Under the pieces are notes generated by a model. It did no database searches. It had not been told where the DNA came from and saw nothing but the letters and a program-made list of their open reading frames with translations. Shown in pieces: positions 1 to 64,000 of a stretch of DNA of 64,000 bases. A program made the position numbers and the translations under genes. Position 1 is the stretch's first letter; every line of letters begins with the position of its first letter. Source of the stretch: Orobanche coerulescens (taxonomy: Eukaryota > Streptophyta > Magnoliopsida > Lamiales > Orobanchaceae); the NCBI GenBank assembly GCA_033398695.1, contig CM065814.1, forward strand, positions 107,448,501-107,512,500, in the 5' to 3' direction.

Positions 1-285
1 TGATCGGCAGTGTGCCGCGGCCCGGACGAATGTGCCGCGGCAGTGACTCGGCAGTGTGCCGCGGCCCTGCCGGCATGTGCTGCGGCTCACGGTACAGAGG
101 GGTTGGCCAATAAGTCCCAACACGAGTGTGCGGCGGCCCGGACGAGTGTGCCGCGGCAGTGACTCGGCAGTGTGCCGCGGCCCTTCCGGCATGTGCCGCG
201 GCCCACAGTACAGGCTGCTCGGCCAAAAAACTGGACAATGTGTGTGCCGCGGCGCACACTCCTTGTGCCGCGGCCCACACTCCCC
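1..285. repeat. Array of GTGCCGCGGCAC-type palindromes
   Basis: TGTGCCGCGGC or its complement recurs about ten times, mixed with CCGGACGA, CAGTGACTCGG and CCACAGTACA spacers. The full palindrome is TGTGCCGCGGCACA. A longer block (near 20-105) is repeated near 135-215. By analogy with the other LTRs in the window this should be a U3 array upstream of a promoter that lies left of the window. Confidence 0.75.
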
Positions 286-487
286 TTGGGTTCTAAAATG
301 ATGAAAAATGATCGGGGAAGAGAATAAAAGCAATAGGAATCAATATTTGGGAAACAATAACACGAAATGGAAGTACGGAAACCCCAAAACGGTGGTTCCA
401 AGCCATGATTACAAGGGTTCGCCCAACAAAACACAATTTGAACAATGAAGAGATTTGAAATGACATGAATTCCAACCGGGTATTACA
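1..487 (-). mobile_element. LTR fragment (U3 end) inserted in the 3' LTR of Tekay-1
   Basis: This stretch has no match in the second Tekay-1 LTR (7187-9381), although that LTR resumes at about 488. It ends in TATTACA at 481-487, like the other Tekay-type LTRs here, which end in GGATATTACA. A motif near 375-400 (ACCCCAAAACGG..GGTTCC) resembles the U3 edge of Tekay-1. I infer the right end of a minus-strand LTR, solo or part of a full element, whose remainder is left of the window. The following CGTAC (488-492) is also present at the matching place in the intact LTR (near 7530), so it is the predicted 5-bp target duplication. Confidence 0.6.
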
Positions 488-703
488 CGTACTTTTCGGG
501 TGCTTGCTCGTCCGGATAATCATAACCTGAAATGCATAACAAGAATTTCCCCAAAATGGCTCCCCAAAGTGGTTAGCAATTACGCTAGTACAAGTAATCA
601 AGGCAAACCAATCGCTTACACATTTCATAGTACATGCACCAATATCAATTTCAAAAGCCAAAACCAGACATCTCTTTTCCGGAAACAAACAGTCAAACAA
701 TTT

Positions 704-862
704 GCCTTGGGAACAGGGTAATACCATAGATCTCGCCCGAGGCCTCTAAGGACCCTCACGAGCTGGCCATATCATAAAACAAAACACGCATATTCATCGC
801 TTTGGGAACATGGTAATACCATTGATCCCGCCCGAGGCCTCTAAGGACCCTCCCGAGCTGGC
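704..862. repeat. Two ~95-bp tandem units in Tekay-1 R/U5
   Basis: GGTAATACCATNGATC followed by GCCCGAGGCCTCTAAGGACC occurs at about 717 and 812, again in the other LTR at about 7758 and 7854. A similar GC-rich motif is tandemly repeated at the same relative place in the LARD LTRs. Confidence 0.75.
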
Positions 863-1538
863 TAGCTAAACAAACACATGAATCCAGGACTCAACCCTTT
901 GGACTCCCTCCGTGATCCCATCGGACCATCCCGAGGTGAGCAAATCAAACACAAAATACATTACCATTTCACGTTAAGCATAAAGGTTTCCCAAAAATAC
1001 TTACCTTGGATAATTGATGATGCAACAAACGGAAAGGAAGATCACCGACGAACGTTAGGAACCAACGGAATCAAACCTAACGATTTGAAGAATACAATCA
1101 CAACCAACTCTAGACGAATACGGAAATGGAATACACCCGAAAACCCGCCTACGATTCATGTATATTCGTATATAAACAACAACGAGGGCGGACCACAACC
1201 AAACCCTCTCGATTCCGTAAAAACCACGAAATATACCATGAATCCGTAGGGAAACTAAGAATACCATCAAGATTAATCATATTCATCATGAATCCACCAA
1301 CAAAACGGAATGAATCGGACGAAAATCCCAAAATCCCCAAATTATCCAAAAGTAGGGTTCTAAGAGATTTACCTTGGATTAGGATGAAATATTCATGATG
1401 ATGTTGTTATAATACACTAAGAACTCAAGGAAGATGTTGGATGAGATGATTGGAGGAAGAAATCGCCAATAAATCGCCCGGAATCGCCTAAGCCGCGGAG
1501 AGGAGGAAGAAATGAGAATTTGTGTTTATCTCGGTCAA

Positions 1539-1563
1539 CTCCCTGGTTTATATAGCCAGGGAG
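1539..1563 (-). promoter_or_regulatory. TATA box inside a perfect inverted repeat (Tekay-1 3' LTR)
   Basis: CTCCCTGG (1539-1546) and CCAGGGAG (1556-1563) are perfect 8-bp arms around TTTATATAG, which reads CTATATAAA on the minus strand. The palindrome array begins directly upstream in element orientation. The same structure is at 8581-8605. Confidence 0.7.
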
Positions 1564-1565
1564 TG

Positions 1566-2052
1566 TTAGCGCGCGCTAATCCTCAAGGTTAGCGTGCGCT
1601 AACGGGACAAAACTACAGGCCATACAGTTAGCGTCCCAGTCCAGTAGCCAGATTTCTGGCCTTTAGCATGCGCTACTCGAAACGTAGCGTGCGCTAATAA
1701 CCTCTCGGTAGCGCGCGCTATCGACCAATAGCGTGCGCTACCTGGACATCAGCCGAGTCCAAAAGTTAACTATCCAATACTCACCTGACCCATTAGCGTG
1801 CGCTATCGTACAAGCGTAGCGTGCGCTACCTGGCACCTGACCGAATTCAGTAGTAAACTGTCCAGTACTGGACACTCACGCTAGCGCACGCTACTGGGTA
1901 TCTCAGCGTGCGCTAGCCTCCCGACATTAGCGTGCGCTAGACTACGTAGCATACGCTAATACGCCAGTCCAGAAGGTTGGAATTAGCACTGCCACTCGCT
2001 ACTAAGGGACCCCCAGCGTGCGCTATGCAGAAAAGATAGCGTGCGCTAGGTA
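1566..2052. repeat. Array of TAGCG(C/T)GCGCTA palindromes in Tekay-1 U3
   Basis: More than a dozen copies of TAGCGYGCGCTA or close variants, irregularly spaced at about 20-60 bp. GTTAGCGCGCGCTAA at the TATA-proximal end is nearly perfectly palindromic. The matching array in the other LTR is 8608-9137 and holds one extra unit pair that the 46-bp deletion removed here. Confidence 0.85.
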
Positions 2053-2293
2053 CGAAATATAAACGGTCCAAAACACCGGAATATGAACGAAACGTCAAAC
2101 GGAACATCTCAAGACGCATCAAAACCTAGAATGGATGCACGGCAACCCCGAAACAGCGGTTCCGCACAACAATAACGAGAATCAGATCAATAGATGACGG
2201 GAAAGATACACTGTAAGGTATACGAGGGTCACTACGATCGTGAAATACACCGAAAAAGAAAAATACAAGGGAAAGAAAAATGCGGATATTACA

Positions 2294-2331
2294 TTCTACC
2301 CCTCTAAAAATAAGTTTCGTCCCGAAACTTA
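2294..2331 (-). other. Polypurine tract and adjacent hairpin, Tekay-1
   Basis: On the minus strand the purine-rich AGAGGGGTAGAA directly precedes the 3' LTR. Just upstream is a 9-bp-arm, 3-nt-loop hairpin (2311-2331: TAAGTTTCG, TCC, CGAAACTTA), whose upstream edge coincides with the pol stop codon (2329-2331). Confidence 0.8.
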
Positions 2332-4333
2332 AGAAACAAACAACTCAGGGTACTTAGCAAGCATGCTATCCTCGGTTTCCCATGTTGCCTCCTCGACACC
2401 GTGTCTCGACCATTGCACCTTGACCAAAGAGATGGTCTTATGCCTCAGTCGTTTCTCACGACGCTCCAAAATCTTCAAAGGATGTTCTTCAAAAGTAATA
2501 TCCTCGGCGACATCAATCTCACCATAAATGATAACGTGACTAGGATCCGATACATACTTCCTTAGCTGGGAAACATGAAAAATGCTATGAACATGACTCA
2601 GGGCCGGGGGTAATGCCAAACGGTATGCTAACCCACCGACTCGCTCGAGAATCTCGAAGGGTCCAATAAATCTCGGACTCAACTTCCCCTTCTTCCCGAA
2701 ACGGAAAACTCCTATCGTCGGCGACACCTTCAGCAAAACGTGGTCTCCCACCTCGAATTCTAAACGTCGTCGATGGACATCGGCATATGACTTCTGTCGA
2801 CTCTGGGCAGTCAACATCCGTTCCCGAATTAATTCTATCTTCCACCTCGTCTCTAAAACGACATCCGGCTCAGTCCCGACCAAATCGGACGCCTCATTCC
2901 AACAAATCGGAGATCGACATCGCCGCCCATAAAGTGCCTCATATGGTGCCATCTGAATCGACGCGTGCCAAATATTGTTGTACGTGAATTCGATCAATGG
3001 CAAATGCTCCTCCCAGTCACCGCTCCAATCGAGAGCACACGCACGCAACATATCCTTGAACGTCTGGATAGTGCGTTCCGACTGTCCATCTGATTGAGGA
3101 TGAAAAGAGGTACTCAAACGCAAATGAGTACCCAACGTCTTATCCACAGCCTGCCAAAAGTGCGATACAAAACGGCCATTACGATCTGAAACATTAGACT
3201 TCGGAGTACCGTGAAGCCTCACAATCTGCGCGATAAATACACGAGCCAACTTCTCCGGGCCCCAAGTGTCCTTGATGCCCAGAAAATGTGCCGACTTGGT
3301 CAGACGATCCACAATCACCCAGACCATATTCATGCCCGACCTCGATCTCGGCAAACTCGTAATGAAATCCATTGATATATCTTCCCATTTCCATTCCGAA
3401 CGAAGTGATCGTAATAACTCAAATGGCCGATGCTCGATTTTGACCTGCTGACAAGTCAAACATCTCGCTACAAACTGCGTGACCTCCTCCTTCATATCAT
3501 TCCACCAGAAATTCCTTCTCAAGTCCTTGTACATCTTACTCGAACCAGGATGTACGGAGTAAGGTGTAGCATGGGCCTCACACAAAATACTCTGTCTCAA
3601 CTCTGAGTCGTTCGACACACAAAGCCGACTCTGGAATCTCAAAACACCATCCTCGTGAATCACAAACCCGGGAGACTTTCCTTTAAGAATGTTCCCTTGG
3701 ATTTGAGTAATCATCGGATCCTCTAACTGCTTAATTTCATCGATCAAAGACGATGAAATCTCTAAAGCACGAAGTTGCCCGACGGCTCCAGGCAACGAAA
3801 CCTCAACATCTAACTCGATCAAAGCCCGCCGAAGCTCCGACTGAGATGTAAGGATCTCAAGTGTTCGCAACGCAACCGGTTTCCGACTCAAGGCATCGGC
3901 CACGACGTTCACCTTGCCCGGATGATAAAGGATTTCGAGGTCATAATCCTTAATCAGCTCTAACCACCTTCTCTGCCTCATATTCAACTCCCGCTGAGTA
4001 AATATGTATTTCAGACTTTTATGATCGGTAAAAATCTGACATGCAGAGCCGAAAAGATAGTGACGCCAAATCTTGAGCGCAAAGACAACTGCCGCTAACT
4101 CCAAATCGTGAGTGGGGTAGTTAAGCTCATATAGCCTCAACTATCTCGACGCATAGGAAATGGTCTTGTCGTGCTGCATCAATACGCACCCAAGACCCTG
4201 ACCCGAAGCATCGCTATAAACAGCAAAACCCTCGTTGCCACATGGCAACGCCAAAACCGGGGCTGAAGTCAAACGCTTCTTTAGCTCCTCAAAACTCGAC
4301 TGCCTCTCGTCATTCCGCATTTAACTTCTCGGA
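2329..4333 (-). pseudogene. Tekay-1 pol: end of RT, RNase H, integrase, chromodomain
   Basis: The open stretch 4140-2329 codes 603 residues. It begins within RNase H ([20 protein letters not shown], then [12 protein letters not shown] and VVADALSRK). The integrase zinc-finger cysteines follow (CLTCQQVK), then a catalytic core with all three acidic residues visible (ISMDF, SDRNGRF, QSERTIQ). The INT C-terminal [10 protein letters not shown] block and a chromodomain ([17 protein letters not shown]) complete it. The first RNase H part lies at 4333-4141 and is cut by a TAG codon at 4141-4143, where relatives have Gln after ASR. The long open reading frame suggests recent loss or a single base error. 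The role would be reverse transcription and chromatin-guided integration of the element. Confidence 0.9.
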
Positions 4334-5085
4334 TTACGGAGCAACTGTAAGCGGCCGAGCCGGGCCGAAACCCTCGACGAACCTACAGTAGTAGCCGGCC
4401 AAACCCAAGAAACTACGAATCTCCTTCACATTCTTAGGTGGCGCCCAATCCAACACTGCCTCAATCTTCTGCGGATCCACACGAAGCCCCTCGGCTGAAA
4501 TCACGTGACCTAAAAACACAACTTCCTTCAGCCAGAACTCACATTTCGAGAACTTCGCATAGAGTTGCTCGGTCCTCAAAATGTCTAACACTGCTCGCAA
4601 ATGATGGGCATGCTCTTCCTCGTCCCTTGAATAAATAAGAATATCGTCAATGAAGACAACGACACACTTATCCAAATACTCGATAAAGACTTTGTTCATC
4701 AACTGCATGAACACCGCCAGCGCATTAGTTAACCCAAAGGGCATAACTACAAACTCATAATGTTCGTATCTCGTCCGAAAAGCTGTTTTCGGCACATTGG
4801 ACTCCCTCACCCGGAGCTGATAGTACCCTGATCTCAAATCAATCATCGAGAATACCGCAGCTCCCTGCAACTGATTGAACAAGTCATCAATTCTCGGCAA
4901 AGGATACTTGTTCTTGATGGTCACCTTGTTCACTTCGCGATAGTCGATACACAAACGAGTGAACCATCCTTCTTCCGCACAAACAGGACCGGTGTGCCCC
5001 AAGGCGAGGCGCTCGTCCGAACATACCCCGACTCAAGAAGCTCACTCAACTGCTTCTTCAACTCAGCCATCTTCTAAGGTGCCAT
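4334..5085 (-). pseudogene. Tekay-1 pol: reverse transcriptase
   Basis: Minus-strand translation gives [39 protein letters not shown] and the catalytic FIDDILIYS, then [10 protein letters not shown] and the FLGLAGYY thumb/connection motif. Breaks: a TAG after the MAP start of the RT leader near 5080, a frame change near 4950-4965 just before CIDYRE, and another frame change at the 3' end near 4340-4370, where the RH connection is lost. Catalytic Asp residues are intact. Confidence 0.88.
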
Positions 5086-6201
5086 GCGATACGGCGCCTT
5101 TGAAATCGGAGCCACGCCCGGCTCTAACTCTATAGCAAACTCGACCTCACGGTCCGGTGGCAATCCCGGTAACTCGTCAGGAAATACATCAGGAAACTCA
5201 CTAACGACCGGAATCGACGAAAGCTCGACTCCACCATCCTCCGCCCTCAAGACATAGCACCAATAACCAGTACACCCCTTTCGCAGGAGACTCATCGCCT
5301 TCAAGGCGTTAATAATGAACTTCTGGGTTCCCCTCTTTCGCCCTGCGAAAGAGTGCTCGGTGCCGTCCTCGGCTAACATAGTGATGATTCTCGTGTGGTA
5401 GTTCATGATTGCGCCATACCACTCGAGCCAATCATCCCCAAGAATCAAATCCTCACCCTCAATATTAACGACAATAAGATTAGAGAGCCAAGCTCTCTCA
5501 CGAATAAACACAGAGCAGTCTCGGACCTCTCGATCACCGATAATTCTATCACCGCTAGGAATTTTAATGATGAAAGGCTCGCAAGGTGACAAGCAGTCGA
5601 GACTCAAACGGCACACACACTCTAGAGAAATGAATGAATGCATAGCACCCGAATCAAAAAGCACACTGACAGGATGGGAATGGATATGAACGGTACCTGT
5701 CGCCACAGTGGCCGCTGGGTCATCGGCCCTCCTCATCTCATAGATACGCGGCTGGGCAGAGCCGACACAGGAAGCTCCTCCCCTAGCGGGCTGACCCCGA
5801 CCCCTACCTCGGCCAGCACTCGGTGGAGGCAGCGGAGCAAATGAGCCCTGGTTCACACTCAGCTCCATAGGTGCTGGGTGAGAAGAACGGGCGCCGCGAA
5901 GCTGTCTGATCTGATCACAAAAGAGGGCCTTGTGGCCCAACTGACCACAAGTATGACAAGTGAACTTCGAACTAGGACACTGCCGGTTCCTATGGCCCTG
6001 CACACCACAGTTAAAGCATGTGGGTTCACGAACGGAGGTTCCGGCGGCACCCCGGAAGCTCCCAGAGAAACGAGCTGAATCGCCCGTAGAAATATTTGCA
6101 GCCTGAGATTTCTGCTGGCCTCCACTCTTAGGACCAGAAAAATTTCTGACCAACTTCTGCTTCTTGCTCTCACGAGCCACATCACTAGCCGTCACCGACA
6201 T
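5074..6201 (-). pseudogene. Tekay-1 gag C-terminus and aspartic protease
   Basis: The 375-codon open stretch has two CCHC-like zinc knuckles (CFNCGVQGHRNRQC and CHTCGQLGHKALFC), a Gly/Arg-rich linker (GRGRGRGQPARGG), and a retropepsin with the catalytic LFDSGAMHSF and later LILGDDWL. It ends just before the RT leader at MAP. It is separated from the upstream gag by a stop near 6223. The protease catalytic triplet D-S-G is intact. Confidence 0.88.
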
Positions 6202-6222
6202 ATCATAAGCGAGGTCCCTACT

Positions 6223-7009
6223 CTAATAATCCTTTAAAGTAGTGCAGACGAGTCCAGACATATAGTCCCGAATGGACAGTTTCATCCTCCTGGAAAAATG
6301 GAAAATTTTGTCGCTCTCAGCGACAACTTGGGTCTTCACATAGCCCAACTCCTTGTTAAAATCGGCAATAGCTTGGGATACGGGAATATCCCGTGGTTGA
6401 GCATCATAGAAGGCATGGACTCGAGCCTGTCTGACCGGCCACGGGCAATATTCGGTCTCCATCAGTTCCTGAAATTCGGCCCACGAAGCAACATGGTCTG
6501 GGCCCAATGGCCTCCCACCAATCCGTATCATCCCCAGTGAGAAAGTACTGGGCAATAGGGACCTTACGGTCCTCAGGACAGTTGGTGGCAACGAAAACTT
6601 TAGATATCTCCTTGATCCACCCTTCCAAGCCGATCGGGTCCGAAGCTCCCGAAAACTGAGGAGGATGCATCTTGATGACATCCTGAAGCCAGCGATCCGC
6701 TTCGCCCCGATTAGCATGGGCCTGATCGGGGTTCTGAACCACCTGAGCTATAGCCGCCATTTGGTTTACCATTTGCTGCATAACGGCCGCAATACCAAGG
6801 TCGGCGCGCTCCTTAGAGGAAGCATGACTGTGACGGTCACCGGTACTGCCGGCTCCCGAAGAATGCGACGTGGCCGCCCCACCAGCCGCCCCACGTCCTC
6901 GACCGCGTCCACGGCCACGACCACGACCAAGGCCCCTTCCAGCATCCATGCTGGTGATAAGAAGTGGCAAAAGCAACTCAATGATAATTAGAAGAGGGAG
7001 ACTAACCAC
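6223..7009 (-). pseudogene. Tekay-1 gag (capsid part)
   Basis: The likely start is the Met at about 6949, beginning MDAGRGLGRGRG, an Arg/Gly-rich N-terminus. A retrotransposon gag domain follows (WLQDVIKMHPPQFSGASDP, then FLTGDDTDWW). The frame changes near 6500, after which the other frame continues the domain (ELMETEYCPWPVRQ, FHFSRRMKLSIRDYMSGL). A stop at the 3' end near 6223 separates it from the zinc knuckles. It would form the particle core. Confidence 0.85.
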
Positions 7010-7169
7010 AGTTCAAGAAACGGAAATACGGTAAGAGAAGGTAAAGAATCGAGTAAGGAAACTTACGAACACTGGAAGTACTGAGAAGCTGGCAGCGGTG
7101 TGACAATGTGCAAAACAAAACACGACTAGACCCAAATAACCAACAAGCCTAGGTATCCATAAACCTAGC

Positions 7170-7181
7170 GCTCCGATACCA
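7170..7181 (-). other. Primer binding site, tRNA-iMet type (Tekay-1)
   Basis: The minus strand reads TGGTATCGGAGC five bases after the 5' LTR end, matching the usual plant initiator-Met PBS TGGTATCAGAGC except for one base. Confidence 0.85.
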
Positions 7182-8580
7182 TTTTCTGTAACACCCCGAG
7201 ATATTCGGAGTATATTACAGCGCCGTGGACTCCTACATGGGACCCACCAGGCTACAACAAGAAAACACCACTCGACTAACCATCTCGGTTAGCGAGGATA
7301 CACATTTAAATAATATGACATATAAAGATACGCCCGGAGCAACCGGCGAAATAAGCATCAACCGACAATGTAACAGTTTAAAGTAATACAATACGGAGTT
7401 TGAAATGAAAAGCCTAAGTACTCGCGAGTACAATCTACAAGTTTAAAACTGTGGGAACAACCATATCGAAATGGACAAAAGAAATAAGAAGACCCAAATG
7501 CACATTTCAACGACTCTGGCCAACATCCTCGTACAGTCCGGGTGCTCGCTCGTCCGGATAATCATAACCTGAAATCCATAACAAGAATTTCCCCAAAACG
7601 GGTCCCCAAAGGGGTTATAAATTACGCTAGTACAAGTAATCAAGGCAAACCAATCGCTTACACATGTCATAGTACATGCACCAATATCAATTTCAAAAGC
7701 CAAAACCAGACATGTCTTTTCCGGAAACAAACAGTCAAACAATTTGCCTTGGGAATAGGGTAACACCATAGATCCGGCCCGAGGCCTCTAAGGACCCTCC
7801 CGAGCTGTCCATATCATAAAACAAAACACGCACATGCATCGCCTTGGGAACAGGGTAATACCATTGATCCCGCCCGAGGCCTCTAAGGACCCTCCCGAGC
7901 TGGCTAGCTAAACAAACTCATGAATCCAGGACTCAACCCTTTGGACTCCCTCCGTGATCCCATCGGACCATCCCGAGGTGAGCAAATCACACACAAAATA
8001 CATTACCATTTCACGTTAAGCATAAAGGTTTCCCAAAAAAACTTGCCTTGGATAATTGATGACGCAACGAACGGAACGGAAGATCACCGACGAACGTTAG
8101 TAACCAACGGAATCAAACCTAACGATTTGAAGAATACATTCACAACCAACTCTAGACGAATACGGAAATGGAATACACCCGAAAACCCGCCTACGATTCA
8201 TGTATATTCGTATATAAACAACAACGAGGGCGGACCACAACCAAACCCTCTCGATTCCGTAAAAACCACGAAATATACCATGAATCCGTAGGGAAACTAA
8301 GAATACCATCAAGATTAATCATATTCATCATGAATCCACCAACAAAACGGAATGAATCGGACGAAAATCCCAAAATCCCCAAATTATCCAAAAGTAGGGT
8401 TCTAAGAGATTTACCTTGGATTAGGATGAAAGATTCGTGATGATGTTGTTATAATACACCAAGAACTCAAGGAAGATGTTGGATGAGATGATTGGAGGAA
8501 GAAATCGCCAAGAAATCGCCCGGAATCGCCTAAGCCGCGGAGAGGAGGAAGAAATGAGAATTTGTGTTTATCTCGGTCAA

Positions 8581-8605
8581 CTCCCTGGTTTATATAGCCA
8601 GGGAG
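8581..8605 (-). promoter_or_regulatory. TATA box inside a perfect inverted repeat (Tekay-1 5' LTR)
   Basis: CTCCCTGG (8581-8588), loop TTTATATAG, CCAGGGAG (8598-8605). This is the expected promoter for genomic RNA, facing left. Confidence 0.72.
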
Positions 8606-8607
8606 TG

Positions 8608-9137
8608 TTAGCGCGCGCTAATCCTCAAGGTTAGCATGCGCTAACGGGACAAAACTACAGGCCATACAGTTAACGTCCCAGTCCAGTAGCCAGATTTCTG
8701 GCCTTTAGCGTGCGCTACTCGAAACGTAGCGTGCGCTAATAACCTCTCGGTAGCGCGCGCTATCGACCAATAGCGTGCGCTACCTGGACATCAGCCGAGT
8801 CCAAAAGTTAACTGTCCAATACTCACCTGACCCGTTAGCGTGTGCTATCGTACAAGCGTAGCGTGCGCTACCTGGCACCTGACCGAGTTCAGTAGTAAAC
8901 TGTCCAGTACTGGACACTCACGCTAGCGCACGCTACCGGGTATCTCAGCGTGCGCTAGCCTCCCGACATTAGCGTGCGCTAGACTACGTAGCATACGCTA
9001 ATACGCCAGTCCAGAAGGCTGGAATTAGCAATGCCACTCCCAGGGCTTGCTCTCTAGTGCGCGCTACGAATCAGTCGTAGCGTGCGCTACTAAGGGACCC
9101 CCAGCATGCGCTATGCAGAAAAGATAGCGTGCGCTAG
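8608..9137. repeat. TAGCGYGCGCTA palindrome array in the 5' LTR U3
   Basis: Same array type as 1566-2052, including the units near 9050-9095 that the other LTR lacks. It lies immediately upstream of the TATA hairpin in transcription direction. Confidence 0.85.
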
Positions 9138-9381
9138 GTACGAAATATAAACGGTCCAAAACACCGGAATATGAACGAAACATCAAACGGAACATCTCAA
9201 GACGCGTCAAAACCTAGAATGGATCCACGGCAACCCCGAAACAGCAGTTCCGCACAACAATAACGAGAATCAGATCAATAGATGATGGGAAAGATACACT
9301 GTAAGGTATACGAGGGTCACTACGACCGAGAAATACACCGAAAAAGAAAAATACAAGGGAAAGAAAAATGCGGATATTACA

Positions 9382-10487
9382 GTTATATCGTAAGGTTTAG
9401 TTAACATCTTTAAAATTATCAACACAAGGTTTAGTTAACATCTTTAGAATAACGGTAATATCGTAAGGCACAAAGTATTCTGAAATCGATTTCGAGCCCT
9501 TCGACTAGGACGATCATTATATGTATACACTTACTGAAAATAAATTTTTGAAAAAGAGGGCGAGTCACGTTACACCCAAAACTTGTAAACACTATCATTT
9601 ATTTTGGAAGAGGAAGTTTATACATTGACATTTAAAAATTATTTTCGAATAATGTATAAAAGAAATTTTGATACGAATTGTAACTAATTTGAAATATCTC
9701 AAAAGTGTTGAGTTCCAAATACCACAATTTGAAAATCTTTGCTCTTCCACAGAAATGCTTAATCGAAAGTATTTTTCACCGAGGTACGTGACCATTTGAC
9801 TTGACGTCATTAAATCATGGGTTTTCACAATGTTAGAAAACTTTAAAGCACCACTTTAAAATATTCGTGATATTACAGCGTCGTGGTCCTCGCGCCGGAA
9901 CCCACTAGGCTAAAAACCATTTTCAAAAACATTCGAATACTCCAAAAAGGCCGATGACGGTAATATTTCAAAAACTCACAAGTCATTAATTAAATACCAA
10001 ATGCCGTCATAAGAATATCGCCCAAAACGATCAAGGCCAAAATGCCAAAAACTCGGTTTAGGGAATTGGTTTACGAAATAAAAATTCAGTTTTCAGGATG
10101 CCAAAAGCCATTTCAAAATATTCACGCAGTGGATAAAATTAACACTCAAAGATTTATTCTACTGAAATGCAGAAATCGATAAATATGCTCGACTTCCGAA
10201 ACATACTATATAACCATTTCACTCGGACCGTATACGCATGTTACATCCTAAAACAATAACATCACAAACAAGTTCCAACCCCTTGTTCACATTAAACACA
10301 TTAGCACAATATAATCAAATACGTATATAAGGGAACTTACGATCGGGAGGCTTACCATCATGGATTGCCGGAAGATGATGTCGGAACCACGATACTAATC
10401 ACAACTCTGATGCGCGCGACTTACACAAGACATGGACTTGACCCAACGGCCTAGGTTTTTCGCAAACCTAAGCTCTGATACCATAAC
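9382..10487 (-). mobile_element. Non-coding internal and leader region of another Tekay/LARD-like element
   Basis: No coding region is visible. A 21-bp motif (AAGGTTTAGTTAACATCTTT) is duplicated near 9391 and 9427. Near 9870-9915 a stretch resembles the beginning of a Tekay LTR (ATTACAGCGTCGTGG, then CCCACTAGGCTA). The last 170 bp match in layout the leader that precedes the LARD 5' LTRs at 29363 and 35128, including CCTAGGTTT and a PBS at 10472-10483. I infer a remnant into which Tekay-1 inserted. Confidence 0.55.
10472..10483 (-). other. Primer binding site, tRNA-iMet type
   Basis: The minus strand reads TGGTATCAGAGC, four bases from the LTR that starts at 10488 with TGTAACACCCCC. It is an exact match to the common plant iMet PBS. 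Confidence 0.85.
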
Positions 10488-11530
10488 TGTAACACCCCCA
10501 GAATACGTCCGGAAATGTTACACGCCGTAGGCCCTTCTCACAAGGATCTACAAGGCTAAACTCCACTAAACCACACAATGATTGACCGACCGGGGTCAAT
10601 CTAAATACAACACAGACCGACAAGGTCATTAAACAATTTAGAAGCTAATGAATTTTACATCTCAATGACAAAAAAATAAACTTTCCCACAAAAAGGGATG
10701 ACATCTCCATTTAATAAATAAAAACCTACACCCGTGCAAGGGTGAATACTCAACCAAATGGAAAATACCGACCCAGATGAAAAAGAAAAAAGAAAAAGAC
10801 TCTGACTCTTGTATGACTAGCATCGTCGTCTTCCATCTCCTTCCAAGCCAATCCCGTGACTTCTCCCGAGCTGCCAAAACCTGAGCGCATAACAGGTACC
10901 CACCCCCCGAAAACTCGGGGGTTAGCAAACTGGAATTTTGCTAGTGCAAGTACATAATATACAAGATATACGATAACAACACAAAATTCAACCGTCGTGA
11001 AGTCTTAACACAAACCATACATTCCCATAGTCAACACAGAATCGCACTAGCATATACACAAGGTGAAAGATAATCACATAGTCATATTCTCTTTATGGAA
11101 CATAACATCAATGAAACTTTAAACGAGCCCAAGGAGTCATGAAAATACCTTTTGTAAAAGGAAAAGTATTTTGATAAGATAGTTTACAAACGTTATTATT
11201 GACTCGGACCGTCTTGGGGTTTTGAAAATCGAATGGGAACACTTTTGGAAAATAATTTCAAAAGCTCTCGGGTCCTTGACCCAACATATGGAAAACAATT
11301 ACACGAAAGCCATGACACGTTATTCGGGGTCCTCGGCCCAATTTATAGAACACTGTCACAAACGAAATCATTACAACATCTCACGGGTGTTGTTACCCAA
11401 AATATTATCCGAAGATAGTATTGCTAGAATGATCGAGTAACAAACAAAAGCGAGAACACTTCCGTGAGAAAATAGATAACACAAGATTTGCCGGGGTTGT
11501 TAATCCCGGGTTTGAATGCTCTCGCGAGAT
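10488..11530 (-). repeat. 5' LTR fragment of the same Tekay/LARD-like element
   Basis: Begins TGTAACACCCCCAGAA beside the PBS. It shares with the LARD LTRs the CACCCCCCGA...CTCGGGGGTTAGCAAA and GCTAGTGCAAGTA motifs (10900-10955). The GGGTCCTTGACCCAA and GGGGTCCTCGGCCCAA motifs near 11270-11340 parallel the LARD GGGGTCCACGACCCAA repeats. No U3 or TGTAATATCC end is seen, so it is truncated. The right border, where the Tat LTR begins, is approximate. Confidence 0.6.
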
Positions 11531-11801
11531 GTTATTAATAAATATACTATCGAGTATAAATATTAATGTTAGAATCTATTACAATGAGTGTAAAGACTTC
11601 TAGTTATCTAAGCTGTAGAGCGTGTAGATTGCCGGAAGAACCAGATGTGTATATCTGTGAGTTCTTGCTTGGGATGAACTGTAAGTGTATATGAATATCT
11701 CTATGAATGTGCAAGTGTTTGCCAGATGAGTCTTTGATTCTCTCTCTGTGTGTATTCTTCACTGGATTCACGGTGATAATCGCGTATTTTGGCCAGTGTT
11801 G

Positions 11802-11827
11802 TTTGTCTCTTATTTATAGGAGACAAA
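11802..11827 (-). promoter_or_regulatory. TATA box inside a perfect inverted repeat (Tat 3' LTR)
   Basis: TTTGTCTC (11802-11809) and GAGACAAA (11820-11827) are perfect 8-bp arms around TTATTTATAG, read CTATAAATAA on the minus strand. The layout is the same as in Tekay-1 but the sequence is unrelated. Confidence 0.65.
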
Positions 11828-12163
11828 GTTGTTGGGTCCCCTCTGGCGATCGCGGGCGACCGCCGTTTTCTATATTATAATAAGATGGCCGATTGTCCCG
11901 TCACGTGGGGTTTTCCCTTAAAGTCTGGGGCTGATGCTGGTGGCCAGCTGTGCGAGCCAATGGGAAGCCAGCACGCGTCCTGGGTCGCTGTCCGGGGAGG
12001 ACCCACTTTGTACCTTTCGGCGGCCCTGTCGGTAGGTGAGGTAGGTGACAGGCTGGGGTCAAATGTCCTATCTGTCGGCGCCCTTTGTGGATCTGCACGT
12101 GGGCCACCGTCCAAGATTCGGTCTTCGACGACTTTGACGGATGTTGGATCCATACGTGGCGCG

Positions 12164-12356
12164 AGACGATCGTATCCGGTTCGCACATCAAAGACGATGG
12201 CCAGATACCGAAAGACGATCGCTGGGTACCAAAAGACGATCGCCGTATGTACCGATCGCTGGGTGTTTGCCCAGAGTATGTTTTCTATGGTTGGATTCTC
12301 TGATCGTGATGCCGATCGCCATCGAGGCTCTGAACGTGATGCCGATCGCCATCGAG
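12164..12356. repeat. CGATCG palindrome array in the Tat U3
   Basis: CGATCG or GATCG occurs in AGACGATCGC, TACCGATCGC, and in a tandem pair of CGTGATGCCGATCGCCATCG separated by about 30 bp (12305-12356). It is upstream of the minus-strand TATA hairpin. Confidence 0.65.
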
Positions 12357-12378
12357 GCGTATAAATCGCCGCACAACA

Positions 12379-12390
12379 ATTGCCCCCAGC
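12379..12390 (-). other. Polypurine tract of the Tat element
   Basis: The minus strand reads GCTGGGGGCAAT immediately before the LTR start TGTTG. It fixes the element's orientation as minus. Confidence 0.75.
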
Positions 12391-12519
12391 TCGCTTCGAT
12401 GTTGAAAAACACGGGGTGAGGTGGCACTGTTGGCGATCGCCAATGTTTAGATGATCAGGCGATCCAATTTCAAATTTGGACGATCTCCTTTTGCGCTGGG
12501 AGCAGCGGGAAATGAAGGC
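12391..12519. other. Tat sequence between PPT and the opposite-strand gene (left part)
   Basis: Joins to 38196 once the LARD insertion is removed, giving about 310 bp upstream of the TATA box at 38389. It holds a perfect 14-bp palindrome, TTGGCGATCGCCAA, at 12430-12443. No ORF is seen. Confidence 0.6.
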
Positions 12520-12524
12520 GGGCT
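12520..12524. repeat. Target site duplication GGGCT (left)
   Basis: GGGCT directly before TGTAACATCC; the partner is 38191-38195 directly after GGATATTACA. Confidence 0.9.
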
Positions 12525-13454
12525 TGTAACATCCCCAGATCGAACCAGGAATATTACACGCCGCAGACCCTCTCCGCGAGGATCCACCAGGCTAGACATC
12601 AAAACAACACATTACATTACATACCGACGAATCAAAATAACGAACCAATACACCGATTTGGTCTTTCGACACAGACTTACAAATAAAAATACATAAACTC
12701 ATCCAGACTCATACCCACGCAAGGGTAAAATACTTGCAACAACGAACAATAAGACAGCGGAAAAGACAATACAATGGACTCCGACTAACTGAACCCAAAA
12801 CTGGCCTTCGTATGATTAGTATCATTCGTCTTTCATCATCCCTCGTACCGATCCTGTGTCTTGCTCCCGAAAACCTGCATGTACCTGGACACAATACAGA
12901 TATCCACCCCCCGATTACTCGGGGGTTAGCAAAACTCCACTGTTTCGCTAGTGCAAGTATAAAGTGCAAATACGAGCCATACACAACACATTTCGAGAAT
13001 ACAACGAAAGACTTCCCGAGGTATATTTAGTTAAAAATAGTTCAAGTCTTGAAAGTAGAAACGAAGTAAGTAAGCACTTTGAAAACACTTCCAAATCTCG
13101 GGAGTTTTGAAAACATTTGAAATTGAAAAGTTCTTAATTCCTCGAAAGTCATTTAGGGTCACAGCCCCAAAGTTCTTTTTCCAAAATGCAAATCCGTTAA
13201 CAAAACGTGGGGTCCACGACCCAACCATTACAGTAACAAAACACAGGGTCCACGACCCGATCATCCACTTCAATTCACTTACAAGTGCACATTACACATA
13301 ACACATTAATCTTATGCCATTCTAGCCAAGCACCGAGAGTCGATATATAATGTCTCTCGACCCTGAGCACAAAGCATTGTGATACTCCGAACAATATCAC
13401 AATTAATCATCAAAACATCAACATCAATATCACAGCAACCACACTTGGTAACCC

Positions 13455-13668
13455 GTGGCCGTACCCATTAGTATCGGCCCCCAGAGGCCCCGTCGGACCG
13501 TCCCTAGGTGGGAAACCACTTCCGCGGCCGTACCCATTAGTATCGGCCCCTAGAGGTCCCGTCGAACCGTCCCCAGGTGGAAGAGCATCAACACACGCAC
13601 CCAAGTCCACTTTCGTGGCCGTACCCATTAGTATCGGCCCCCAGAGGCCACATGCCATCCCCAGGTGG
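13455..13668. repeat. Three-unit repeat in LARD R/U5
   Basis: GGCCGTACCCATTAGTATCG followed by GGCCCC(C/T)AGAGG and a CC(G/A)TCCC(C/T)AGGTGG-type end occurs three times. It recurs at about 30294-30510 and 36040-36258. It sits downstream of the TATA in transcription direction, like the tandem motif of Tekay-1. Confidence 0.85.
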
Positions 13669-14805
13669 AAGAGTAACAACTCACAGATTATAAAACCACA
13701 ATTCTCAAAGGTCAAACACACAAAATATATATAGTCGAGGTACCTTGCTAGAATGGCCACATTATCTAACACGTTCTCACGACCCAGAACTATAAAAATT
13801 CACAAGGGAATACAAGATCTCAACATCACCGAACGACACAACCAATATCACACGAACTCTCATATTCATCCATAACCACGTGACTCCAAGCACATAATTT
13901 CACAAGAGAATTACACTGTACATTTACCGACGCCATAATCATACATAATTACGTCACACGAAAGTAAGGTGATCCTATACTCGTCACTAACACACATATC
14001 CAACTAAGCATATTAATTCCCGACACACACGTTTCACCTTTACGAAAAGCATGGTGGTAAATATACCGATTCTTTTGAAAAATGGTTATAAATATTTATT
14101 TAGCACATATCGACACCTAGCAACCATTATATCCACAAACCACGTAATGTATGGGCAAGATACTTGCCTCGAAACCACGATCGCAACAAGACGACGGATG
14201 AAATACGGTCGAATAGCCCCGAACCCCCGAACAATATCAAGAACGCAATAGCACCACGAGTACTACGAGAATAACACCACACGAATCATCAATCACCAAA
14301 CGGGATTCAACATCGGAAATCCTCGAGCACCTATAATCCTCTGGAAGGAACAACAAAAGATGATTACGACAAGAATCAAGGCAAAAATGACGGAAATCCC
14401 AACAAACTATCGAAAGGAACTCATTGGGGCATTTAATCGAACACTAATGTTCAATAATTCCCAAGAACACTCGAATCGTCAATCGAGTTAAACAAACTCG
14501 ATATATGGATATACAATCCGTAGAACACGATTAATAACATCATACTACACCAACCGATGTATCAAAATTGGACTAGAATCGAAATCAAGAACAAATTCTC
14601 CAAAAAGTCAACTTGAAGGAAAATCAAGAAATATACCTTGATCCGACGAAACACACGGATTAGATGTTGATATAATCAACAAGAATCTTCCAAAACGCCT
14701 TGGAATTGATTAGAATCGGCCAAGAACTCGATTTCCCGAGCCTCCCGTCGCCAGCCGCCGAAAAAGGAAGAAAATTGCGTAAAAAAATGAAGTCTGGCCG
14801 AGCCA

Positions 14806-14819
14806 GGCTATATATAGCC
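14806..14819 (-). promoter_or_regulatory. TATA box as a 14-bp perfect palindrome (LARD LTR 1)
   Basis: GGCTATATATAGCC, with GCCA/GGC continuing the symmetry imperfectly. Copies are at 31646-31659 and 37393-37406. The array of TTACGGCCGTAA lies upstream on the minus strand. Confidence 0.7.
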
Positions 14820-14824
14820 GGCAG

Positions 14825-15090
14825 GGTTACGGACGTAACCGGCAGTGCCTTACGGCCGTAACTCGGCCCCTTACGGCCGTACTCGGCAGGCCTTACGGCC
14901 GTAACCGGCATTCGTCAAAAATCGCCAAAGACTGCGGACACTTACGACCAGAATCGGCACACATTACGGCCAGAATCGCCTTCGCCAGAAGTCGCCAGCG
15001 CCATACGACCGCATTCGATCACGCCTTACGGCCGAATCGCACACGTTACGGCCGTAATCGCACCTTACGGCCAGAACTCGCCAAAGCCAG
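14825..15090. repeat. TTACGGCCGTAA palindrome array, LARD LTR 1 U3
   Basis: About ten units of TTACGGCCGTAA or variants at 20-40 bp spacing. Matching arrays: 31665-31930 (LTR 2) and 37410-37665 (LTR 3). Copies 1 and 3 have many units changed to TTACGGCCAGAATCG, copy 2 only a few. Confidence 0.85.
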
Positions 15091-15607
15091 CCTGCTCCGG
15101 CCGTGACTCGGCCGTGGCCACTCCGACGGCCCGGACGACCCCGAAACCCGAACCTGAGTAAAAACCGAAGATACGGTTACGAAGTAATCGCAAAGACGAA
15201 TCCAAGAGCTAATAGAACACACGATTCCGACCATCCGAGGTGTCGGAATTCGACAACGGAAGTAATTACCCCAAACTTTGGGAAATTACAAAAATGGCCC
15301 AAAATGTCCGAAATACACGATACATGATCGAAACACCGAACCAACGCTCGCAACATGAATAATAACATTAAATGAACTTACGAGAAACTCGAAACAACAG
15401 TTTCAGACGAGATTCGCAAGAATCGAACTCAAGTGCGGAAAAGTCGCTAAAAAGCTCGGAACTCAACAAAACGATACCGAAACGAACTCGGATGACAAAA
15501 AGTGCAGAATTAATCATTCTCGGAATGACGAAACGGTCATGAGCAAGTCGTCAAAACGGACTTCCGCCGAAAAAATAAAATTTACCGGAAATCGAAAATT
15601 GCGGATA

Positions 15608-15615
15608 TTACATTC
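15608..15615. repeat. 8-bp target duplication TTACATTC (left)
   Basis: Partner at 16363-16370. Eight bases is the hAT target-duplication length. Confidence 0.9.
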
Positions 15616-16362
15616 TAGGGGTGGGCATGGGACGGGATGGGTCGGGATTGGGCGAATCCCATCCCATCCCGAAAATAAATTACCGGGACGGGACGGGACG
15701 GGATTGTGTATTTTGAAATTCATCCCGCACGTCCCGATCCCGTTCGGGTTCGGGTCGGGATCGGGACGGGACGAGATATCCCGCACATTTATTGATCTTG
15801 ACAGAAACTGTGAAAAAACGAATGAGACAGCTATAAATTTTGGAATTATCAAATGAATGAGGTAGAAATTTAAAAAAAAAATCCAAACTAGTCATTCCAA
15901 AAAAAGTGACCCCCAATATCCATTAGAAACTTAAAAAACACACAGAACAAAATAGATAGTAACGTAAACACGCACAAAAGACAATAGATGAATAATCCAA
16001 CTGCATAGTGCATATTACATCAACATCAACACGTGAAGATAAAATTCAAATTGAAAGTGCAGAAAGCATCAACTTAAAAGTGAAAACTTAAAACTGAAAC
16101 TTTGATGTTTCATACATCATACATCAATTTAGGGTTTACATGATTAAATGATATATAAAAAAATTGATTATATTAAATATTATGGGACGGGACGGGATTG
16201 ATCGGGATGGTCCCGGTCCCATCCCGTCCCATTTGAATAGTAACAGAGCGGGACGGGACGGGATGGGATTGCCATTTTAAGAAACTATCCCGTCCCGTCC
16301 CGCTAGTTTTCGGGACGGGATTGGAACGGGATCGGAATTTCGGGTTCAAGTGCCCAACCCTA
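15616..16362. mobile_element. hAT-type MITE, 747 bp, rich in GGGACGGGAC
   Basis: Ends are TAGGGGTGGGCA and TGCCCAACCCTA, an imperfect terminal inverted repeat, flanked by the 8-bp duplication. Both subterminal regions are dense in GGGACGGGAC or its complement (15630-15780 and 16185-16325) around an AT-rich core. No transposase is encoded. It lies at the LTR 1/internal border and is absent from the matching place at 32455-32470, which instead carries a footprint. Confidence 0.9.
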
Positions 16363-16385
16363 TTACATTCTACCCTCCTTAAAAG

Positions 16386-16404
16386 AAGTTTCGTCCCGAA
16401 ACTT
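16386..16404. other. PPT-proximal hairpin, LARD copy 1
   Basis: AAGTTTCG, TCC, CGAAACTT: 8-bp perfect arms, 3-nt loop. Identical to the core of the Tekay-1 hairpin, although no pol is present. Copy 2 is at 32486-32504. Confidence 0.8.
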
Positions 16405-16938
16405 AAAACAAGTAGGGAAAAGCAATATCCCGCCAGGAAAACTAAACGAGACACGCAAGGAAACGCGTAACTTACGCCCATCGGCGAAACGTTACAAGCA
16501 ACACAAAGGAATATACGGCGTGAAAACACGCTCCACGACGACCAACACGACGTCGCCGTTAGGGATATAACAAAACCAACAAGTAACAAGCGTCATCAAA
16601 TGGATAATACAATCAAGTCAATTATCCGAACAATCACAAAACACAACGGACGAAAATCAATACGATTGACCATCCCAACGGTACGTCAATCAAAACGCGA
16701 GCCAATCGCTGAACAAATACAGAATTCCACCGCCCAAGGGTTGGAAGATCGAAAACGAGACTAATTTTCCGAACTTGGAAAGGTCACAACGATATATAGA
16801 TCAATTTGGGACAATATCAGAACTCGTTCGAATGACAAAGGTGAGAAACAACACCAGGTCAGAAGCATCAACGAACACAGTCGAGTCGTTACAGTTGGAC
16901 GAAACAGAAGAGAAAGAAAGAAAAATGTGGGTATTACA

Positions 16939-16975
16939 TCATATCACCTTTAAAAGAGGTTTCGTCCCGAAACCT
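16939..16975 (-). other. Second, internal PPT-like tract and hairpin in the LARD
   Basis: Follows an LTR-like GTGGGTATTACA end. The hairpin is AGGTTTCG, TCC, CGAAACCT (16957-16975), with arm changes that compensate relative to 16386-16404. Copy 2 is at 33039-33075. Confidence 0.7.
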
Positions 16976-17996
16976 AAACAACGAGAACGGCGTCGGAATA
17001 GCAACCTTCCCGACTATACCCTCTTGGTCCACATCCGATCTTCATGGCCATTAGTATCGTGGTCACGATCGCGCCTCTCGCCCATCAAAGATACTAAGCG
17101 GATTCCCACTTAATACGATTGCACAACTTCGCAAAATATTATACTAAAGTACCAACTCAGCACGACATATCACATAAGGTAACCAATAACAACTCGAAAA
17201 GAAAATCCACGAGGTATCCTTTTAAAGGAAATCTTTTGAAAATCCTTGGATTTGTATGCTATTTAAAATAAACTTTAAAAGTACTTTTAGTACCTCGGGT
17301 TGTTTCATCAAAACTTGTAAACAACGCACTTTAACCGTCTCATTTGAAATCATTTGAAGTCATCATGCCTCTACGTATCATCATCACCGTTAACAACTAA
17401 CAAGTTAACCATGCAAGATCATCAAATCATTCTTACATACTCTAACATTTCCCAATCCGAGTTTGAACTTTACATCGAGTGAGATTTTTCATCTTTCACT
17501 ATATATTTTTGAAAATAAAAATCGCATTGGTTTTTGAAGTAAAATATTTTTATGGTGTGAAAGATTTTTGAAAATCATTCACTCGAATTATTTGAAAATA
17601 CAACAATACGTTAAAAATCATTTTCGAAAATTCTCCCAACACTTCACAAACATCAACGACGGTAATATTTTACAAAATGTCTACATGTACTTTAAAACAA
17701 CTCTTACAAATACCATTGAGGTTTTATTTGAGAATCCAAGGCCGGCTTGCCAATTCCAAATAATTTTCGAAGTATACACGGAGCCGCCGATTAATCGAAC
17801 CGTCAAAACTCTGTGAAGTTTCCAGGGAAGTGTTTTTGAACACACACGACGGACATAATTTATCAATTCATCAAACACAATCAAATATCACCTAGCAATG
17901 CGAAAAGTCTTAACACACATTCACGCACAACAGTTGTTATCACTAGACACCACGTAGAGAATACAACTACAGGTGATTGGCCGTAAAAGTTAGACC

Positions 17997-18001
17997 TAAC
18001 G
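17997..18001. repeat. Target site duplication TAACG (left) of Tekay-4
   Basis: Partner 28333-28337. The unfilled site is seen once, near 34096-34101, in LARD internal copy 2. Confidence 0.92.
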
Positions 18002-20817
18002 TGTAGCACACCCGCACTAACTGCCTAACTTACACTATCTTATATCATATTAGTACTTATAAATTACGGTGAAATTTCGACAGAATTTCCCCTAAACTAG
18101 TACCTATCCCAAACCTGTGACATAAAACCAACACAAGTATCATACAGAGACATCTAGTCTCAATCCGAATCAAACTCATGACATCAATATCCCCGTAGCT
18201 ATAACTACAAGAGATTAGCAAACCACAAAACTTTGAGCTTCTCAAATTACTTATTTATTTTACATTACGATATTTAAACAACCTCACAGGTTAAACAAAC
18301 ATACTAAGTGAACTTAAAGTACCCATCACACCATCAACGACACTCGAACCTATGAGTACATTACTCAATACATATTTATAAAGTAAGGTTCACAAACAAG
18401 AACGAAAGTATGTTAAGCCCATGGTTAAGCCCGACAGGTCGTCATCCATATACGTCGACCCTCAGCAACAGTGGAACTCCAACTCATCCAGCGAGGGAAC
18501 ATACTCAAGCATCAGAATTACCTACAATGCATAAACTACGTGAGCTAAAGCCCAATAAGTAGAAATCATGCATGTTATGTATCATGTCTGATGCAACATA
18601 TGACATATGATTATCAATGAGAATCTCTCAAAATCATTTTCTTATCCTTGGGCCCGTTGAACCACGTACTAAGCACCGGAATGAACTCAACATCATATCA
18701 TATCATGAGGCATGCATCTACCATGCCAGACATATAAGGCATGCATCTACCACACCAAATATATCGTGAGAACACGCATCTACCATGTCTCACACATGAT
18801 ATAAGCACGCATCTACCGTGCTAAACATATCGTAAAAGCATGCATCTACCATGCCTCGGTGCTCTAGCAGCGGCCAACAAAACATTTTTCTTTTCTTTCT
18901 TTCCATGATTGTACCATGCATGCAGACACTAGTGAGTATCCTGTTATGCATGCATGTGAAGATGCTAATGGATGTTATGATCATGTAAGGTGCAACCAAA
19001 CACTTTAATCATACTACAGATCAATCATCCAATACAATACACTCTCAAGATATCATCAAGTTTACAAACAATACTATGTTTATGCATTGTAGTTGCAGAT
19101 GGATTTCTACTTACCTTGATCGGGTAATACCCTTACGTTTATACCAATAGGGGGTGGTTGGGATGATATATCTTCAGAACCTGTTTCAAGGAATGTGTTT
19201 CAAGGATTTACATACCACACGCAAGGTTTAACTCTCTTTATATCGAAAGGGTTTACCACTTCGCATAACCGGTGTTCTATGTACTATATGTCGGTTTATC
19301 GATGTACACCAGCCCATTAACCAATCAATTTTGGACTTATAATTCCTTAATAAATCTATTAGTCTCTGTTTATAAAGTTCATTCAACTCTCACAACTTAA
19401 AATTTCAAGGTTTTATAACAAACACTTGATTAAGAGAGTTTATCAAAGTCTTGTTATAATCAGATTTTGTTTTGCTTATAACCACTATAATATAAGTTTA
19501 ATTTGCACCATTTTTTGATATAATATCCCTAAGATATTTAAGAATAAGTATACTGAAACTCCTGACCCTGAAACATACGGATCAAGTAACATATACTATT
19601 AATTCCAAAAGGTGGCAGAATTGGTTCCTTTATCGCCTTAGTGAGTTTTAAGACTCATAAATCCATATTTAACACAAGGGTTTGCCATGGCTGAATTTTT
19701 AACATCATTATAACATGTATAAGAACATATACAAGCTCTCACACCTTCGAAATAGCTAAGAAACATAGCAAGAATAAGGAAGAAACAAAGGAAACTCACC
19801 TTGATTGTCAAAGGAATTGAGGTGTTGATGTTTTTGATGATTTCTTCTTGAATATTTGGTGATTTTTCGAAGTGTGAAGCTTCTTGATAATGTTCAGACT
19901 GTAAATGAGGGTTGAGGGTCGGATTTATCCATCAACCAAGTGTCTTAAGTCGGTTATGAAGGTGAAATGTCCAAAATACCCTCGAATGACTACTAGAGAC
20001 TAGGTTTGAAATAATTGATCGATTCAAGTAGTTATGATCCGGTTCTTGGAGTGTTTGAACCGGTTACTAGTAGATATTGACCTCATTTAGGGTATGGATG
20101 GTCTTTAAAATGGTTTAGTAGAAGTTTATGGTGTATTTTTATTGCTTAAACTCGATTACCACTGCGAACAATGTTGAAAATGCTAGTGAAGGACTTTATT
20201 GTAAAACTTCACAAATGAGACACTGTAGGTAAGAATGGAAGAAATCATTTATAAAAATATAATTAATATGATAAACTAAAAGATAAGTTCAATTCCTACC
20301 GCAGTTGGAACGAATGAGGTATAGACAGATCACAGTATTTTACAAACGTTATCAGATACAATCATAAATTGTATCCTATTAGGTATTGACAAGAGTCAAA
20401 GGCACTTGACGCGTGTTAGTTTATTGAATGATGGTTATCCACTTGAATCGTCAAGTTAAGGTGACCCACTACACGCGCCGACTAAAATCTCGAGGTAAGC
20501 TATTTAACCTCCGATAGACACGTCAGTGACACCTTTATAACTTCTAGGCTTACCACGTGTACTTAGAGTTTTATAAGATCTTTACACATATTTTATTTTC
20601 GTATTGGAAATACAATGAATAACATAACTTAGTCCCGTAACATATACCACGATTGTGTTTTAGACATGAGTTCAAATGTTTAGCACATTCCTATGTGTGA
20701 AATTAACTATAAGATCAACTGAACCATGAAACATCAAGTAATCCAAATAACACATAATTAACAAGTTATGCATGAATCATATTGACCAAGTGAGTAATGT
20801 TAGGCTCGGGTATCACA
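18002..20817 (-). repeat. Tekay-4 3' LTR
   Basis: TGTAGCACACCCGCAC to CGGGTATCACA. It contains the 5-unit GCATGCATCTACCATGC array. No CpG palindrome array of the kind in the other LTRs is visible, nor did I find a clear TATA hairpin. Confidence 0.92.
18704..18858. repeat. Five ~35-bp tandem units with GCATGCATCTACCATGC
   Basis: Each unit is a small hairpin (GCATG...CATGC, or CACG/CGTG variants with matching changes such as GCACGCATCTACCGTGC), spaced by ATATCGTRARA-type DNA. The paired change of CAT/ATG to CAC/GTG on both arms keeps the pairing. The copy in the 5' LTR is 26220-26372. Confidence 0.85.
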
Positions 20818-21342
20818 TCCTCCCCTCCTGATAAAAATTTCGTCCCCGAAATTTAACTTCCTGAAAAGATCAGGGTATTTAGCCCTCATTTCATCTTCTC
20901 TCTCCCAAGTGGCTTCTTCAACGAGTTGATTTCTCCACAACACTTTGACTAGTGGCACCTCTTTATTTCTGAGTTTCTTTACTTCTCTTAGTAAGATTTG
21001 TACCGGTATCTCCTCGTAACTCAAATCTGCCTCCATCTCAACTGGTTCATTCTTGAGAATGTGGGATGGATTCGCAATGTATTTTCTTAGTAGAGAAATG
21101 TGAAATACATTGTGTATCTGAGACATTGATGATGGCAACTCTAGTCGATAAGCCACTTCACCAACCCGCTCAGTAATAGGAAATGGCCCAATGTATCTTG
21201 GACTCAGTTTTCCTTTCTTACCAAATCTCATTATTACCTTCATTGGAGAAACCTTCAGGAATACACGATCACCCATGGCAAATTCCACTGCTCTCCTTCT
21301 GGTATCTGCATAACTCTTTTTGCGCTTTGAGCCGTTTCTCAT
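20800..21342 (-). pseudogene. Tekay-4 integrase C-terminus and chromodomain
   Basis: The 180-residue stretch carries the INT C-terminal GKLSPRYIGPFPITERVGEV block and a chromodomain (VPLVKVLWRNQLVEEATWE, then YPDLF). The frame continues through the hairpin (coding NFGDEIF) and PPT, and ends 17 bp inside the 3' LTR, as often in Tekay elements. A frame change near 21345-21490 separates it from the integrase core. Confidence 0.88.
20818..20854 (-). other. PPT and hairpin, Tekay-4
   Basis: The minus strand reads ATCAGGAGGGGAGGA before the LTR. The hairpin AAATTTCG, TCCC, CGAAATTT (20835-20854) here lies within the pol reading frame. Confidence 0.82.
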
Positions 21343-21490
21343 TCTTTCTCCGATTAGTGAAAGCGCTTCATCATTTCTTGAATCATATCAGACCTAAAAC
21401 TCTTCTTTCACCAACCTCATCCCAATGTACGGTGATCGACACTTCCGCCATACAAAGCTTCATAAGGAGCCATTCCAATTGTACTGATAA

Positions 21491-22060
21491 TCAAGTATTG
21501 TAGGAGAATTCAATTAGGGGTAAATGTTTGATCCACTGTCCTTGAAAGTCCATAACACAGGATCTGAGCATATCTTCAAGAGTTTGTATAGTTCTTTCTG
21601 ATTGCCCATCCGACTGTGGATGATAAGCAGTGCTGAAAGAAAAGTGGGTACCCAATTCTCTATGCAGGCTCTTCCAAAAAGCTGATACAAATCGTGAATC
21701 TCTGTCCGATACAATAGATAATGGAACCCCATGTAGCCTCACTATTTCCTGTATATAGAGTTGAGCATAACGATCAATGGAGTATGTCGTACAAACTGGG
21801 AGAAAGTGAGCAGATTTTGTCAATCTATCAACTATAACCCAGATAGAATTGTGTCCTTTAACCGTTCTTGGTAAACCTATCACAAAATCCATCGTAATGT
21901 CCTCCCACTTCCATTTTGGAACAAATAAAGGTTTCAAGGTTCCTGCTGGTCTTTGATGCTCAGCTTTTACCTGTTGACATGTTAGGCATTGCTCCACATA
22001 TTGTGCAATATCTTCTTTCATACCTGGCCACCAATAGTGTAGTTTCAAGTATCTGTACAT
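21491..22060 (-). pseudogene. Tekay-4 integrase core
   Basis: HHCC-finger cysteines (CLTCQQVK), then a catalytic core with all acidic residues visible: [20 protein letters not shown] and DGQSERTIQ. The open part starts inside the zinc finger at the Tyr-rich [14 protein letters not shown]. The upstream finger half is at the end of the preceding frame, separated by a frame change near 22080-22095. The 3' end breaks near 21490. Confidence 0.88.
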
Positions 22061-22092
22061 TTTGGTTGCTCCTGGATGTACTGAATATGGTG

Positions 22093-23193
22093 TTAAGTGC
22101 CCTCTAGTAATATTTCTTTGCGAACATCTTCAAGATTAGGCACACATAAACGATTTCTAAATCGAATAATACCATCTTCTGACAATTGGAAATCTGACGA
22201 GGTTCCTAATTTAATGTTCTTCTTTATTTTCTCTAACACTTGATCCTCTTTCTGGCCTTGCTGAATTCTATCTATTAAAGTAGGTCGAAGGGTTAGTGCT
22301 GACAATTTTGCTTCTAGACATCCATGTTGGATAATTTCCACATCCATATTCATCAAATCGTGTAATTCTGGCTTCTGGATCAAGGTCATGGCCGCAATGG
22401 ATTGTGCTGATTTTCTGCTTAGGGCATCTGCTACGACATTAGCTTTACCAGGGTGGTAGTTGATGACACAATCATAGTCTTTAACAAGTTCCAACCATCT
22501 CCGCTGTCTCATATTTAATTCTTTCTGAGTGAAGAAATATTTCAGGCTCTTGTGATCAGTATAAATTTCACAGCGTTCTCCATATAGGTAATGCCTCCAT
22601 ATTTTAAGTGCAAACACCACTGCAGCAAGTTCTAAATCATGTGTCGGGTAGTTCTTTTCATACTCCTTCAGTTGTCTAGATGCATATGCTATTACTTTAC
22701 CATTCTGCATTAATACACAACCCAGACCATTCTTTGAAGCATCACTGTAGACTTTAAAACCTCGAGTTCCCATTGGAATGGTCAAGATCGGTGATGATGT
22801 CAGCCGCCTCTTAAATTCTTGAAAGCTTTGCTCACATGATTCTGTCCACTTGAAGGGAACATTCTTTTTAGTCAGTTGTGTTAATGGAGAGGCAATCTTG
22901 GAGAATCCCTCTACGAATCGACGGTAATATCCAGCTAGACCAAGAAAGCTGCGTACTTCTGTAGAATTTGTGGGTTGCGGCCAGTTATTGATTGTTTCAA
23001 CTTTGCTTGGGTCTACTGAAATCCCTGCTCCGGATATAACATGCCCCAAGAATACCACTCGGTCTAACCAGAATTCACACTTTTTAAACTTAGCATATAA
23101 TTGTTTCTGTTTTAAGACTTCTAAAACTTTCCTTAGATGCACTGTATGGTCTTCTTTGGTCTTCGAATATATGAGAATATCATCAATAAACAC
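22093..23193 (-). pseudogene. Tekay-4 RT (palm end), connection and RNase H
   Basis: 366 residues. It begins at the catalytic FIDDILIYS, continues through [17 protein letters not shown] and [16 protein letters not shown], then RNase H ([58 protein letters not shown]). The catalytic Asp/Glu positions look intact. The start shown is only where the frame opens, not a true start: the RT fingers are in another frame at 23261-23581. Confidence 0.9.
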
Positions 23194-23260
23194 GATAACA
23201 AACTTATCCCTAAGTCTTTAAACACTCTATTCATTAAATCCATAAATGTCAGGGCATTTG

Positions 23261-23729
23261 TTAGGCAAACGGCATCACCAAAAACTCATAGTGTCCGTAC
23301 CTCGTCTTGAATGCCGTTTTTGGGATGTCCTCTTCCTTTATCTTCAATTGATGGTACCACGATCGCAGATCAATTTTGGAAAAGATAGATGCGCCTTGAA
23401 GTTGATCAAACAAGTCATCAATTCGAGGTAAAGGATACTTGTTCTTGATCGTAACTTTGTTGAGCTCTCGATAGTCTATACACATCCTCAAGGAACCATC
23501 CTTCTTACGAACAAACAATATTGGTGCTCCCCATGGTGAATAACTAGGCCTAATGAGGCCTTTGTCTAACAACTCTTGCAATCGGGTCTTTAATTCCTTT
23601 AATTCACTGGTGCCATTACGTATGGTGACTTTGATATTGGTGCCGTTCCTACCGTAAGTTAATCACAAACTCTATTTCACGATCCGGTGGCGATCCGGTA
23701 GATCATCAGAAACACTTCGTGGTATTGTT
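23261..23729 (-). pseudogene. Tekay-4 RT fingers and PR-RT junction
   Basis: Open from 23581 to 23261 with [39 protein letters not shown] and FLVMPF. A substitution places Trp in DLRSWYHQL, where Gly is usual. The frame ends right after MPF because bases are missing near 23225-23262. The stretch 23582-23729 is the PR-RT linker (GSPPDREIEF-type sequence) with several one-base losses. Confidence 0.85.
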
Positions 23730-25112
23730 TCACCACCGTACTTCATTGACGTTCGAGAAATCTTGTTTTTCAATGCTCATTACACTAACTACATAGCCTT
23801 CACAACCACCGTTTAATAAACGTTGTGCCTTCATTCTTGAGATTATCGGAAATCTTAAATTCTTACTAACCCCGACAAAATAAAAAGGTTCTTCCCCAGG
23901 TGGTTGCAGTGTCACAATCTTTCTCCGACAGTCAACAGTAGCATGATATTTTGATAACCAATCCATACCCAAGATTATGTCATAGTCATTCATGTCCAAC
24001 ACGATTAAATCAGCATATAGTTCCCTATTTTCGATAGGAATACTACACGCTCGTATGATCTTATTTGTTTGTTTTGGATCTCCAGAGGGGGTAACTATAT
24101 TATAACCTACCTCAATTGTTTCTGGTACTCTACCCAGCCTTCTCACATACTCGGTAGATGCAAATGAATGTGTAGCACCAGGTTCAAATAATACCGATGC
24201 TGAAATACCAAAGATAAGAAGGTTACCTGTGATAATAGACGGATTAGATTCAGCATCTTCTCTGGTTATAGTGTAAACTCTAGCTGGTACCCTTTCCTGC
24301 GCTTTAGCTTTTGTCTTGTTTGGGCAAACATTCGCCATATGTCCAGGTTGTCCACATGAAAAGCATACTTTAGAACCCAATAAGCAAACTCCACTATGTT
24401 GTTTTCCACAATTAGGGCATGCCGGTAATGGTACAAAGGGTCTACCCTCTTCAGACTTCATGCGCTTACTTGGTCCTCCTTGTTCCTGCCCCTTTTTAGA
24501 TGGAAAATCAGCCTCTGGATTCTGCGATTGAGGTGGCCTCTTCTTTTCATTCTTAAACCAGCGTTGGCCTTGTCGTTGGGCAAATTGCCGCCGAACCTCT
24601 TGTGCTTGTCGAATCCTCAGTTCTGCCTGTTCTGCGACCAATGCTCTCTCATCAATTATTGAATAAATCGTCCCTTGAATTCCTGCCATGCTGACATCTC
24701 TGTATAGCTCTGGTCTCAAGCCTTCAAGGAACCTCTCCACTTTCAGTGCTTCCATGCTAAACATATGCTCAGCAAACCTAGACAGCATTTCGAACTTACA
24801 GATGTAGTCTGAAACCGTCATGCTTCCTTGTTTCAACTGTATAAATTCGTTCATCTTCATTGCCCGAACAGGAGCTGTAAAGTACTTATTTCTGAAGAGT
24901 TCCTTGAACTTGGACCAAGTCATTGTTGCCACATTTTCAATAGCGCTTATCGTATCCCACCAATGACCTGCACTGCCCCGTAACATGAAGGATGCACAAA
25001 GTACCTTGTTCTCTTCAGAGACCTTACTATACTGGAACATGTTTTCTATAGTCCTTAGCCAATCTTCTGCTTCTGTAGGATCCACTGCGCTCTCAAATGT
25101 CGGTGGATTCAA
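23730..25112 (-). pseudogene. Tekay-4 gag and protease, with altered protease active site
   Basis: 460 residues. The gag domain (WLRTIENMFQYSKVSEENKV, then LRGSAGHWW, FKELFRNKYF) is followed by CCHC knuckles (CPNCGKQHSGVC and CFSCGQPGHMANVC) and a retropepsin fold (VLFEPGATHSF, DYDIILGMDWL). Relatives have LFDSGATHSF, so the catalytic Asp is Glu and the Ser is Pro here, which should inactivate the protease. A stop at about 25163 separates this from the gag N-terminus. Confidence 0.9.
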
Positions 25113-25163
25113 CTTCCCGAACCTTCCTCCATCTAATTCAACTTGTTCTACTCGAGGTGGCGG

Positions 25164-25352
25164 TCAATTCCTGTCATCTCCCTGCTGTCCTCGCATGTCT
25201 CTTTGTTGGATGAGTTGTTGGATTTGTTGAGATTGCCTTTCTACTAGTTCAGTCAATCGACCAATGATCAGATCACGATCAGAACTTTTGGATGTCATTT
25301 CTGGGTCTTGTGTTCTACCCCCATCACTGCCTTCATTTCTTGTTCTCGGCAT
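25164..25352 (-). pseudogene. Tekay-4 gag N-terminus
   Basis: 62 residues from MPRTRNEGSDGG, with a Gln-rich helical stretch (LTELVERQSQQIQQLIQQ), ending at a TGA where the frame otherwise continues as PPPRVEQVELDGG into the downstream gag. Its position right after the leader supports this Met as the original start. Confidence 0.8.
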
Positions 25353-25501
25353 TATTCTCTATTTATGACTGAGCCCTATATCATATGGTCAATATAATTC
25401 ATGAAATATGAGTGCACACAAATAAAATAACACTTACTGGATTTGTTGTGCTCCACATGCTCTGAGCTCGTGTACATGGACAGTCTACAGGGCACAAACC
25501 G

Positions 25502-25514
25502 GGCTCCGATACCA
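25502..25514 (-). other. Primer binding site, tRNA-iMet type (Tekay-4)
   Basis: The minus strand reads TGGTATCGGAGCC, two bases from the LTR. Confidence 0.88.
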
Positions 25515-25516
25515 CC

Positions 25517-28332
25517 TGTAGCACACCCGCACTAACTGCCTAACTTACACTATCTTATATCATATTAGTACTTATAAATTACGGTGAAATTTCGACAGAA
25601 TTTCCCCTAAACTAGTACCTATCCCAAACCTGTGACATAAAACCAACACAAGTATCATACAGAGACATCTAGTCTCAATCCGAATCAAACTCATGACATC
25701 AATATCCCCGTAGCTATAACTACAAGAGATTAGCAAACCACAAAACTTTGAGCTTCTCAAATTACTTATTTATTTTACATTACGATATTTAAACAACCTC
25801 ACAGGTTAAACAAACATACTAAGTGAACTTAAAGTACCCATCACACCATCAACGACACTCGAACCTATGAGTACATTACTCAATACATATTTATAAAGTA
25901 AGGTTCACAAACAAGAACGAAAGTATGTTAAGCCCATGGTTAAGCCCGACAGGTCGTCATCCATGTACGTCGACCCTCAAAGAATAAAGTGGAACTCCAA
26001 CTCATCCAAATGAGGAACATACTCAAGCATCGATTACCTACAATGCATAAACTACGTGAGCTAAAGCCCAATAAGTAGAAATCATGCATGTTATGTATCA
26101 TGTCTGATGCAACATATGACATATGATTATCAGTGAGAATCTCTCAAAATCATTTTCTTATCCTTGGGCCCGTTGAACCACGTACTAAGCACCGGAATGA
26201 ACTCAGAATCATATCATATCATGAGGCATGCATCTACCATGCCAGACATATAAGGCATGCATCTACCACACCAAATATATCGTGAGAACACGCATCTACC
26301 ATGTCTCAAACATGATATAAGCACGCATCTACCGTGCTAAACATATCGTAAAAGCATGCATCTACCATGCCTCGGTGCTCTAGCAGCGGCCAACAAAACA
26401 TTTTTCTTTTCTTTCTTTCCATGATCGTACCATGCATGCAGACACTAGTGAGTATCCTGTTATGCATGCATGTGAAGATGCTAATAGATGTTATGATCAT
26501 GTAAGGTGCAACCAAACACTTTAATCATAGTACAGATCAATCATCCAATACAATACACTCTCAAGATATCATCAAGTTTACAAACAATACTATGTTTATG
26601 CATTGTAGTTGCAGATGGATTTCTACTTACCTTATCGGGTAATACCCTTACGTTTATACCAATAGGGGGTGGATGGGATGATATATCTTCAGAACCTGTT
26701 TCAAGGAATGTGTTTCAAGGATTTACATACCACACGCAAGGTTTAACTCTCTTTATATCGAAAGGGTTTACCACTTCGCATAACCGGTGTTCTATGTACT
26801 ATATGTCGGTTTATCGATGTACACCAGCCCATTAACCAATCAATTTTGGACTTATAATTCCTTAATAAATCTATTAGTCTATGTTTATAAAGTTCATTCA
26901 ACTCTCACAACTTAAAATTTCAAGGTTTTATAACAAACACTTGATTAAGAGAGTTTATCAAAGTCTTGTCATAATCAGATTTTGTTTTGCTTATAACCAC
27001 TATAATATAAGTTTAATTTGCACCATTTTTTGATATAATATCCCTAAGATATTTAAGAATAAGTATACTGAAACTCCTGACCCTGAAACATACGGATCAA
27101 GTAACATATACTATTAATTCCAAAAGGTGGCAGAATTGGTTCCTTTATCGCCTTAGTGAGTTTTAAGACTCATAAATCCATATTTAACACAAGGGTTTGC
27201 CATGGCTGAATTCTTAACATCATTATAACATGTATAAGAACATATACAAGCTCTCACACCTTCGAAATAGCTAAGAAACATAGCAAGAATAAGGAAGAAA
27301 CAAAGGAAACTCACCTTGATTGTCAAAGGAATTGAGGTGTTGATGTTTTTGATGATTTCTTCTTGAATATTTGGTGATTTTTCGAAGTGTGAAGCTTCTT
27401 GATAATGTTCAGACTGTAAATGAGGGTTGAGGGTCGGATTTATCCATCAACCAAGTGTCTTAAGTCGGTTATGAAGGTGAAATGTCCAAAATACCCTCGA
27501 ATGACTACTAGAGACTAGGTTTGAAATAATTGATCGATTCAAGTAGTTATGATCCGGTTCTTGGAGTGTTTGAACCGGTTCCTAGTAGATATTGCCCTCA
27601 TTTAGGGTATGGATGGTCTTTAAAATGGTTTAGTAGAAGTTTAGGGTGTATTTTTATTGCTTAAACTCGATTACCACTGCGAACAATGTTGAAAATTCTA
27701 GTGAAGGACTTTATTGTAAAACTTCACAAATGAGACACTGTAGGTAAGAATGGAAGAAATCATTTATAAAAATATAATTAATATGATAAACTAAAAGATA
27801 AGTTCAATTCCTACCGCAGTTGGAACGAATGAGGTATAGACAGATCACAGTATTTTACAAACGTTATCAGATACAATCATAAATTGTATCCTATTAGGTA
27901 TTGACAAGAGTCAAATGCACTTGACGCGTGTTAGTTTATTGAATGATGGTTATCCACTTGAATCGCCAATTTAAGGTGACCCACTACATGCGCCGACTAA
28001 AATCTCGAGGTAAGCTAGTTAACCTCCGATAGACACGTCAGTGACACCTTTATAACTTCTAGGCTTACCACGTGTACTTAGAGTTTTATAAGATCTTTAC
28101 ACATATTTTATTTTCGTATTGGAAATACAATGAATAACATAACTTAGTCCCGTAACATATACCACGATTGTGTTTTAGACATGAGTTCAAATGTTTAGCA
28201 CATTCCTATGTGTGAAATTAACTATAAGATCAACTGAACCATGAAACATCAAGTAATCCAAATAACACATAATTAACAAGTTATGCATGAATCATATTGA
28301 CCAAGTGAGTAATGTTAGGCTCGGGTATCACA
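25517..28332 (-). repeat. Tekay-4 5' LTR
   Basis: Same length (2816 bp) and ends as the 3' LTR. Local differences near 25970-26035 (CTCAAAGAATAAAGTGG against CTCAGCAACAGTGG) stand out in otherwise near-identical sequence. Confidence 0.92.
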
Positions 28333-29362
28333 TAACGGCTATAATGCGGTTCCATAGTCTCTGCCCAGGTTGATTAGCGCGCGTTACAACAAAGATTAAT
28401 GTGCGCTAAACACGCCACGTTAGCGCGCGTTAGGCTCGTATTAAGCCTGTGCTAACTGCTCTAATCACCAACACGATTGCAAACATATATGAGATAATAC
28501 TAGACTCGAAGGTTACAAATAAGCAACAACATATGAGTCTAAATGTCATCGATTCACATAATTATAACATCTCACAAGCAACCATCAAAAGAAAATCATC
28601 CCACAAAAACAAAAATTTTACTTCTCAATAAAGAGGACTATCTCAACACATACATGCCGATGGACTCAACATTCACGTTACTATTTTAATCATAAAACTG
28701 GCACCACTGCTCAACAACGAGAGCATCATCAATACGCATCTTCTGACCAACATTCATGAAACCGAAAAGTTACAAACGAGAGTCACGTCTTGAGTATATT
28801 TTGAAGACCTTATTTGAGTTAAAAACTCGGGTTTTGAAAACTTATAGTATGAGATGAGAATGAAATATCGGTAGTTTGAAGTCTAAAAATTTTCGACCTT
28901 GAGGTCATCATACAAAAATCAAAGATTTTCCTCCCTTGGAGAACATTAAAAAAAAATTTACGTGGCTCCCCGGAAGCCTTCGAAACTAAAAATTCCAAAG
29001 TTGTTGCTCTTGCAAGAAAAACAGTTCATACAAGGATACATTTGGCCATATCATTCTTCATTCTAGCACAAAACGGGAATTAACAAATATATGTCACTTA
29101 CTCACGATGCACCTTCAAATACTACTACATAACACAAAATCATACAGGCTCGTATAGCTCGTGGTACAACATGTAGTAGGAGACTTACATCTAGAGACCG
29201 CACGAAGATGATGGCTGCACCCTGATACTAATCACGGCCGACATCCCAGACGACGCGTCGCGACACGACTCAGTCAGACAAAATCTGACAATACAAGACT
29301 CCACAACACATAACTCGACCCGACAGCCTAGGTTTCCTCACTCTAAGCTCTGATACCATAAA
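28333..29362 (-). mobile_element. LARD internal domain copy 1, PBS side
   Basis: Non-coding. Begins with the second TAACG duplication. It contains a TTAGCGCGCGTTA-type palindrome cluster (28375-28441) resembling the Tekay-1 U3 array, then AT-rich sequence, then a leader (CCTAGGTTTCC) with an iMet PBS (TGGTATCAGAGC on the minus strand, 29347-29358). Confidence 0.82.
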
Positions 29363-32300
29363 TGTAACATCCCCAGATCGAACCGGGAATATTACACGCC
29401 GCAGACCCTCTCCGCGAGGATCCACCAGGCTAGACATCAAAACAACACATTACATTACATACCGACGAATCAAAATAACGAACCAATACACCGATTTGGT
29501 CTTTCGACACAGACTTACAAATAAAAATACATAAACTCATCCAGACTCATACCCACGCAAGGGTAAAATACTTGCAAAAACGAACAATAAGACAGCGGAA
29601 AAGACAATACAATGGACTCCGACTAACTGAACCCAAAACTGGCCTTCGTGTGATTAGTATCATTCATCTTTCATCATCCCTCGTACCGATCCTGTGTCTT
29701 GCTCCCGAAAACCTGCATGTACCTGGACACAATACAGATATCCACCCCCCGATTACTCGGGGGTTAGCAAAACTCCACTGTTTCGCTAGTGCAAGTATAA
29801 AGTGCAAATACGAGCCATACATAACACATTCCGAGAATACAACGAAAGACTTCCCGAGGTACATTTAGTTAAAAATAGTTCAAGTCTTGAAAGTAGAAAC
29901 GAAGTAAGTAAGCACTTTGAAAACACTTCCAAATCTCGGGAGTTTTGAAAACATTTGAAATTGAAAAGTTCTTAATTCCTCGAAAGTCATTTAGGGTCAC
30001 AGCCCCAAAGTTTTTTTTTCCAAAATGCAAATCCGTTAACAAAACGTGGGGTCCACGACCCAACCATTACAGTAACAAAACACAGGGTCCACGACCCGAT
30101 CATCCACTTCAATTCACTTACAAGTGCACATTACACATAACACATTAATCTTATGCCATTCTAGCCAAGCACCGAGACTCGATATATAATGTCTCTCGAC
30201 CCTGAGCACAAAGCATTGTGATACTCTGGACAATATCACAATTAATCATCAAAACATCAACATCAATATCACAGCAACCACACTTGGTAACCCATGGCCG
30301 TACCCATTAGTATCGGCCCCCAGAGGCCCCGTCGGACCGTCCCCAGGTGGGAAACCACTTCCGCAGCCGTACCCATTAGTATCGGCCCCCAGAGGTCCCG
30401 TCGAACCGTCCCCAGGTGGAAGAGCATCAACACACGCACCCAAGTCCACTTTCGTGGCCGTACCCATTAGTATCGGCCCCCAGAGGCCACATGCCATCCC
30501 CAGGTGGAAGAGTAACAACTCACAGATTATAAAACCACAACTCTCAAAGGTCAAACACACAAAATATATATAGTCGAGGTACCTTGCTAGAATGGCCACA
30601 TTATCTAACACGTTCTCACGACCCAGAACTATAACAATTCACAAGGGAATACAAGATCTCAACAGCACCGAACGACACAACCAATATCACACGAACTCTC
30701 ATATTCATCCATAACCACGTGACTCCAAGCACATAATTTCACAAGAGAATTACACTGTACATTTACCGACGCCATAATCATACATAATGACGTCACACGA
30801 AAGTAAGGTGATCCTATACTCGTCACTAACACACATATCCAACTAAGCATATTAATTCCCGACACACACAGTTCACCTTTACGAAAAGCATGGTGGTAAA
30901 TATACCGATTCTTTTGAAAAATGGTTATAAATATTTATTTAGCACATATCGACACCTAGCAACCATTATATCCACAAAACACGTAATGTATGGGCAAGAT
31001 ACTTGCCTCTAAACCACGATCGCAACAAGACGACGGATGAAATACGGTCGAATAGCCCCGAACCCCCGAACAATATCAAGAACGCAATAGCACCAAGAGT
31101 ACTACGAGAATAACACCACACGAATCATCAATCACCAAACGGGATTCAACATCGGAAATCCTCGAGCACCTATAATCCTCCGGAAGGAACAACAAAAGAT
31201 GATTACGACAAGAATCCAGGCAAAAACGACGGAAATCCCAACAAACTATCGAAAGGAACTCATTGGGGCATTTAATCGAACACTAAATGTTCAATAATTC
31301 CCAAGAACACTCGAATCGTCAATCGAGTTAAACAAACTCGATATATGGATATACAATCCGTAGAACACAATTAATAACATCATACTACACCAACCGATGT
31401 ATCAAAATTGGACTAGAATCGAAATCAAGAACAAATTCTCCAAACAGTCAACTTGAAGGAAAATCAAGAAATATACCTTGATCCGACGAAACACACGGAT
31501 TAGATGTTGATATAATCAACAAGAATCTTCCAAAACGCCTTGAAATTGATTAGAATCGGCCAAGAACTCGATTTCCCGAGCCTCCCGTCGCCAGCCGCCG
31601 AAAAAGGAAGAAAATCGCGTAAAAAAATGAAGTCTGGCCGAGCCAGGCTATATATAGCCGGCAGGGTTACGGCCGTAACCGGCAGTGCCTTACGGCCGTA
31701 ACTCGTCCCCTTACGGCCGTACTCGACAGGCCTTACGGCGTAGAATCGCATTCGTCAAAAATCGCCGGACTGCCGGACACTTACGGCCGTAACTGGCACA
31801 CATTACGGCCGTAACCGGCCTTCGTCAGGAAGCTGCCAGGCGCCATACGACCGTACCCGATCACGACTTACGGCCGTAACTGGCACACGTTACGGCCGTA
31901 ACCGGCACCTTACGGCCGTAACTCGGCCAGGCCAGGCCCTGCTCCGGCCGTGACTCGGCCGTGGCCACTCCGATGGCCCGGACGACCCCGAAACCCGAAC
32001 CTGAGTAAAAACCGAAGATACGGATACGAAGTAATCGCAAAGACGAATCCAAGCGCTAAGAGAACACACGATTCCGACCACCCGAGGTGTCGGAATTCGA
32101 CAACGGAAGTAATTACCCCAAACTTTGGGAAATTACAAAAATGGCCCAAAATGTCCGAAATACACGATACATGATCGAAACACCGAACCAACGCTCGCAA
32201 CATGAATAATAACATTAAACGAACTTACGAGAAACTCGAAACGACAGTTTCAGACGAGATTCGCAAGAATCGATCTCAAGTGCGGAAAAGTCGCTAAAAA

Positions 32301-32459
32301 GCTCGGAACTCAACAAAACGATACCGAAACGAACTCGGATGACAAAAAGTGCAGAATTAATTATTCTCGGAATGACGAAACGGTCATGAGAAAGTCGTCA
32401 AAACGGACTTCCGCCAAAAAAAGAAAATTTACCGGAAATCGAAAATTGCGGATATTACA
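29363..32459 (-). repeat. LARD LTR copy 2 (shared middle LTR)
   Basis: 3097 bp, TGTAACATCCCCAG to GGATATTACA. PBS on its left, PPT and hairpin on its right. TATA palindrome 31646-31659, TTACGGCCGTAA array 31665-31930. Confidence 0.92.
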
Positions 32460-32470
32460 TTGATACATTC
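32455..32470. other. Probable hAT excision footprint
   Basis: TTACATTG directly followed by ATACATTC. The MITE at 15616 is flanked by TTACATTC on both sides. Here two copies of that 8-mer abut, with the two junction bases changed to their complements (C to G, T to A), the classic plant hAT footprint form. Confidence 0.85.
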
Positions 32471-35127
32471 TACCCTCCTTAAAAGAAGTTTCGTCCCGAA
32501 ACTTAAAACAAGTAGGGAAAAGCAATATCCCGCCAGGAAAACTAAACGAGACACGCAAGGAAACGCGTAACTTACGCCCATCGGCGAAACGTTACAAGCA
32601 ACGCAAAGGAATATACGGCGTGAAAACACGCTCCACGACGACCAACACGACGTCGCCGTTAGGGATATAACAAAACCAACAAGTAACAAGCGTCATCAAA
32701 TGGATAATACAATCAAGTCAATTATCCGAACAATCACAAAACACAACGGACGAAAATCAATACGATTGACCATCCCAACGGTACGTCAATCAAAACGCGA
32801 GCCAATCGCTGAACAAATACGGAATTCCACCGCCCAAGGGTTGGAAGATCGAAAACGAGACTAATTTTCCAAACTTGGAAAGGTCACAACGATATATAGA
32901 TCAATTTGGGACAATATCAGAACTCGTTCGAATGACAAAGGTGAGAAACAACACCAGGTCAGAAGCATCAACGAACACAGTCGAGTCGTTACGGTTGGAC
33001 GAAACAGAAGAGAAAGAAAGAAAAATGTGGGTATTACATCATATCACCTTTAAAAGAGGTTTCGTCCCGAAACCTAAACAACGAGAACGAAGTGCTGGAA
33101 TAGCAACCTTCCCGACTATACCCTCTTGGTCCACATCCGATCTTCATGGCCATTAGTATCGTGGTCACGACTGCGTCCTCTGCCCATCAGCATACTAAGC
33201 GGATTCCCACTTAATACGATTGCACAACTTCGCAAAATATTATACTAAAGTACCAACTCAGCACGACATATCACATAAGGTAACCAATAACAACTCGAAA
33301 AGAAAATCCACGAGGTATCCTTTTAAAGGAAATCTTTTGAAAATCCTTGGATTTGTATGCTATTTAAAATAAACTTTAAAAGTACTTTTGGTACCTCGGG
33401 TTGTTTCATCAAAACTTGTAAACAATGTACTTTAACCGTCTCATTTGAAATCATTTGAAGTCATCATGCCTCTACGTATCATCATCACCGTTAACAACTA
33501 ACAAGTTAACCATGCAAGATCATCAAATCATTCTTACATACTCTAACATTTCCCAATCCGAGTTTGAACTTTACATCGAGTGAGATTTTTCATCTTTCAC
33601 TATATATTTTGGAAAATAAAAATCGCATTGGTTTTTGAAATAAAATATTTTTATGGTGTGAAAGATTTTTGAAAATCATTCACTCGAATTATTTGAAAAT
33701 ACAACAATACGTTAAAAATCATTTTCGAAAATTCTGCCAACACTTCACAAACATCAACGACGGTAATATTTTACAAAATGTCTACATGTACTTTAAAACA
33801 ACTCTTTCAAATACCATTGAGGTTTTATTTGAGAATCCAAGGCCGGCTTGCCAATTCCAAATAATTTTCGAAGTATACACGGAGCCGCCGATTAATCGAA
33901 CCGTCAAAACTTTGTGAAGTTTCCAGGGAAGTGTTTTTGAACACACACGGCGGACATAATTTATCAATTCATCAAACACAATTAAATATCACCTAGCAAT
34001 GCAAAAAGTCTTAACACACATTCACGCACAACAGTTGTTATCACTAGACACCACGTAGAGAATACAACTACAGGTGATTGGCCGTAAAAGTTAGACCTAA
34101 CGGCTATAATGCGGTTCCATAGTCTCTGCCCAGGTTGATTAGCGCGCGTTACAACAAAGATTAACGTGCGCTAAACACGCCACGTTAGCGCGCGTTAGGC
34201 TCGTATTAAGCCTGTGCTAACTGCTCTAATCACCAACACGATTGCAAACATATATGAGATAATACTAGACTCGAAGGTTACAAATAAGCAACAACATATG
34301 AGTCTAAATGTCATCGATTCACATAATTATAACATCTCACAAGCAACCATCAAAAGAAAATCATCCCACAAAAACAAAAATTTTACTTCTCAATAAAGAG
34401 GACTATCTCAACACATACATGCCGATGGACTCAACATTCACGTTACTATTTTAATCATAAAACTGGCACCACTGCTCAACAACGAGAGCATCATCAATAC
34501 GCATCTTCTGACCAACATTCATGAAATCGAAAAGTTACAAACGAGAGTCACGTCTTGAGTATATTTTGAAGACCTTATTTGAGTTAAAAACTCGGGTTTT
34601 GAAAACTTATAGTATGAGATGAGAATGAAATATCGGTAGTTTGAAGTCTAAAAATTTTCGACCTTGAGGTCATCATACAAAAATCAAAGATTTTCCTCCC
34701 TTGGAGAACATTAAAAAAAAAATTATGTGGCTCCCCGGAAGCCTTCGAAACTAAAAATTCCAAAGTTGTTGCTCTTGCAAGAAAAACAGTTCATACAAGG
34801 ATACATTTGGCCATATCATTCTTCATTCTAGCACAAAACGGGAATTAACAAATATATGTCACTTACTCACGATGCACCTTCAAATACTACGACATAACAC
34901 AGAATCATACAGGCTCGTATAGCTCGTGGTACAACATGTAGTAGGAGACTTACATCCACAGACCGCACGAAGATGATGGCTGCACCCTGATACTAATCAC
35001 GGCCGACATCCCAGACGACGCGTCGCGACACGACTCAGTCAGACAAAATCTGACAATACAAGACTCCACAACACATAACTCGACCCGACAGCCTAGGTTT
35101 CCTCAACCTAAGCTCTGATACCATAAA
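32460..35127 (-). mobile_element. LARD internal domain copy 2 (complete, 2.67 kb)
   Basis: Non-coding throughout. It holds the PPT and hairpin (32486-32504), an LTR-like end with second PPT and hairpin (33038-33075), AT-rich sequence, the empty Tekay-4 site (near 34096), a TTAGCGCGCGTTA cluster (34138-34201) and a leader with an iMet PBS at 35112-35123. It shows what copy 1 looked like before the two insertions. Confidence 0.88.
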
Positions 35128-38100
35128 TGTAACATCCCCAGATCGAACCGGGAATATTACACGCCGCAGACACTCTCCGCAAGGATCCACCAGGCTAGAC
35201 ATCAAAACAACACATTACATTACATACCGACGAATCAAAATAACGAACCAATACACCGATTTGGTCTTTCGACACAGACTTACAAATAAAAATACATAAA
35301 CTCATCCAGACTCATACCCACGCAAGGGTAAAATACTTGCAACAACGAACAATAAGACAGCGGAAAAGACAATACAATGGACTCACTAATCGAACCCAAA
35401 ATCGGCCTTCGTGTGATTAGTATCATTCGTCTTTCATCATCCCTCGTCGATCCTGTGTCTTGCTCCCGAAAACCCGCATGTACCGGACACAATACAGACA
35501 TCCACCCCCGATTACTCGGGGTTAGCAAACTCCACTGTTTCGCTAGTGCAAGTATAAAGTTCAAATACGAGCCATACATAACACATTCCGAGAATACAAC
35601 GAAAGACTTCGAGGTATATTTAGTTAAAAATAGTTCAAGTCTTGAAAGTAGAAACGTAAGTAAGCACTTTGAAAACACTTCCAAATCTCGGAGTTTTGAA
35701 AACATTTGAAATTGAAAAGTTCTTAATTCCTCGAAAGTCATTTAGGTCACAAACCAAAGTTTTTTTCCAAAATGCAAATCCGTTAACAAAACGCGGGGTC
35801 CACGACCCAACCATTACAGTAACAAAACACAGGGTCCACGACCCGATCATCCACTTCAATTCACTTACAAGTGCACATTACACATAACACATTAATCTTA
35901 TGCCATTCTAGCCAAGCACCGAGACTCGATATATAATGTCTCTCGACCCTGAGCACAAAGCATTGTGATACTCTGGACAATATCACAATTAATCATGAAA
36001 ACATCAACATCAATATCACAGCAACCACACTTGGTAACCCGTGACCGTACCCATTAGTATCGGCCCCCAGAGGCCCCGTCGGACCGTCCCCAGGTGGGAA
36101 ACCACTTCCGCGGCCGTACCCATTAGTATCGGCCCCCATAGGTCCCGTCGAACCGTCCCCAGGTGGAAGAGCATCAACACACGCACCCAAGTCCACTTTC
36201 GTGGCCGTACCCATTAGTATCGGCCCACAGAGGCCACATGCCATCCCCAGGTGGAAGAGTAACAACTCACAGATTATAAAACCACAACTCTCAAAGGTCA
36301 AACACACAAAATATATATAGTCGAGGTACCTTGCTAGAATGGCCACATTATCTAACACGTTCTCACGACCCAGAACTATAACAATTCACAAGGGAATACA
36401 AGATCTCAACAGCACCGAACGACACAACCAATATCACACGAACTCTCATATTCATCCATAACCACGTGACTCCAAGCACATAATTTCACAAGAGAATTAC
36501 ACTGTACATTTACCGACGCCATAATCATACATAATGACGTCACACGAAAGTAAGGTGATCCTATACTCGTCACTAACACACATATCCAACTAAGCATATT
36601 AATTTCCAACACACACGGTTCACCTTTACGAAAAGCATGGTGGTAAATATACCGATTCTTTTGAAAAATGGTTATAAATATTTATTTAGCACATATCGAC
36701 ACCTAGCAACCATTATATCCACAAAACACGTAATGTATGGGCAAGATACTTGCCTCGAAACCACGATCGCAACAAGACGACGGATGAAATACGGTCGAAT
36801 AGCCCCGAACCCCCGAACAATATCAAGAACGCAATAGCACCACGAGTACTACGAGAATAACACCACACGAATCATCAATCACCAAACGGGATTCAACATC
36901 GGAAATCCTCGAGCACCTATAATCCTCCGGAAGGAACAACAAAAGATGATTACGACAAGAATCAAGGCAAAAACGACGGAAATCCCAACAAACTATCGAA
37001 AGGAACTCATTGGGGCATTTAATCGAACACTAAATGTTCAATAATTCCCAAGAACACTCGAATCATCAATCGAGTTAAACAAACTCGATATATGGATATA
37101 CAATCCGTATAACACGATTAATAACATCATACTACACCAACCAATGTATCAAAATCGGACTAGAATCGAAATCAAGAACAAATTCTCCAAAAAGTCAACT
37201 TGAAGGAAAATCAAGAAATATACCTTGATCCGATGAAACACACGGATTAGATGTTGATATAATCAACAAGAATCTTCCAAAACGCCTTGGAATTGATTAG
37301 AATCGGCCAAGAACTCGATTTCCCGAGCCTCCCGTCGCCAGCCGCCGAAAAAGGAAGAAAATCGCGTAAAAAAATGAAGTCTGGCCGAGCCAGGCTATAT
37401 ATAGCCGGCAGGGTTACGGCCAGAATCGCAAAGGCCTTACGGCCGTAACTCGTCCCTTACGGCCAGATTTCGGCAGCCTTACGGCCAGAATCGCATTCGT
37501 CAAAAATCGCCAAAGACTGCCGGACACTTACGGCCGTAACTGGCACACATTACGGCCGTAACCGGCCTTCGTCAGGAAGCTGCCAGGCGCCATACGGCCG
37601 TACCCGATCACGCCTTACGGCCGTAACGTGTGCCGGCACCTTACGGCCGTAACTCGGCCAGGCCAGGCCCTGCTCCGACCGTGACTCGACCGTGGCCACT
37701 CCGACGGCCCGGACGACCCCGAAACCCGAACCTGAGTAAAAACCGAAGATACGGTTACGAAGTACTCGCAAAGACGAATCCAAGCGCTAAGAGAACACAC
37801 GATTCCGACCACCCGAGGTGTCGGAATTCGACAACGGAAGTAATTACCCCAAACTTTGGGAAATTACAAAAATGGCCCAAAATGTCCGAAATACACGATA
37901 CATGATCGAAACACCGAACCAACACTCGCAACATGAATAATAACATTAAATGAACTTACGAGAAACTCGAAACAACAGTTTTGGACGAGATTCGCAAGAA
38001 TCGAGTTCAAGTGCGGAAAAGTCGCTAAAAAGCTCGGAACTCAACAAAACGATACCGAAACGAACTCGGATGACAAAAAGTGCAGAATTAATCATTCTCG

Positions 38101-38190
38101 GAATGACGAAATTGTCATGAGCGAGTCGTCAAAACGGACTTCCGCCGAAAAAAGAAAATTTACCGGAAATCGAAAATTGCGGATATTACA
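35128..38190 (-). repeat. LARD LTR copy 3 (right outer, 5' LTR)
   Basis: 3063 bp. Between about 35380 and 35770 it has a dozen small deletions relative to copies 1 and 2, nearly all one base to three. TATA palindrome 37393-37406, array 37410-37665. Confidence 0.92.
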
Positions 38191-38195
38191 GGGCT
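38191..38195. repeat. Target site duplication GGGCT (right)
   Basis: Directly follows GGATATTACA; partner 12520-12524. Confidence 0.9.
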
Positions 38196-38388
38196 CTTGA
38201 AACGTTGCAAGGACACACGTCGCGCTACTATTGGGGGAGTCTGACGGTTTGTCAGACTTGTCCCCTGGCGTGCCCTCGAAAAGATGCGTACGCGGGATTC
38301 AAGGGCAGCATTTATTGTATCCCCTCCCGACGGTTGCCTTCCAGCCCTCGGAATTTCGCCTATTTGCACAGAGACCCCTGCTCCCGCC

Positions 38389-38395
38389 TATAAAA
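38389..38395 (+). promoter_or_regulatory. TATA box of the Tat opposite-strand gene
   Basis: TATAAAA in CCGCCTATAAAAGGGGC, about 155 bp before the ATG. The leader that follows is CT-rich (TTCTTCATTTTCACTCTTC) and contains AG|GTAAGA near 38500, which could be a 5'UTR splice donor. Confidence 0.65.
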
Positions 38396-38544
38396 GGGGC
38401 TAGGGCTTCTTCATTTTCACTCTTCACGCATCCTTTCATTTTAGCCGAAACTCTGCAGAAATTTCCGGAGCTTCTTGTGCCGATCGTCTTCCTTTCTTTA
38501 GGTAAGAAAAAATCAATCTTCTTTCTCCCTTTACTTTTCATAAT

Positions 38545-41107
38545 ATGTCGGGAGGATCTAAGGCCTTCGAGACCGGAAGCACTTCTGCCACCGCGACTTC
38601 GCCGGACCGGGAGGAGCTTCCCGTGGGAGTCGATATGGAAACGTCCGTTGAGGCCATTCGTGCGGGGATTGCCCCCGTAGAACTCGAAGATCTCTTCAAC
38701 GAGGCCGAAGTGGCGAAAACGGCGGCGACGGCGGAGCAGGGGGGGCTCGCCGGTGGACGAGGATGAACTGGTGTGGATGACTTGGGAACGGGAAAGTGTA
38801 TTTGGCCCCGCCTATATGGTTTTCGCCAAGATTATGGAGGGAATCGCCGGACCCTGTTCGGAATTTAACTTTGAAGCCTACTCCGCCTCTCATCCTTATG
38901 AACATGTGAAGCAGACGGTGTTTCGAGCCGCCGACCCGTCTCAGTGGGACCCTTGGAAAGATCCGGAGTTCGGCGATTCCCTTTGCCGTTCGCCGTCTCC
39001 TACTTATTGATCGCCTGTAATTTGGCGCTGCTCCAACTGACGCCGAACGCCTGGCTACAGGTCATCTGCACTTTGACTCTCTTCGGTGGTCACCGGTTGT
39101 TCCGCCTCCTTTCTGCGATGGAGATGAACTATCTCTTCAAATTGGCTGCGCAAAAAGGGTCGATCGGCGGCAATCATATTCAAGGCCGAATGGGAAGAGT
39201 GGTTCTTGGTGTGCCGAACAAGGCCCGGGGCAATCTGGAAAAATGGTGCTGGGTCGGCGGAGCGTGGCGATCGGCATCGAGTGACAGGCCAGAGGAGGAG
39301 TTGGAGATCCCCACCAATTTTCGGGAGAGGAATCCGAGTAAGGGTTTTAACTCTCCCTTTGATCGGACTTGTCTTGAACTGATCTAATTTCGTTTCCTTT
39401 TTGCAGGACCTCTTGTTCCAGCGATCGGCGATCTCCCTTTCGATTTCTTGATCGTTTGGGAGCGGATTCATGACTTGCCGGATTCTTTCATAGACGTTCG
39501 CTCACTCGGTGGCGAACTTCATCGGTTGGGGGCCCGATTATTTCGCTTCCCTCGTCACTTGAGAGTTCCAGGTATAAATTTTATTTCTTCTTCTTTGCTT
39601 GACGATCGTCTTTAGGAGGTCGTAACGTCCAAGCAGTTGTCTAACTTGTTTGTACTTCTTCTTTGACAGAGATTCACTTTCCCCTCTTTGTCGAGCCACC
39701 ACCAGAGATCGCCATGTCTAACCCAGGACTCATCGGTCACCTTCACCAGGGTAAGAATACTGGTCGCGTTCCTGCGACGACGTCTGGCCCTGCTCCGGTG
39801 GTGAGGCCCACTGTGGTGCCGGTCGCCGAGCCGGAAGTTCAAGGTGAGGAACAACTCCAGCGCCGCAAGAGGCGTAGGCCGGAGGAGTCCCTGCCCACCA
39901 CTGAGGCGGACGTGTCTATTCTGGAGCCTCCGGTTGTTGCGGCTCCTATCTCCACCATTCCGATGATGGAGGGATCAGGCTCTAGGCCCTCGACGTCCGG
40001 CTCCAGGGCATCGGGTGGCTTCTCGAAGAAGGTGGCGATTGCTGAGGCGGAAACTTCTCGGGGCAAGCCTTATTTTGGCCGCGATCCCGAGCTGGTCAAT
40101 AGGTAAGATAGGATCGAACTTTCCGAGTTAGGTGTTTTGAGTGAGATATAGACTAACTCCCTTGTCATTTTTGTTTGCGCTGCAGGATCCGTCTTGCCGA
40201 CCCGGATGTCGCTCCCATGGTGCTGGATTTCTTGTCGAATAAGGCTCCACAAAAGTCCCTCGACGTCCCCACTTACGTTCAGAAGGCCATCACCTCACTG
40301 GCTAAGGCTTGGACGACCGATCTTGATGCGATCGCTCGTCGGCGATCTGGAGATACCATGCAGGCGACCATTGCCCTGGCTCTCCAGACGGCGACGATGG
40401 CTGTCCAAGCTGCCAAGGATTTTGAGGGGCGACCCTCCACTGCTCGCCTTCATAGCGATCTCGAGGCCGCTCGTAACACAAACATTGAATTTGCCAACTG
40501 GATCCAGTCTATGGAGAAGGAGAACATAGAGGCGGCCAAACGAGCTAAACAGGACGTCGACCGACTGAAGCAAGAGTTGAGCCGCTCCAAGGAAGCGGCC
40601 AATCGGTTCCGTGATCAGGAGAAGGAAGCCCGCCGGAAGCATGCAGCTTCGCAGGAGGAGGCGGCCGGGCTGAAGGCGACAGTGGATCGGCTCAATCGCG
40701 AACTGGAGGCGGCGAAGGGTGAGCTGGAGAAGGCTAAGGGGGAAATGGCGGCCAAGGTGGTTGAACTGGCAGAAGCTGAGAAATCAACTGCAGAGTTGAG
40801 AGGGCATCTCAAGGCGATCGAGACTAATCCCTACCTCAATGTTGCGCTCGTTGGCGAGTTCGCCTATTACATGGCTTATGCCGACGCCGTACGAGCCGCC
40901 AAAAAGGTAGGGATCGAGATCGGTCCTTTGATGGAGAGCTTCAAAGCCTATGCACTCGAGCACCCTCTGCACCCGGAGTTCTCCTTGCCGATCCTTGACC
41001 TCGTCGACTTGGGGATCGACTTGAGTTGGTATCCTTTGCTGAGGCCGATGGGGGGGGCGCATGCCGATCCGCCACCTGAGGGCGAAGACCAGCCGGTGGG
41101 ACCTTGA
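38545..41107 (+). CDS. Tat accessory gene on the opposite strand to pol (4 exons; putative gypsy-type transposon domain plus coiled coil)
   Basis: Exons 38545-39337, 39407-39571, 39670-40102 and 40186-41107 join in frame (introns of phase 1, 1 and 2; all GT-AG), giving about 770 residues. Exon 1 resembles the plant 'putative gypsy type transposon' family (Pfam PF04195): LLQLTPNAWLQVICTLTLF, then NLEKWCWVGGAW. Exon 3 is Pro/Ser-rich with a basic RRKRRRPEE, a possible nuclear signal. Exon 4 has a long charged coiled coil (about residues 515-645). Extra ORFs between pol and 3' LTR, some antisense, are known in Tat elements; their function is unknown. Exon 1 shows two one-base frame changes, in the G run at 38739-38745 and near 38970, which cancel. 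Without RNA data the exons are inferred from splice motifs and frame. Confidence 0.75.
39338..39406 (+). other. Intron 1 of the Tat opposite-strand gene
   Basis: CCGA|GTAAGG ... CCTTTTTGCAG|GACC, 69 bp, with a T-rich tract before the acceptor. Contains in-frame stops, so it must be removed for the protein to continue. Confidence 0.78.
39572..39669 (+). other. Intron 2 of the Tat opposite-strand gene
   Basis: TTCCAG|GTATAAATTTT ... CTTCTTTGACAG|AGATT, 98 bp, T-rich. The frame on both sides joins as PEIHFPLF. Confidence 0.78.
40103..40185 (+). other. Intron 3 of the Tat opposite-strand gene
   Basis: CAATAG|GTAAGATAGG ... TTTGCGCTGCAG|GATCC, 83 bp. The frame joins as LVNRIRLADPD. Confidence 0.78.
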
Positions 41108-41197
41108 GAGATATCTTTATTTTCCTTGTAACTTGTAATTTTCTGCTTTCCCTTTGTATTGCCTTCGGGCTTTGTAATGTACGAAATCTTTGTTATG

Positions 41198-41203
41198 AAT
41201 AAA
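41198..41203 (+). terminator. Polyadenylation signal of the Tat opposite-strand gene
   Basis: AATAAA in GTTATGAATAAAATATTCC, about 90 bp after the stop, preceded by TTGTAATGTACG-type sequence usual near plant poly(A) sites. Confidence 0.65.
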
Positions 41204-42179
41204 ATATTCCTTTTTCACACTGTGTCTTTTCATGTACGATCGCCTTTGAATGTTTGCATGCAAATTTTTACAAGTATGTGTATGATAGCTTCCAGAGTTT
41301 TATCCGACCGATTGTCTGAATGTTGAATGTATTGACATGTTTCGAATCGAAATTCTTACTTGTAAATTTTGTTGAATAATTCTGATCGTCCTACGTGTGT
41401 ATGAGCAAAGCCGATCGGGTGCGGTTCCTTCCTCTCGATCGCATTTAGGACTAGCTCCCCTTCTTTGCCCCTTGTTTTTGTTTACTTATTGTAAGTAAGG
41501 GAGCAAAAATAGTATGTTTGGTGAGCTATCCTCAGTTTTGCCGACTTTGAGGAATCGTGCACGGTCGCGTAGTTCGATGGACCGACCTCCACAACCGTGT
41601 ATTTGTGTGCGAGGGACATTGCCTATCCCGCGACTCACTTTATTGTGAGGGTCCTCCGTTAGGCTGTGCCTGCCTTGAATTTAAACGAAAGGCGTGCGAT
41701 CTTGGTCTGGAGGAGTCCTTGCACGGGGCGTCATCGGTTTATTCGACTCCATGCCCGTGGCTTGTTAGCTCTGCTTCCACCTCGGCCCTCCATGAAGATG
41801 GCGACCCTCGACGGTGTACGTTGAGACGGGGGTAGTGGCACGTTGCATTGTCCGGGTTTACCATGTTTAGATGATGAACCTTGAGGACGTGCGAACGTGT
41901 CCACTGATTATTTTGGAGGGTCCTTCGGCTACGCCGACCTCGTATTTAAATGAAGGGCGGGCGATCTCAGCCCAAAGGAACCTTGCATGGGCGAAGCTGT
42001 CGGTTCCATCGACCTCCAGGACCATGGCTGCATTGCTTCTACCTCGGATCGCCATGTATGGACGACGATCCTCGTCGGTATGCGAAATGCTCGGTGGGGC
42101 GATCGCCAAAATAGATGGGATAGCAAAAATCTCATTATATTCCTTGTACATAGGATAGTAGAAACTGACTACAAAGTTT
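41204..42179. other. Non-coding Tat region between the two convergent genes, with a diverged ~300-bp duplication
   Basis: No gene is seen. A block near 41580-41860 is repeated in diverged form near 41880-42100: both have GAGGGTCCT(C/T), a TTTAAA(C/T)GAAGG-type step, GCGATCT, CCTTGCA(C/T)GG, GCTTC(C/T)ACCTCG and CCATG(A/T)A with GGACGAC-type ends. Confidence 0.6.
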
Positions 42180-44500
42180 TCACTGGTAGTATTTCTTCAG
42201 ATGCACGGTGTTCCAGGGATATTGATCCGGAGTACCGTCAGGATGTTCAAGTTCGTAGGCTCCCCTAGTTAGCCACTTAGATATCCTGAAGGGGCCTTCC
42301 TAGTTTGGACCAAAGACGCCTGTATGGGTTTGGATCTTCTTGAGGACGAGATCGCCTACTTGAAACCTTCTTTCTTTAACCTTTGAATTGAAGAACTTCT
42401 TGGCTCTCCTTTTGTGGATTGTGTTCCTCATTTCTGAGGCCAGTCGTAGTTCTTCGAGCATGTCGAGGTCGATCCGTCGGGCCACATCTTTGTCGGTAGT
42501 CATCTTTTGTTCGGTTCGATGGCTGAGGACGGCGATCTCCGAGGGAATCACCGCTTCAGTTCTGAAGGTGAGGGCGAATGGGGTTTCACCGGTTGAATTA
42601 CGGGTCGTTGTTCGATAGGACCACAAAACGTCTGGGAGCTCGCTCGCCCATCGTCCTAGCCTGGATTCAAGTCGCGCTTTAATTGTGTGTTTTAGGATCT
42701 TGTTCACAGCCTCTACTTGTCCGTTCGTCTGAGGGTGATATGGTGCTGAAAACAACCTTTTGATTCCCCACTTCTCACAGAATTGCATGACTTCTAAAAC
42801 GTCGAACTGCTTTCCGTTGTAGGAGATGATGGCCTGGGGCAGACCGAATCGGCATATGATGTTTCTCCAGATAAACTTGATCACTTGCTCTTGGCCGATC
42901 TTGTTGAGCGGTTCGGCCTCAGCCCATTTGGTGAAATAATCGACCCATACGATGGCGAACTTACAGCCTCCTGGAGCCGTCGGCAAGGGACCTATAAGGT
43001 CGATGCCCCATTGCACGAATGGCCAAGGGCTGTACATGGAGGTGAGCTGTTCGGGGGAGAGTTTGATGTTCGGGCCCATTATTTGACACCTGTGACACGA
43101 TCTGGTGTAGGCGATCGCGTCCTTCTGAAGTGATGGCCAGAAAAAACCTTGCCTGGTTGTCTTATGGATGAGAGCTCGCCCGCCCGCATGATTTCCGTAA
43201 ATCCCATCATGGATCTCGGCTAAAACGAGCCGACCTTCCTCCGGTGTAATACACTTGAGGAGGGGAAGGCTGAAAGATCGCTTGTAAAGCCGGTCGTCCA
43301 ATAGGGTATATCTGGTCGCACGGAGCTGGAGTTGGCGAGCTTTAACACGGTCGTCAGGGACCGTTCCGTCCTTTAAGTATTTGATGAATGGAGTCATCCA
43401 ATTCTCCTCGGCAGCCGCAATCGTGGTAACCAGGCTTCTGTCGATCGCCGGCCTTGCCGACTTTGTGATTTGGATATTAGAGAAGTCGGCTGCCCCCTCA
43501 GATGATGCTAGTTTGGAAAGGGCATTGGCCTGGGAGTTGTGCTCTCTCGGGACTTGTTTGATTAGCACTTCTTCAAATTTTGTGCACATTTCGACGACCA
43601 GCTCTTGGTATTTGACCATCTGTTCGCCGCGTGCCTCATATTCTCCCTTGACCTGGTTCACGACCAAGAGGGAGTCCATGAAGATGTGGAGGCGACGAAC
43701 ATCCAGGGCGAGGGCTAGATCGAGCCCGCCTACCAAGGCTTCATATTCGGCTTCATTGTTGGTAGCACGAAAACTGAAACGCACATCATTAGTGAAACTT
43801 TGTCCGTCCGGACTGATGAGGACAATCCCTGCCCCTGCTCTTGAATTGGTCGCCGAGCCATCCACATATAACTTCCAGGCAGGTCGGCCGATCTGGGTTG
43901 GACTGTGAGGGAACGTTAGTTCCACCACGAAGTCCGCCAGAGCTTGGCCTTTGATCGCCGTGCGAGGAGCGTATGTGATACCATATTGGGCGATCTCCAG
44001 TGACCACTTGAGGAGTCGCCCGTTGGTGTCCGGTCGGTGTAGAACTTGCCTTAGAGGTAGAGTTGTCAGGACTTCCACTTGGTGTTCGAAGAAGTAAGCC
44101 CTTAGCTTACGAACACTCATGACAAGGGCATAGGCGATCTTCTCCAATGGTGTATAGCGTGTTTCAGCGTCATGGAGCACTTGACTAACATAGTAGATCG
44201 GCAAGTGGACTTGTTCCTCCGCTCGCACCAAAACGGCACTCAGTGCGACCTCCGAGGCTGCCAGGTAAAGGAATAGTTTCTCACCGGGGATCGGCTTTGC
44301 CAGGATCTGGGGGTTAGATAGATATTCCTTTATTTTGGCGAACGCTATCTGACTTTCCTTCGTCCATGCGAACTTCTTGTTCTTGATGGTCACGAAGAAA
44401 TGCTTGCTTTTATCGCCGAGCCGAGATATGAAACGGTTGAGGGCGGCTAGACAACCTGTGAGGCGTTGCACCTGCTTGACGTTCCGCGGCTCCTGTATGT
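42180..44500 (-). pseudogene. Tat pol: RNase H, second RNase H, integrase (5' part lost in gap)
   Basis: Open 44471-42300 (723 residues), starting in the RT thumb (LNRFISRLGDKSKHFF). Domains in order: Ty3-type RNase H (YVSQVLHDAETRYTPLEK), the extra archaeal-type RNase H of Tat (WKLYVDGSATNSRAGAGIVL, NNEAEYEAL, FMDSLLVVNQV), and integrase (HRCQIMGP, WGIDLIGPLP, HPQTNGQVEAVNK). Two catalytic residues are changed: ANALSKLAS where ADAL is usual in the second RNase H, and IISYNGKQF where Asp replaces Tyr in working integrases. A TAG at 42300-42302 interrupts GPN-EGPFRI; the original end is about 42180. This copy could not integrate by its own enzyme. Confidence 0.9.
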
Positions 44501-45000
44501 NNNNNNNNNNNNNNNNNNNNNNNNNNNNNNNNNNNNNNNNNNNNNNNNNNNNNNNNNNNNNNNNNNNNNNNNNNNNNNNNNNNNNNNNNNNNNNNNNNNN
44601 NNNNNNNNNNNNNNNNNNNNNNNNNNNNNNNNNNNNNNNNNNNNNNNNNNNNNNNNNNNNNNNNNNNNNNNNNNNNNNNNNNNNNNNNNNNNNNNNNNNN
44701 NNNNNNNNNNNNNNNNNNNNNNNNNNNNNNNNNNNNNNNNNNNNNNNNNNNNNNNNNNNNNNNNNNNNNNNNNNNNNNNNNNNNNNNNNNNNNNNNNNNN
44801 NNNNNNNNNNNNNNNNNNNNNNNNNNNNNNNNNNNNNNNNNNNNNNNNNNNNNNNNNNNNNNNNNNNNNNNNNNNNNNNNNNNNNNNNNNNNNNNNNNNN
44901 NNNNNNNNNNNNNNNNNNNNNNNNNNNNNNNNNNNNNNNNNNNNNNNNNNNNNNNNNNNNNNNNNNNNNNNNNNNNNNNNNNNNNNNNNNNNNNNNNNNN
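44501..45000. other. Assembly gap, 500 N
   Basis: Exactly 500 N between two unrelated sequence types: Tat pol on the left and a LINE 3' end on the right. The round size suggests a nominal scaffold gap, so distance and adjacency are uncertain. Confidence 0.9.
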
Positions 45001-45292
45001 AGTTAGGGAAGTGAGATTGAGATGGTTTGGCCACGTCCGCAGGAGGCAGGCATCTGCTCCGGTGAGGAGGGTCGAGAGTTTATTGGTGGTCGGGGAGAGG
45101 AGGAGAGGCAGACCGAGGAGGACGTGGGAGGCGCAGCTGAGATTAGATCTGAAGGCCTCAAACCTTTCTGAGTCCATGACTGTTGATAGGTGCACTTGGA
45201 GACGCCAGATCAGAGTTGTGGATTATTTTGTAGGGAGCGGTGCTGTAGTTGAGAGCCTCAGAGTTGGGTTGTCTCGGTTAGCTTTGACCTAA
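45001..45292 (+). pseudogene. C-terminal tail of LINE reverse transcriptase protein
   Basis: About 94 codons with the conserved non-LTR tail: LRWFGHVRRRQASAPVRRVE, then RRGRPRRTW and a DLKASNLSESM..DRCTWRRQIRV segment. No RT catalytic part is present, since it would lie in the N gap. The reading frame reaches a natural stop at 45290-45292. Function in intact elements is target-primed reverse transcription; this tail region follows the RT domain. Confidence 0.85.
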
Positions 45293-45665
45293 AACATTTC
45301 ATTTTTTTACTTTTATTGTATATTTTATCCTATTGTCTTTTGCGTGTGGTGTATTTTGTGAGGAGGCGTCTTGATCAACCTATCTTCTGTTAGAGCAGCG
45401 TTATTCGAGAGTGCAGTTGCCAAAGTTCCCTTGGGTAAGTCTCATGTGAATTAGGCCATGGGCTAAGGTATGATTTTGAGCTTTTTCGCATCATATGCTT
45501 CTATGTATATATCACTCAATACTTTGTTGTCTTATAATTTGGGGTCTTCACGAAATGACCTCCCTACCGTAAAAAGTAGGGGCATGATCTGCGTACATCT
45601 TACCCTCCACAGACCCTGCTATGAGTGGGATATACTGAGTTTGTTTGGTTTGATTTGGTTTTCAT
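45001..45665 (+). mobile_element. LINE 3' end, RTE-type
   Basis: The coding tail at 45001-45292 is followed by a ~370-bp 3' region. That region contains GATCTGCGTACATCTTACCC, CCACAGACCCTGCTATGAGT and GGGATATACTGAGTTTG, a well-known plant RTE LINE 3' end that normally runs into (TTG)n; here the tail is degenerate TTTGTTTGG. The 5' part would be in or beyond the gap. Confidence 0.8.
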
Positions 45666-47066
45666 CATCCAATGCATATTAAAAAATAAAATAAATACAA
45701 TTAAAGTCTCTCACATAGTCAACTATTGTTGCAATATCACAACAATTCTCTTATTTTTTCACACGAATTTCCTATTTTTTGAGTGGTTGGAAATTAAAAA
45801 TAATTAAATACTTATCGAGACATATTTTTAAAAAGATTTATCGTCAAGTTTTATTCTATATGACCCTTTTTTTTAGAAATCATTTATTGATAATTATGTC
45901 GTTATCAAAAAAAATTGGTTACATATTTTATGAGGAAAGATTACACTCTGTTCCCATGAGAAAATTTTAAAAATAGATTTGTTTCCACGTTCTTTTTTGG
46001 CCCTTTTATGCCAAAATGGTCCAAATCGTTAAGTATTTAACGGTTCTGTTAAATGGCCAAATGTAATCCTTATATTTGAAAAAAATTACATAAATTATTT
46101 GGATATAATTAGAAATACACTCAAAATTTTCAAAAATATATAGTTGATTTCAAAAGTAAATAAATTAACAAATCTTTTAAAACTAAAAAAAATAAAAAAT
46201 CACTTAAAAATCACTTAAAACGATCAATTTTCATTTTCTGAAATTCTCTATATACAAAGATGAATCTACGAATTAGTATATTATTATTAAATTTAACTGC
46301 TTATGTATCTAGAAATATCTCTTTGAAAATTCATAAAATCAGTAATTATATAATTTAGTAAATATGAGTTTTTCATTTATTTTTTTATTTTATATTAATT
46401 AAATAAGATTTAAAACTAAGATAGACTAATTGAATTATTCCATAGTTTCTTTGATTTATTTATAAATAATAATTAAACCATTATTTCTACACTTTCAATA
46501 ATATTTTTTAATAAGATTATTTCGATTTATTTAATTGATTAGGATTTCCAGTACTTTATTATATATATTCAACACTTCTTTTGCAATACTCACAAACATC
46601 TTTCATTTCAGTTGATATTTCTTTTATTGTTATACCTAATTATAGTGACTAACTGATATAAACTAATTAATTAGTGGAAATATATAATATTTTTGCGAGA
46701 TTTTAGGTTTAAGTTTTTAATATATAGTGCATACTACTATATTAAATTTCTCTTTATTTGGGATTTATATTTTTTAGTTAAAAAAAAATATGAAATATTT
46801 TTATAAATATACTCAATTCTTATTTATTCGTAACCCATATTTCTTAATTCGTAAAAACTAATAATGTAAGTAGGAGTTATGTGAGGTATAATTATAATGT
46901 AATTAATGCAATGATGATTAATCCAGTAAATGATTGTGTGTCAGCTGAAGAGAGGATGACACATAAACACACGCAGCACTAGCAGAAGACACGTGGCAGC
47001 CGAAGCATCAGAAGCTGCCACTTAGGTTCAGCGTATTCTGCATTAGTATATAGGGAAGATACATAC
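45666..47066. other. AT-rich stretch without recognisable gene
   Basis: Long A and T runs and no ORF with codon character. The part near 45940-46080 (GATTACACTCTGTTCCCATG, then TTAAGTATTTAACGG) looks like a plant intergenic repeat, but I cannot name it. Probably unique or old intergenic DNA. Confidence 0.5.
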
Positions 47067-47079
47067 ACGCGCGCGCGCG

Positions 47080-47157
<78 letters not shown>
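47067..47157. repeat. Compound microsatellite (CG)n(CA)n(TA)n(GA)n
   Basis: Four dinucleotide blocks in a row. Adjacent blocks share one base of the unit. Confidence 0.95.
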
Positions 47158-47160
<3 letters not shown>

Positions 47161-47529
47161 ATGAATCAAATGAGAATAATTCCTTCGCCAAGAAATATGA
47201 ATAAATTTGAATTATTGATATTTGTGTCATCTACGCTCCAGATTACCGTTCATATAAAATATATATTTCATGTATCAAAATATCAATAAATAAAAATTAT
47301 ATATTATATGCATAAGGACGTCGATGCATTAAAGTAATCAATTTTATGTATAATTTCTTGTGAAAATAAATCTTGGTCATCTATTTAATCAAGATCTATG
47401 AACCAAATATATTCTTCTCTTAATTTAAACATCATTCTCATTAGAACGACCCAATGGCACAATATGGCATTAAATTAAATTATCAGATTACTTTGCTAGA
47501 AAAAAATATTGATTATGGGAAATCTATTG

Positions 47530-49240
47530 ACGGCCTCCGGGCCTGTTGTTGAAAAAAGAAAAAGAAATTGACGGACCGCCGAAAAGCATGTCGGCGCCCA
47601 AAAAAAGAAAAATAATGGTTGGCTGGCAGAAAGTAGGCCGACAGAACTACCGTTAAGAGAAAAAAAAAATTGGCCAGCCGCCGGATTGCATGCCGATGGA
47701 CCCTGCATTTTTTGGAAAAAAGGCCAGTTGTGGGCCACCTGAAAGTAGGTCGATGGGTCTGGCAAAAAAAAAGTCAGTCGTGGACGGGTCTTCCGTAAAG
47801 AAAATAACTGGACGCCGTCGACGGTGGCTGCCCACCGCAGGTCTGCCGGAAAAAAAAAGAAAAAGAACTGGCTGGCGCCGCAGGTCTGCCGGCGGCGGCG
47901 CCGAGGAAAAATTTGGTTGGTCGGCGACTCGTCTGAGGTGTGTCGGAGACTTCCATTAGGAAAAGGATTTTATTTTGAATTAGTTGTCCCTTTAATTTAA
48001 TATTCTAAGAGTGTTTTTGTAAATTTATTGTCGTTGAATATTTGATATTATTATTAGATTCAACACAAAGGGTTGGGAAGGGTGTATTAGTCTTTTCAGG
48101 TGCACACTAGACAACCAAACAATATTGTTGTCATTTATAATATAGATTTGTTGGTTCCCGAGAACTTATCGGCGACTACGGGACTACCGTTAAAAAAGAA
48201 GAGAAAAAAATTGACGGACCGCCAGAAATCATGCCGCAGGCTCGGTAAAAGAAAAAAAATGGCTATCCGCCGGAAAGCAGACCGGCAGACTTGTTTTTGA
48301 AAAAAAAAATAGCCGGCCACCAGAGGTCTACCGGTGGGCCTGGCATTTTAAAAAAATATGGCAGTCCGCCAGCGGTGGCCCCATTGAAAAGTCGGTCGAC
48401 GGGCCTAACATTAAAAAAATGAGCAGGCTGACGGCCTGGTGCTAAAATAAAGAATGGCCTGCTGATAGTGGCCACGTCGGAAAAATTTGTCACCCGGCAA
48501 CCCGTCGGAGGTCCATCGGAGATCCCATTAAAGGAAAGATTTTTTTAGATTATTTTTTCATTTAATTTAATATTCTAATAATACTTTTGGAAGTTTATTG
48601 TTTTTTAATTTTTGATATAATATTAAATTCAACACATGGAGAAGAGGAGGGGTAAAAAGATCTTTTCAGGTGCACACTACGACGACCAAAAAGCACCATT
48701 GTCCTTTATATTATAGACTAGAGATAACTTATGTCATAATGGCACGGTGGCGGTGCCATAATTGGATTAAGATAATTAAATTACCATATTACCTTGCTAA
48801 AGAAAATATGATGTTTTTCGAAAATCTAATGGCGGCCGACGGGCCTACTGGTGAAAATTGGGGGAAAATTGATGGACCACTGGAAAACATGCCACCAGGC
48901 CCAAAAATAAATAAAAAAATTAACCGATTGTCGGAAATCAGACCGGCGGACCAACCATTAACAAAAAAAAATAACCGGTTGTCGGAGGTCTAAGGCAGCG
49001 GCCCCGTCGAAAAGCAGATCGTCGGGCCTGTCGTTTAAAAAGCGATAGGCGCGGCGGTGGCCTTGGAAAACAGCGTGCGCGCGTAAAGCGGGGTGGTCGG
49101 CCATTGCTACAGCGGGCCAGTGTAGAAAAGAACTCATGCGGCGGCCCGTCGGAAAAATTGAAGGCTGGCGGTCGTTAAAAAAAAGGAAAAATTGGCTGGC
49201 CGCCGGCGATGGACCGCCAAAATGCGGACTTATAGGCCTA
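47530..49240. repeat. Array of A-tract plus GC-hairpin units (~50-60 bp)
   Basis: About twenty degenerate units, each an A-run of 7-12 followed by a GC-rich imperfect inverted repeat like GCCGCCGGAAAGCATGCCGG with GGGCCTGGC after it. It comes in three blocks (47530-47960, 48160-48530, 48830-49240). Blocks 1 and 2 end alike (TTTAATTTAATATTCTAA, then TTTTCAGGTGCACACTA). Blocks 1 and 3 begin alike (TTGCTA.A.AAAATAT). So a ~600-bp parent unit is itself repeated. No coding is seen. Confidence 0.75.
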
Positions 49241-49639
49241 GCAATTTTTTTTAAGAAACAATATTTCCAAATTCCAATAGCAGCTTACAATTTCCAGAAC
49301 AGCAGTGAGTTTCCCAAATTTCCAATACAGAAACACAAACAGCAGCAGAACAGCAGCATAGAGCAAAACAAGAACAAAATGGAACAACAAAATCTGAAAA
49401 TTAAAATAAAATAGCATAACTTAGCAAGAACAGAATAGCAAAGTGCAGAATTTAACAGAAAATCAGAAGGGAACAGAAAACCAGAATCTTAACCTTTTAA
49501 ACACATGTCAATCACTCAATAGTCGTTTATTCTTCATCAGTTATCTTCAAGCCTGCAATAATTTCAAAGTAATAATAATGTAAGATAACAAAAAAACTAA
49601 GAAAGAGTGAAAGTATGTGATAAGAGTTTACCATTTTCA

Positions 49640-51523
49640 ATCTCTTGAACAAGATCTTATTCCTCCTCCAAAGTTAAGACACGACCTTGACGTATCTAAT
49701 CTTGTGTACAAATCAGCATCTCAACATTTTAAAGAGTCAATGAAGCTCTAAAATCATCAATAACATGACCACCTATGGAAAAGGCTGACTTAGAGGCAAC
49801 AGTAAATATTGGAACAACAAATACATCTCTAGCCAACCTTGTTAAAACAGGATAATCTCTCTTATGATCATTCCACCACTGAAGTATGTTACAATCTATT
49901 GACTCAATTTCATCTTGTGTGATCTTATCGGCGGCCATGTACTTCTCCAACTCAGTTTGTGCCTCAACAGTCCATACACTTGCTTGAGTCCTATTGTAAA
50001 AGTCTCTATTAGGCTTGAGTTCTTTCTTAAGAGGTCTTCCAACTACACCAAGACCAACAGTAGACTGATTTTTGTAAATTGAGCGCGAAGTCTTAGAGAC
50101 AGAATATGTGAGTTACTTGTATTCTTTAAAGTGTTCTTTCAAAGCTACCATTGATGAGTCGGCCAAAGACTCTCCAATACTAGTACTAAACATATGAACT
50201 AGGCTTGCTTCTTAGAAAGTTATACATGTAATGAGGATCAAGCAAACTAGCAACATAGAAAATCAAATTGGCCTTCACCGTACCAATCCCTCGATACTTA
50301 TCAAATTTGGCTTTCACTTTTCCAGCCACCGATCTCAAATACAAATTTGAACCCTCAATCCACTCCTTGAATAAAGTATAGATTGTTCCAATTTCATCCA
50401 AAAATATATTTGCAGTCACATAATAAGTACCAGAAACTCTAACAGTAGCATCATGAAAATTCTCAAGAATAGTTTCCATGAAAGATGAAACTTCCCAATC
50501 ATAATCAGTATGATAAGCCTTTTCCCCTTCCTCGGGAAAATCAGCACGAAGCATCTTCCATTTTGTATCTCTCAAATTGAGACTCCTAACATACTTGACC
50601 ACATGACGAACTCGATCAATTGACTCACTATATTCCGATAAACCACTTTGCACAATCAAGTTAATAATGTGTCGTGCGTCTAACATGCATGTGTTTCCCC
50701 CCAACCACGGTTGTTCCCTTGTTCACAAACTTTTTTCTCAAGTAATTAACAATTACATCATTTGCAGTGGCATTATCTATTGTTATGCAAAAGATATTAG
50801 CAATTTCCCATGCATTCAAACACTCCTCAATTAAAAGGCCAACTTCTTCACCCTTATGCTCATGACATGTGACAAAGTTTAAAGTTCTCTTTTGAATCTT
50901 ACATTCATCATCAGCAAAGTGAGCAGTCAAAACCATATAAGAAAATTTCTGGTTAGATGTCCACAAGTCCGTAGTAATTGAGATACGTTGCCTAGTCAAC
51001 CTAAAAAAAGTTCTTAGCTTCTTCCTTTCGAGCTTATACATTTCCAAGCAGTCTCGACCTACAGTGGTCCTCGAGGGGATACAGAATAGAGGACACATAA
51101 TCGACATAAACATTCTAAAGCCTTCATTTTCAGTAAACTTAAAAGGAAGCTCGTCAATGATTATCATCCTAGCTAAAGCCTCTCGGACAATAGCTTGATC
51201 AAATTCAACTAGCTGACACATTTCCCTTTGCGACCCCCATCTTGACCCGATGTAGTACCACTAGCCCGACAATAATTTTTAATCACACGAGTTTGTTTAT
51301 TATTTGGGTTATGCGTGCGTGATTACGCACGACAGTTGTTCCAGTTGTAGACTTGTAAGCATAATTCTTTGGCAGCAATTACATCGGTACCTAATCAGGT
51401 TTGCGTCCTTTGGATCAGGATATGGGGTGAAGTGATCTCAAATGATCAATCTACCTTTTTGGCCTTTTATTTTAGTGTCCTATGTGCAGCAGGTTCATTA
51501 GGTTAATTACTTTGTGTTTGCGT
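49640..51523 (-). pseudogene. hAT-family transposase relic (body and C-terminal dimerisation domain)
   Basis: Three open pieces on the minus strand (51221-50661, 50704-50186, 49950-49729) form one protein in shifted frames. Family motifs: ITTDLWTSNQKFSYMVLTAHF-like (positions about 50990-50925), ITIDNATANDV, INLIVQSGL, and the hATC dimerisation segment (ILQWWNDHKRDYPVLTRLAR, GGHVIDDFRASL). This matches BED-finger hAT proteins of the RICESLEEPER/DAYSLEEPER type. A degenerate BED finger with RCNYCQ is readable near 51370. Stops and frame changes show it is dead. The Athila insertion at 51528 splits off the first 14 codons (63172-63131). It may have been an autonomous transposon or a domesticated gene. 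Confidence 0.85.
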
Positions 51524-51528
51524 CTCCA
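51524..51528. repeat. Target site duplication CTCCA (left) of the Athila
   Basis: Partner 63131-63135. Confidence 0.9.
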
Positions 51529-52581
51529 TGATGGACAAATTATATACTCGCAAGTGTACGAATCGCTTTTATAGGAAGCGGCAAGTAACTCCGAGGTCGA
51601 TCTCTCGAGGAATTGGAAACGGTTTAAAGTTCGATAATGTTCGGCAAATAGTCGAATGAACAAAAGTAAAATAAATTAAAATACATCATTGGTTGATAGG
51701 TTTACAATTAATAACGCATAAAAATAAACAAAGCGATAATAATACCAAATTAATTGTCGGATAATTGAGAGATTACAATAATGAGATTGATATGGGAATT
51801 TAGAGTCACCGACACACACATAATCAATTATTAGTTCCGAAACTCAAATAAATAAGGTTTGGAATTATCGATTGCTCACGATTAAAAGAAATCCGTTTGA
51901 TGGCAGTAATTCTAAAAATCACGATTGTTCTTATCGAAAATAAGAGATACTCTTTTGATGGGGATGAATCCCTAACTAACAATCAATTAACCGACTACTT
52001 TTGATGGAGTAAATCGTTAAAAGATCGCGCGAAAAAGCTCGAGAACATTTACAATCACTTCTACCGGACCGTTTGATGACGAAGACCGATAAAAATCCTC
52101 TATTTGAATAATAATTACAACAATGAAATAGGTTTGATGATCTAAATCAAAAATTCTAAAGCGAAGAACGAACAAGAGGAACAATCCCAAACTTTACCTG
52201 GAAAATCAATAGAAACTAATAATCGATAGCATGTGTGTGGCTCAATCTAAAAATCCATATGAAAAGATTAGCTACACATGATTATTTCAACAACAATAAT
52301 GGAAATTGAAGAACAAAACATGGTAGAAACTTCCCTTGAAAATGCCGGAATTGAATTCCCGATGAAGATTTGATGTTCTTCCTTCAAAAACTCATGACAA
52401 TTGATACAAGGATATGTAATATCTCACAAATGTATTTTTCACTCCAAGAACATACAAGGAAGATGATGAAACAATCTCACATTTTCCTCATTTTTTGGTG
52501 TTTTCTCCCTCAATCTTGTGTTTTCACCCCAAAATATCTCCCAAAAGATTAGAATATCTCACCTAGGTTCTCCACTCCTTA

Positions 52582-52588
52582 TTTTATA
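52582..52588 (-). promoter_or_regulatory. TATA box of the Athila 3' LTR
   Basis: The minus strand reads GGCTATAAAATAAGG; the palindrome array (52655-52910) begins about 70 bp upstream in that direction. The 5' LTR copy is 62393-62399. No hairpin surrounds it, unlike the Tekay-1, LARD and Tat promoters. Confidence 0.7.
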
Positions 52589-52654
52589 GCCAAAAGATCA
52601 AGAAAAGGACTCAAAATTGTGCAAAAATATCAAAGAAAATGACTTGCACCGAAA

Positions 52655-52910
52655 AGTGACACGGCCCGTGTCCTGGGACACGGCCGTGTCGTACTACCCT
52701 AGAAAGAAGAAAATCCCATTGTCCACGGACCCGGCCGTGTCCCATGACACGGCCGTGTTGTACTGTGCAAGAAGTGCAAAGTAGGCAGATCGTGACTCGG
52801 CCGTGTCTCAAAAGACACGGTCGTGTTGTACTGCACAGGAAAAGGGCTTTTTAACTATAAAGAGACCCGGCCGTGTTATATGGCACGGCCGAGTTGCCTG
52901 GTGCGGCCCG
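52655..52910. repeat. GACACGGCCGTGTC palindrome array, Athila 3' LTR
   Basis: Paired half-units such as GACACGGCCGTGTC and TGACACGGCCGTGTTGTACT, with GTACTG/CAGTAC spacers, six to eight in all. The 5' LTR copy is 62465-62715. Confidence 0.85.
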
Positions 52911-53320
52911 AGTTGTTTTCTTCTGTTTTGATTCCGGTTTTTGGTCTTCTTCGGCTTGATCCCTCGTTCTTGTATCAATACACCTCAGATTTAAGCATAT
53001 GATATACCGTTTCGAAGCTAATTTCACGAGGAATTTATATCAAAGGAGAACACATCTCAATTCGGAGTGGTGATTCTGGAATTTAGAAGATTCAACCGAT
53101 ACTGCTTCAATCTTTTGTTGTTTTAGGCCCCGTTTTAGCTCTTGATCGTCATAAACTCCAATATTAGCTATGAAAACGCATATTTCACCACAATCTTCAC
53201 TTGGTTACCTATAAATTAAAAACACAACATACCACGCATAAAAGAGAACAAAAATACTAGGAAGCAAACAAAAACAGGACTAGATAGAACAGAATGAGTT
53301 GATCAACAATCGACTCATCA

Positions 53321-53335
53321 AATCCCCCCAAACTT
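53321..53335 (-). other. Polypurine tract of the Athila
   Basis: The minus strand reads TTCAAGTTTGGGGGGATT next to the LTR start TGATGAG. Confidence 0.88.
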
Positions 53336-54883
53336 GAACTTTGATCGTCCCGAGCAATGCACTTTAAAATGACCACTCTCAAAAGGGGAACTCAACTGTC
53401 AAAATACCTCAAAGGACCTCTTCGAAAATTTCATCAATACTCACAAGTAAAATAAGTCGAGTTCTACAAAGTTTTCAAACCTCCGGGGTGTTTCCTTAAC
53501 ATCATAGTCAATACTTGGCAATATAAACCTCACCGGTCAAGTGTATTCACACACTCTCAAAGTGATAGGGATAAGTATACGCTCGGAACTCATTCAATGA
53601 AATAAGGAACCCCATAGGCTTGCCAATCGTCTTCATCTCTACCACTGTTTTGTGCATGCAATATTTTCGTGAATCAAAAAGGGCTTTACTCGGCTTGTAA
53701 TGTAGGCTTGGGTCGAGGTGGGATAAATATGGCTAAAGTGACTTGACTTGAGCAATTTTTAGAACTATATCACCATATTCGCTTTAGAAGCTCAAGATTT
53801 TTGAAGTTTCCTTCTTTCATCCCCTTAATTATGAACCACTTGCAACAAGCACTATCGAAAGTGAAAAACGCAGCGTCAAACCCTCCTTATTGCTTCGATT
53901 TTTTTTTTTGGCTTGGGTTGTTTCAGGATCCGTTTTACGTGAATGTAAACGATGGGTCACATGAATACACCTGGTTACTAGGATCAAAACATACACAACT
54001 GCTTCCAAGCATACTCATATCTAAGGTAACCGTTTTACGCAAATATAAACATGGGTCACATGAATACACCCGGTTACTAAGTTCTCAAAAATAGCGGAGT
54101 AATTATTTTCACCAATTCAATACTCCCAACAATATGTATATCACCCAATGTCACCACAATATTTGTATCCTCGTCAAAAATAATTTCTAATTGCTCGAGT
54201 AAGGATCGAAGGATTATAGTAATGGAAAGATCGATATGTGGTTTAACAATGAAATAGACAATGACCTCAATTGGGTTTATTTAAGGAATGATCAAATGTC
54301 GGGTTGGCCAAAATTGAAGGGTTAAGATCAAAGGCGCCAAAAATTATTTTCACTCAATTGCACACACACGCTAGTAGTTTTGAACAAGAAACCAAGGCAA
54401 GTTCTAGAGTCTTAAATCAAGAATGAAACACTCGACAATGAAACTTGCATTTTAGAAAATGCACGAAGGCTCGATAGCTCACAGGTAGGTTTGTTCATAC
54501 CTCCAAGATATTAAAACTACTTATTCAATTTCACACCCGTTTCGATTATCAACAATTTTTCCTCTACAAATTATCCTCGATTTGTATATCAAAAGCAATG
54601 AAATAAATCCGAGGCATTCCAAAAATTCATATTTCAAAGTTTTTATCAAGTTTGCAAAATGCTCAAAACACACCAAATAAAAGCACACCACAAATAAGTC
54701 TACTGACAAAAACAACCAAAAATAAACAAACAAGCAAAATAGTATCCGAAAACAAATAAAAACAAGAGTAATGAAGTATTTCTTGACCAACCCCCCAAAC
54801 TTGAATTAAAGAATATACGAACGAAGGGGGTATAATATTTAAACAAAAGAATTTCATTGGTCAAGAAATACTTACGATCGGTT
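53336..54883 (-). other. Non-coding Athila 3' region with a tandem motif and a second PPT-like tract
   Basis: No gene is seen. CGTTTTACG(C/T)AAAT followed by ATGGGTCACATGAATACACC and GGTTACTA occurs twice (about 53930-53985 and 54028-54082). At 54788-54803 the minus strand reads TTCAAGTTTGGGGGG, identical for 15 bases to the tract at the LTR. Confidence 0.75.
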
Positions 54884-56243
54884 TTACTGGTGGGGCGGAG
54901 GGAAGTGGCCTTGCTGGACATGCCACTCGTGCATTTGTCTCACAAGAGACAATATCTCGCGTCGCTCCCATCTAGCCTCCTCTCGGAAGGCTACGAACTC
55001 CTCCCTTAATGATGGGCGCGAGGGGGCACGTCCAATTTCGGCCCACCTTGACGTCTCAGGCTGATCTCTCGTGCTTTCTTCTTCTTCTTCGCTCTCTTCT
55101 TCTTCCTCTTCATCCGGGCCTCTTTCATAAGCCTTCTCCTCTTCCATCCTCTCTGCTCTATCTTCATCCATAATGCGCCTAGGTCGAACATTTCGGTCGA
55201 GAGGGCTGTGACCCGGTGGAGCCAATCCAGCTGATATCCGTGCTCGTCGATGTGCCTCCGTAGCCATTTGCAGATTTCCCATGTCCCGAATATTATTTAT
55301 GGTTGTCAAAGGCGGATTCGGGAGAAGGAAGTGGTCGTTGTCGGTCTGGAGGAAGACTGTGCGCTGTTCATAGTCCAGGATGTTCATTACCTTCATCACG
55401 GAGATCGAGAGTAGCTTATTTCCTAGAAGGGGAGTCCTATGAGCTAAGGAAATCTCGAAGTGAAGTGCGATAGGGGTAATAAACCCCCTATCCATATCTC
55501 CCCCTTTGGCTTTGTCGCGACATCCTCAAAATGTTCTGCTACCATAGCCCCGGTTGCTGGAATTGAGTTTTCGAGCATGTGAGTCAGGATGTATAAATCC
55601 CGCAGTGAAATGGGCCCGTTTTTTTTCGTCCATATATAGTATTCACAACCACCTTGTGTAGATATCTGAGTATTGGATTGCGAATGTTTGATCCTTTAGC
55701 CGATCTTGCAATATAATATGGCGCCTCATTCCCCGGGTATTCCACCATGGCTCTCCAATAGGTTTCACAAGCGAACCGGTTTATCGGGTAATGGCCGTTG
55801 TGTTTTGCATGAAAAATTTCTTCCAGCTAGACGATGGTTAGTCTCTCTTCATTTTTGTTGAGCCGGAATGTCATTTCGGTTGGTTCTCGAGTCACCGGAT
55901 CTCTTCTGACAGTAAGAGTGCTGAGAAACTCCATCGTCAGACACCTATAAGTCGGCCATTGTTGCGTCATCATCCACGCCTAATTCACTCTTTCAAGGAA
56001 TTTCATCATGTCTTCTCTTATCCCCATTGCGTTCATGCATTCGTCATCGGGCCACCTCGTAGGGAGCATTTTTTTCTGACCCAGCATTTCCCACCTTTCA
56101 TATTGTGTTTCAGGGAGATCGATTCCATAAGAATCCGGAGTTTCCACAGCCCTTTGAATAGCCATTCTTGCCGGCTGCACTTGTTCCCCGCCGTTCCTAC
56201 CCCTTCCGCGCTGAGAATTTTTTCGTCCTCGTCCTCGTGCCAT
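54884..56243 (-). pseudogene. Athila env-position ORF (ATHILA ORF-1-like)
   Basis: Likely start at 56243 (MARGRGRKNSQRGRGRN), directly after a splice acceptor. The ATHILA ORF-1 pattern follows (PTRWPDDE, TYRCLTMEFLSTL, FRLNKNEERLTIV, NGHYPINRFACETYWRAM, ISLRDLYILTHMLEN, GGFITPIALHFEI-type). The C-terminal part has an acidic run and REEFVAFREEARWERREILS. Breaks: stops at 55980-55982 and 55827-55829, and a frame change near 55495 in a run of Gs. No signal peptide or membrane helix is visible, so calling it an envelope rests on position only. The Pfam family PF03078 is my best match; function unknown. Confidence 0.75.
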
Positions 56244-56246
56244 TTT

Positions 56247-56591
56247 CTGCAAAAATTTCAATTTATCAATTATCTAAGGACTTGATAACGTATTCCTCCC
56301 CCAAACTTATAGCAAACAAATAAATACCCCCAATATAAACATTATTGATCAAAACAACTCCCAAGCAAAATATATCGTTTGAATTCATCATCTTCATCAT
56401 GGAAAACATCCCTTAATTACAAGAATTTCCAATCGAGAAATTTAATCATCAAGCATGAAGAATTATTGAAAATCCCCAAATTTCATCTCCTTCAATTTAT
56501 TCAAGAACCCTAGATAATCAAGGACTAGTGATTCTAATTATCATAGCATGTTCATAACCAAGAATAATCATCAAAAACATGAGAAACATAC
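56247..56591 (-). other. 5'UTR intron in front of the env-position ORF
   Basis: The minus strand reads ATCAAG|GTATGTTTCTC ... GAAATTTTTGCAG|AAAATGGC: 345 bp, T-rich, with donor and acceptor close to plant consensus. The acceptor is four bases before the ATG. A PPT-like AAGTTTGGGGGAGG lies inside it near 56297-56309. Confidence 0.7.
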
Positions 56592-56837
56592 CTTGATTTC
56601 GGAGATATTGAAGAGAGAAAAAAAATTAAAAAGCGGTCCCAATTCGCCCGATTTGCCCCCTTGAAGAGTAAAATTGGTTGAAAAATGATGATTATGTAGT
56701 AGATTCTTGTATCTCCCTTTGATTTTGCACAAAATTTCTTTGAAAACCAAGAGAAAAATCGATAGTATATGCTAGGGTTCGGAGGGAGGAAAAAAAAATC
56801 TGGAGAAGATGGAAATGGCGATTCGGCCGTGCTCTCC

Positions 56838-56844
56838 TTATATA
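56838..56844 (-). promoter_or_regulatory. Internal TATA box upstream of the env-position ORF
   Basis: The minus strand reads GGACCTATATAAGGAGAGC, about 600 bp before the ATG and 250 bp before the intron donor. It is followed by a CT-rich leader (TCCATCTTCTCC) and preceded by a palindrome array as in the LTR. Confidence 0.7.
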
Positions 56845-56851
56845 GGTCCGA

Positions 56852-57170
56852 CCGACACGGCCGTGTTGTATATGACACGGTCGTGTCGTACTGTTCAGAA
56901 TAGGCAAAACCCACTATCTAACCGACTCGGCCGTGTCCTGTGACATGGTCGTGTCATACTATCCTACAAAACAAACTTTCACTGTATTGACACCCGGCCA
57001 TGTCCTATGACACGGTCGTGTCGTATTGTACTGAAAAATAAATTTCTCACTGTTTTGAGGCTCGGCCGTGTCCTGCGACACGGTTGTGTCATATTAGCCC
57101 AGAATATCAAATTCCTCCTTTTTTGAGACTCGGCCGTGTCAGAGATAACTCGGTCGTGTCCAACCTGCCC
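56852..57170. repeat. Internal GACACGGCCGTGTC array, Athila
   Basis: Five pairs of diverged units (GACACGGCCGTGTT, GACACGGTCGTGTC, GGCCGTGTCCTGTGACATGG and others) at about 60-70 bp spacing. Same unit as the LTR U3 array, but the flanks are not an LTR copy: the TATA context and leader differ. Confidence 0.82.
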
Positions 57171-57368
57171 AGATTATTAGTTTCTGAAAACGCACTCGTT
57201 TCCTGCAATTTTAACACCCGCAGTTGAACCGGTCAGTTTCGAATCAAGTAAAAACAAATAAAGAAAATAAATTCAAAAAACAAAAGATGAAAAATCTAAC
57301 TAAACCGTTGGGTTGCCTCCCAAGTATCGCTTTTTTATAGTCATTAGCTCGACTTTTTTCCGTCTTGT

Positions 57369-57861
57369 TCAAGCTTCAACATCGTGCACCTCTATGCACT
57401 CAAGCGCATTGATTTCTTCGATTCGTCCGAAATACGGCTTCACTCTATGCCCGTTTACCTTAAATTGCTCGTTCTTCCACGAATCAAGAAGTTCTACTGC
57501 TCCGTGTGGCCATACTTTAACAACCTTGAACGGTCCGCCCCATCGCGATACCAATTTTCCGGGCATGAGCTTGAGACGGGAGTTATGTAACAAAACATCC
57601 ATCCCGGGTTCGAGAGATTTGCGAACGATACGCTTATCATGATACCGTTTCGTCCGTTCTTTGTAGAGTTTAGCGTTTTTTTTACGCCTCATATCACATC
57701 TCATCAAGCTCGTTTAAATGTAAAAGTCATTCCTCGCCCGCCTTTTCTTGATCTAAATTGAGCGCTTTGATTGCCCAATACGCCTTGTGTTCCAACTCAA
57801 CGGGTAGGTGACATGCTTTCCCAAATACTAGGCGATACGGGCTCATTCCAATTGGAGTTTT
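57369..57861 (-). pseudogene. Athila integrase C-terminal part
   Basis: Open from 57707 ([20 protein letters not shown], then [20 protein letters not shown]). The stretch before it (57861-57708) reads as the usual [20 protein letters not shown] segment but has stops. It ends at a normal stop at 57369, about 200 bp before the internal array. Confidence 0.85.
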
Positions 57862-58621
57862 TTAGGCCGTGCGGTATGCCCATAAAGCGTCATTCAACTT
57901 CAATGCCCAATCCTTTCTTGTCGGTTTCACCGTCTTTTCGAGTACTGCCTTTATTTGTCTATTGCTCACTTCGACTTGCCCGGAAGTTTGTGGATGGTAT
58001 GCCGTTGTGACCTTATGCATCACATTATACTTCTTAAGCAAGCCTGCAAGTTGTTTATTGCAAAACTGTGTGCCTCTATCGCTGATTACAGCTCTAGGCG
58101 TCCCGAACCTGCAGAAAATTACATCCCTAAAAAAATTGCAAACCACGTTAGCATCGTTAGTTCGGGTTGGAATTGCTTCCACCCACTTAGAGACGTAGTC
58201 CACAACAACTAAAATATACTCAAAACCATGCGAAACTGGAAAAGGACCCATAAAATCAACTCCCCAAACATCGAAAAGTTCCACAACAAGATTGTTTGTC
58301 AACGACATCTCATTCCTTTTGCTTATATTCCCCGTTCGTTGACAACGATCGCAACTCTTGCAATGGGAATAGGCATCCTTAAATAATGTTGGCCAGTAGA
58401 ATCCCGATTGAAGGACCTTGTGCGCCATTTTCTTTGCGCTAAAATGTCCCCCACAGTGCAACTCATGGCAAAATAACAATATGCTCTCGTGCTCTTCCTC
58501 CGGGACGCAACGTCGGAATATCTGATCAGGCCCCAACCTGAATATGTAGGGCTCGTCCCAAAAGTAATGCCTGCACATGGAAACAAACCTCTTCTTCCCT
58601 TGATAGGTCAAGTCGGGCTAC
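57862..58621 (-). pseudogene. Athila integrase core
   Basis: Open 58611-57862. HHCC finger (H-H in [12 protein letters not shown], then [12 protein letters not shown]) and catalytic residues all visible ([30 protein letters not shown]). A TAG at 58619-58621 interrupts the upstream link to RNase H, and another stop at 57862-57864 follows DALWAYRTA. Confidence 0.88.
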
Positions 58622-58775
58622 AAAACACCACTAACAATGTAATTGACAATATCAGCATACCAATGTGTCCTTGTTACATCGAATAATTGCTCGTCAGGGA
58701 AAGTTTCAACAATTGGCAAAGGATTATCGAGCTTAAAATTATCTCCCTCGATTAGCCTAGATAGATGGTCGACAA

Positions 58776-59771
58776 CTACGTTTTCCGACCCCTTTTATCT
58801 TTAAACTCCAAATCAAATTCTTGCAGAAGAAGAACCCACCGAATTAATCTTGGTTTTGCATCAGATTTTTTTAATAAATATTTCAATGCGGCGTGATCCG
58901 TATGCACAATTACTTTTGAGCCAACCAAGTAGGATCGAAATTTGTCTAAAGAAAACACTACGGCTAAAAATTCTTTTTCGGTGGTGGTGTAATTAGCCTG
59001 AGCTTCATCGAGCATTTTGCTAGCATAGTAAATCACGTGGAAAAATTTATTCACTCTTTGCCCCAAAACAGCACCTATAGTAAAGTCGGACGCATCGCAC
59101 ATAATTTCAAATGGGAGAGACCAATCGGGAGCAACAACAATAGGTGTGGAAGTTAACTTTTCTTTCAAAGCATTAAAACCGACTAAACATTCCTTGGTAA
59201 AATCAAATTTGGCATCCTTACACAAAAGGTTACTCAAAGGGCGGGCAATTTTCGAAAAATCTTTAATGAAACGCCTATAAAACCCGGCATGCCCTAAAAA
59301 GCTTCGAACCTCTTTGACATATGAAGGCGGAGGTAATTTAACAATTAAATCAACTTTAGCCTTATCAACCTTCATTCCTTTATTGGAAACCACATGACCT
59401 AGAACAAGACCTTGTTTTACCATAAAATGACTTTTTTCCCAACTAAGTGTAAGATTACACTCAATACATCGTTCTAACACAATAGTCAAATTATTTAAAC
59501 AATCATCGAAAGTGGTTCCAAACACAGAAAAGTCGTCCATGAATACCTCGATGGATTTTTCTAACAAGTCGGAGAATATGGATAGCATGCACCTTTGAAA
59601 AGTAGTGGGAGTATTGCAAAGACCAAACGGCATCCTCCTAAAGGCAAAAGTGCCAAAAGGGCAAGTGAAAGTTGTCTTCTCTTGATCCTCCGGAGCAATA
59701 GGAATCTGATAGAAACCTGAAAGACCATCTAGAAAACAGTAATAATCATGCCCAGCTAAACGTTCCAACAT
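58776..59771 (-). pseudogene. Athila RT and RNase H
   Basis: 331 residues: [38 protein letters not shown], the catalytic [29 protein letters not shown], then RNase H ([37 protein letters not shown]). Bounded by a one-base expansion of the A run at 59803-59809 upstream and a one-base loss near 58790 downstream. Catalytic residues look intact. Confidence 0.9.
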
Positions 59772-59775
59772 TTGA

Positions 59776-61224
59776 TCAATGAAAGGAAGGGGAAAATGAT
59801 CCTTTTTTTGTTACGGCATTTAATTTCCGGTAATCAATGCACATTCTCCAACCAGTTACTGTTCTAGTGGGCACCAATTCATTTTTATCATTACGAACCA
59901 CCGTTATTCCAGATTTCTTAGGCACTACATGCACAGGACTCACCCACTTACTGTCGGATATCGGGTAGATGACTCCGACATCTAGCAATTTCAAAACTTC
60001 TTTTTTCACAACTTCCTGCATGTTCGGATTCAAACGCCTTTGAGGTTGCCTAACCGGTTTAACATTTTCCTCAAGAATTATTTTATGCATGCACCTAACA
60101 GGACTTATTCCCTTGATATCGGAAATACTCCACCCAATTGCTTCATTTAACTTAGTCAGAACTTCTACTAATTTGTTTTCTTGCAAGGGAGTTAATTCGG
60201 AAGAGACAATTGAAGGGTAAGTGTCACTTTTGCCTAAGAAAACATATTTAAGATGTGCCGGAAGTTCTTTCAATTCAAGTTGGGGTGGGGTGATTTCAAC
60301 GGGCTCCTCAAATTTTAATCCCAATGGTATCTTAAAACCGTCAACTTCATCAATTGTTTCGGAATTATCTAACAATGCAACATATTCTTCAATTTCTAGA
60401 TTATTCAGCCCCATATCATGCTCAACGGTTAGAGCATCATGCAACGTGTCCCCTACATCATCATGCAAATATGTATCATTAACCAAAGAATCAATGCAAT
60501 CAATAAAATTCACATCATGGGCAGCATAAATATGAGAAGGGATAGGAGATGAACCGAATACGTTGATTTCCACGGTTTCGCCCAAGACGGTCATGGTGAC
60601 CTTTCCTTCATCAACATCGATGATTGTTTTTGTTGTACGCATGAATGGCCGTCCTAGAAGTATCGTCCCTTCATTTTCGCTTGTTCCGAAATCGCTCATC
60701 TCCAAGATAACAAAATCGGCCGGAATCACCAACTTGTCCACTTGCACTAATAGGTCTTCAATGACTCCCTTGGGGTATTTCACCGACCTATCCGCCATTT
60801 GAAGAGTCCTTCTTGTTGGTTTGATTCCCCCGAGTCCAAGCCTCAAATAGGTCGAGTATGGCATGAGATTCACACTTGCTCCCAAATCTAACATCCCACG
60901 AGCAACTTTCTTATCTCCCATAGTGATGTCGATCATAAAACTTCCGGGATCGCCTTTCTTTTGACCCCTTGCTTCTACCTCGTAGAGCATCACTTTGTCG
61001 TTCCCATTGTATCTTCTTTTGTTGGAGGTCAACTCTTTGAAAAATTTTGTATAAGCGGGAATGTTCTTCACAACATCCAAAAGAGGTAAGTTGACATGAA
61101 CTTTTGAAAGCATGTCATAGATTTCGGAAAATTTCTCATCTTGCTTTACTTTTCTAATCCTTTGAACTTCGTCTATGGGCGGAAGAATCGGGTTACCCAA
61201 CGATCTCCTTCCAAGCATAAACAA
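59776..61224 (-). pseudogene. Athila gag remnant, protease and start of RT
   Basis: 482 residues. The start at 61224 (MFMLGRRSLGNP) lies only about 90 bp after the PBS, so the capsid and zinc-knuckle parts of gag are gone. The first ~90 residues resemble the gag-protease linker (YDMLSKVHVNLPLLDVVKNI, YTKFFKELTSNKRR). The protease follows (MLDLGASVNLMP, then ILLGRPFMRTTKTIIDV), then the RT leader (RRLNPNMQEVVKKEVLKLL, WVSPVHVVPKKSG, WRMCIDYRKLN). The frame is lost at the 7-A run 59803-59809. The Met at 61224 may be fortuitous. Confidence 0.85.
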
Positions 61225-61314
61225 AGGAAGTAAGAGCGAATTTTATCAAAATAAAATTGATCAAGAATAACAATTCAACTACTATTAGAACAAGATTAAA
61301 AATTAAACGCCAAT

Positions 61315-61332
61315 TCCCCAACAACGGCGCCA
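61315..61332 (-). other. Primer binding site, tRNA-Asp type (Athila)
   Basis: The minus strand reads TGGCGCCGTTGTTGGGGA, six bases after the LTR end, close to the TGGCGCCGTTGCCGGGGA PBS usual in Athila elements. Confidence 0.85.
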
Positions 61333-61338
61333 AAAACT

Positions 61339-63130
61339 TGATGGACAAATTATATACTCACAAGTGTACGAATCGCTTTTATAGGAAGCAGCAAGTAACT
61401 CCGAGGTCGATCTCTCGAGGAATTGGAAACGGTTTAAAGTTCGATAATGTTCGGCAAATAGTCGAATGAACAAAAGTAAAATAAATTAAAATACATCATT
61501 GGTTGATAGGTTTACAATTAATAACGCATAAAAATAAACAAAGCGATAATAACACCAAATTAATTGTCGGATAATTGAGAGATTACAATAATAAGATTGA
61601 TATGGGAATTTAGAGTCACCGACACACACGTAATCAATTATTAGTTCCGAAACTCAAATAAATAAGGTTTGGAATTATCGATTGCTCACGATTAAAAGAA
61701 ATCCGTTTGATGGCGGTAATCCTAAAAATCACGATTGTTCTTATCGAAAATAAGAGATACTCTTTTGATGGGGATGAATCCCTAACTAACAATCAATTAA
61801 CCGACTACTTTTGATGGGGTAAATTGTTAAAAGATCGCGCGAAAAAGCTCGAGAACATTTACAATCACTTCTACCGGACTGTTTGATGACGAAGACCGAT
61901 AAAAATCCTCTATTTGAATAATAATTACAACAATGAAATAGGTTTGATGATCTAAATCAAAAGTTCTAAAGCGAAGAACGAACAAGAGGAACAATCCCAA
62001 ACTTTACCCGGAAAATCAATAGAAACTAATAATCCATAGCATGTGTGTGGCTCAATCTAAAAACCCATATGAAAGGATTAGCTACACATGCTTATTTCAA
62101 CAACAATAATGGAAATTGAAGAACAAAACATGGTAGAAACTTCCCTTGAAAATGCCGGAATTGAATTCCCGATGAAGATTTGATGTTCTTCCTTCAAAAA
62201 CTCATGACAATTGATACAAGGAAATGTAATATCTCACAAATGTATTTTTCACTCCAAGAACATACAAGGAAGATGATGAAACAATCTCACTTTTCCCTCA
62301 CTTTTTGGTGTTTTCTCCCTCAATCTTGTGTTTTTCACCCCAAAATATCTCCCACAAGATTAGAATATCTCACCTGGGGTCTCCACACCTTATTTTATAG
62401 CCAAAAGATCAAGAAAAGGGCTCAAAGTTGTGCAAAAATATCAAAGAAAATGACTTGCACCGAAAAGTGACACGCCCGTGTCCTGGGACACGGCCGTGTC
62501 GTACTACCCTAGAAAGAAGAAAATCCCATTGTCCACGGACCCGGCCGTGTCCCATGACACGGCCGTGTTGTACTGTGCAGGAAGTGCAAAGTAGGCAGAT
62601 CGTGACTCGGCCGTGTCTCAAAAGACACGGTCGTGTTGTACTGCACAGGAAAAGGGCTTTTTAACTATAAAGAGACCCGGCCGTGTTATATGGCACGGCC
62701 GAGTTGCCTGGTGCGACCCGAGTTGTTTTCTTCTGTTTTGATTCCGGTTTTTGGTCTTCTTCGGCTTGATCCCTCGTTCTTGTATCAATACACCTCGGAT
62801 TTAATCATATGATATACCGTTTCGAAGCTAATTTCACGATGAATTTATATCAAAGGAGAACACATCTCAATTCGGAGTGGTGATTCTGGAATTTAGAAGA
62901 TTTGACCGATACTGCTTCAATCTTTTGTCGTTTGAGGCCCCGTTTTAGCTCTTGATCGTCATAAACTCCAATATTAGCTATGAAAATGCATATTTCACCA
63001 CAATCTTCGCTCGGTTAACTATAAATTAAAAACACAACATACCACGCATAAAAGAGAACAAAAATACTAGAAAGCAAACAAAAACACGACTAGGTAGAAC
63101 AGAATGAGTTGATCAACAATCAACTCATCA
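61339..63130 (-). repeat. Athila 5' LTR
   Basis: 1792 bp, same ends as the 3' LTR. TATA at 62393-62399, palindrome array 62465-62715. Confidence 0.94.
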
Positions 63131-63172
63131 CTCCAAATCAGCCATATCAACACTTTCAGACGGGGTAGTCAT
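63131..63172 (-). pseudogene. First 14 codons of the hAT relic, cut off by the Athila
   Basis: The minus strand reads MTTPSESVDMADLE up to and through the CTCCA duplication. The acceptor-like TTTTTCTCCAG|G lies just before the ATG (63174), suggesting a 5'UTR intron. Joining across the insertion keeps the same strand and direction as 51523-49640. Confidence 0.7.
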
Positions 63173-63295
63173 CCTGGAGAAAAACAAGAATAGAGTTTTG
63201 TAACTTCAAGTCTTCAACACTCAATTTACTAAACAAAACAGAAGCAACAACTTTTCAGAAGAAAAATATTGTGAACTGAAAACTGAAGAAACTGA

Positions 63296-63412
63296 AAACT
63301 GCATAAGTAGATAATCAACAACAAACTGCAGTAGTAGAATATATAAAAAAACTGCAGAAGTAGAATATGTAAACAAAAACCGCAGAAGTAGAATATGTAA
63401 ACAAAACAAATG
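63296..63412. repeat. Four ~30-bp units, CTGCAGAAGTAGAATATGTA type
   Basis: AACTGCAGAAGTAGAATATG plus TAAACAAA repeated about four times with variants. It lies in the presumed 5'UTR intron or promoter of the hAT relic. Confidence 0.75.
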
Positions 63413-63619
63413 AAAGATGGATTCTTAGTCTATAATCCACAACAACCCGCAGTAGATATATATAAAACAAACAAACTCGCTAGATAATCGAATCCAATTG
63501 GGCCCACTTTTGGTGCGTTCTAGACCTTGATCTTTGGACGACCTCGGGCCTTGAAACCCCAAGCCTTTACCGTAGATATCTCCGCCTTCACCGCGGTGGG
63601 TGCGTCAATATATAAGGAG

Positions 63620-63830
63620 TGTTTGTGTGTGCTTATGTGTATGTGGTTGTGTGAGTATACATGTATTTATGTGTGTGTTGTACGAGTGTGTGTGCGTGTG
63701 TGTCTTGTGTGCTTGTGTGTTTTCTAGAGAGATTAGTGAGAAAGGGAGAAACCGATCGTGAGGTATCACAAAGAAAGAGGGAAAAATCTGAATTGTAGTG
63801 AGAGAGAGATAGAGAGAGAGAGAGAGTCGG
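63620..63830. repeat. Imperfect GT-rich and GA-rich simple repeats
   Basis: GTGTGTG interrupted by CTTAT, ATGT and similar (63620-63720), then (GA)n from 63796. On the minus strand the latter is a CT-rich leader. Confidence 0.85.
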
Positions 63831-63866
63831 CCGAGGGAGAAGAGGCGACTTGTGTCTTAATAGGGT

Positions 63867-63873
63867 TTATATA
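63867..63873 (-). promoter_or_regulatory. Possible TATA box of the hAT relic
   Basis: The minus strand reads GGGTATATAAACCC, followed by a CT-rich stretch (GACTCTCTCTCTC), about 700 bp upstream of the ATG at 63172. Consistent with promoter, leader and 5'UTR intron, but there is no direct proof of linkage. Confidence 0.45.
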
Positions 63874-64000
63874 CCCGATTTTCTAGGTAAAAAACCAAGT
63901 GTGTTTTACCTGAAAATAATAAAAAAAAAATCTTTTTTTATATATTTTCGGATCGATCGAATTATTCCGAAAATCCACGGACTTAATCTGATCCGATCCA

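Follow-up and report, generated by a model that had tools for sequence, protein, structure and literature searches.

Elements and box arrays in the window

The stretch of DNA analysed (the window) comprises 64,000 nt of the Orobanche coerulescens genome (assembly GCA_033398695.1, contig CM065814.1, positions 107,448,501–107,512,500, forward strand). The pol domains identified in it are of the Ty3/gypsy type (RVP_2, RT_RNaseH, and a Tf2-1-like SH3). The lineage names Tekay and Athila were taken from a preliminary description of this DNA and are presumed to apply from primer-binding sites (PBS), LTR ends, and general knowledge. That description had reported, in several LTR families, arrays of family-specific palindromes (here called boxes) directly upstream of TATA. 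Box numbers given below for the LTR arrays were obtained at ≤3 mismatches.

A partial Tekay-type LTR (LTR1; 1–487, minus strand), nested in the 3′ LTR of Tekay-1 and with its TATA outside the window, carries 10 boxes around GCCGCGGC at about 11–276, with gaps of 21, 51, 21, 24, 20, 51, 21, 24, and 20 bp. In Tekay-1 (minus strand), arrays of 14 and 16 boxes occupy 1567–2048 of the 3′ LTR (488–2292; TATA at 1549–1554) and 8609–9136 of the 5′ LTR (about 7184–9381; TATA at 8591–8596), respectively, and in each the last box centre lies 19 bp from TATA. The motif words named earlier are clustered, but a motif search of the window found no exact copy of TGTGCCGCGGCACA and two exact copies of TAGCGCGCGCTA in each Tekay-1 LTR, the remaining copies having at least one mismatch. 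Both Tekay-1 arrays also have an extra TATAWA word 15 bp past their far end, which counts against the rule for TATA position described below.

Three LARD LTRs, all on the minus strand, contain arrays of TTACGGCCGTAA with 10, 10, and 9 boxes: LTR A (12526–15612) at 14827–15110, LTR B (29363–32459) at 31665–31955, and LTR C (35128–38190) at 37414–37695. Each array is followed by a palindromic TATA (GGCTATATATAGCC in LTR A) at 14806–14819, 31646–31659, and 37393–37406, respectively, and the distance from the last box centre to the TATA start is 17 bp in all three. A secondary array of four boxes of the TAACGCGCGCTAA type, spaced by about 22–24 bp, was found in the LARD internal region (28375–28455, minus strand), with a second copy at 34140–34220; neither had been noticed previously. 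The LTR starts of LARD and LTR1 are of the Tekay type and the PBS of LARD is of the tRNA-Met type, and thus neither is unrelated to Tekay-1; the three represent one lineage (Tekay). The LTR of Tekay-4 (25517–28333, minus strand; second copy at 18002–20818) has no array.

Athila (minus strand) contains arrays of GACACGGCCGTGTC in both LTRs, namely 7 boxes at 52660–52895 in the 3′ LTR (51531–53320) and 8 boxes at 62469–62705 in the 5′ LTR (61341–63130). These arrays sit away from TATA, which is found at about 52584–52589 and 62395–62400, respectively. The last box centre detected in the 3′ LTR is 95 bp from it, and that in the 5′ LTR 76 bp. An internal array of 10 boxes (56854–57160, gaps of 18–20 and 49–50 bp), located between the integrase and the 3′ LTR and absent from the preliminary description, is locked to its own TATA (56839–56844), 17 bp from the last box centre. 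Downstream of this TATA lies an ORF (54887–55525, minus strand) for which six homologues were found, all of them Orobanche proteins; three of the six contain PF03078, which we take to be ATHILA ORF-1.

The CGATCG cluster of Tat (12167–12348, minus strand) is a counter-example, lying about 350 bp upstream of the inferred LTR TATA (near 11814–11819). This minus-strand LTR begins at about 12379; its boundaries were inferred from the polypurine tract and TG start, and no second Tat LTR was found in the window. A TATAAAT within the cluster was ruled out as the TATA of the array because it lies on the other strand.

Near-palindromes in the densest 300 bp of each stretch were counted and compared with 100 dinucleotide shuffles per stretch. 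The count was reached by none of the shuffles for LTR1, both Tekay-1 LTRs, LARD LTRs B and C, both Athila LTRs, and the Athila internal region, and by 4 of 100 for LARD LTR A. No excess was detected in the two Tekay-4 LTRs (55 and 58 of 100 shuffles reach their counts), which bears out the proposed use of Tekay-4 as an array-free contrast, or in an old LARD-like LTR (94 of 100), and the clustering in Tat was not significant (26 of 100). Box identity was 82–89% in the five window stretches measured, partly by construction because boxes were found by pattern.

The earlier observation is therefore confirmed in part. Clusters are present in Tekay-1, LARD, Athila, and LTR1 but not significantly in Tat; arrays precede TATA wherever TATA falls inside the window, but directly so in the LTRs of Tekay-1 and LARD and not in those of Athila or Tat. 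Likewise, a promoter form shared by unrelated families holds for Tekay and Athila, but Tekay-1, LARD, and LTR1 count once and Tat does not share it.

Box pitch and step to TATA

Short gaps between boxes measure 23–24 bp in 71 of 102 cases, with a pitch mode of 23 bp in Tekay and 18–24 bp elsewhere (18–20 bp plus a 48–51-bp class in Athila). TATA starts 22–24 bp past the start of the last box in 12 of the 14 arrays with TATA assigned. The box-plus-TATA pattern for the Tekay box TAGCGCACGCTA has 66,310 matches in the genome, some of which are one promoter matched twice; among the first 100 matches listed, the step is 22–24 bp in 40 of 48 distinct spacers, compared with 1 for the reversed pattern. 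These listed matches are all on contig C1, and the rule was first noticed on C14. For the Athila-type box ACACGGCCGTGT, the first 100 of 482 matches were listed, and 29 of their 34 distinct spacers show this step; the reversed pattern gives 3. In 26 sampled Tekay-class clusters, TATA was located 16–19 bp (13 clusters), 45–47 bp (4), or 23–27 bp (1) from the last box centre, and 8 had no TATA at 16–47 bp.

Genome-wide abundance and maintenance of the boxes

The arrays are real and occur across the genome. In 11 of 20 blind 10-kb genome samples, arrays with 6 or more copies were present; mirror words and 20 shuffles yielded none. TAGCGCGCGCTA occurs 148,354 times in the genome (4 for the reversed word) and TTACGGCCGTAA 184,551 times (83 for the reversed word). 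Five samples taken near contig ends contained 2 exact boxes in total.

Box identity is 0.79–0.98, again partly by construction, and the identity of box flanks is within 0.02 of the composition expectation in 11 of 14 arrays; the arrays are thus not simple tandem copies. In the other three (L020, L021, and LARD), the similarity of the flanks exceeds expectation, and some window spacers are more alike than in their shuffles, so that array growth is partly recent duplication. In three clear 5′/3′ LTR pairs (L009, Tekay-1, and Athila), 10 of 508 box sites and 18 of 897 spacer sites have changed (2.0% each), and boxes are therefore not mutationally cold. Together with flanks at composition identity, this equal change after insertion means that the boxes are maintained through selection acting on replicating copies.

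Of 19 Tekay-class clusters examined with loose patterns, 15 are preceded by a Tekay-type LTR start or followed by a PBS of the tRNA-Met type, and descent explains motif likeness within Tekay. It is very unlikely, however, that one ancestral promoter module spread among families by descent or exchange, its TATA spacing inherited without function: pitch and TATA distance, which drift would erase, are kept although the flanks are no more alike, or hardly more alike, than composition predicts, and Athila has a different box and pitch yet places TATA at a similar step in its internal array and in most listed genome matches.

Box form and RNA folding

The boxes had been described as palindromes with a self-complementary CpG core, but proved to be oriented near-palindromes. 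Tekay-class boxes keep the half-sites TWRCG and CGYWA, and their centre in sense orientation is CA, TA, or CG and seldom TG (CA 92 versus TG 4). This common orientation could be inherited within Tekay, which counts against a functional reading of it.

The central CpG of Tekay boxes is the one not kept. GC content is higher in the arrays (0.49–0.68 versus 0.34–0.43), whereas the observed/expected CpG ratio is about equal in arrays (0.96–1.42) and the remainder of the same stretches (0.86–1.37). Although box motifs contain CpG and Sirevirus boxes are described as CpG islands in the text available (PMC2829016), these values leave the earlier option of symmetric CpG methylation unsupported, and it is highly improbable that methylation targets or CpG islands set the box form.

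Folded as RNA, three arrays are much more stable than their shuffles (z = −6.67, −6.73, and −7.35). A U3 array transcribed at the 3′ end of element RNA could give rise to silencing small RNAs or RNA structure, its promoter position being incidental, and small RNAs concentrate on LTR palindrome clusters in maize Sireviruses (Bousios 2016, as cited in PMC5311732 and PMC10760457). According to these citing texts, the maize hotspots resemble the present arrays as palindrome-rich LTR cis-regions with strong predicted RNA structure, but belong to another superfamily. The half-sites of Tekay-class boxes match each other in 108 of 187 boxes (74.3 expected if independent), which is not decisive because families differ in half-site. 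A hairpin, however, requires neither a fixed TATA step nor a common orientation of the asymmetric centre, and the mismatched-arm box TAACGTACGTAA (36, strands pooled) is commoner than TTACGTACGTAA (13). The hairpin option raised earlier thus gains strong folding but does not predict orientation or step; we consider it unlikely as the explanation, and folding may be a side effect.

Comparison with known systems

The closest known system is the repeated-motif (RM) boxes of Sireviruses (Ty1/copia). As far as the available text of Bousios et al. (2010) goes, these are high-copy dyad-symmetric CpG boxes, commonly >85% identical, located in the upstream LTR half shortly before TATA, with further clusters upstream of the env gene; they are marked by at least 8 copies per LTR, a CGG-CCG core, an array start 200–400 bp into the LTR, and a CpG island, and are called Sirevirus-specific within that study's Ty1/copia set (PMC2829016). 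The present elements are Ty3/gypsy (Tekay and Athila). Their boxes show similar copy numbers and identity, the Athila 3′ LTR being one box short of 8, and CGGCCG is found in LARD and Athila but not in the Tekay-1 (GCGCRCGC) and TTACGTACGTAA arrays. First box centres lie 217 (LTR1) and 250–251 bp (Tekay-1) into the LTR, within the Sirevirus range, and later in Athila (432) and LARD (512–544). GC content is raised in the arrays, but the observed/expected CpG ratio does not exceed that of the remainder. The Athila internal array and TATA, preceding the ORF with PF03078-containing homologues, may correspond to the cluster before env if that ORF is env-like. Added here are the 23-bp pitch, TATA in array register, the oriented centre, the TWRCG half-site class, and the flank and LTR-pair evidence. 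Enhancer repeats of the Tnt1/Tto1 type are likewise repeated U3 cis elements driving expression, but have few copies and are not known to form a palindrome array in TATA register.

VANDAL transposons carry short, family-specific, fast-evolving motifs in tandem in noncoding DNA, which resemble the present boxes; they are, however, DNA transposons, and they encode the protein that binds these motifs, VANC (PMC5735166). An element-encoded protein could similarly bind the boxes, lifting silencing or regulating transcription, and would serve the non-autonomous LARDs with Tekay-like boxes in trans. VANC motifs, however, are described as same-orientation repeats, with a palindrome or TATA rule not mentioned in the text available (PMC5735166), and a Pfam scan of 20 window ORFs detected, apart from gag zinc knuckles and the zinc-binding domains of integrase, no DNA-binding regulator. 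Such a protein seems quite unlikely.

Proposed function of the arrays

The arrays probably serve as the proximal promoter in the U3 region of Tekay-lineage elements and, as a separate case, in that of Athila, with boxes as predicted dimer-protein sites and TATA in step. Each box would be an inverted half-site pair for a dimeric DNA-binding protein, most likely a host transcription factor; of the options offered earlier, a host factor appears to be the best remaining. Successive boxes would lie about two helical turns apart, and TATA would occupy the position after the last of them. The dimer on that last box would thereby keep a constant distance and helical face relative to TBP/TFIID and would aid its loading. 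Points against this promoter reading include the distances of 76 and 95 bp in the Athila LTRs, the lack of an array in Tekay-4 and Tat, the sampled Tekay-class clusters with TATA elsewhere or not found, and the 2 exact boxes in the samples near contig ends. The earlier interpretation is thus supported in part, and the common form is tighter than first described.

Because boxes differ between families, no single protein could read all of them. More tentatively, and with the balance somewhat against it, unrelated plant LTR lineages may share one core-promoter code, in which the last dimer site, whatever the box, begins 22–24 bp upstream of TATA and shares its helical face. A shared machinery partner, or one transcription-factor family of changing specificity, would then have to be contacted; boxes could change to follow or escape the host, whereas the step could not.

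A form known from Sireviruses thereby becomes a measurable rule, extended to Ty3/gypsy and tied to the core promoter. Given the 66,310 matches of one box-plus-TATA pattern, any box-reading factor would meet a very large site pool, which matters for understanding what activates retrotransposons, how the host recognizes them, and how a 3.6-Gb genome originates.

LTR elements and arrays in the window

Self-comparison of the window, 64 kb out of a 3.65-Gb genome, placed the matched LTRs of Tekay-1 at 488-2293 and 7530-9381, with the 5' LTR extending to the PBS near 7181, and those of Athila at 51531-53320 and 61341-63130. All window promoters treated here are minus-strand. The LARD forms a tandem (LTR-internal-LTR-internal-LTR; 12526-38190) flanked on each side by the 5 bases GGGCT. 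Tekay-4 is nested within it at an internal/LTR boundary, with TAACG at both sides, and the LARD span also contains ~750 bp of other sequence (15614-16363).

In the preliminary description, unrelated LTR families were said to carry arrays of family-specific CpG palindromes (hereafter boxes) directly upstream of TATA. The boxes considered here include TAGCGCACGCTA in Tekay elements, TTACGGCCGTAA, and GACACGGCCGTGTC. A motif search of the window bore out the clustering of the named motifs, and the densest 300 bp exceeded all 100 dinucleotide shuffles in LTR1 (a partial Tekay-type LTR at 1-487), in both Tekay-1 LTRs, and in both Athila LTRs, as well as in the Athila internal region, which that description had not included. 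Two of the three LARD LTRs exceeded all 100 shuffles and the third did not. By the same measure, Tekay-4 was not beyond the shuffles and stands as the array-free contrast proposed; an old LARD-like LTR was not beyond them either. Tat, listed as a further array family, was ruled out by the shuffle test and the reading of its LTR orientation: its cluster is not beyond the shuffles, and TATA lies ~350 bp off in the inferred orientation. The word 'unrelated' is apt for Tekay and Athila, whose reverse transcriptase (RT) parts are 36% identical, but not among Tekay-1, LARD, and LTR1; a TGTAATA-type LTR start is common to these three, and the PBS type is also common to LARD and Tekay-1. Viral contigs searched with two RT proteins yielded no relative.

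CpG observed/expected values are >1 in the window LTRs other than Tekay-4 and LTR1, which is unusual for silenced plant transposons and suggests recent activity or weak CpG loss. CpG depletion or islands were rejected as an account of the arrays, which do not differ from the rest of the LTR in this respect. Perfect palindromes of 10 bp or more were in excess (122 vs 64 in shuffles), but this count is inflated, 30 of the 122 coming from one simple repeat at 47068-47129. Splice-donor-like words (CAAGGTA-like, minus-strand sense) were seen by eye 3' of several TATA boxes, at ~1370, 14636, 19808, and 56590, a hint that several families may splice their leaders. On the plus strand, 38191-41110 is a gene region that runs antisense to Tat pol, with a TATA (CCTATAAAAGGGG) at ~38390 and plus-strand ORFs, five of which were scanned without a Pfam match, an arrangement like that of the antisense ORFs in Tat/Retand elements.

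Recurrence of the arrays in the genome

Twenty 10-kb pieces of contig C14, spaced regularly 5 Mb apart, were taken blind and searched without the motifs of the preliminary description. Arrays were scored where 400 bp held several near-copies of one palindromic 10-mer: there were at least four copies in 13 of the 20 pieces and at least six in 11, compared with 5 and 0 pieces, respectively, for a mirror-word control and none when the whole set was shuffled 20 times. The words in two of the 13 (L008, 5 copies; L024, 14 copies) seem to be of another kind. Among 12-mers, the most frequent in the sample were TTACGTACGTAA (12), TCGGATATCCGA (7), and TAGCGCGCGCTA (6). The Tekay box class TWRCGNNCGYWA, derived from these pieces and the window, has 187 exact occurrences in 250 kb vs 2 for the reversed pattern, and 26 clusters vs 0; five later samples near contig ends (L025-L029) contained 2 exact boxes vs 0 in the control and one weak cluster. 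Across the genome, TAGCGCGCGCTA occurs 148,354 times vs 4 for its control word, and TTACGGCCGTAA 184,551 times vs 83. The shuffle tests and these reversed-pattern and control-word counts rule out a chance origin of the arrays. With loose patterns, 15 of 19 clusters showed an upstream LTR start of the Tekay type or a downstream PBS of the tRNA-Met type, and the pol parts in three pieces (L009, L017, and L018) are 57-90% identical to that of Tekay-1.

A different array, of CCGGATATCCGG, lies next to AACACCCCTAG at L024:2819-3267 and at 15614-15800 of the window, where the insertion at 15614 starts CTAGGGGTGGGCA. The arrangement resembles hAT-type ends, and the CCGGATATCCGG arrays probably belong to the subterminal repeats of a DNA transposon.

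Pitch and TATA step

Inside groups, most distances between neighbouring box centres of the window are 18-24 bp (in LARD also 26-32 bp); between groups they are 42-74 bp. Tekay-class spacing was measured in 14 arrays, namely 12 of the 26 sample clusters and two window arrays, after leaving out five near-duplicates (second copies in L009, L019, L020, and L021, plus L023), L021:3911 (TATA 23-27 bp from the box centre), L023:5084 (54 bp), and seven clusters without TATA. Short gaps were 23 or 24 bp in 71 of 102 cases, and the distance from the last box start to the TATA start was 22-24 bp in 12 of the 14 arrays and 53 bp in the remaining two (binomial P = 7e-14, conditional on TATA being present and rough, as related arrays such as L013/L022 and L017/Tekay-1 remain). 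The TATA step thus equals the pitch, i.e. TATA occupies the slot of the next box. Over all 26 clusters, the distance from the last box centre to TATA is 16-19 bp in 13, 45-47 bp in four (L020 and L021), and 23-27 bp in one; the other eight, several of them small secondary arrays, have no TATA at 16-47 bp. Four-box arrays with a pitch of ~22-24 bp and no TATA at the usual step were noted at 28375-28455 and 34140-34220, both in LARD and ~900 bp past the PBS, and at L013:3137, L017:6093, L022:8141, and L023:5084.

The pattern TAGCGCACGCTA followed by 0-30 bases and TATAWA has 66,310 genome matches vs 1 for the reversed pattern. This number exceeds that of promoters, since 7 of the first 100 matches listed reuse a box already counted, with the TATA word shifted, and in 10 another box intervenes. 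These 100 all come from contig C1, whereas the TATA-step rule was first seen on C14, and they include 48 distinct spacers without an intervening box: 3 at 13-15 bp, 2 at 21 bp, 40 at 22-24 bp, and 3 at 25 bp, so that 45 of 48 fall within 21-25 bp. Copies of the perfect word TAGCGCGCGCTA on C1 are separated by 45-47 bp, twice the pitch, in 10 of the 19 gaps that do not exceed 200 bp; for TTACGGCCGTAA, 20 of 50 gaps measure 19-23 bp. Among four C1 loci picked by TAGCGCGCGCTA, TATA lies at 24 bp in L001 and, as TATAGA judged by eye, at 23 bp in L003/L004 (the same array), with none near in L002. A second arrangement, in which the box starts 13-15 bp before TATA (TAGCGCACGCTAACTATATA; e.g. C1 6525615 and 7313008), accounts for 10 of the 100 listed matches, often ~300 bp away from a normally spaced one.

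A TATA-anchored profile of 1,036 TATAWA sites was noisy, with 24 CG-containing near-palindromes at -20 to -14 vs 15.6 expected. In a recurrent-word test, 24 of 105 words were near-palindromic upstream vs 13 of 97 downstream, the latter mostly the same arrays reached on the other strand via symmetric TATATA, for which reason this comparison was set aside.

Box anatomy and maintenance

Box edges are sharp, with 82-89% identity inside and 27-40% in the adjoining 8 bases per side. The inside value owes something to the choice of boxes by motif, whereas the loss in the flanks does not. Flank identity is within 0.02 of that expected from composition in 11 of 14 arrays, which makes simple tandem repeats an insufficient account; it is above in L020 (0.33 vs 0.28), L021 (0.33 vs 0.26), and LARD (0.38 vs 0.30). 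Spacer identity exceeds shuffled values for short spacers in LARD (0.63 vs 0.49) and LTR1 (0.55 vs 0.44) and for long spacers in the Athila internal array (0.64 vs 0.53).

In the clear 5'/3' LTR pairs of single elements, on which the mutation claim rests, boxes and spacers have changed equally since insertion (10/508 and 18/897, 2.0% each), at 0.025 and 0.022 changes per site in L009, 0.023 and 0.021 in Tekay-1, and 0 and 0.012 in Athila. The other five comparisons vary both ways: 0.061 and 0.026 (L021), 0.091 and 0.087 (L020), 0 and 0.096 (L019), and, for LARD copies that are not 5'/3' pairs, 0.060 and 0.106, and 0.130 and 0.157. All eight sum to 50/1,063 for boxes and 112/1,931 for spacers. 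Because change is equal after insertion and yet boxes are kept and spacers lost in the lineage, these comparisons indicate that the boxes are maintained by purifying selection on copies that replicate. Such lineage-level retention is the main argument, drawn from sequence, for the boxes being functional.

Of the 'palindrome', the half-sites are kept, but perfect symmetry is not the selected feature, the centre being mostly an oriented pyrimidine-purine step. Read in sense, Tekay boxes have CA as their central dinucleotide in 92 cases, TA in 90, CG in 13, TG in 4, and others in 4 (17 arrays, near-duplicates included and L021:3911 left out). Since CpG decay alone would give equal CA and TG, the imbalance points to a preferred direction. 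The arms match in 108 of 187 boxes vs 74.3 expected from independent draws, because families share one half-site.

Athila as a second lineage

The Athila box has the core ACACGGCCGTGT and, unlike that of Tekay, pitches of 18-20 and 48-51 bp; its LTR arrays lie 76 and 95 bp from TATA. For the internal array (56854-57160, minus strand), which has a separate TATA, the distance from the last box centre is 17 bp. In the genome, ACACGGCCGTGT followed by 0-30 bases and TATAWA matches 482 times vs 3 in the control. TATA follows within 20 bases in 69 of the first 100 matches listed, and these 69 comprise 34 distinct spacers (one at 14 bp, one at 21 bp, 29 at 22-24 bp, two at 27 bp, and one at 30 bp); the spacers are alike (CAGTCGGTCAG and relatives), so that independent cases number fewer than 34, and the copies, being box matches, are putative Athila. 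Of the remaining 31 matches, 28 have, by a loose pattern, the end of another box-like sequence 9-11 bp ahead of TATA, and three have none. For the minus-strand ORF 54887-55525, downstream of the internal TATA, all six homologues found are from Orobanche, some being PF03078 proteins, and 56839-57160 is a possible internal Athila promoter driving this PF03078-related ORF.

Proposed mechanism and relation to known promoters

The fixed TATA step, the near two-turn pitch, the inverted half-sites, and the lineage-level selection fit a row of protein dimers, which would stand on the inverted half-sites ahead of the core promoter. Alternatively, the arrays might serve an RNA structure: if U3 is transcribed, array RNA folds strongly (z -6.67 to -7.35), and such palindrome regions attract small RNAs in maize according to PMC5311732 and PMC10760457. 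RNA structure, however, predicts neither box orientation nor TATA register, and would be a cost of the design rather than its purpose. A row of dimers remains the reading that we prefer.

The form itself resembles the Sirevirus RM boxes, which PMC2829016 describes as high-copy, highly identical boxes in the LTR with TATA downstream and with extra clusters before env, and terms Sirevirus-specific inside its Ty1/copia set. The present arrays agree in copy number, identity, and downstream TATA, and partly in LTR place, and the Athila internal array before the PF03078-related ORF may parallel the extra boxes upstream of env. Sireviruses are Ty1/copia, whereas the present elements are Ty3/gypsy and thus share the kind of promoter without being members. 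In the literature searched, including PMC3485330, PMC11302176, and PMC10794571, no Ty3/gypsy counterpart was found, and a full-text search with six box sequences gave no plant-retrotransposon title among the 10 listed of 12 matching papers; we have likewise not seen the pitch, the TATA register, the orientation, or the recurrence in a second lineage described in these sources.
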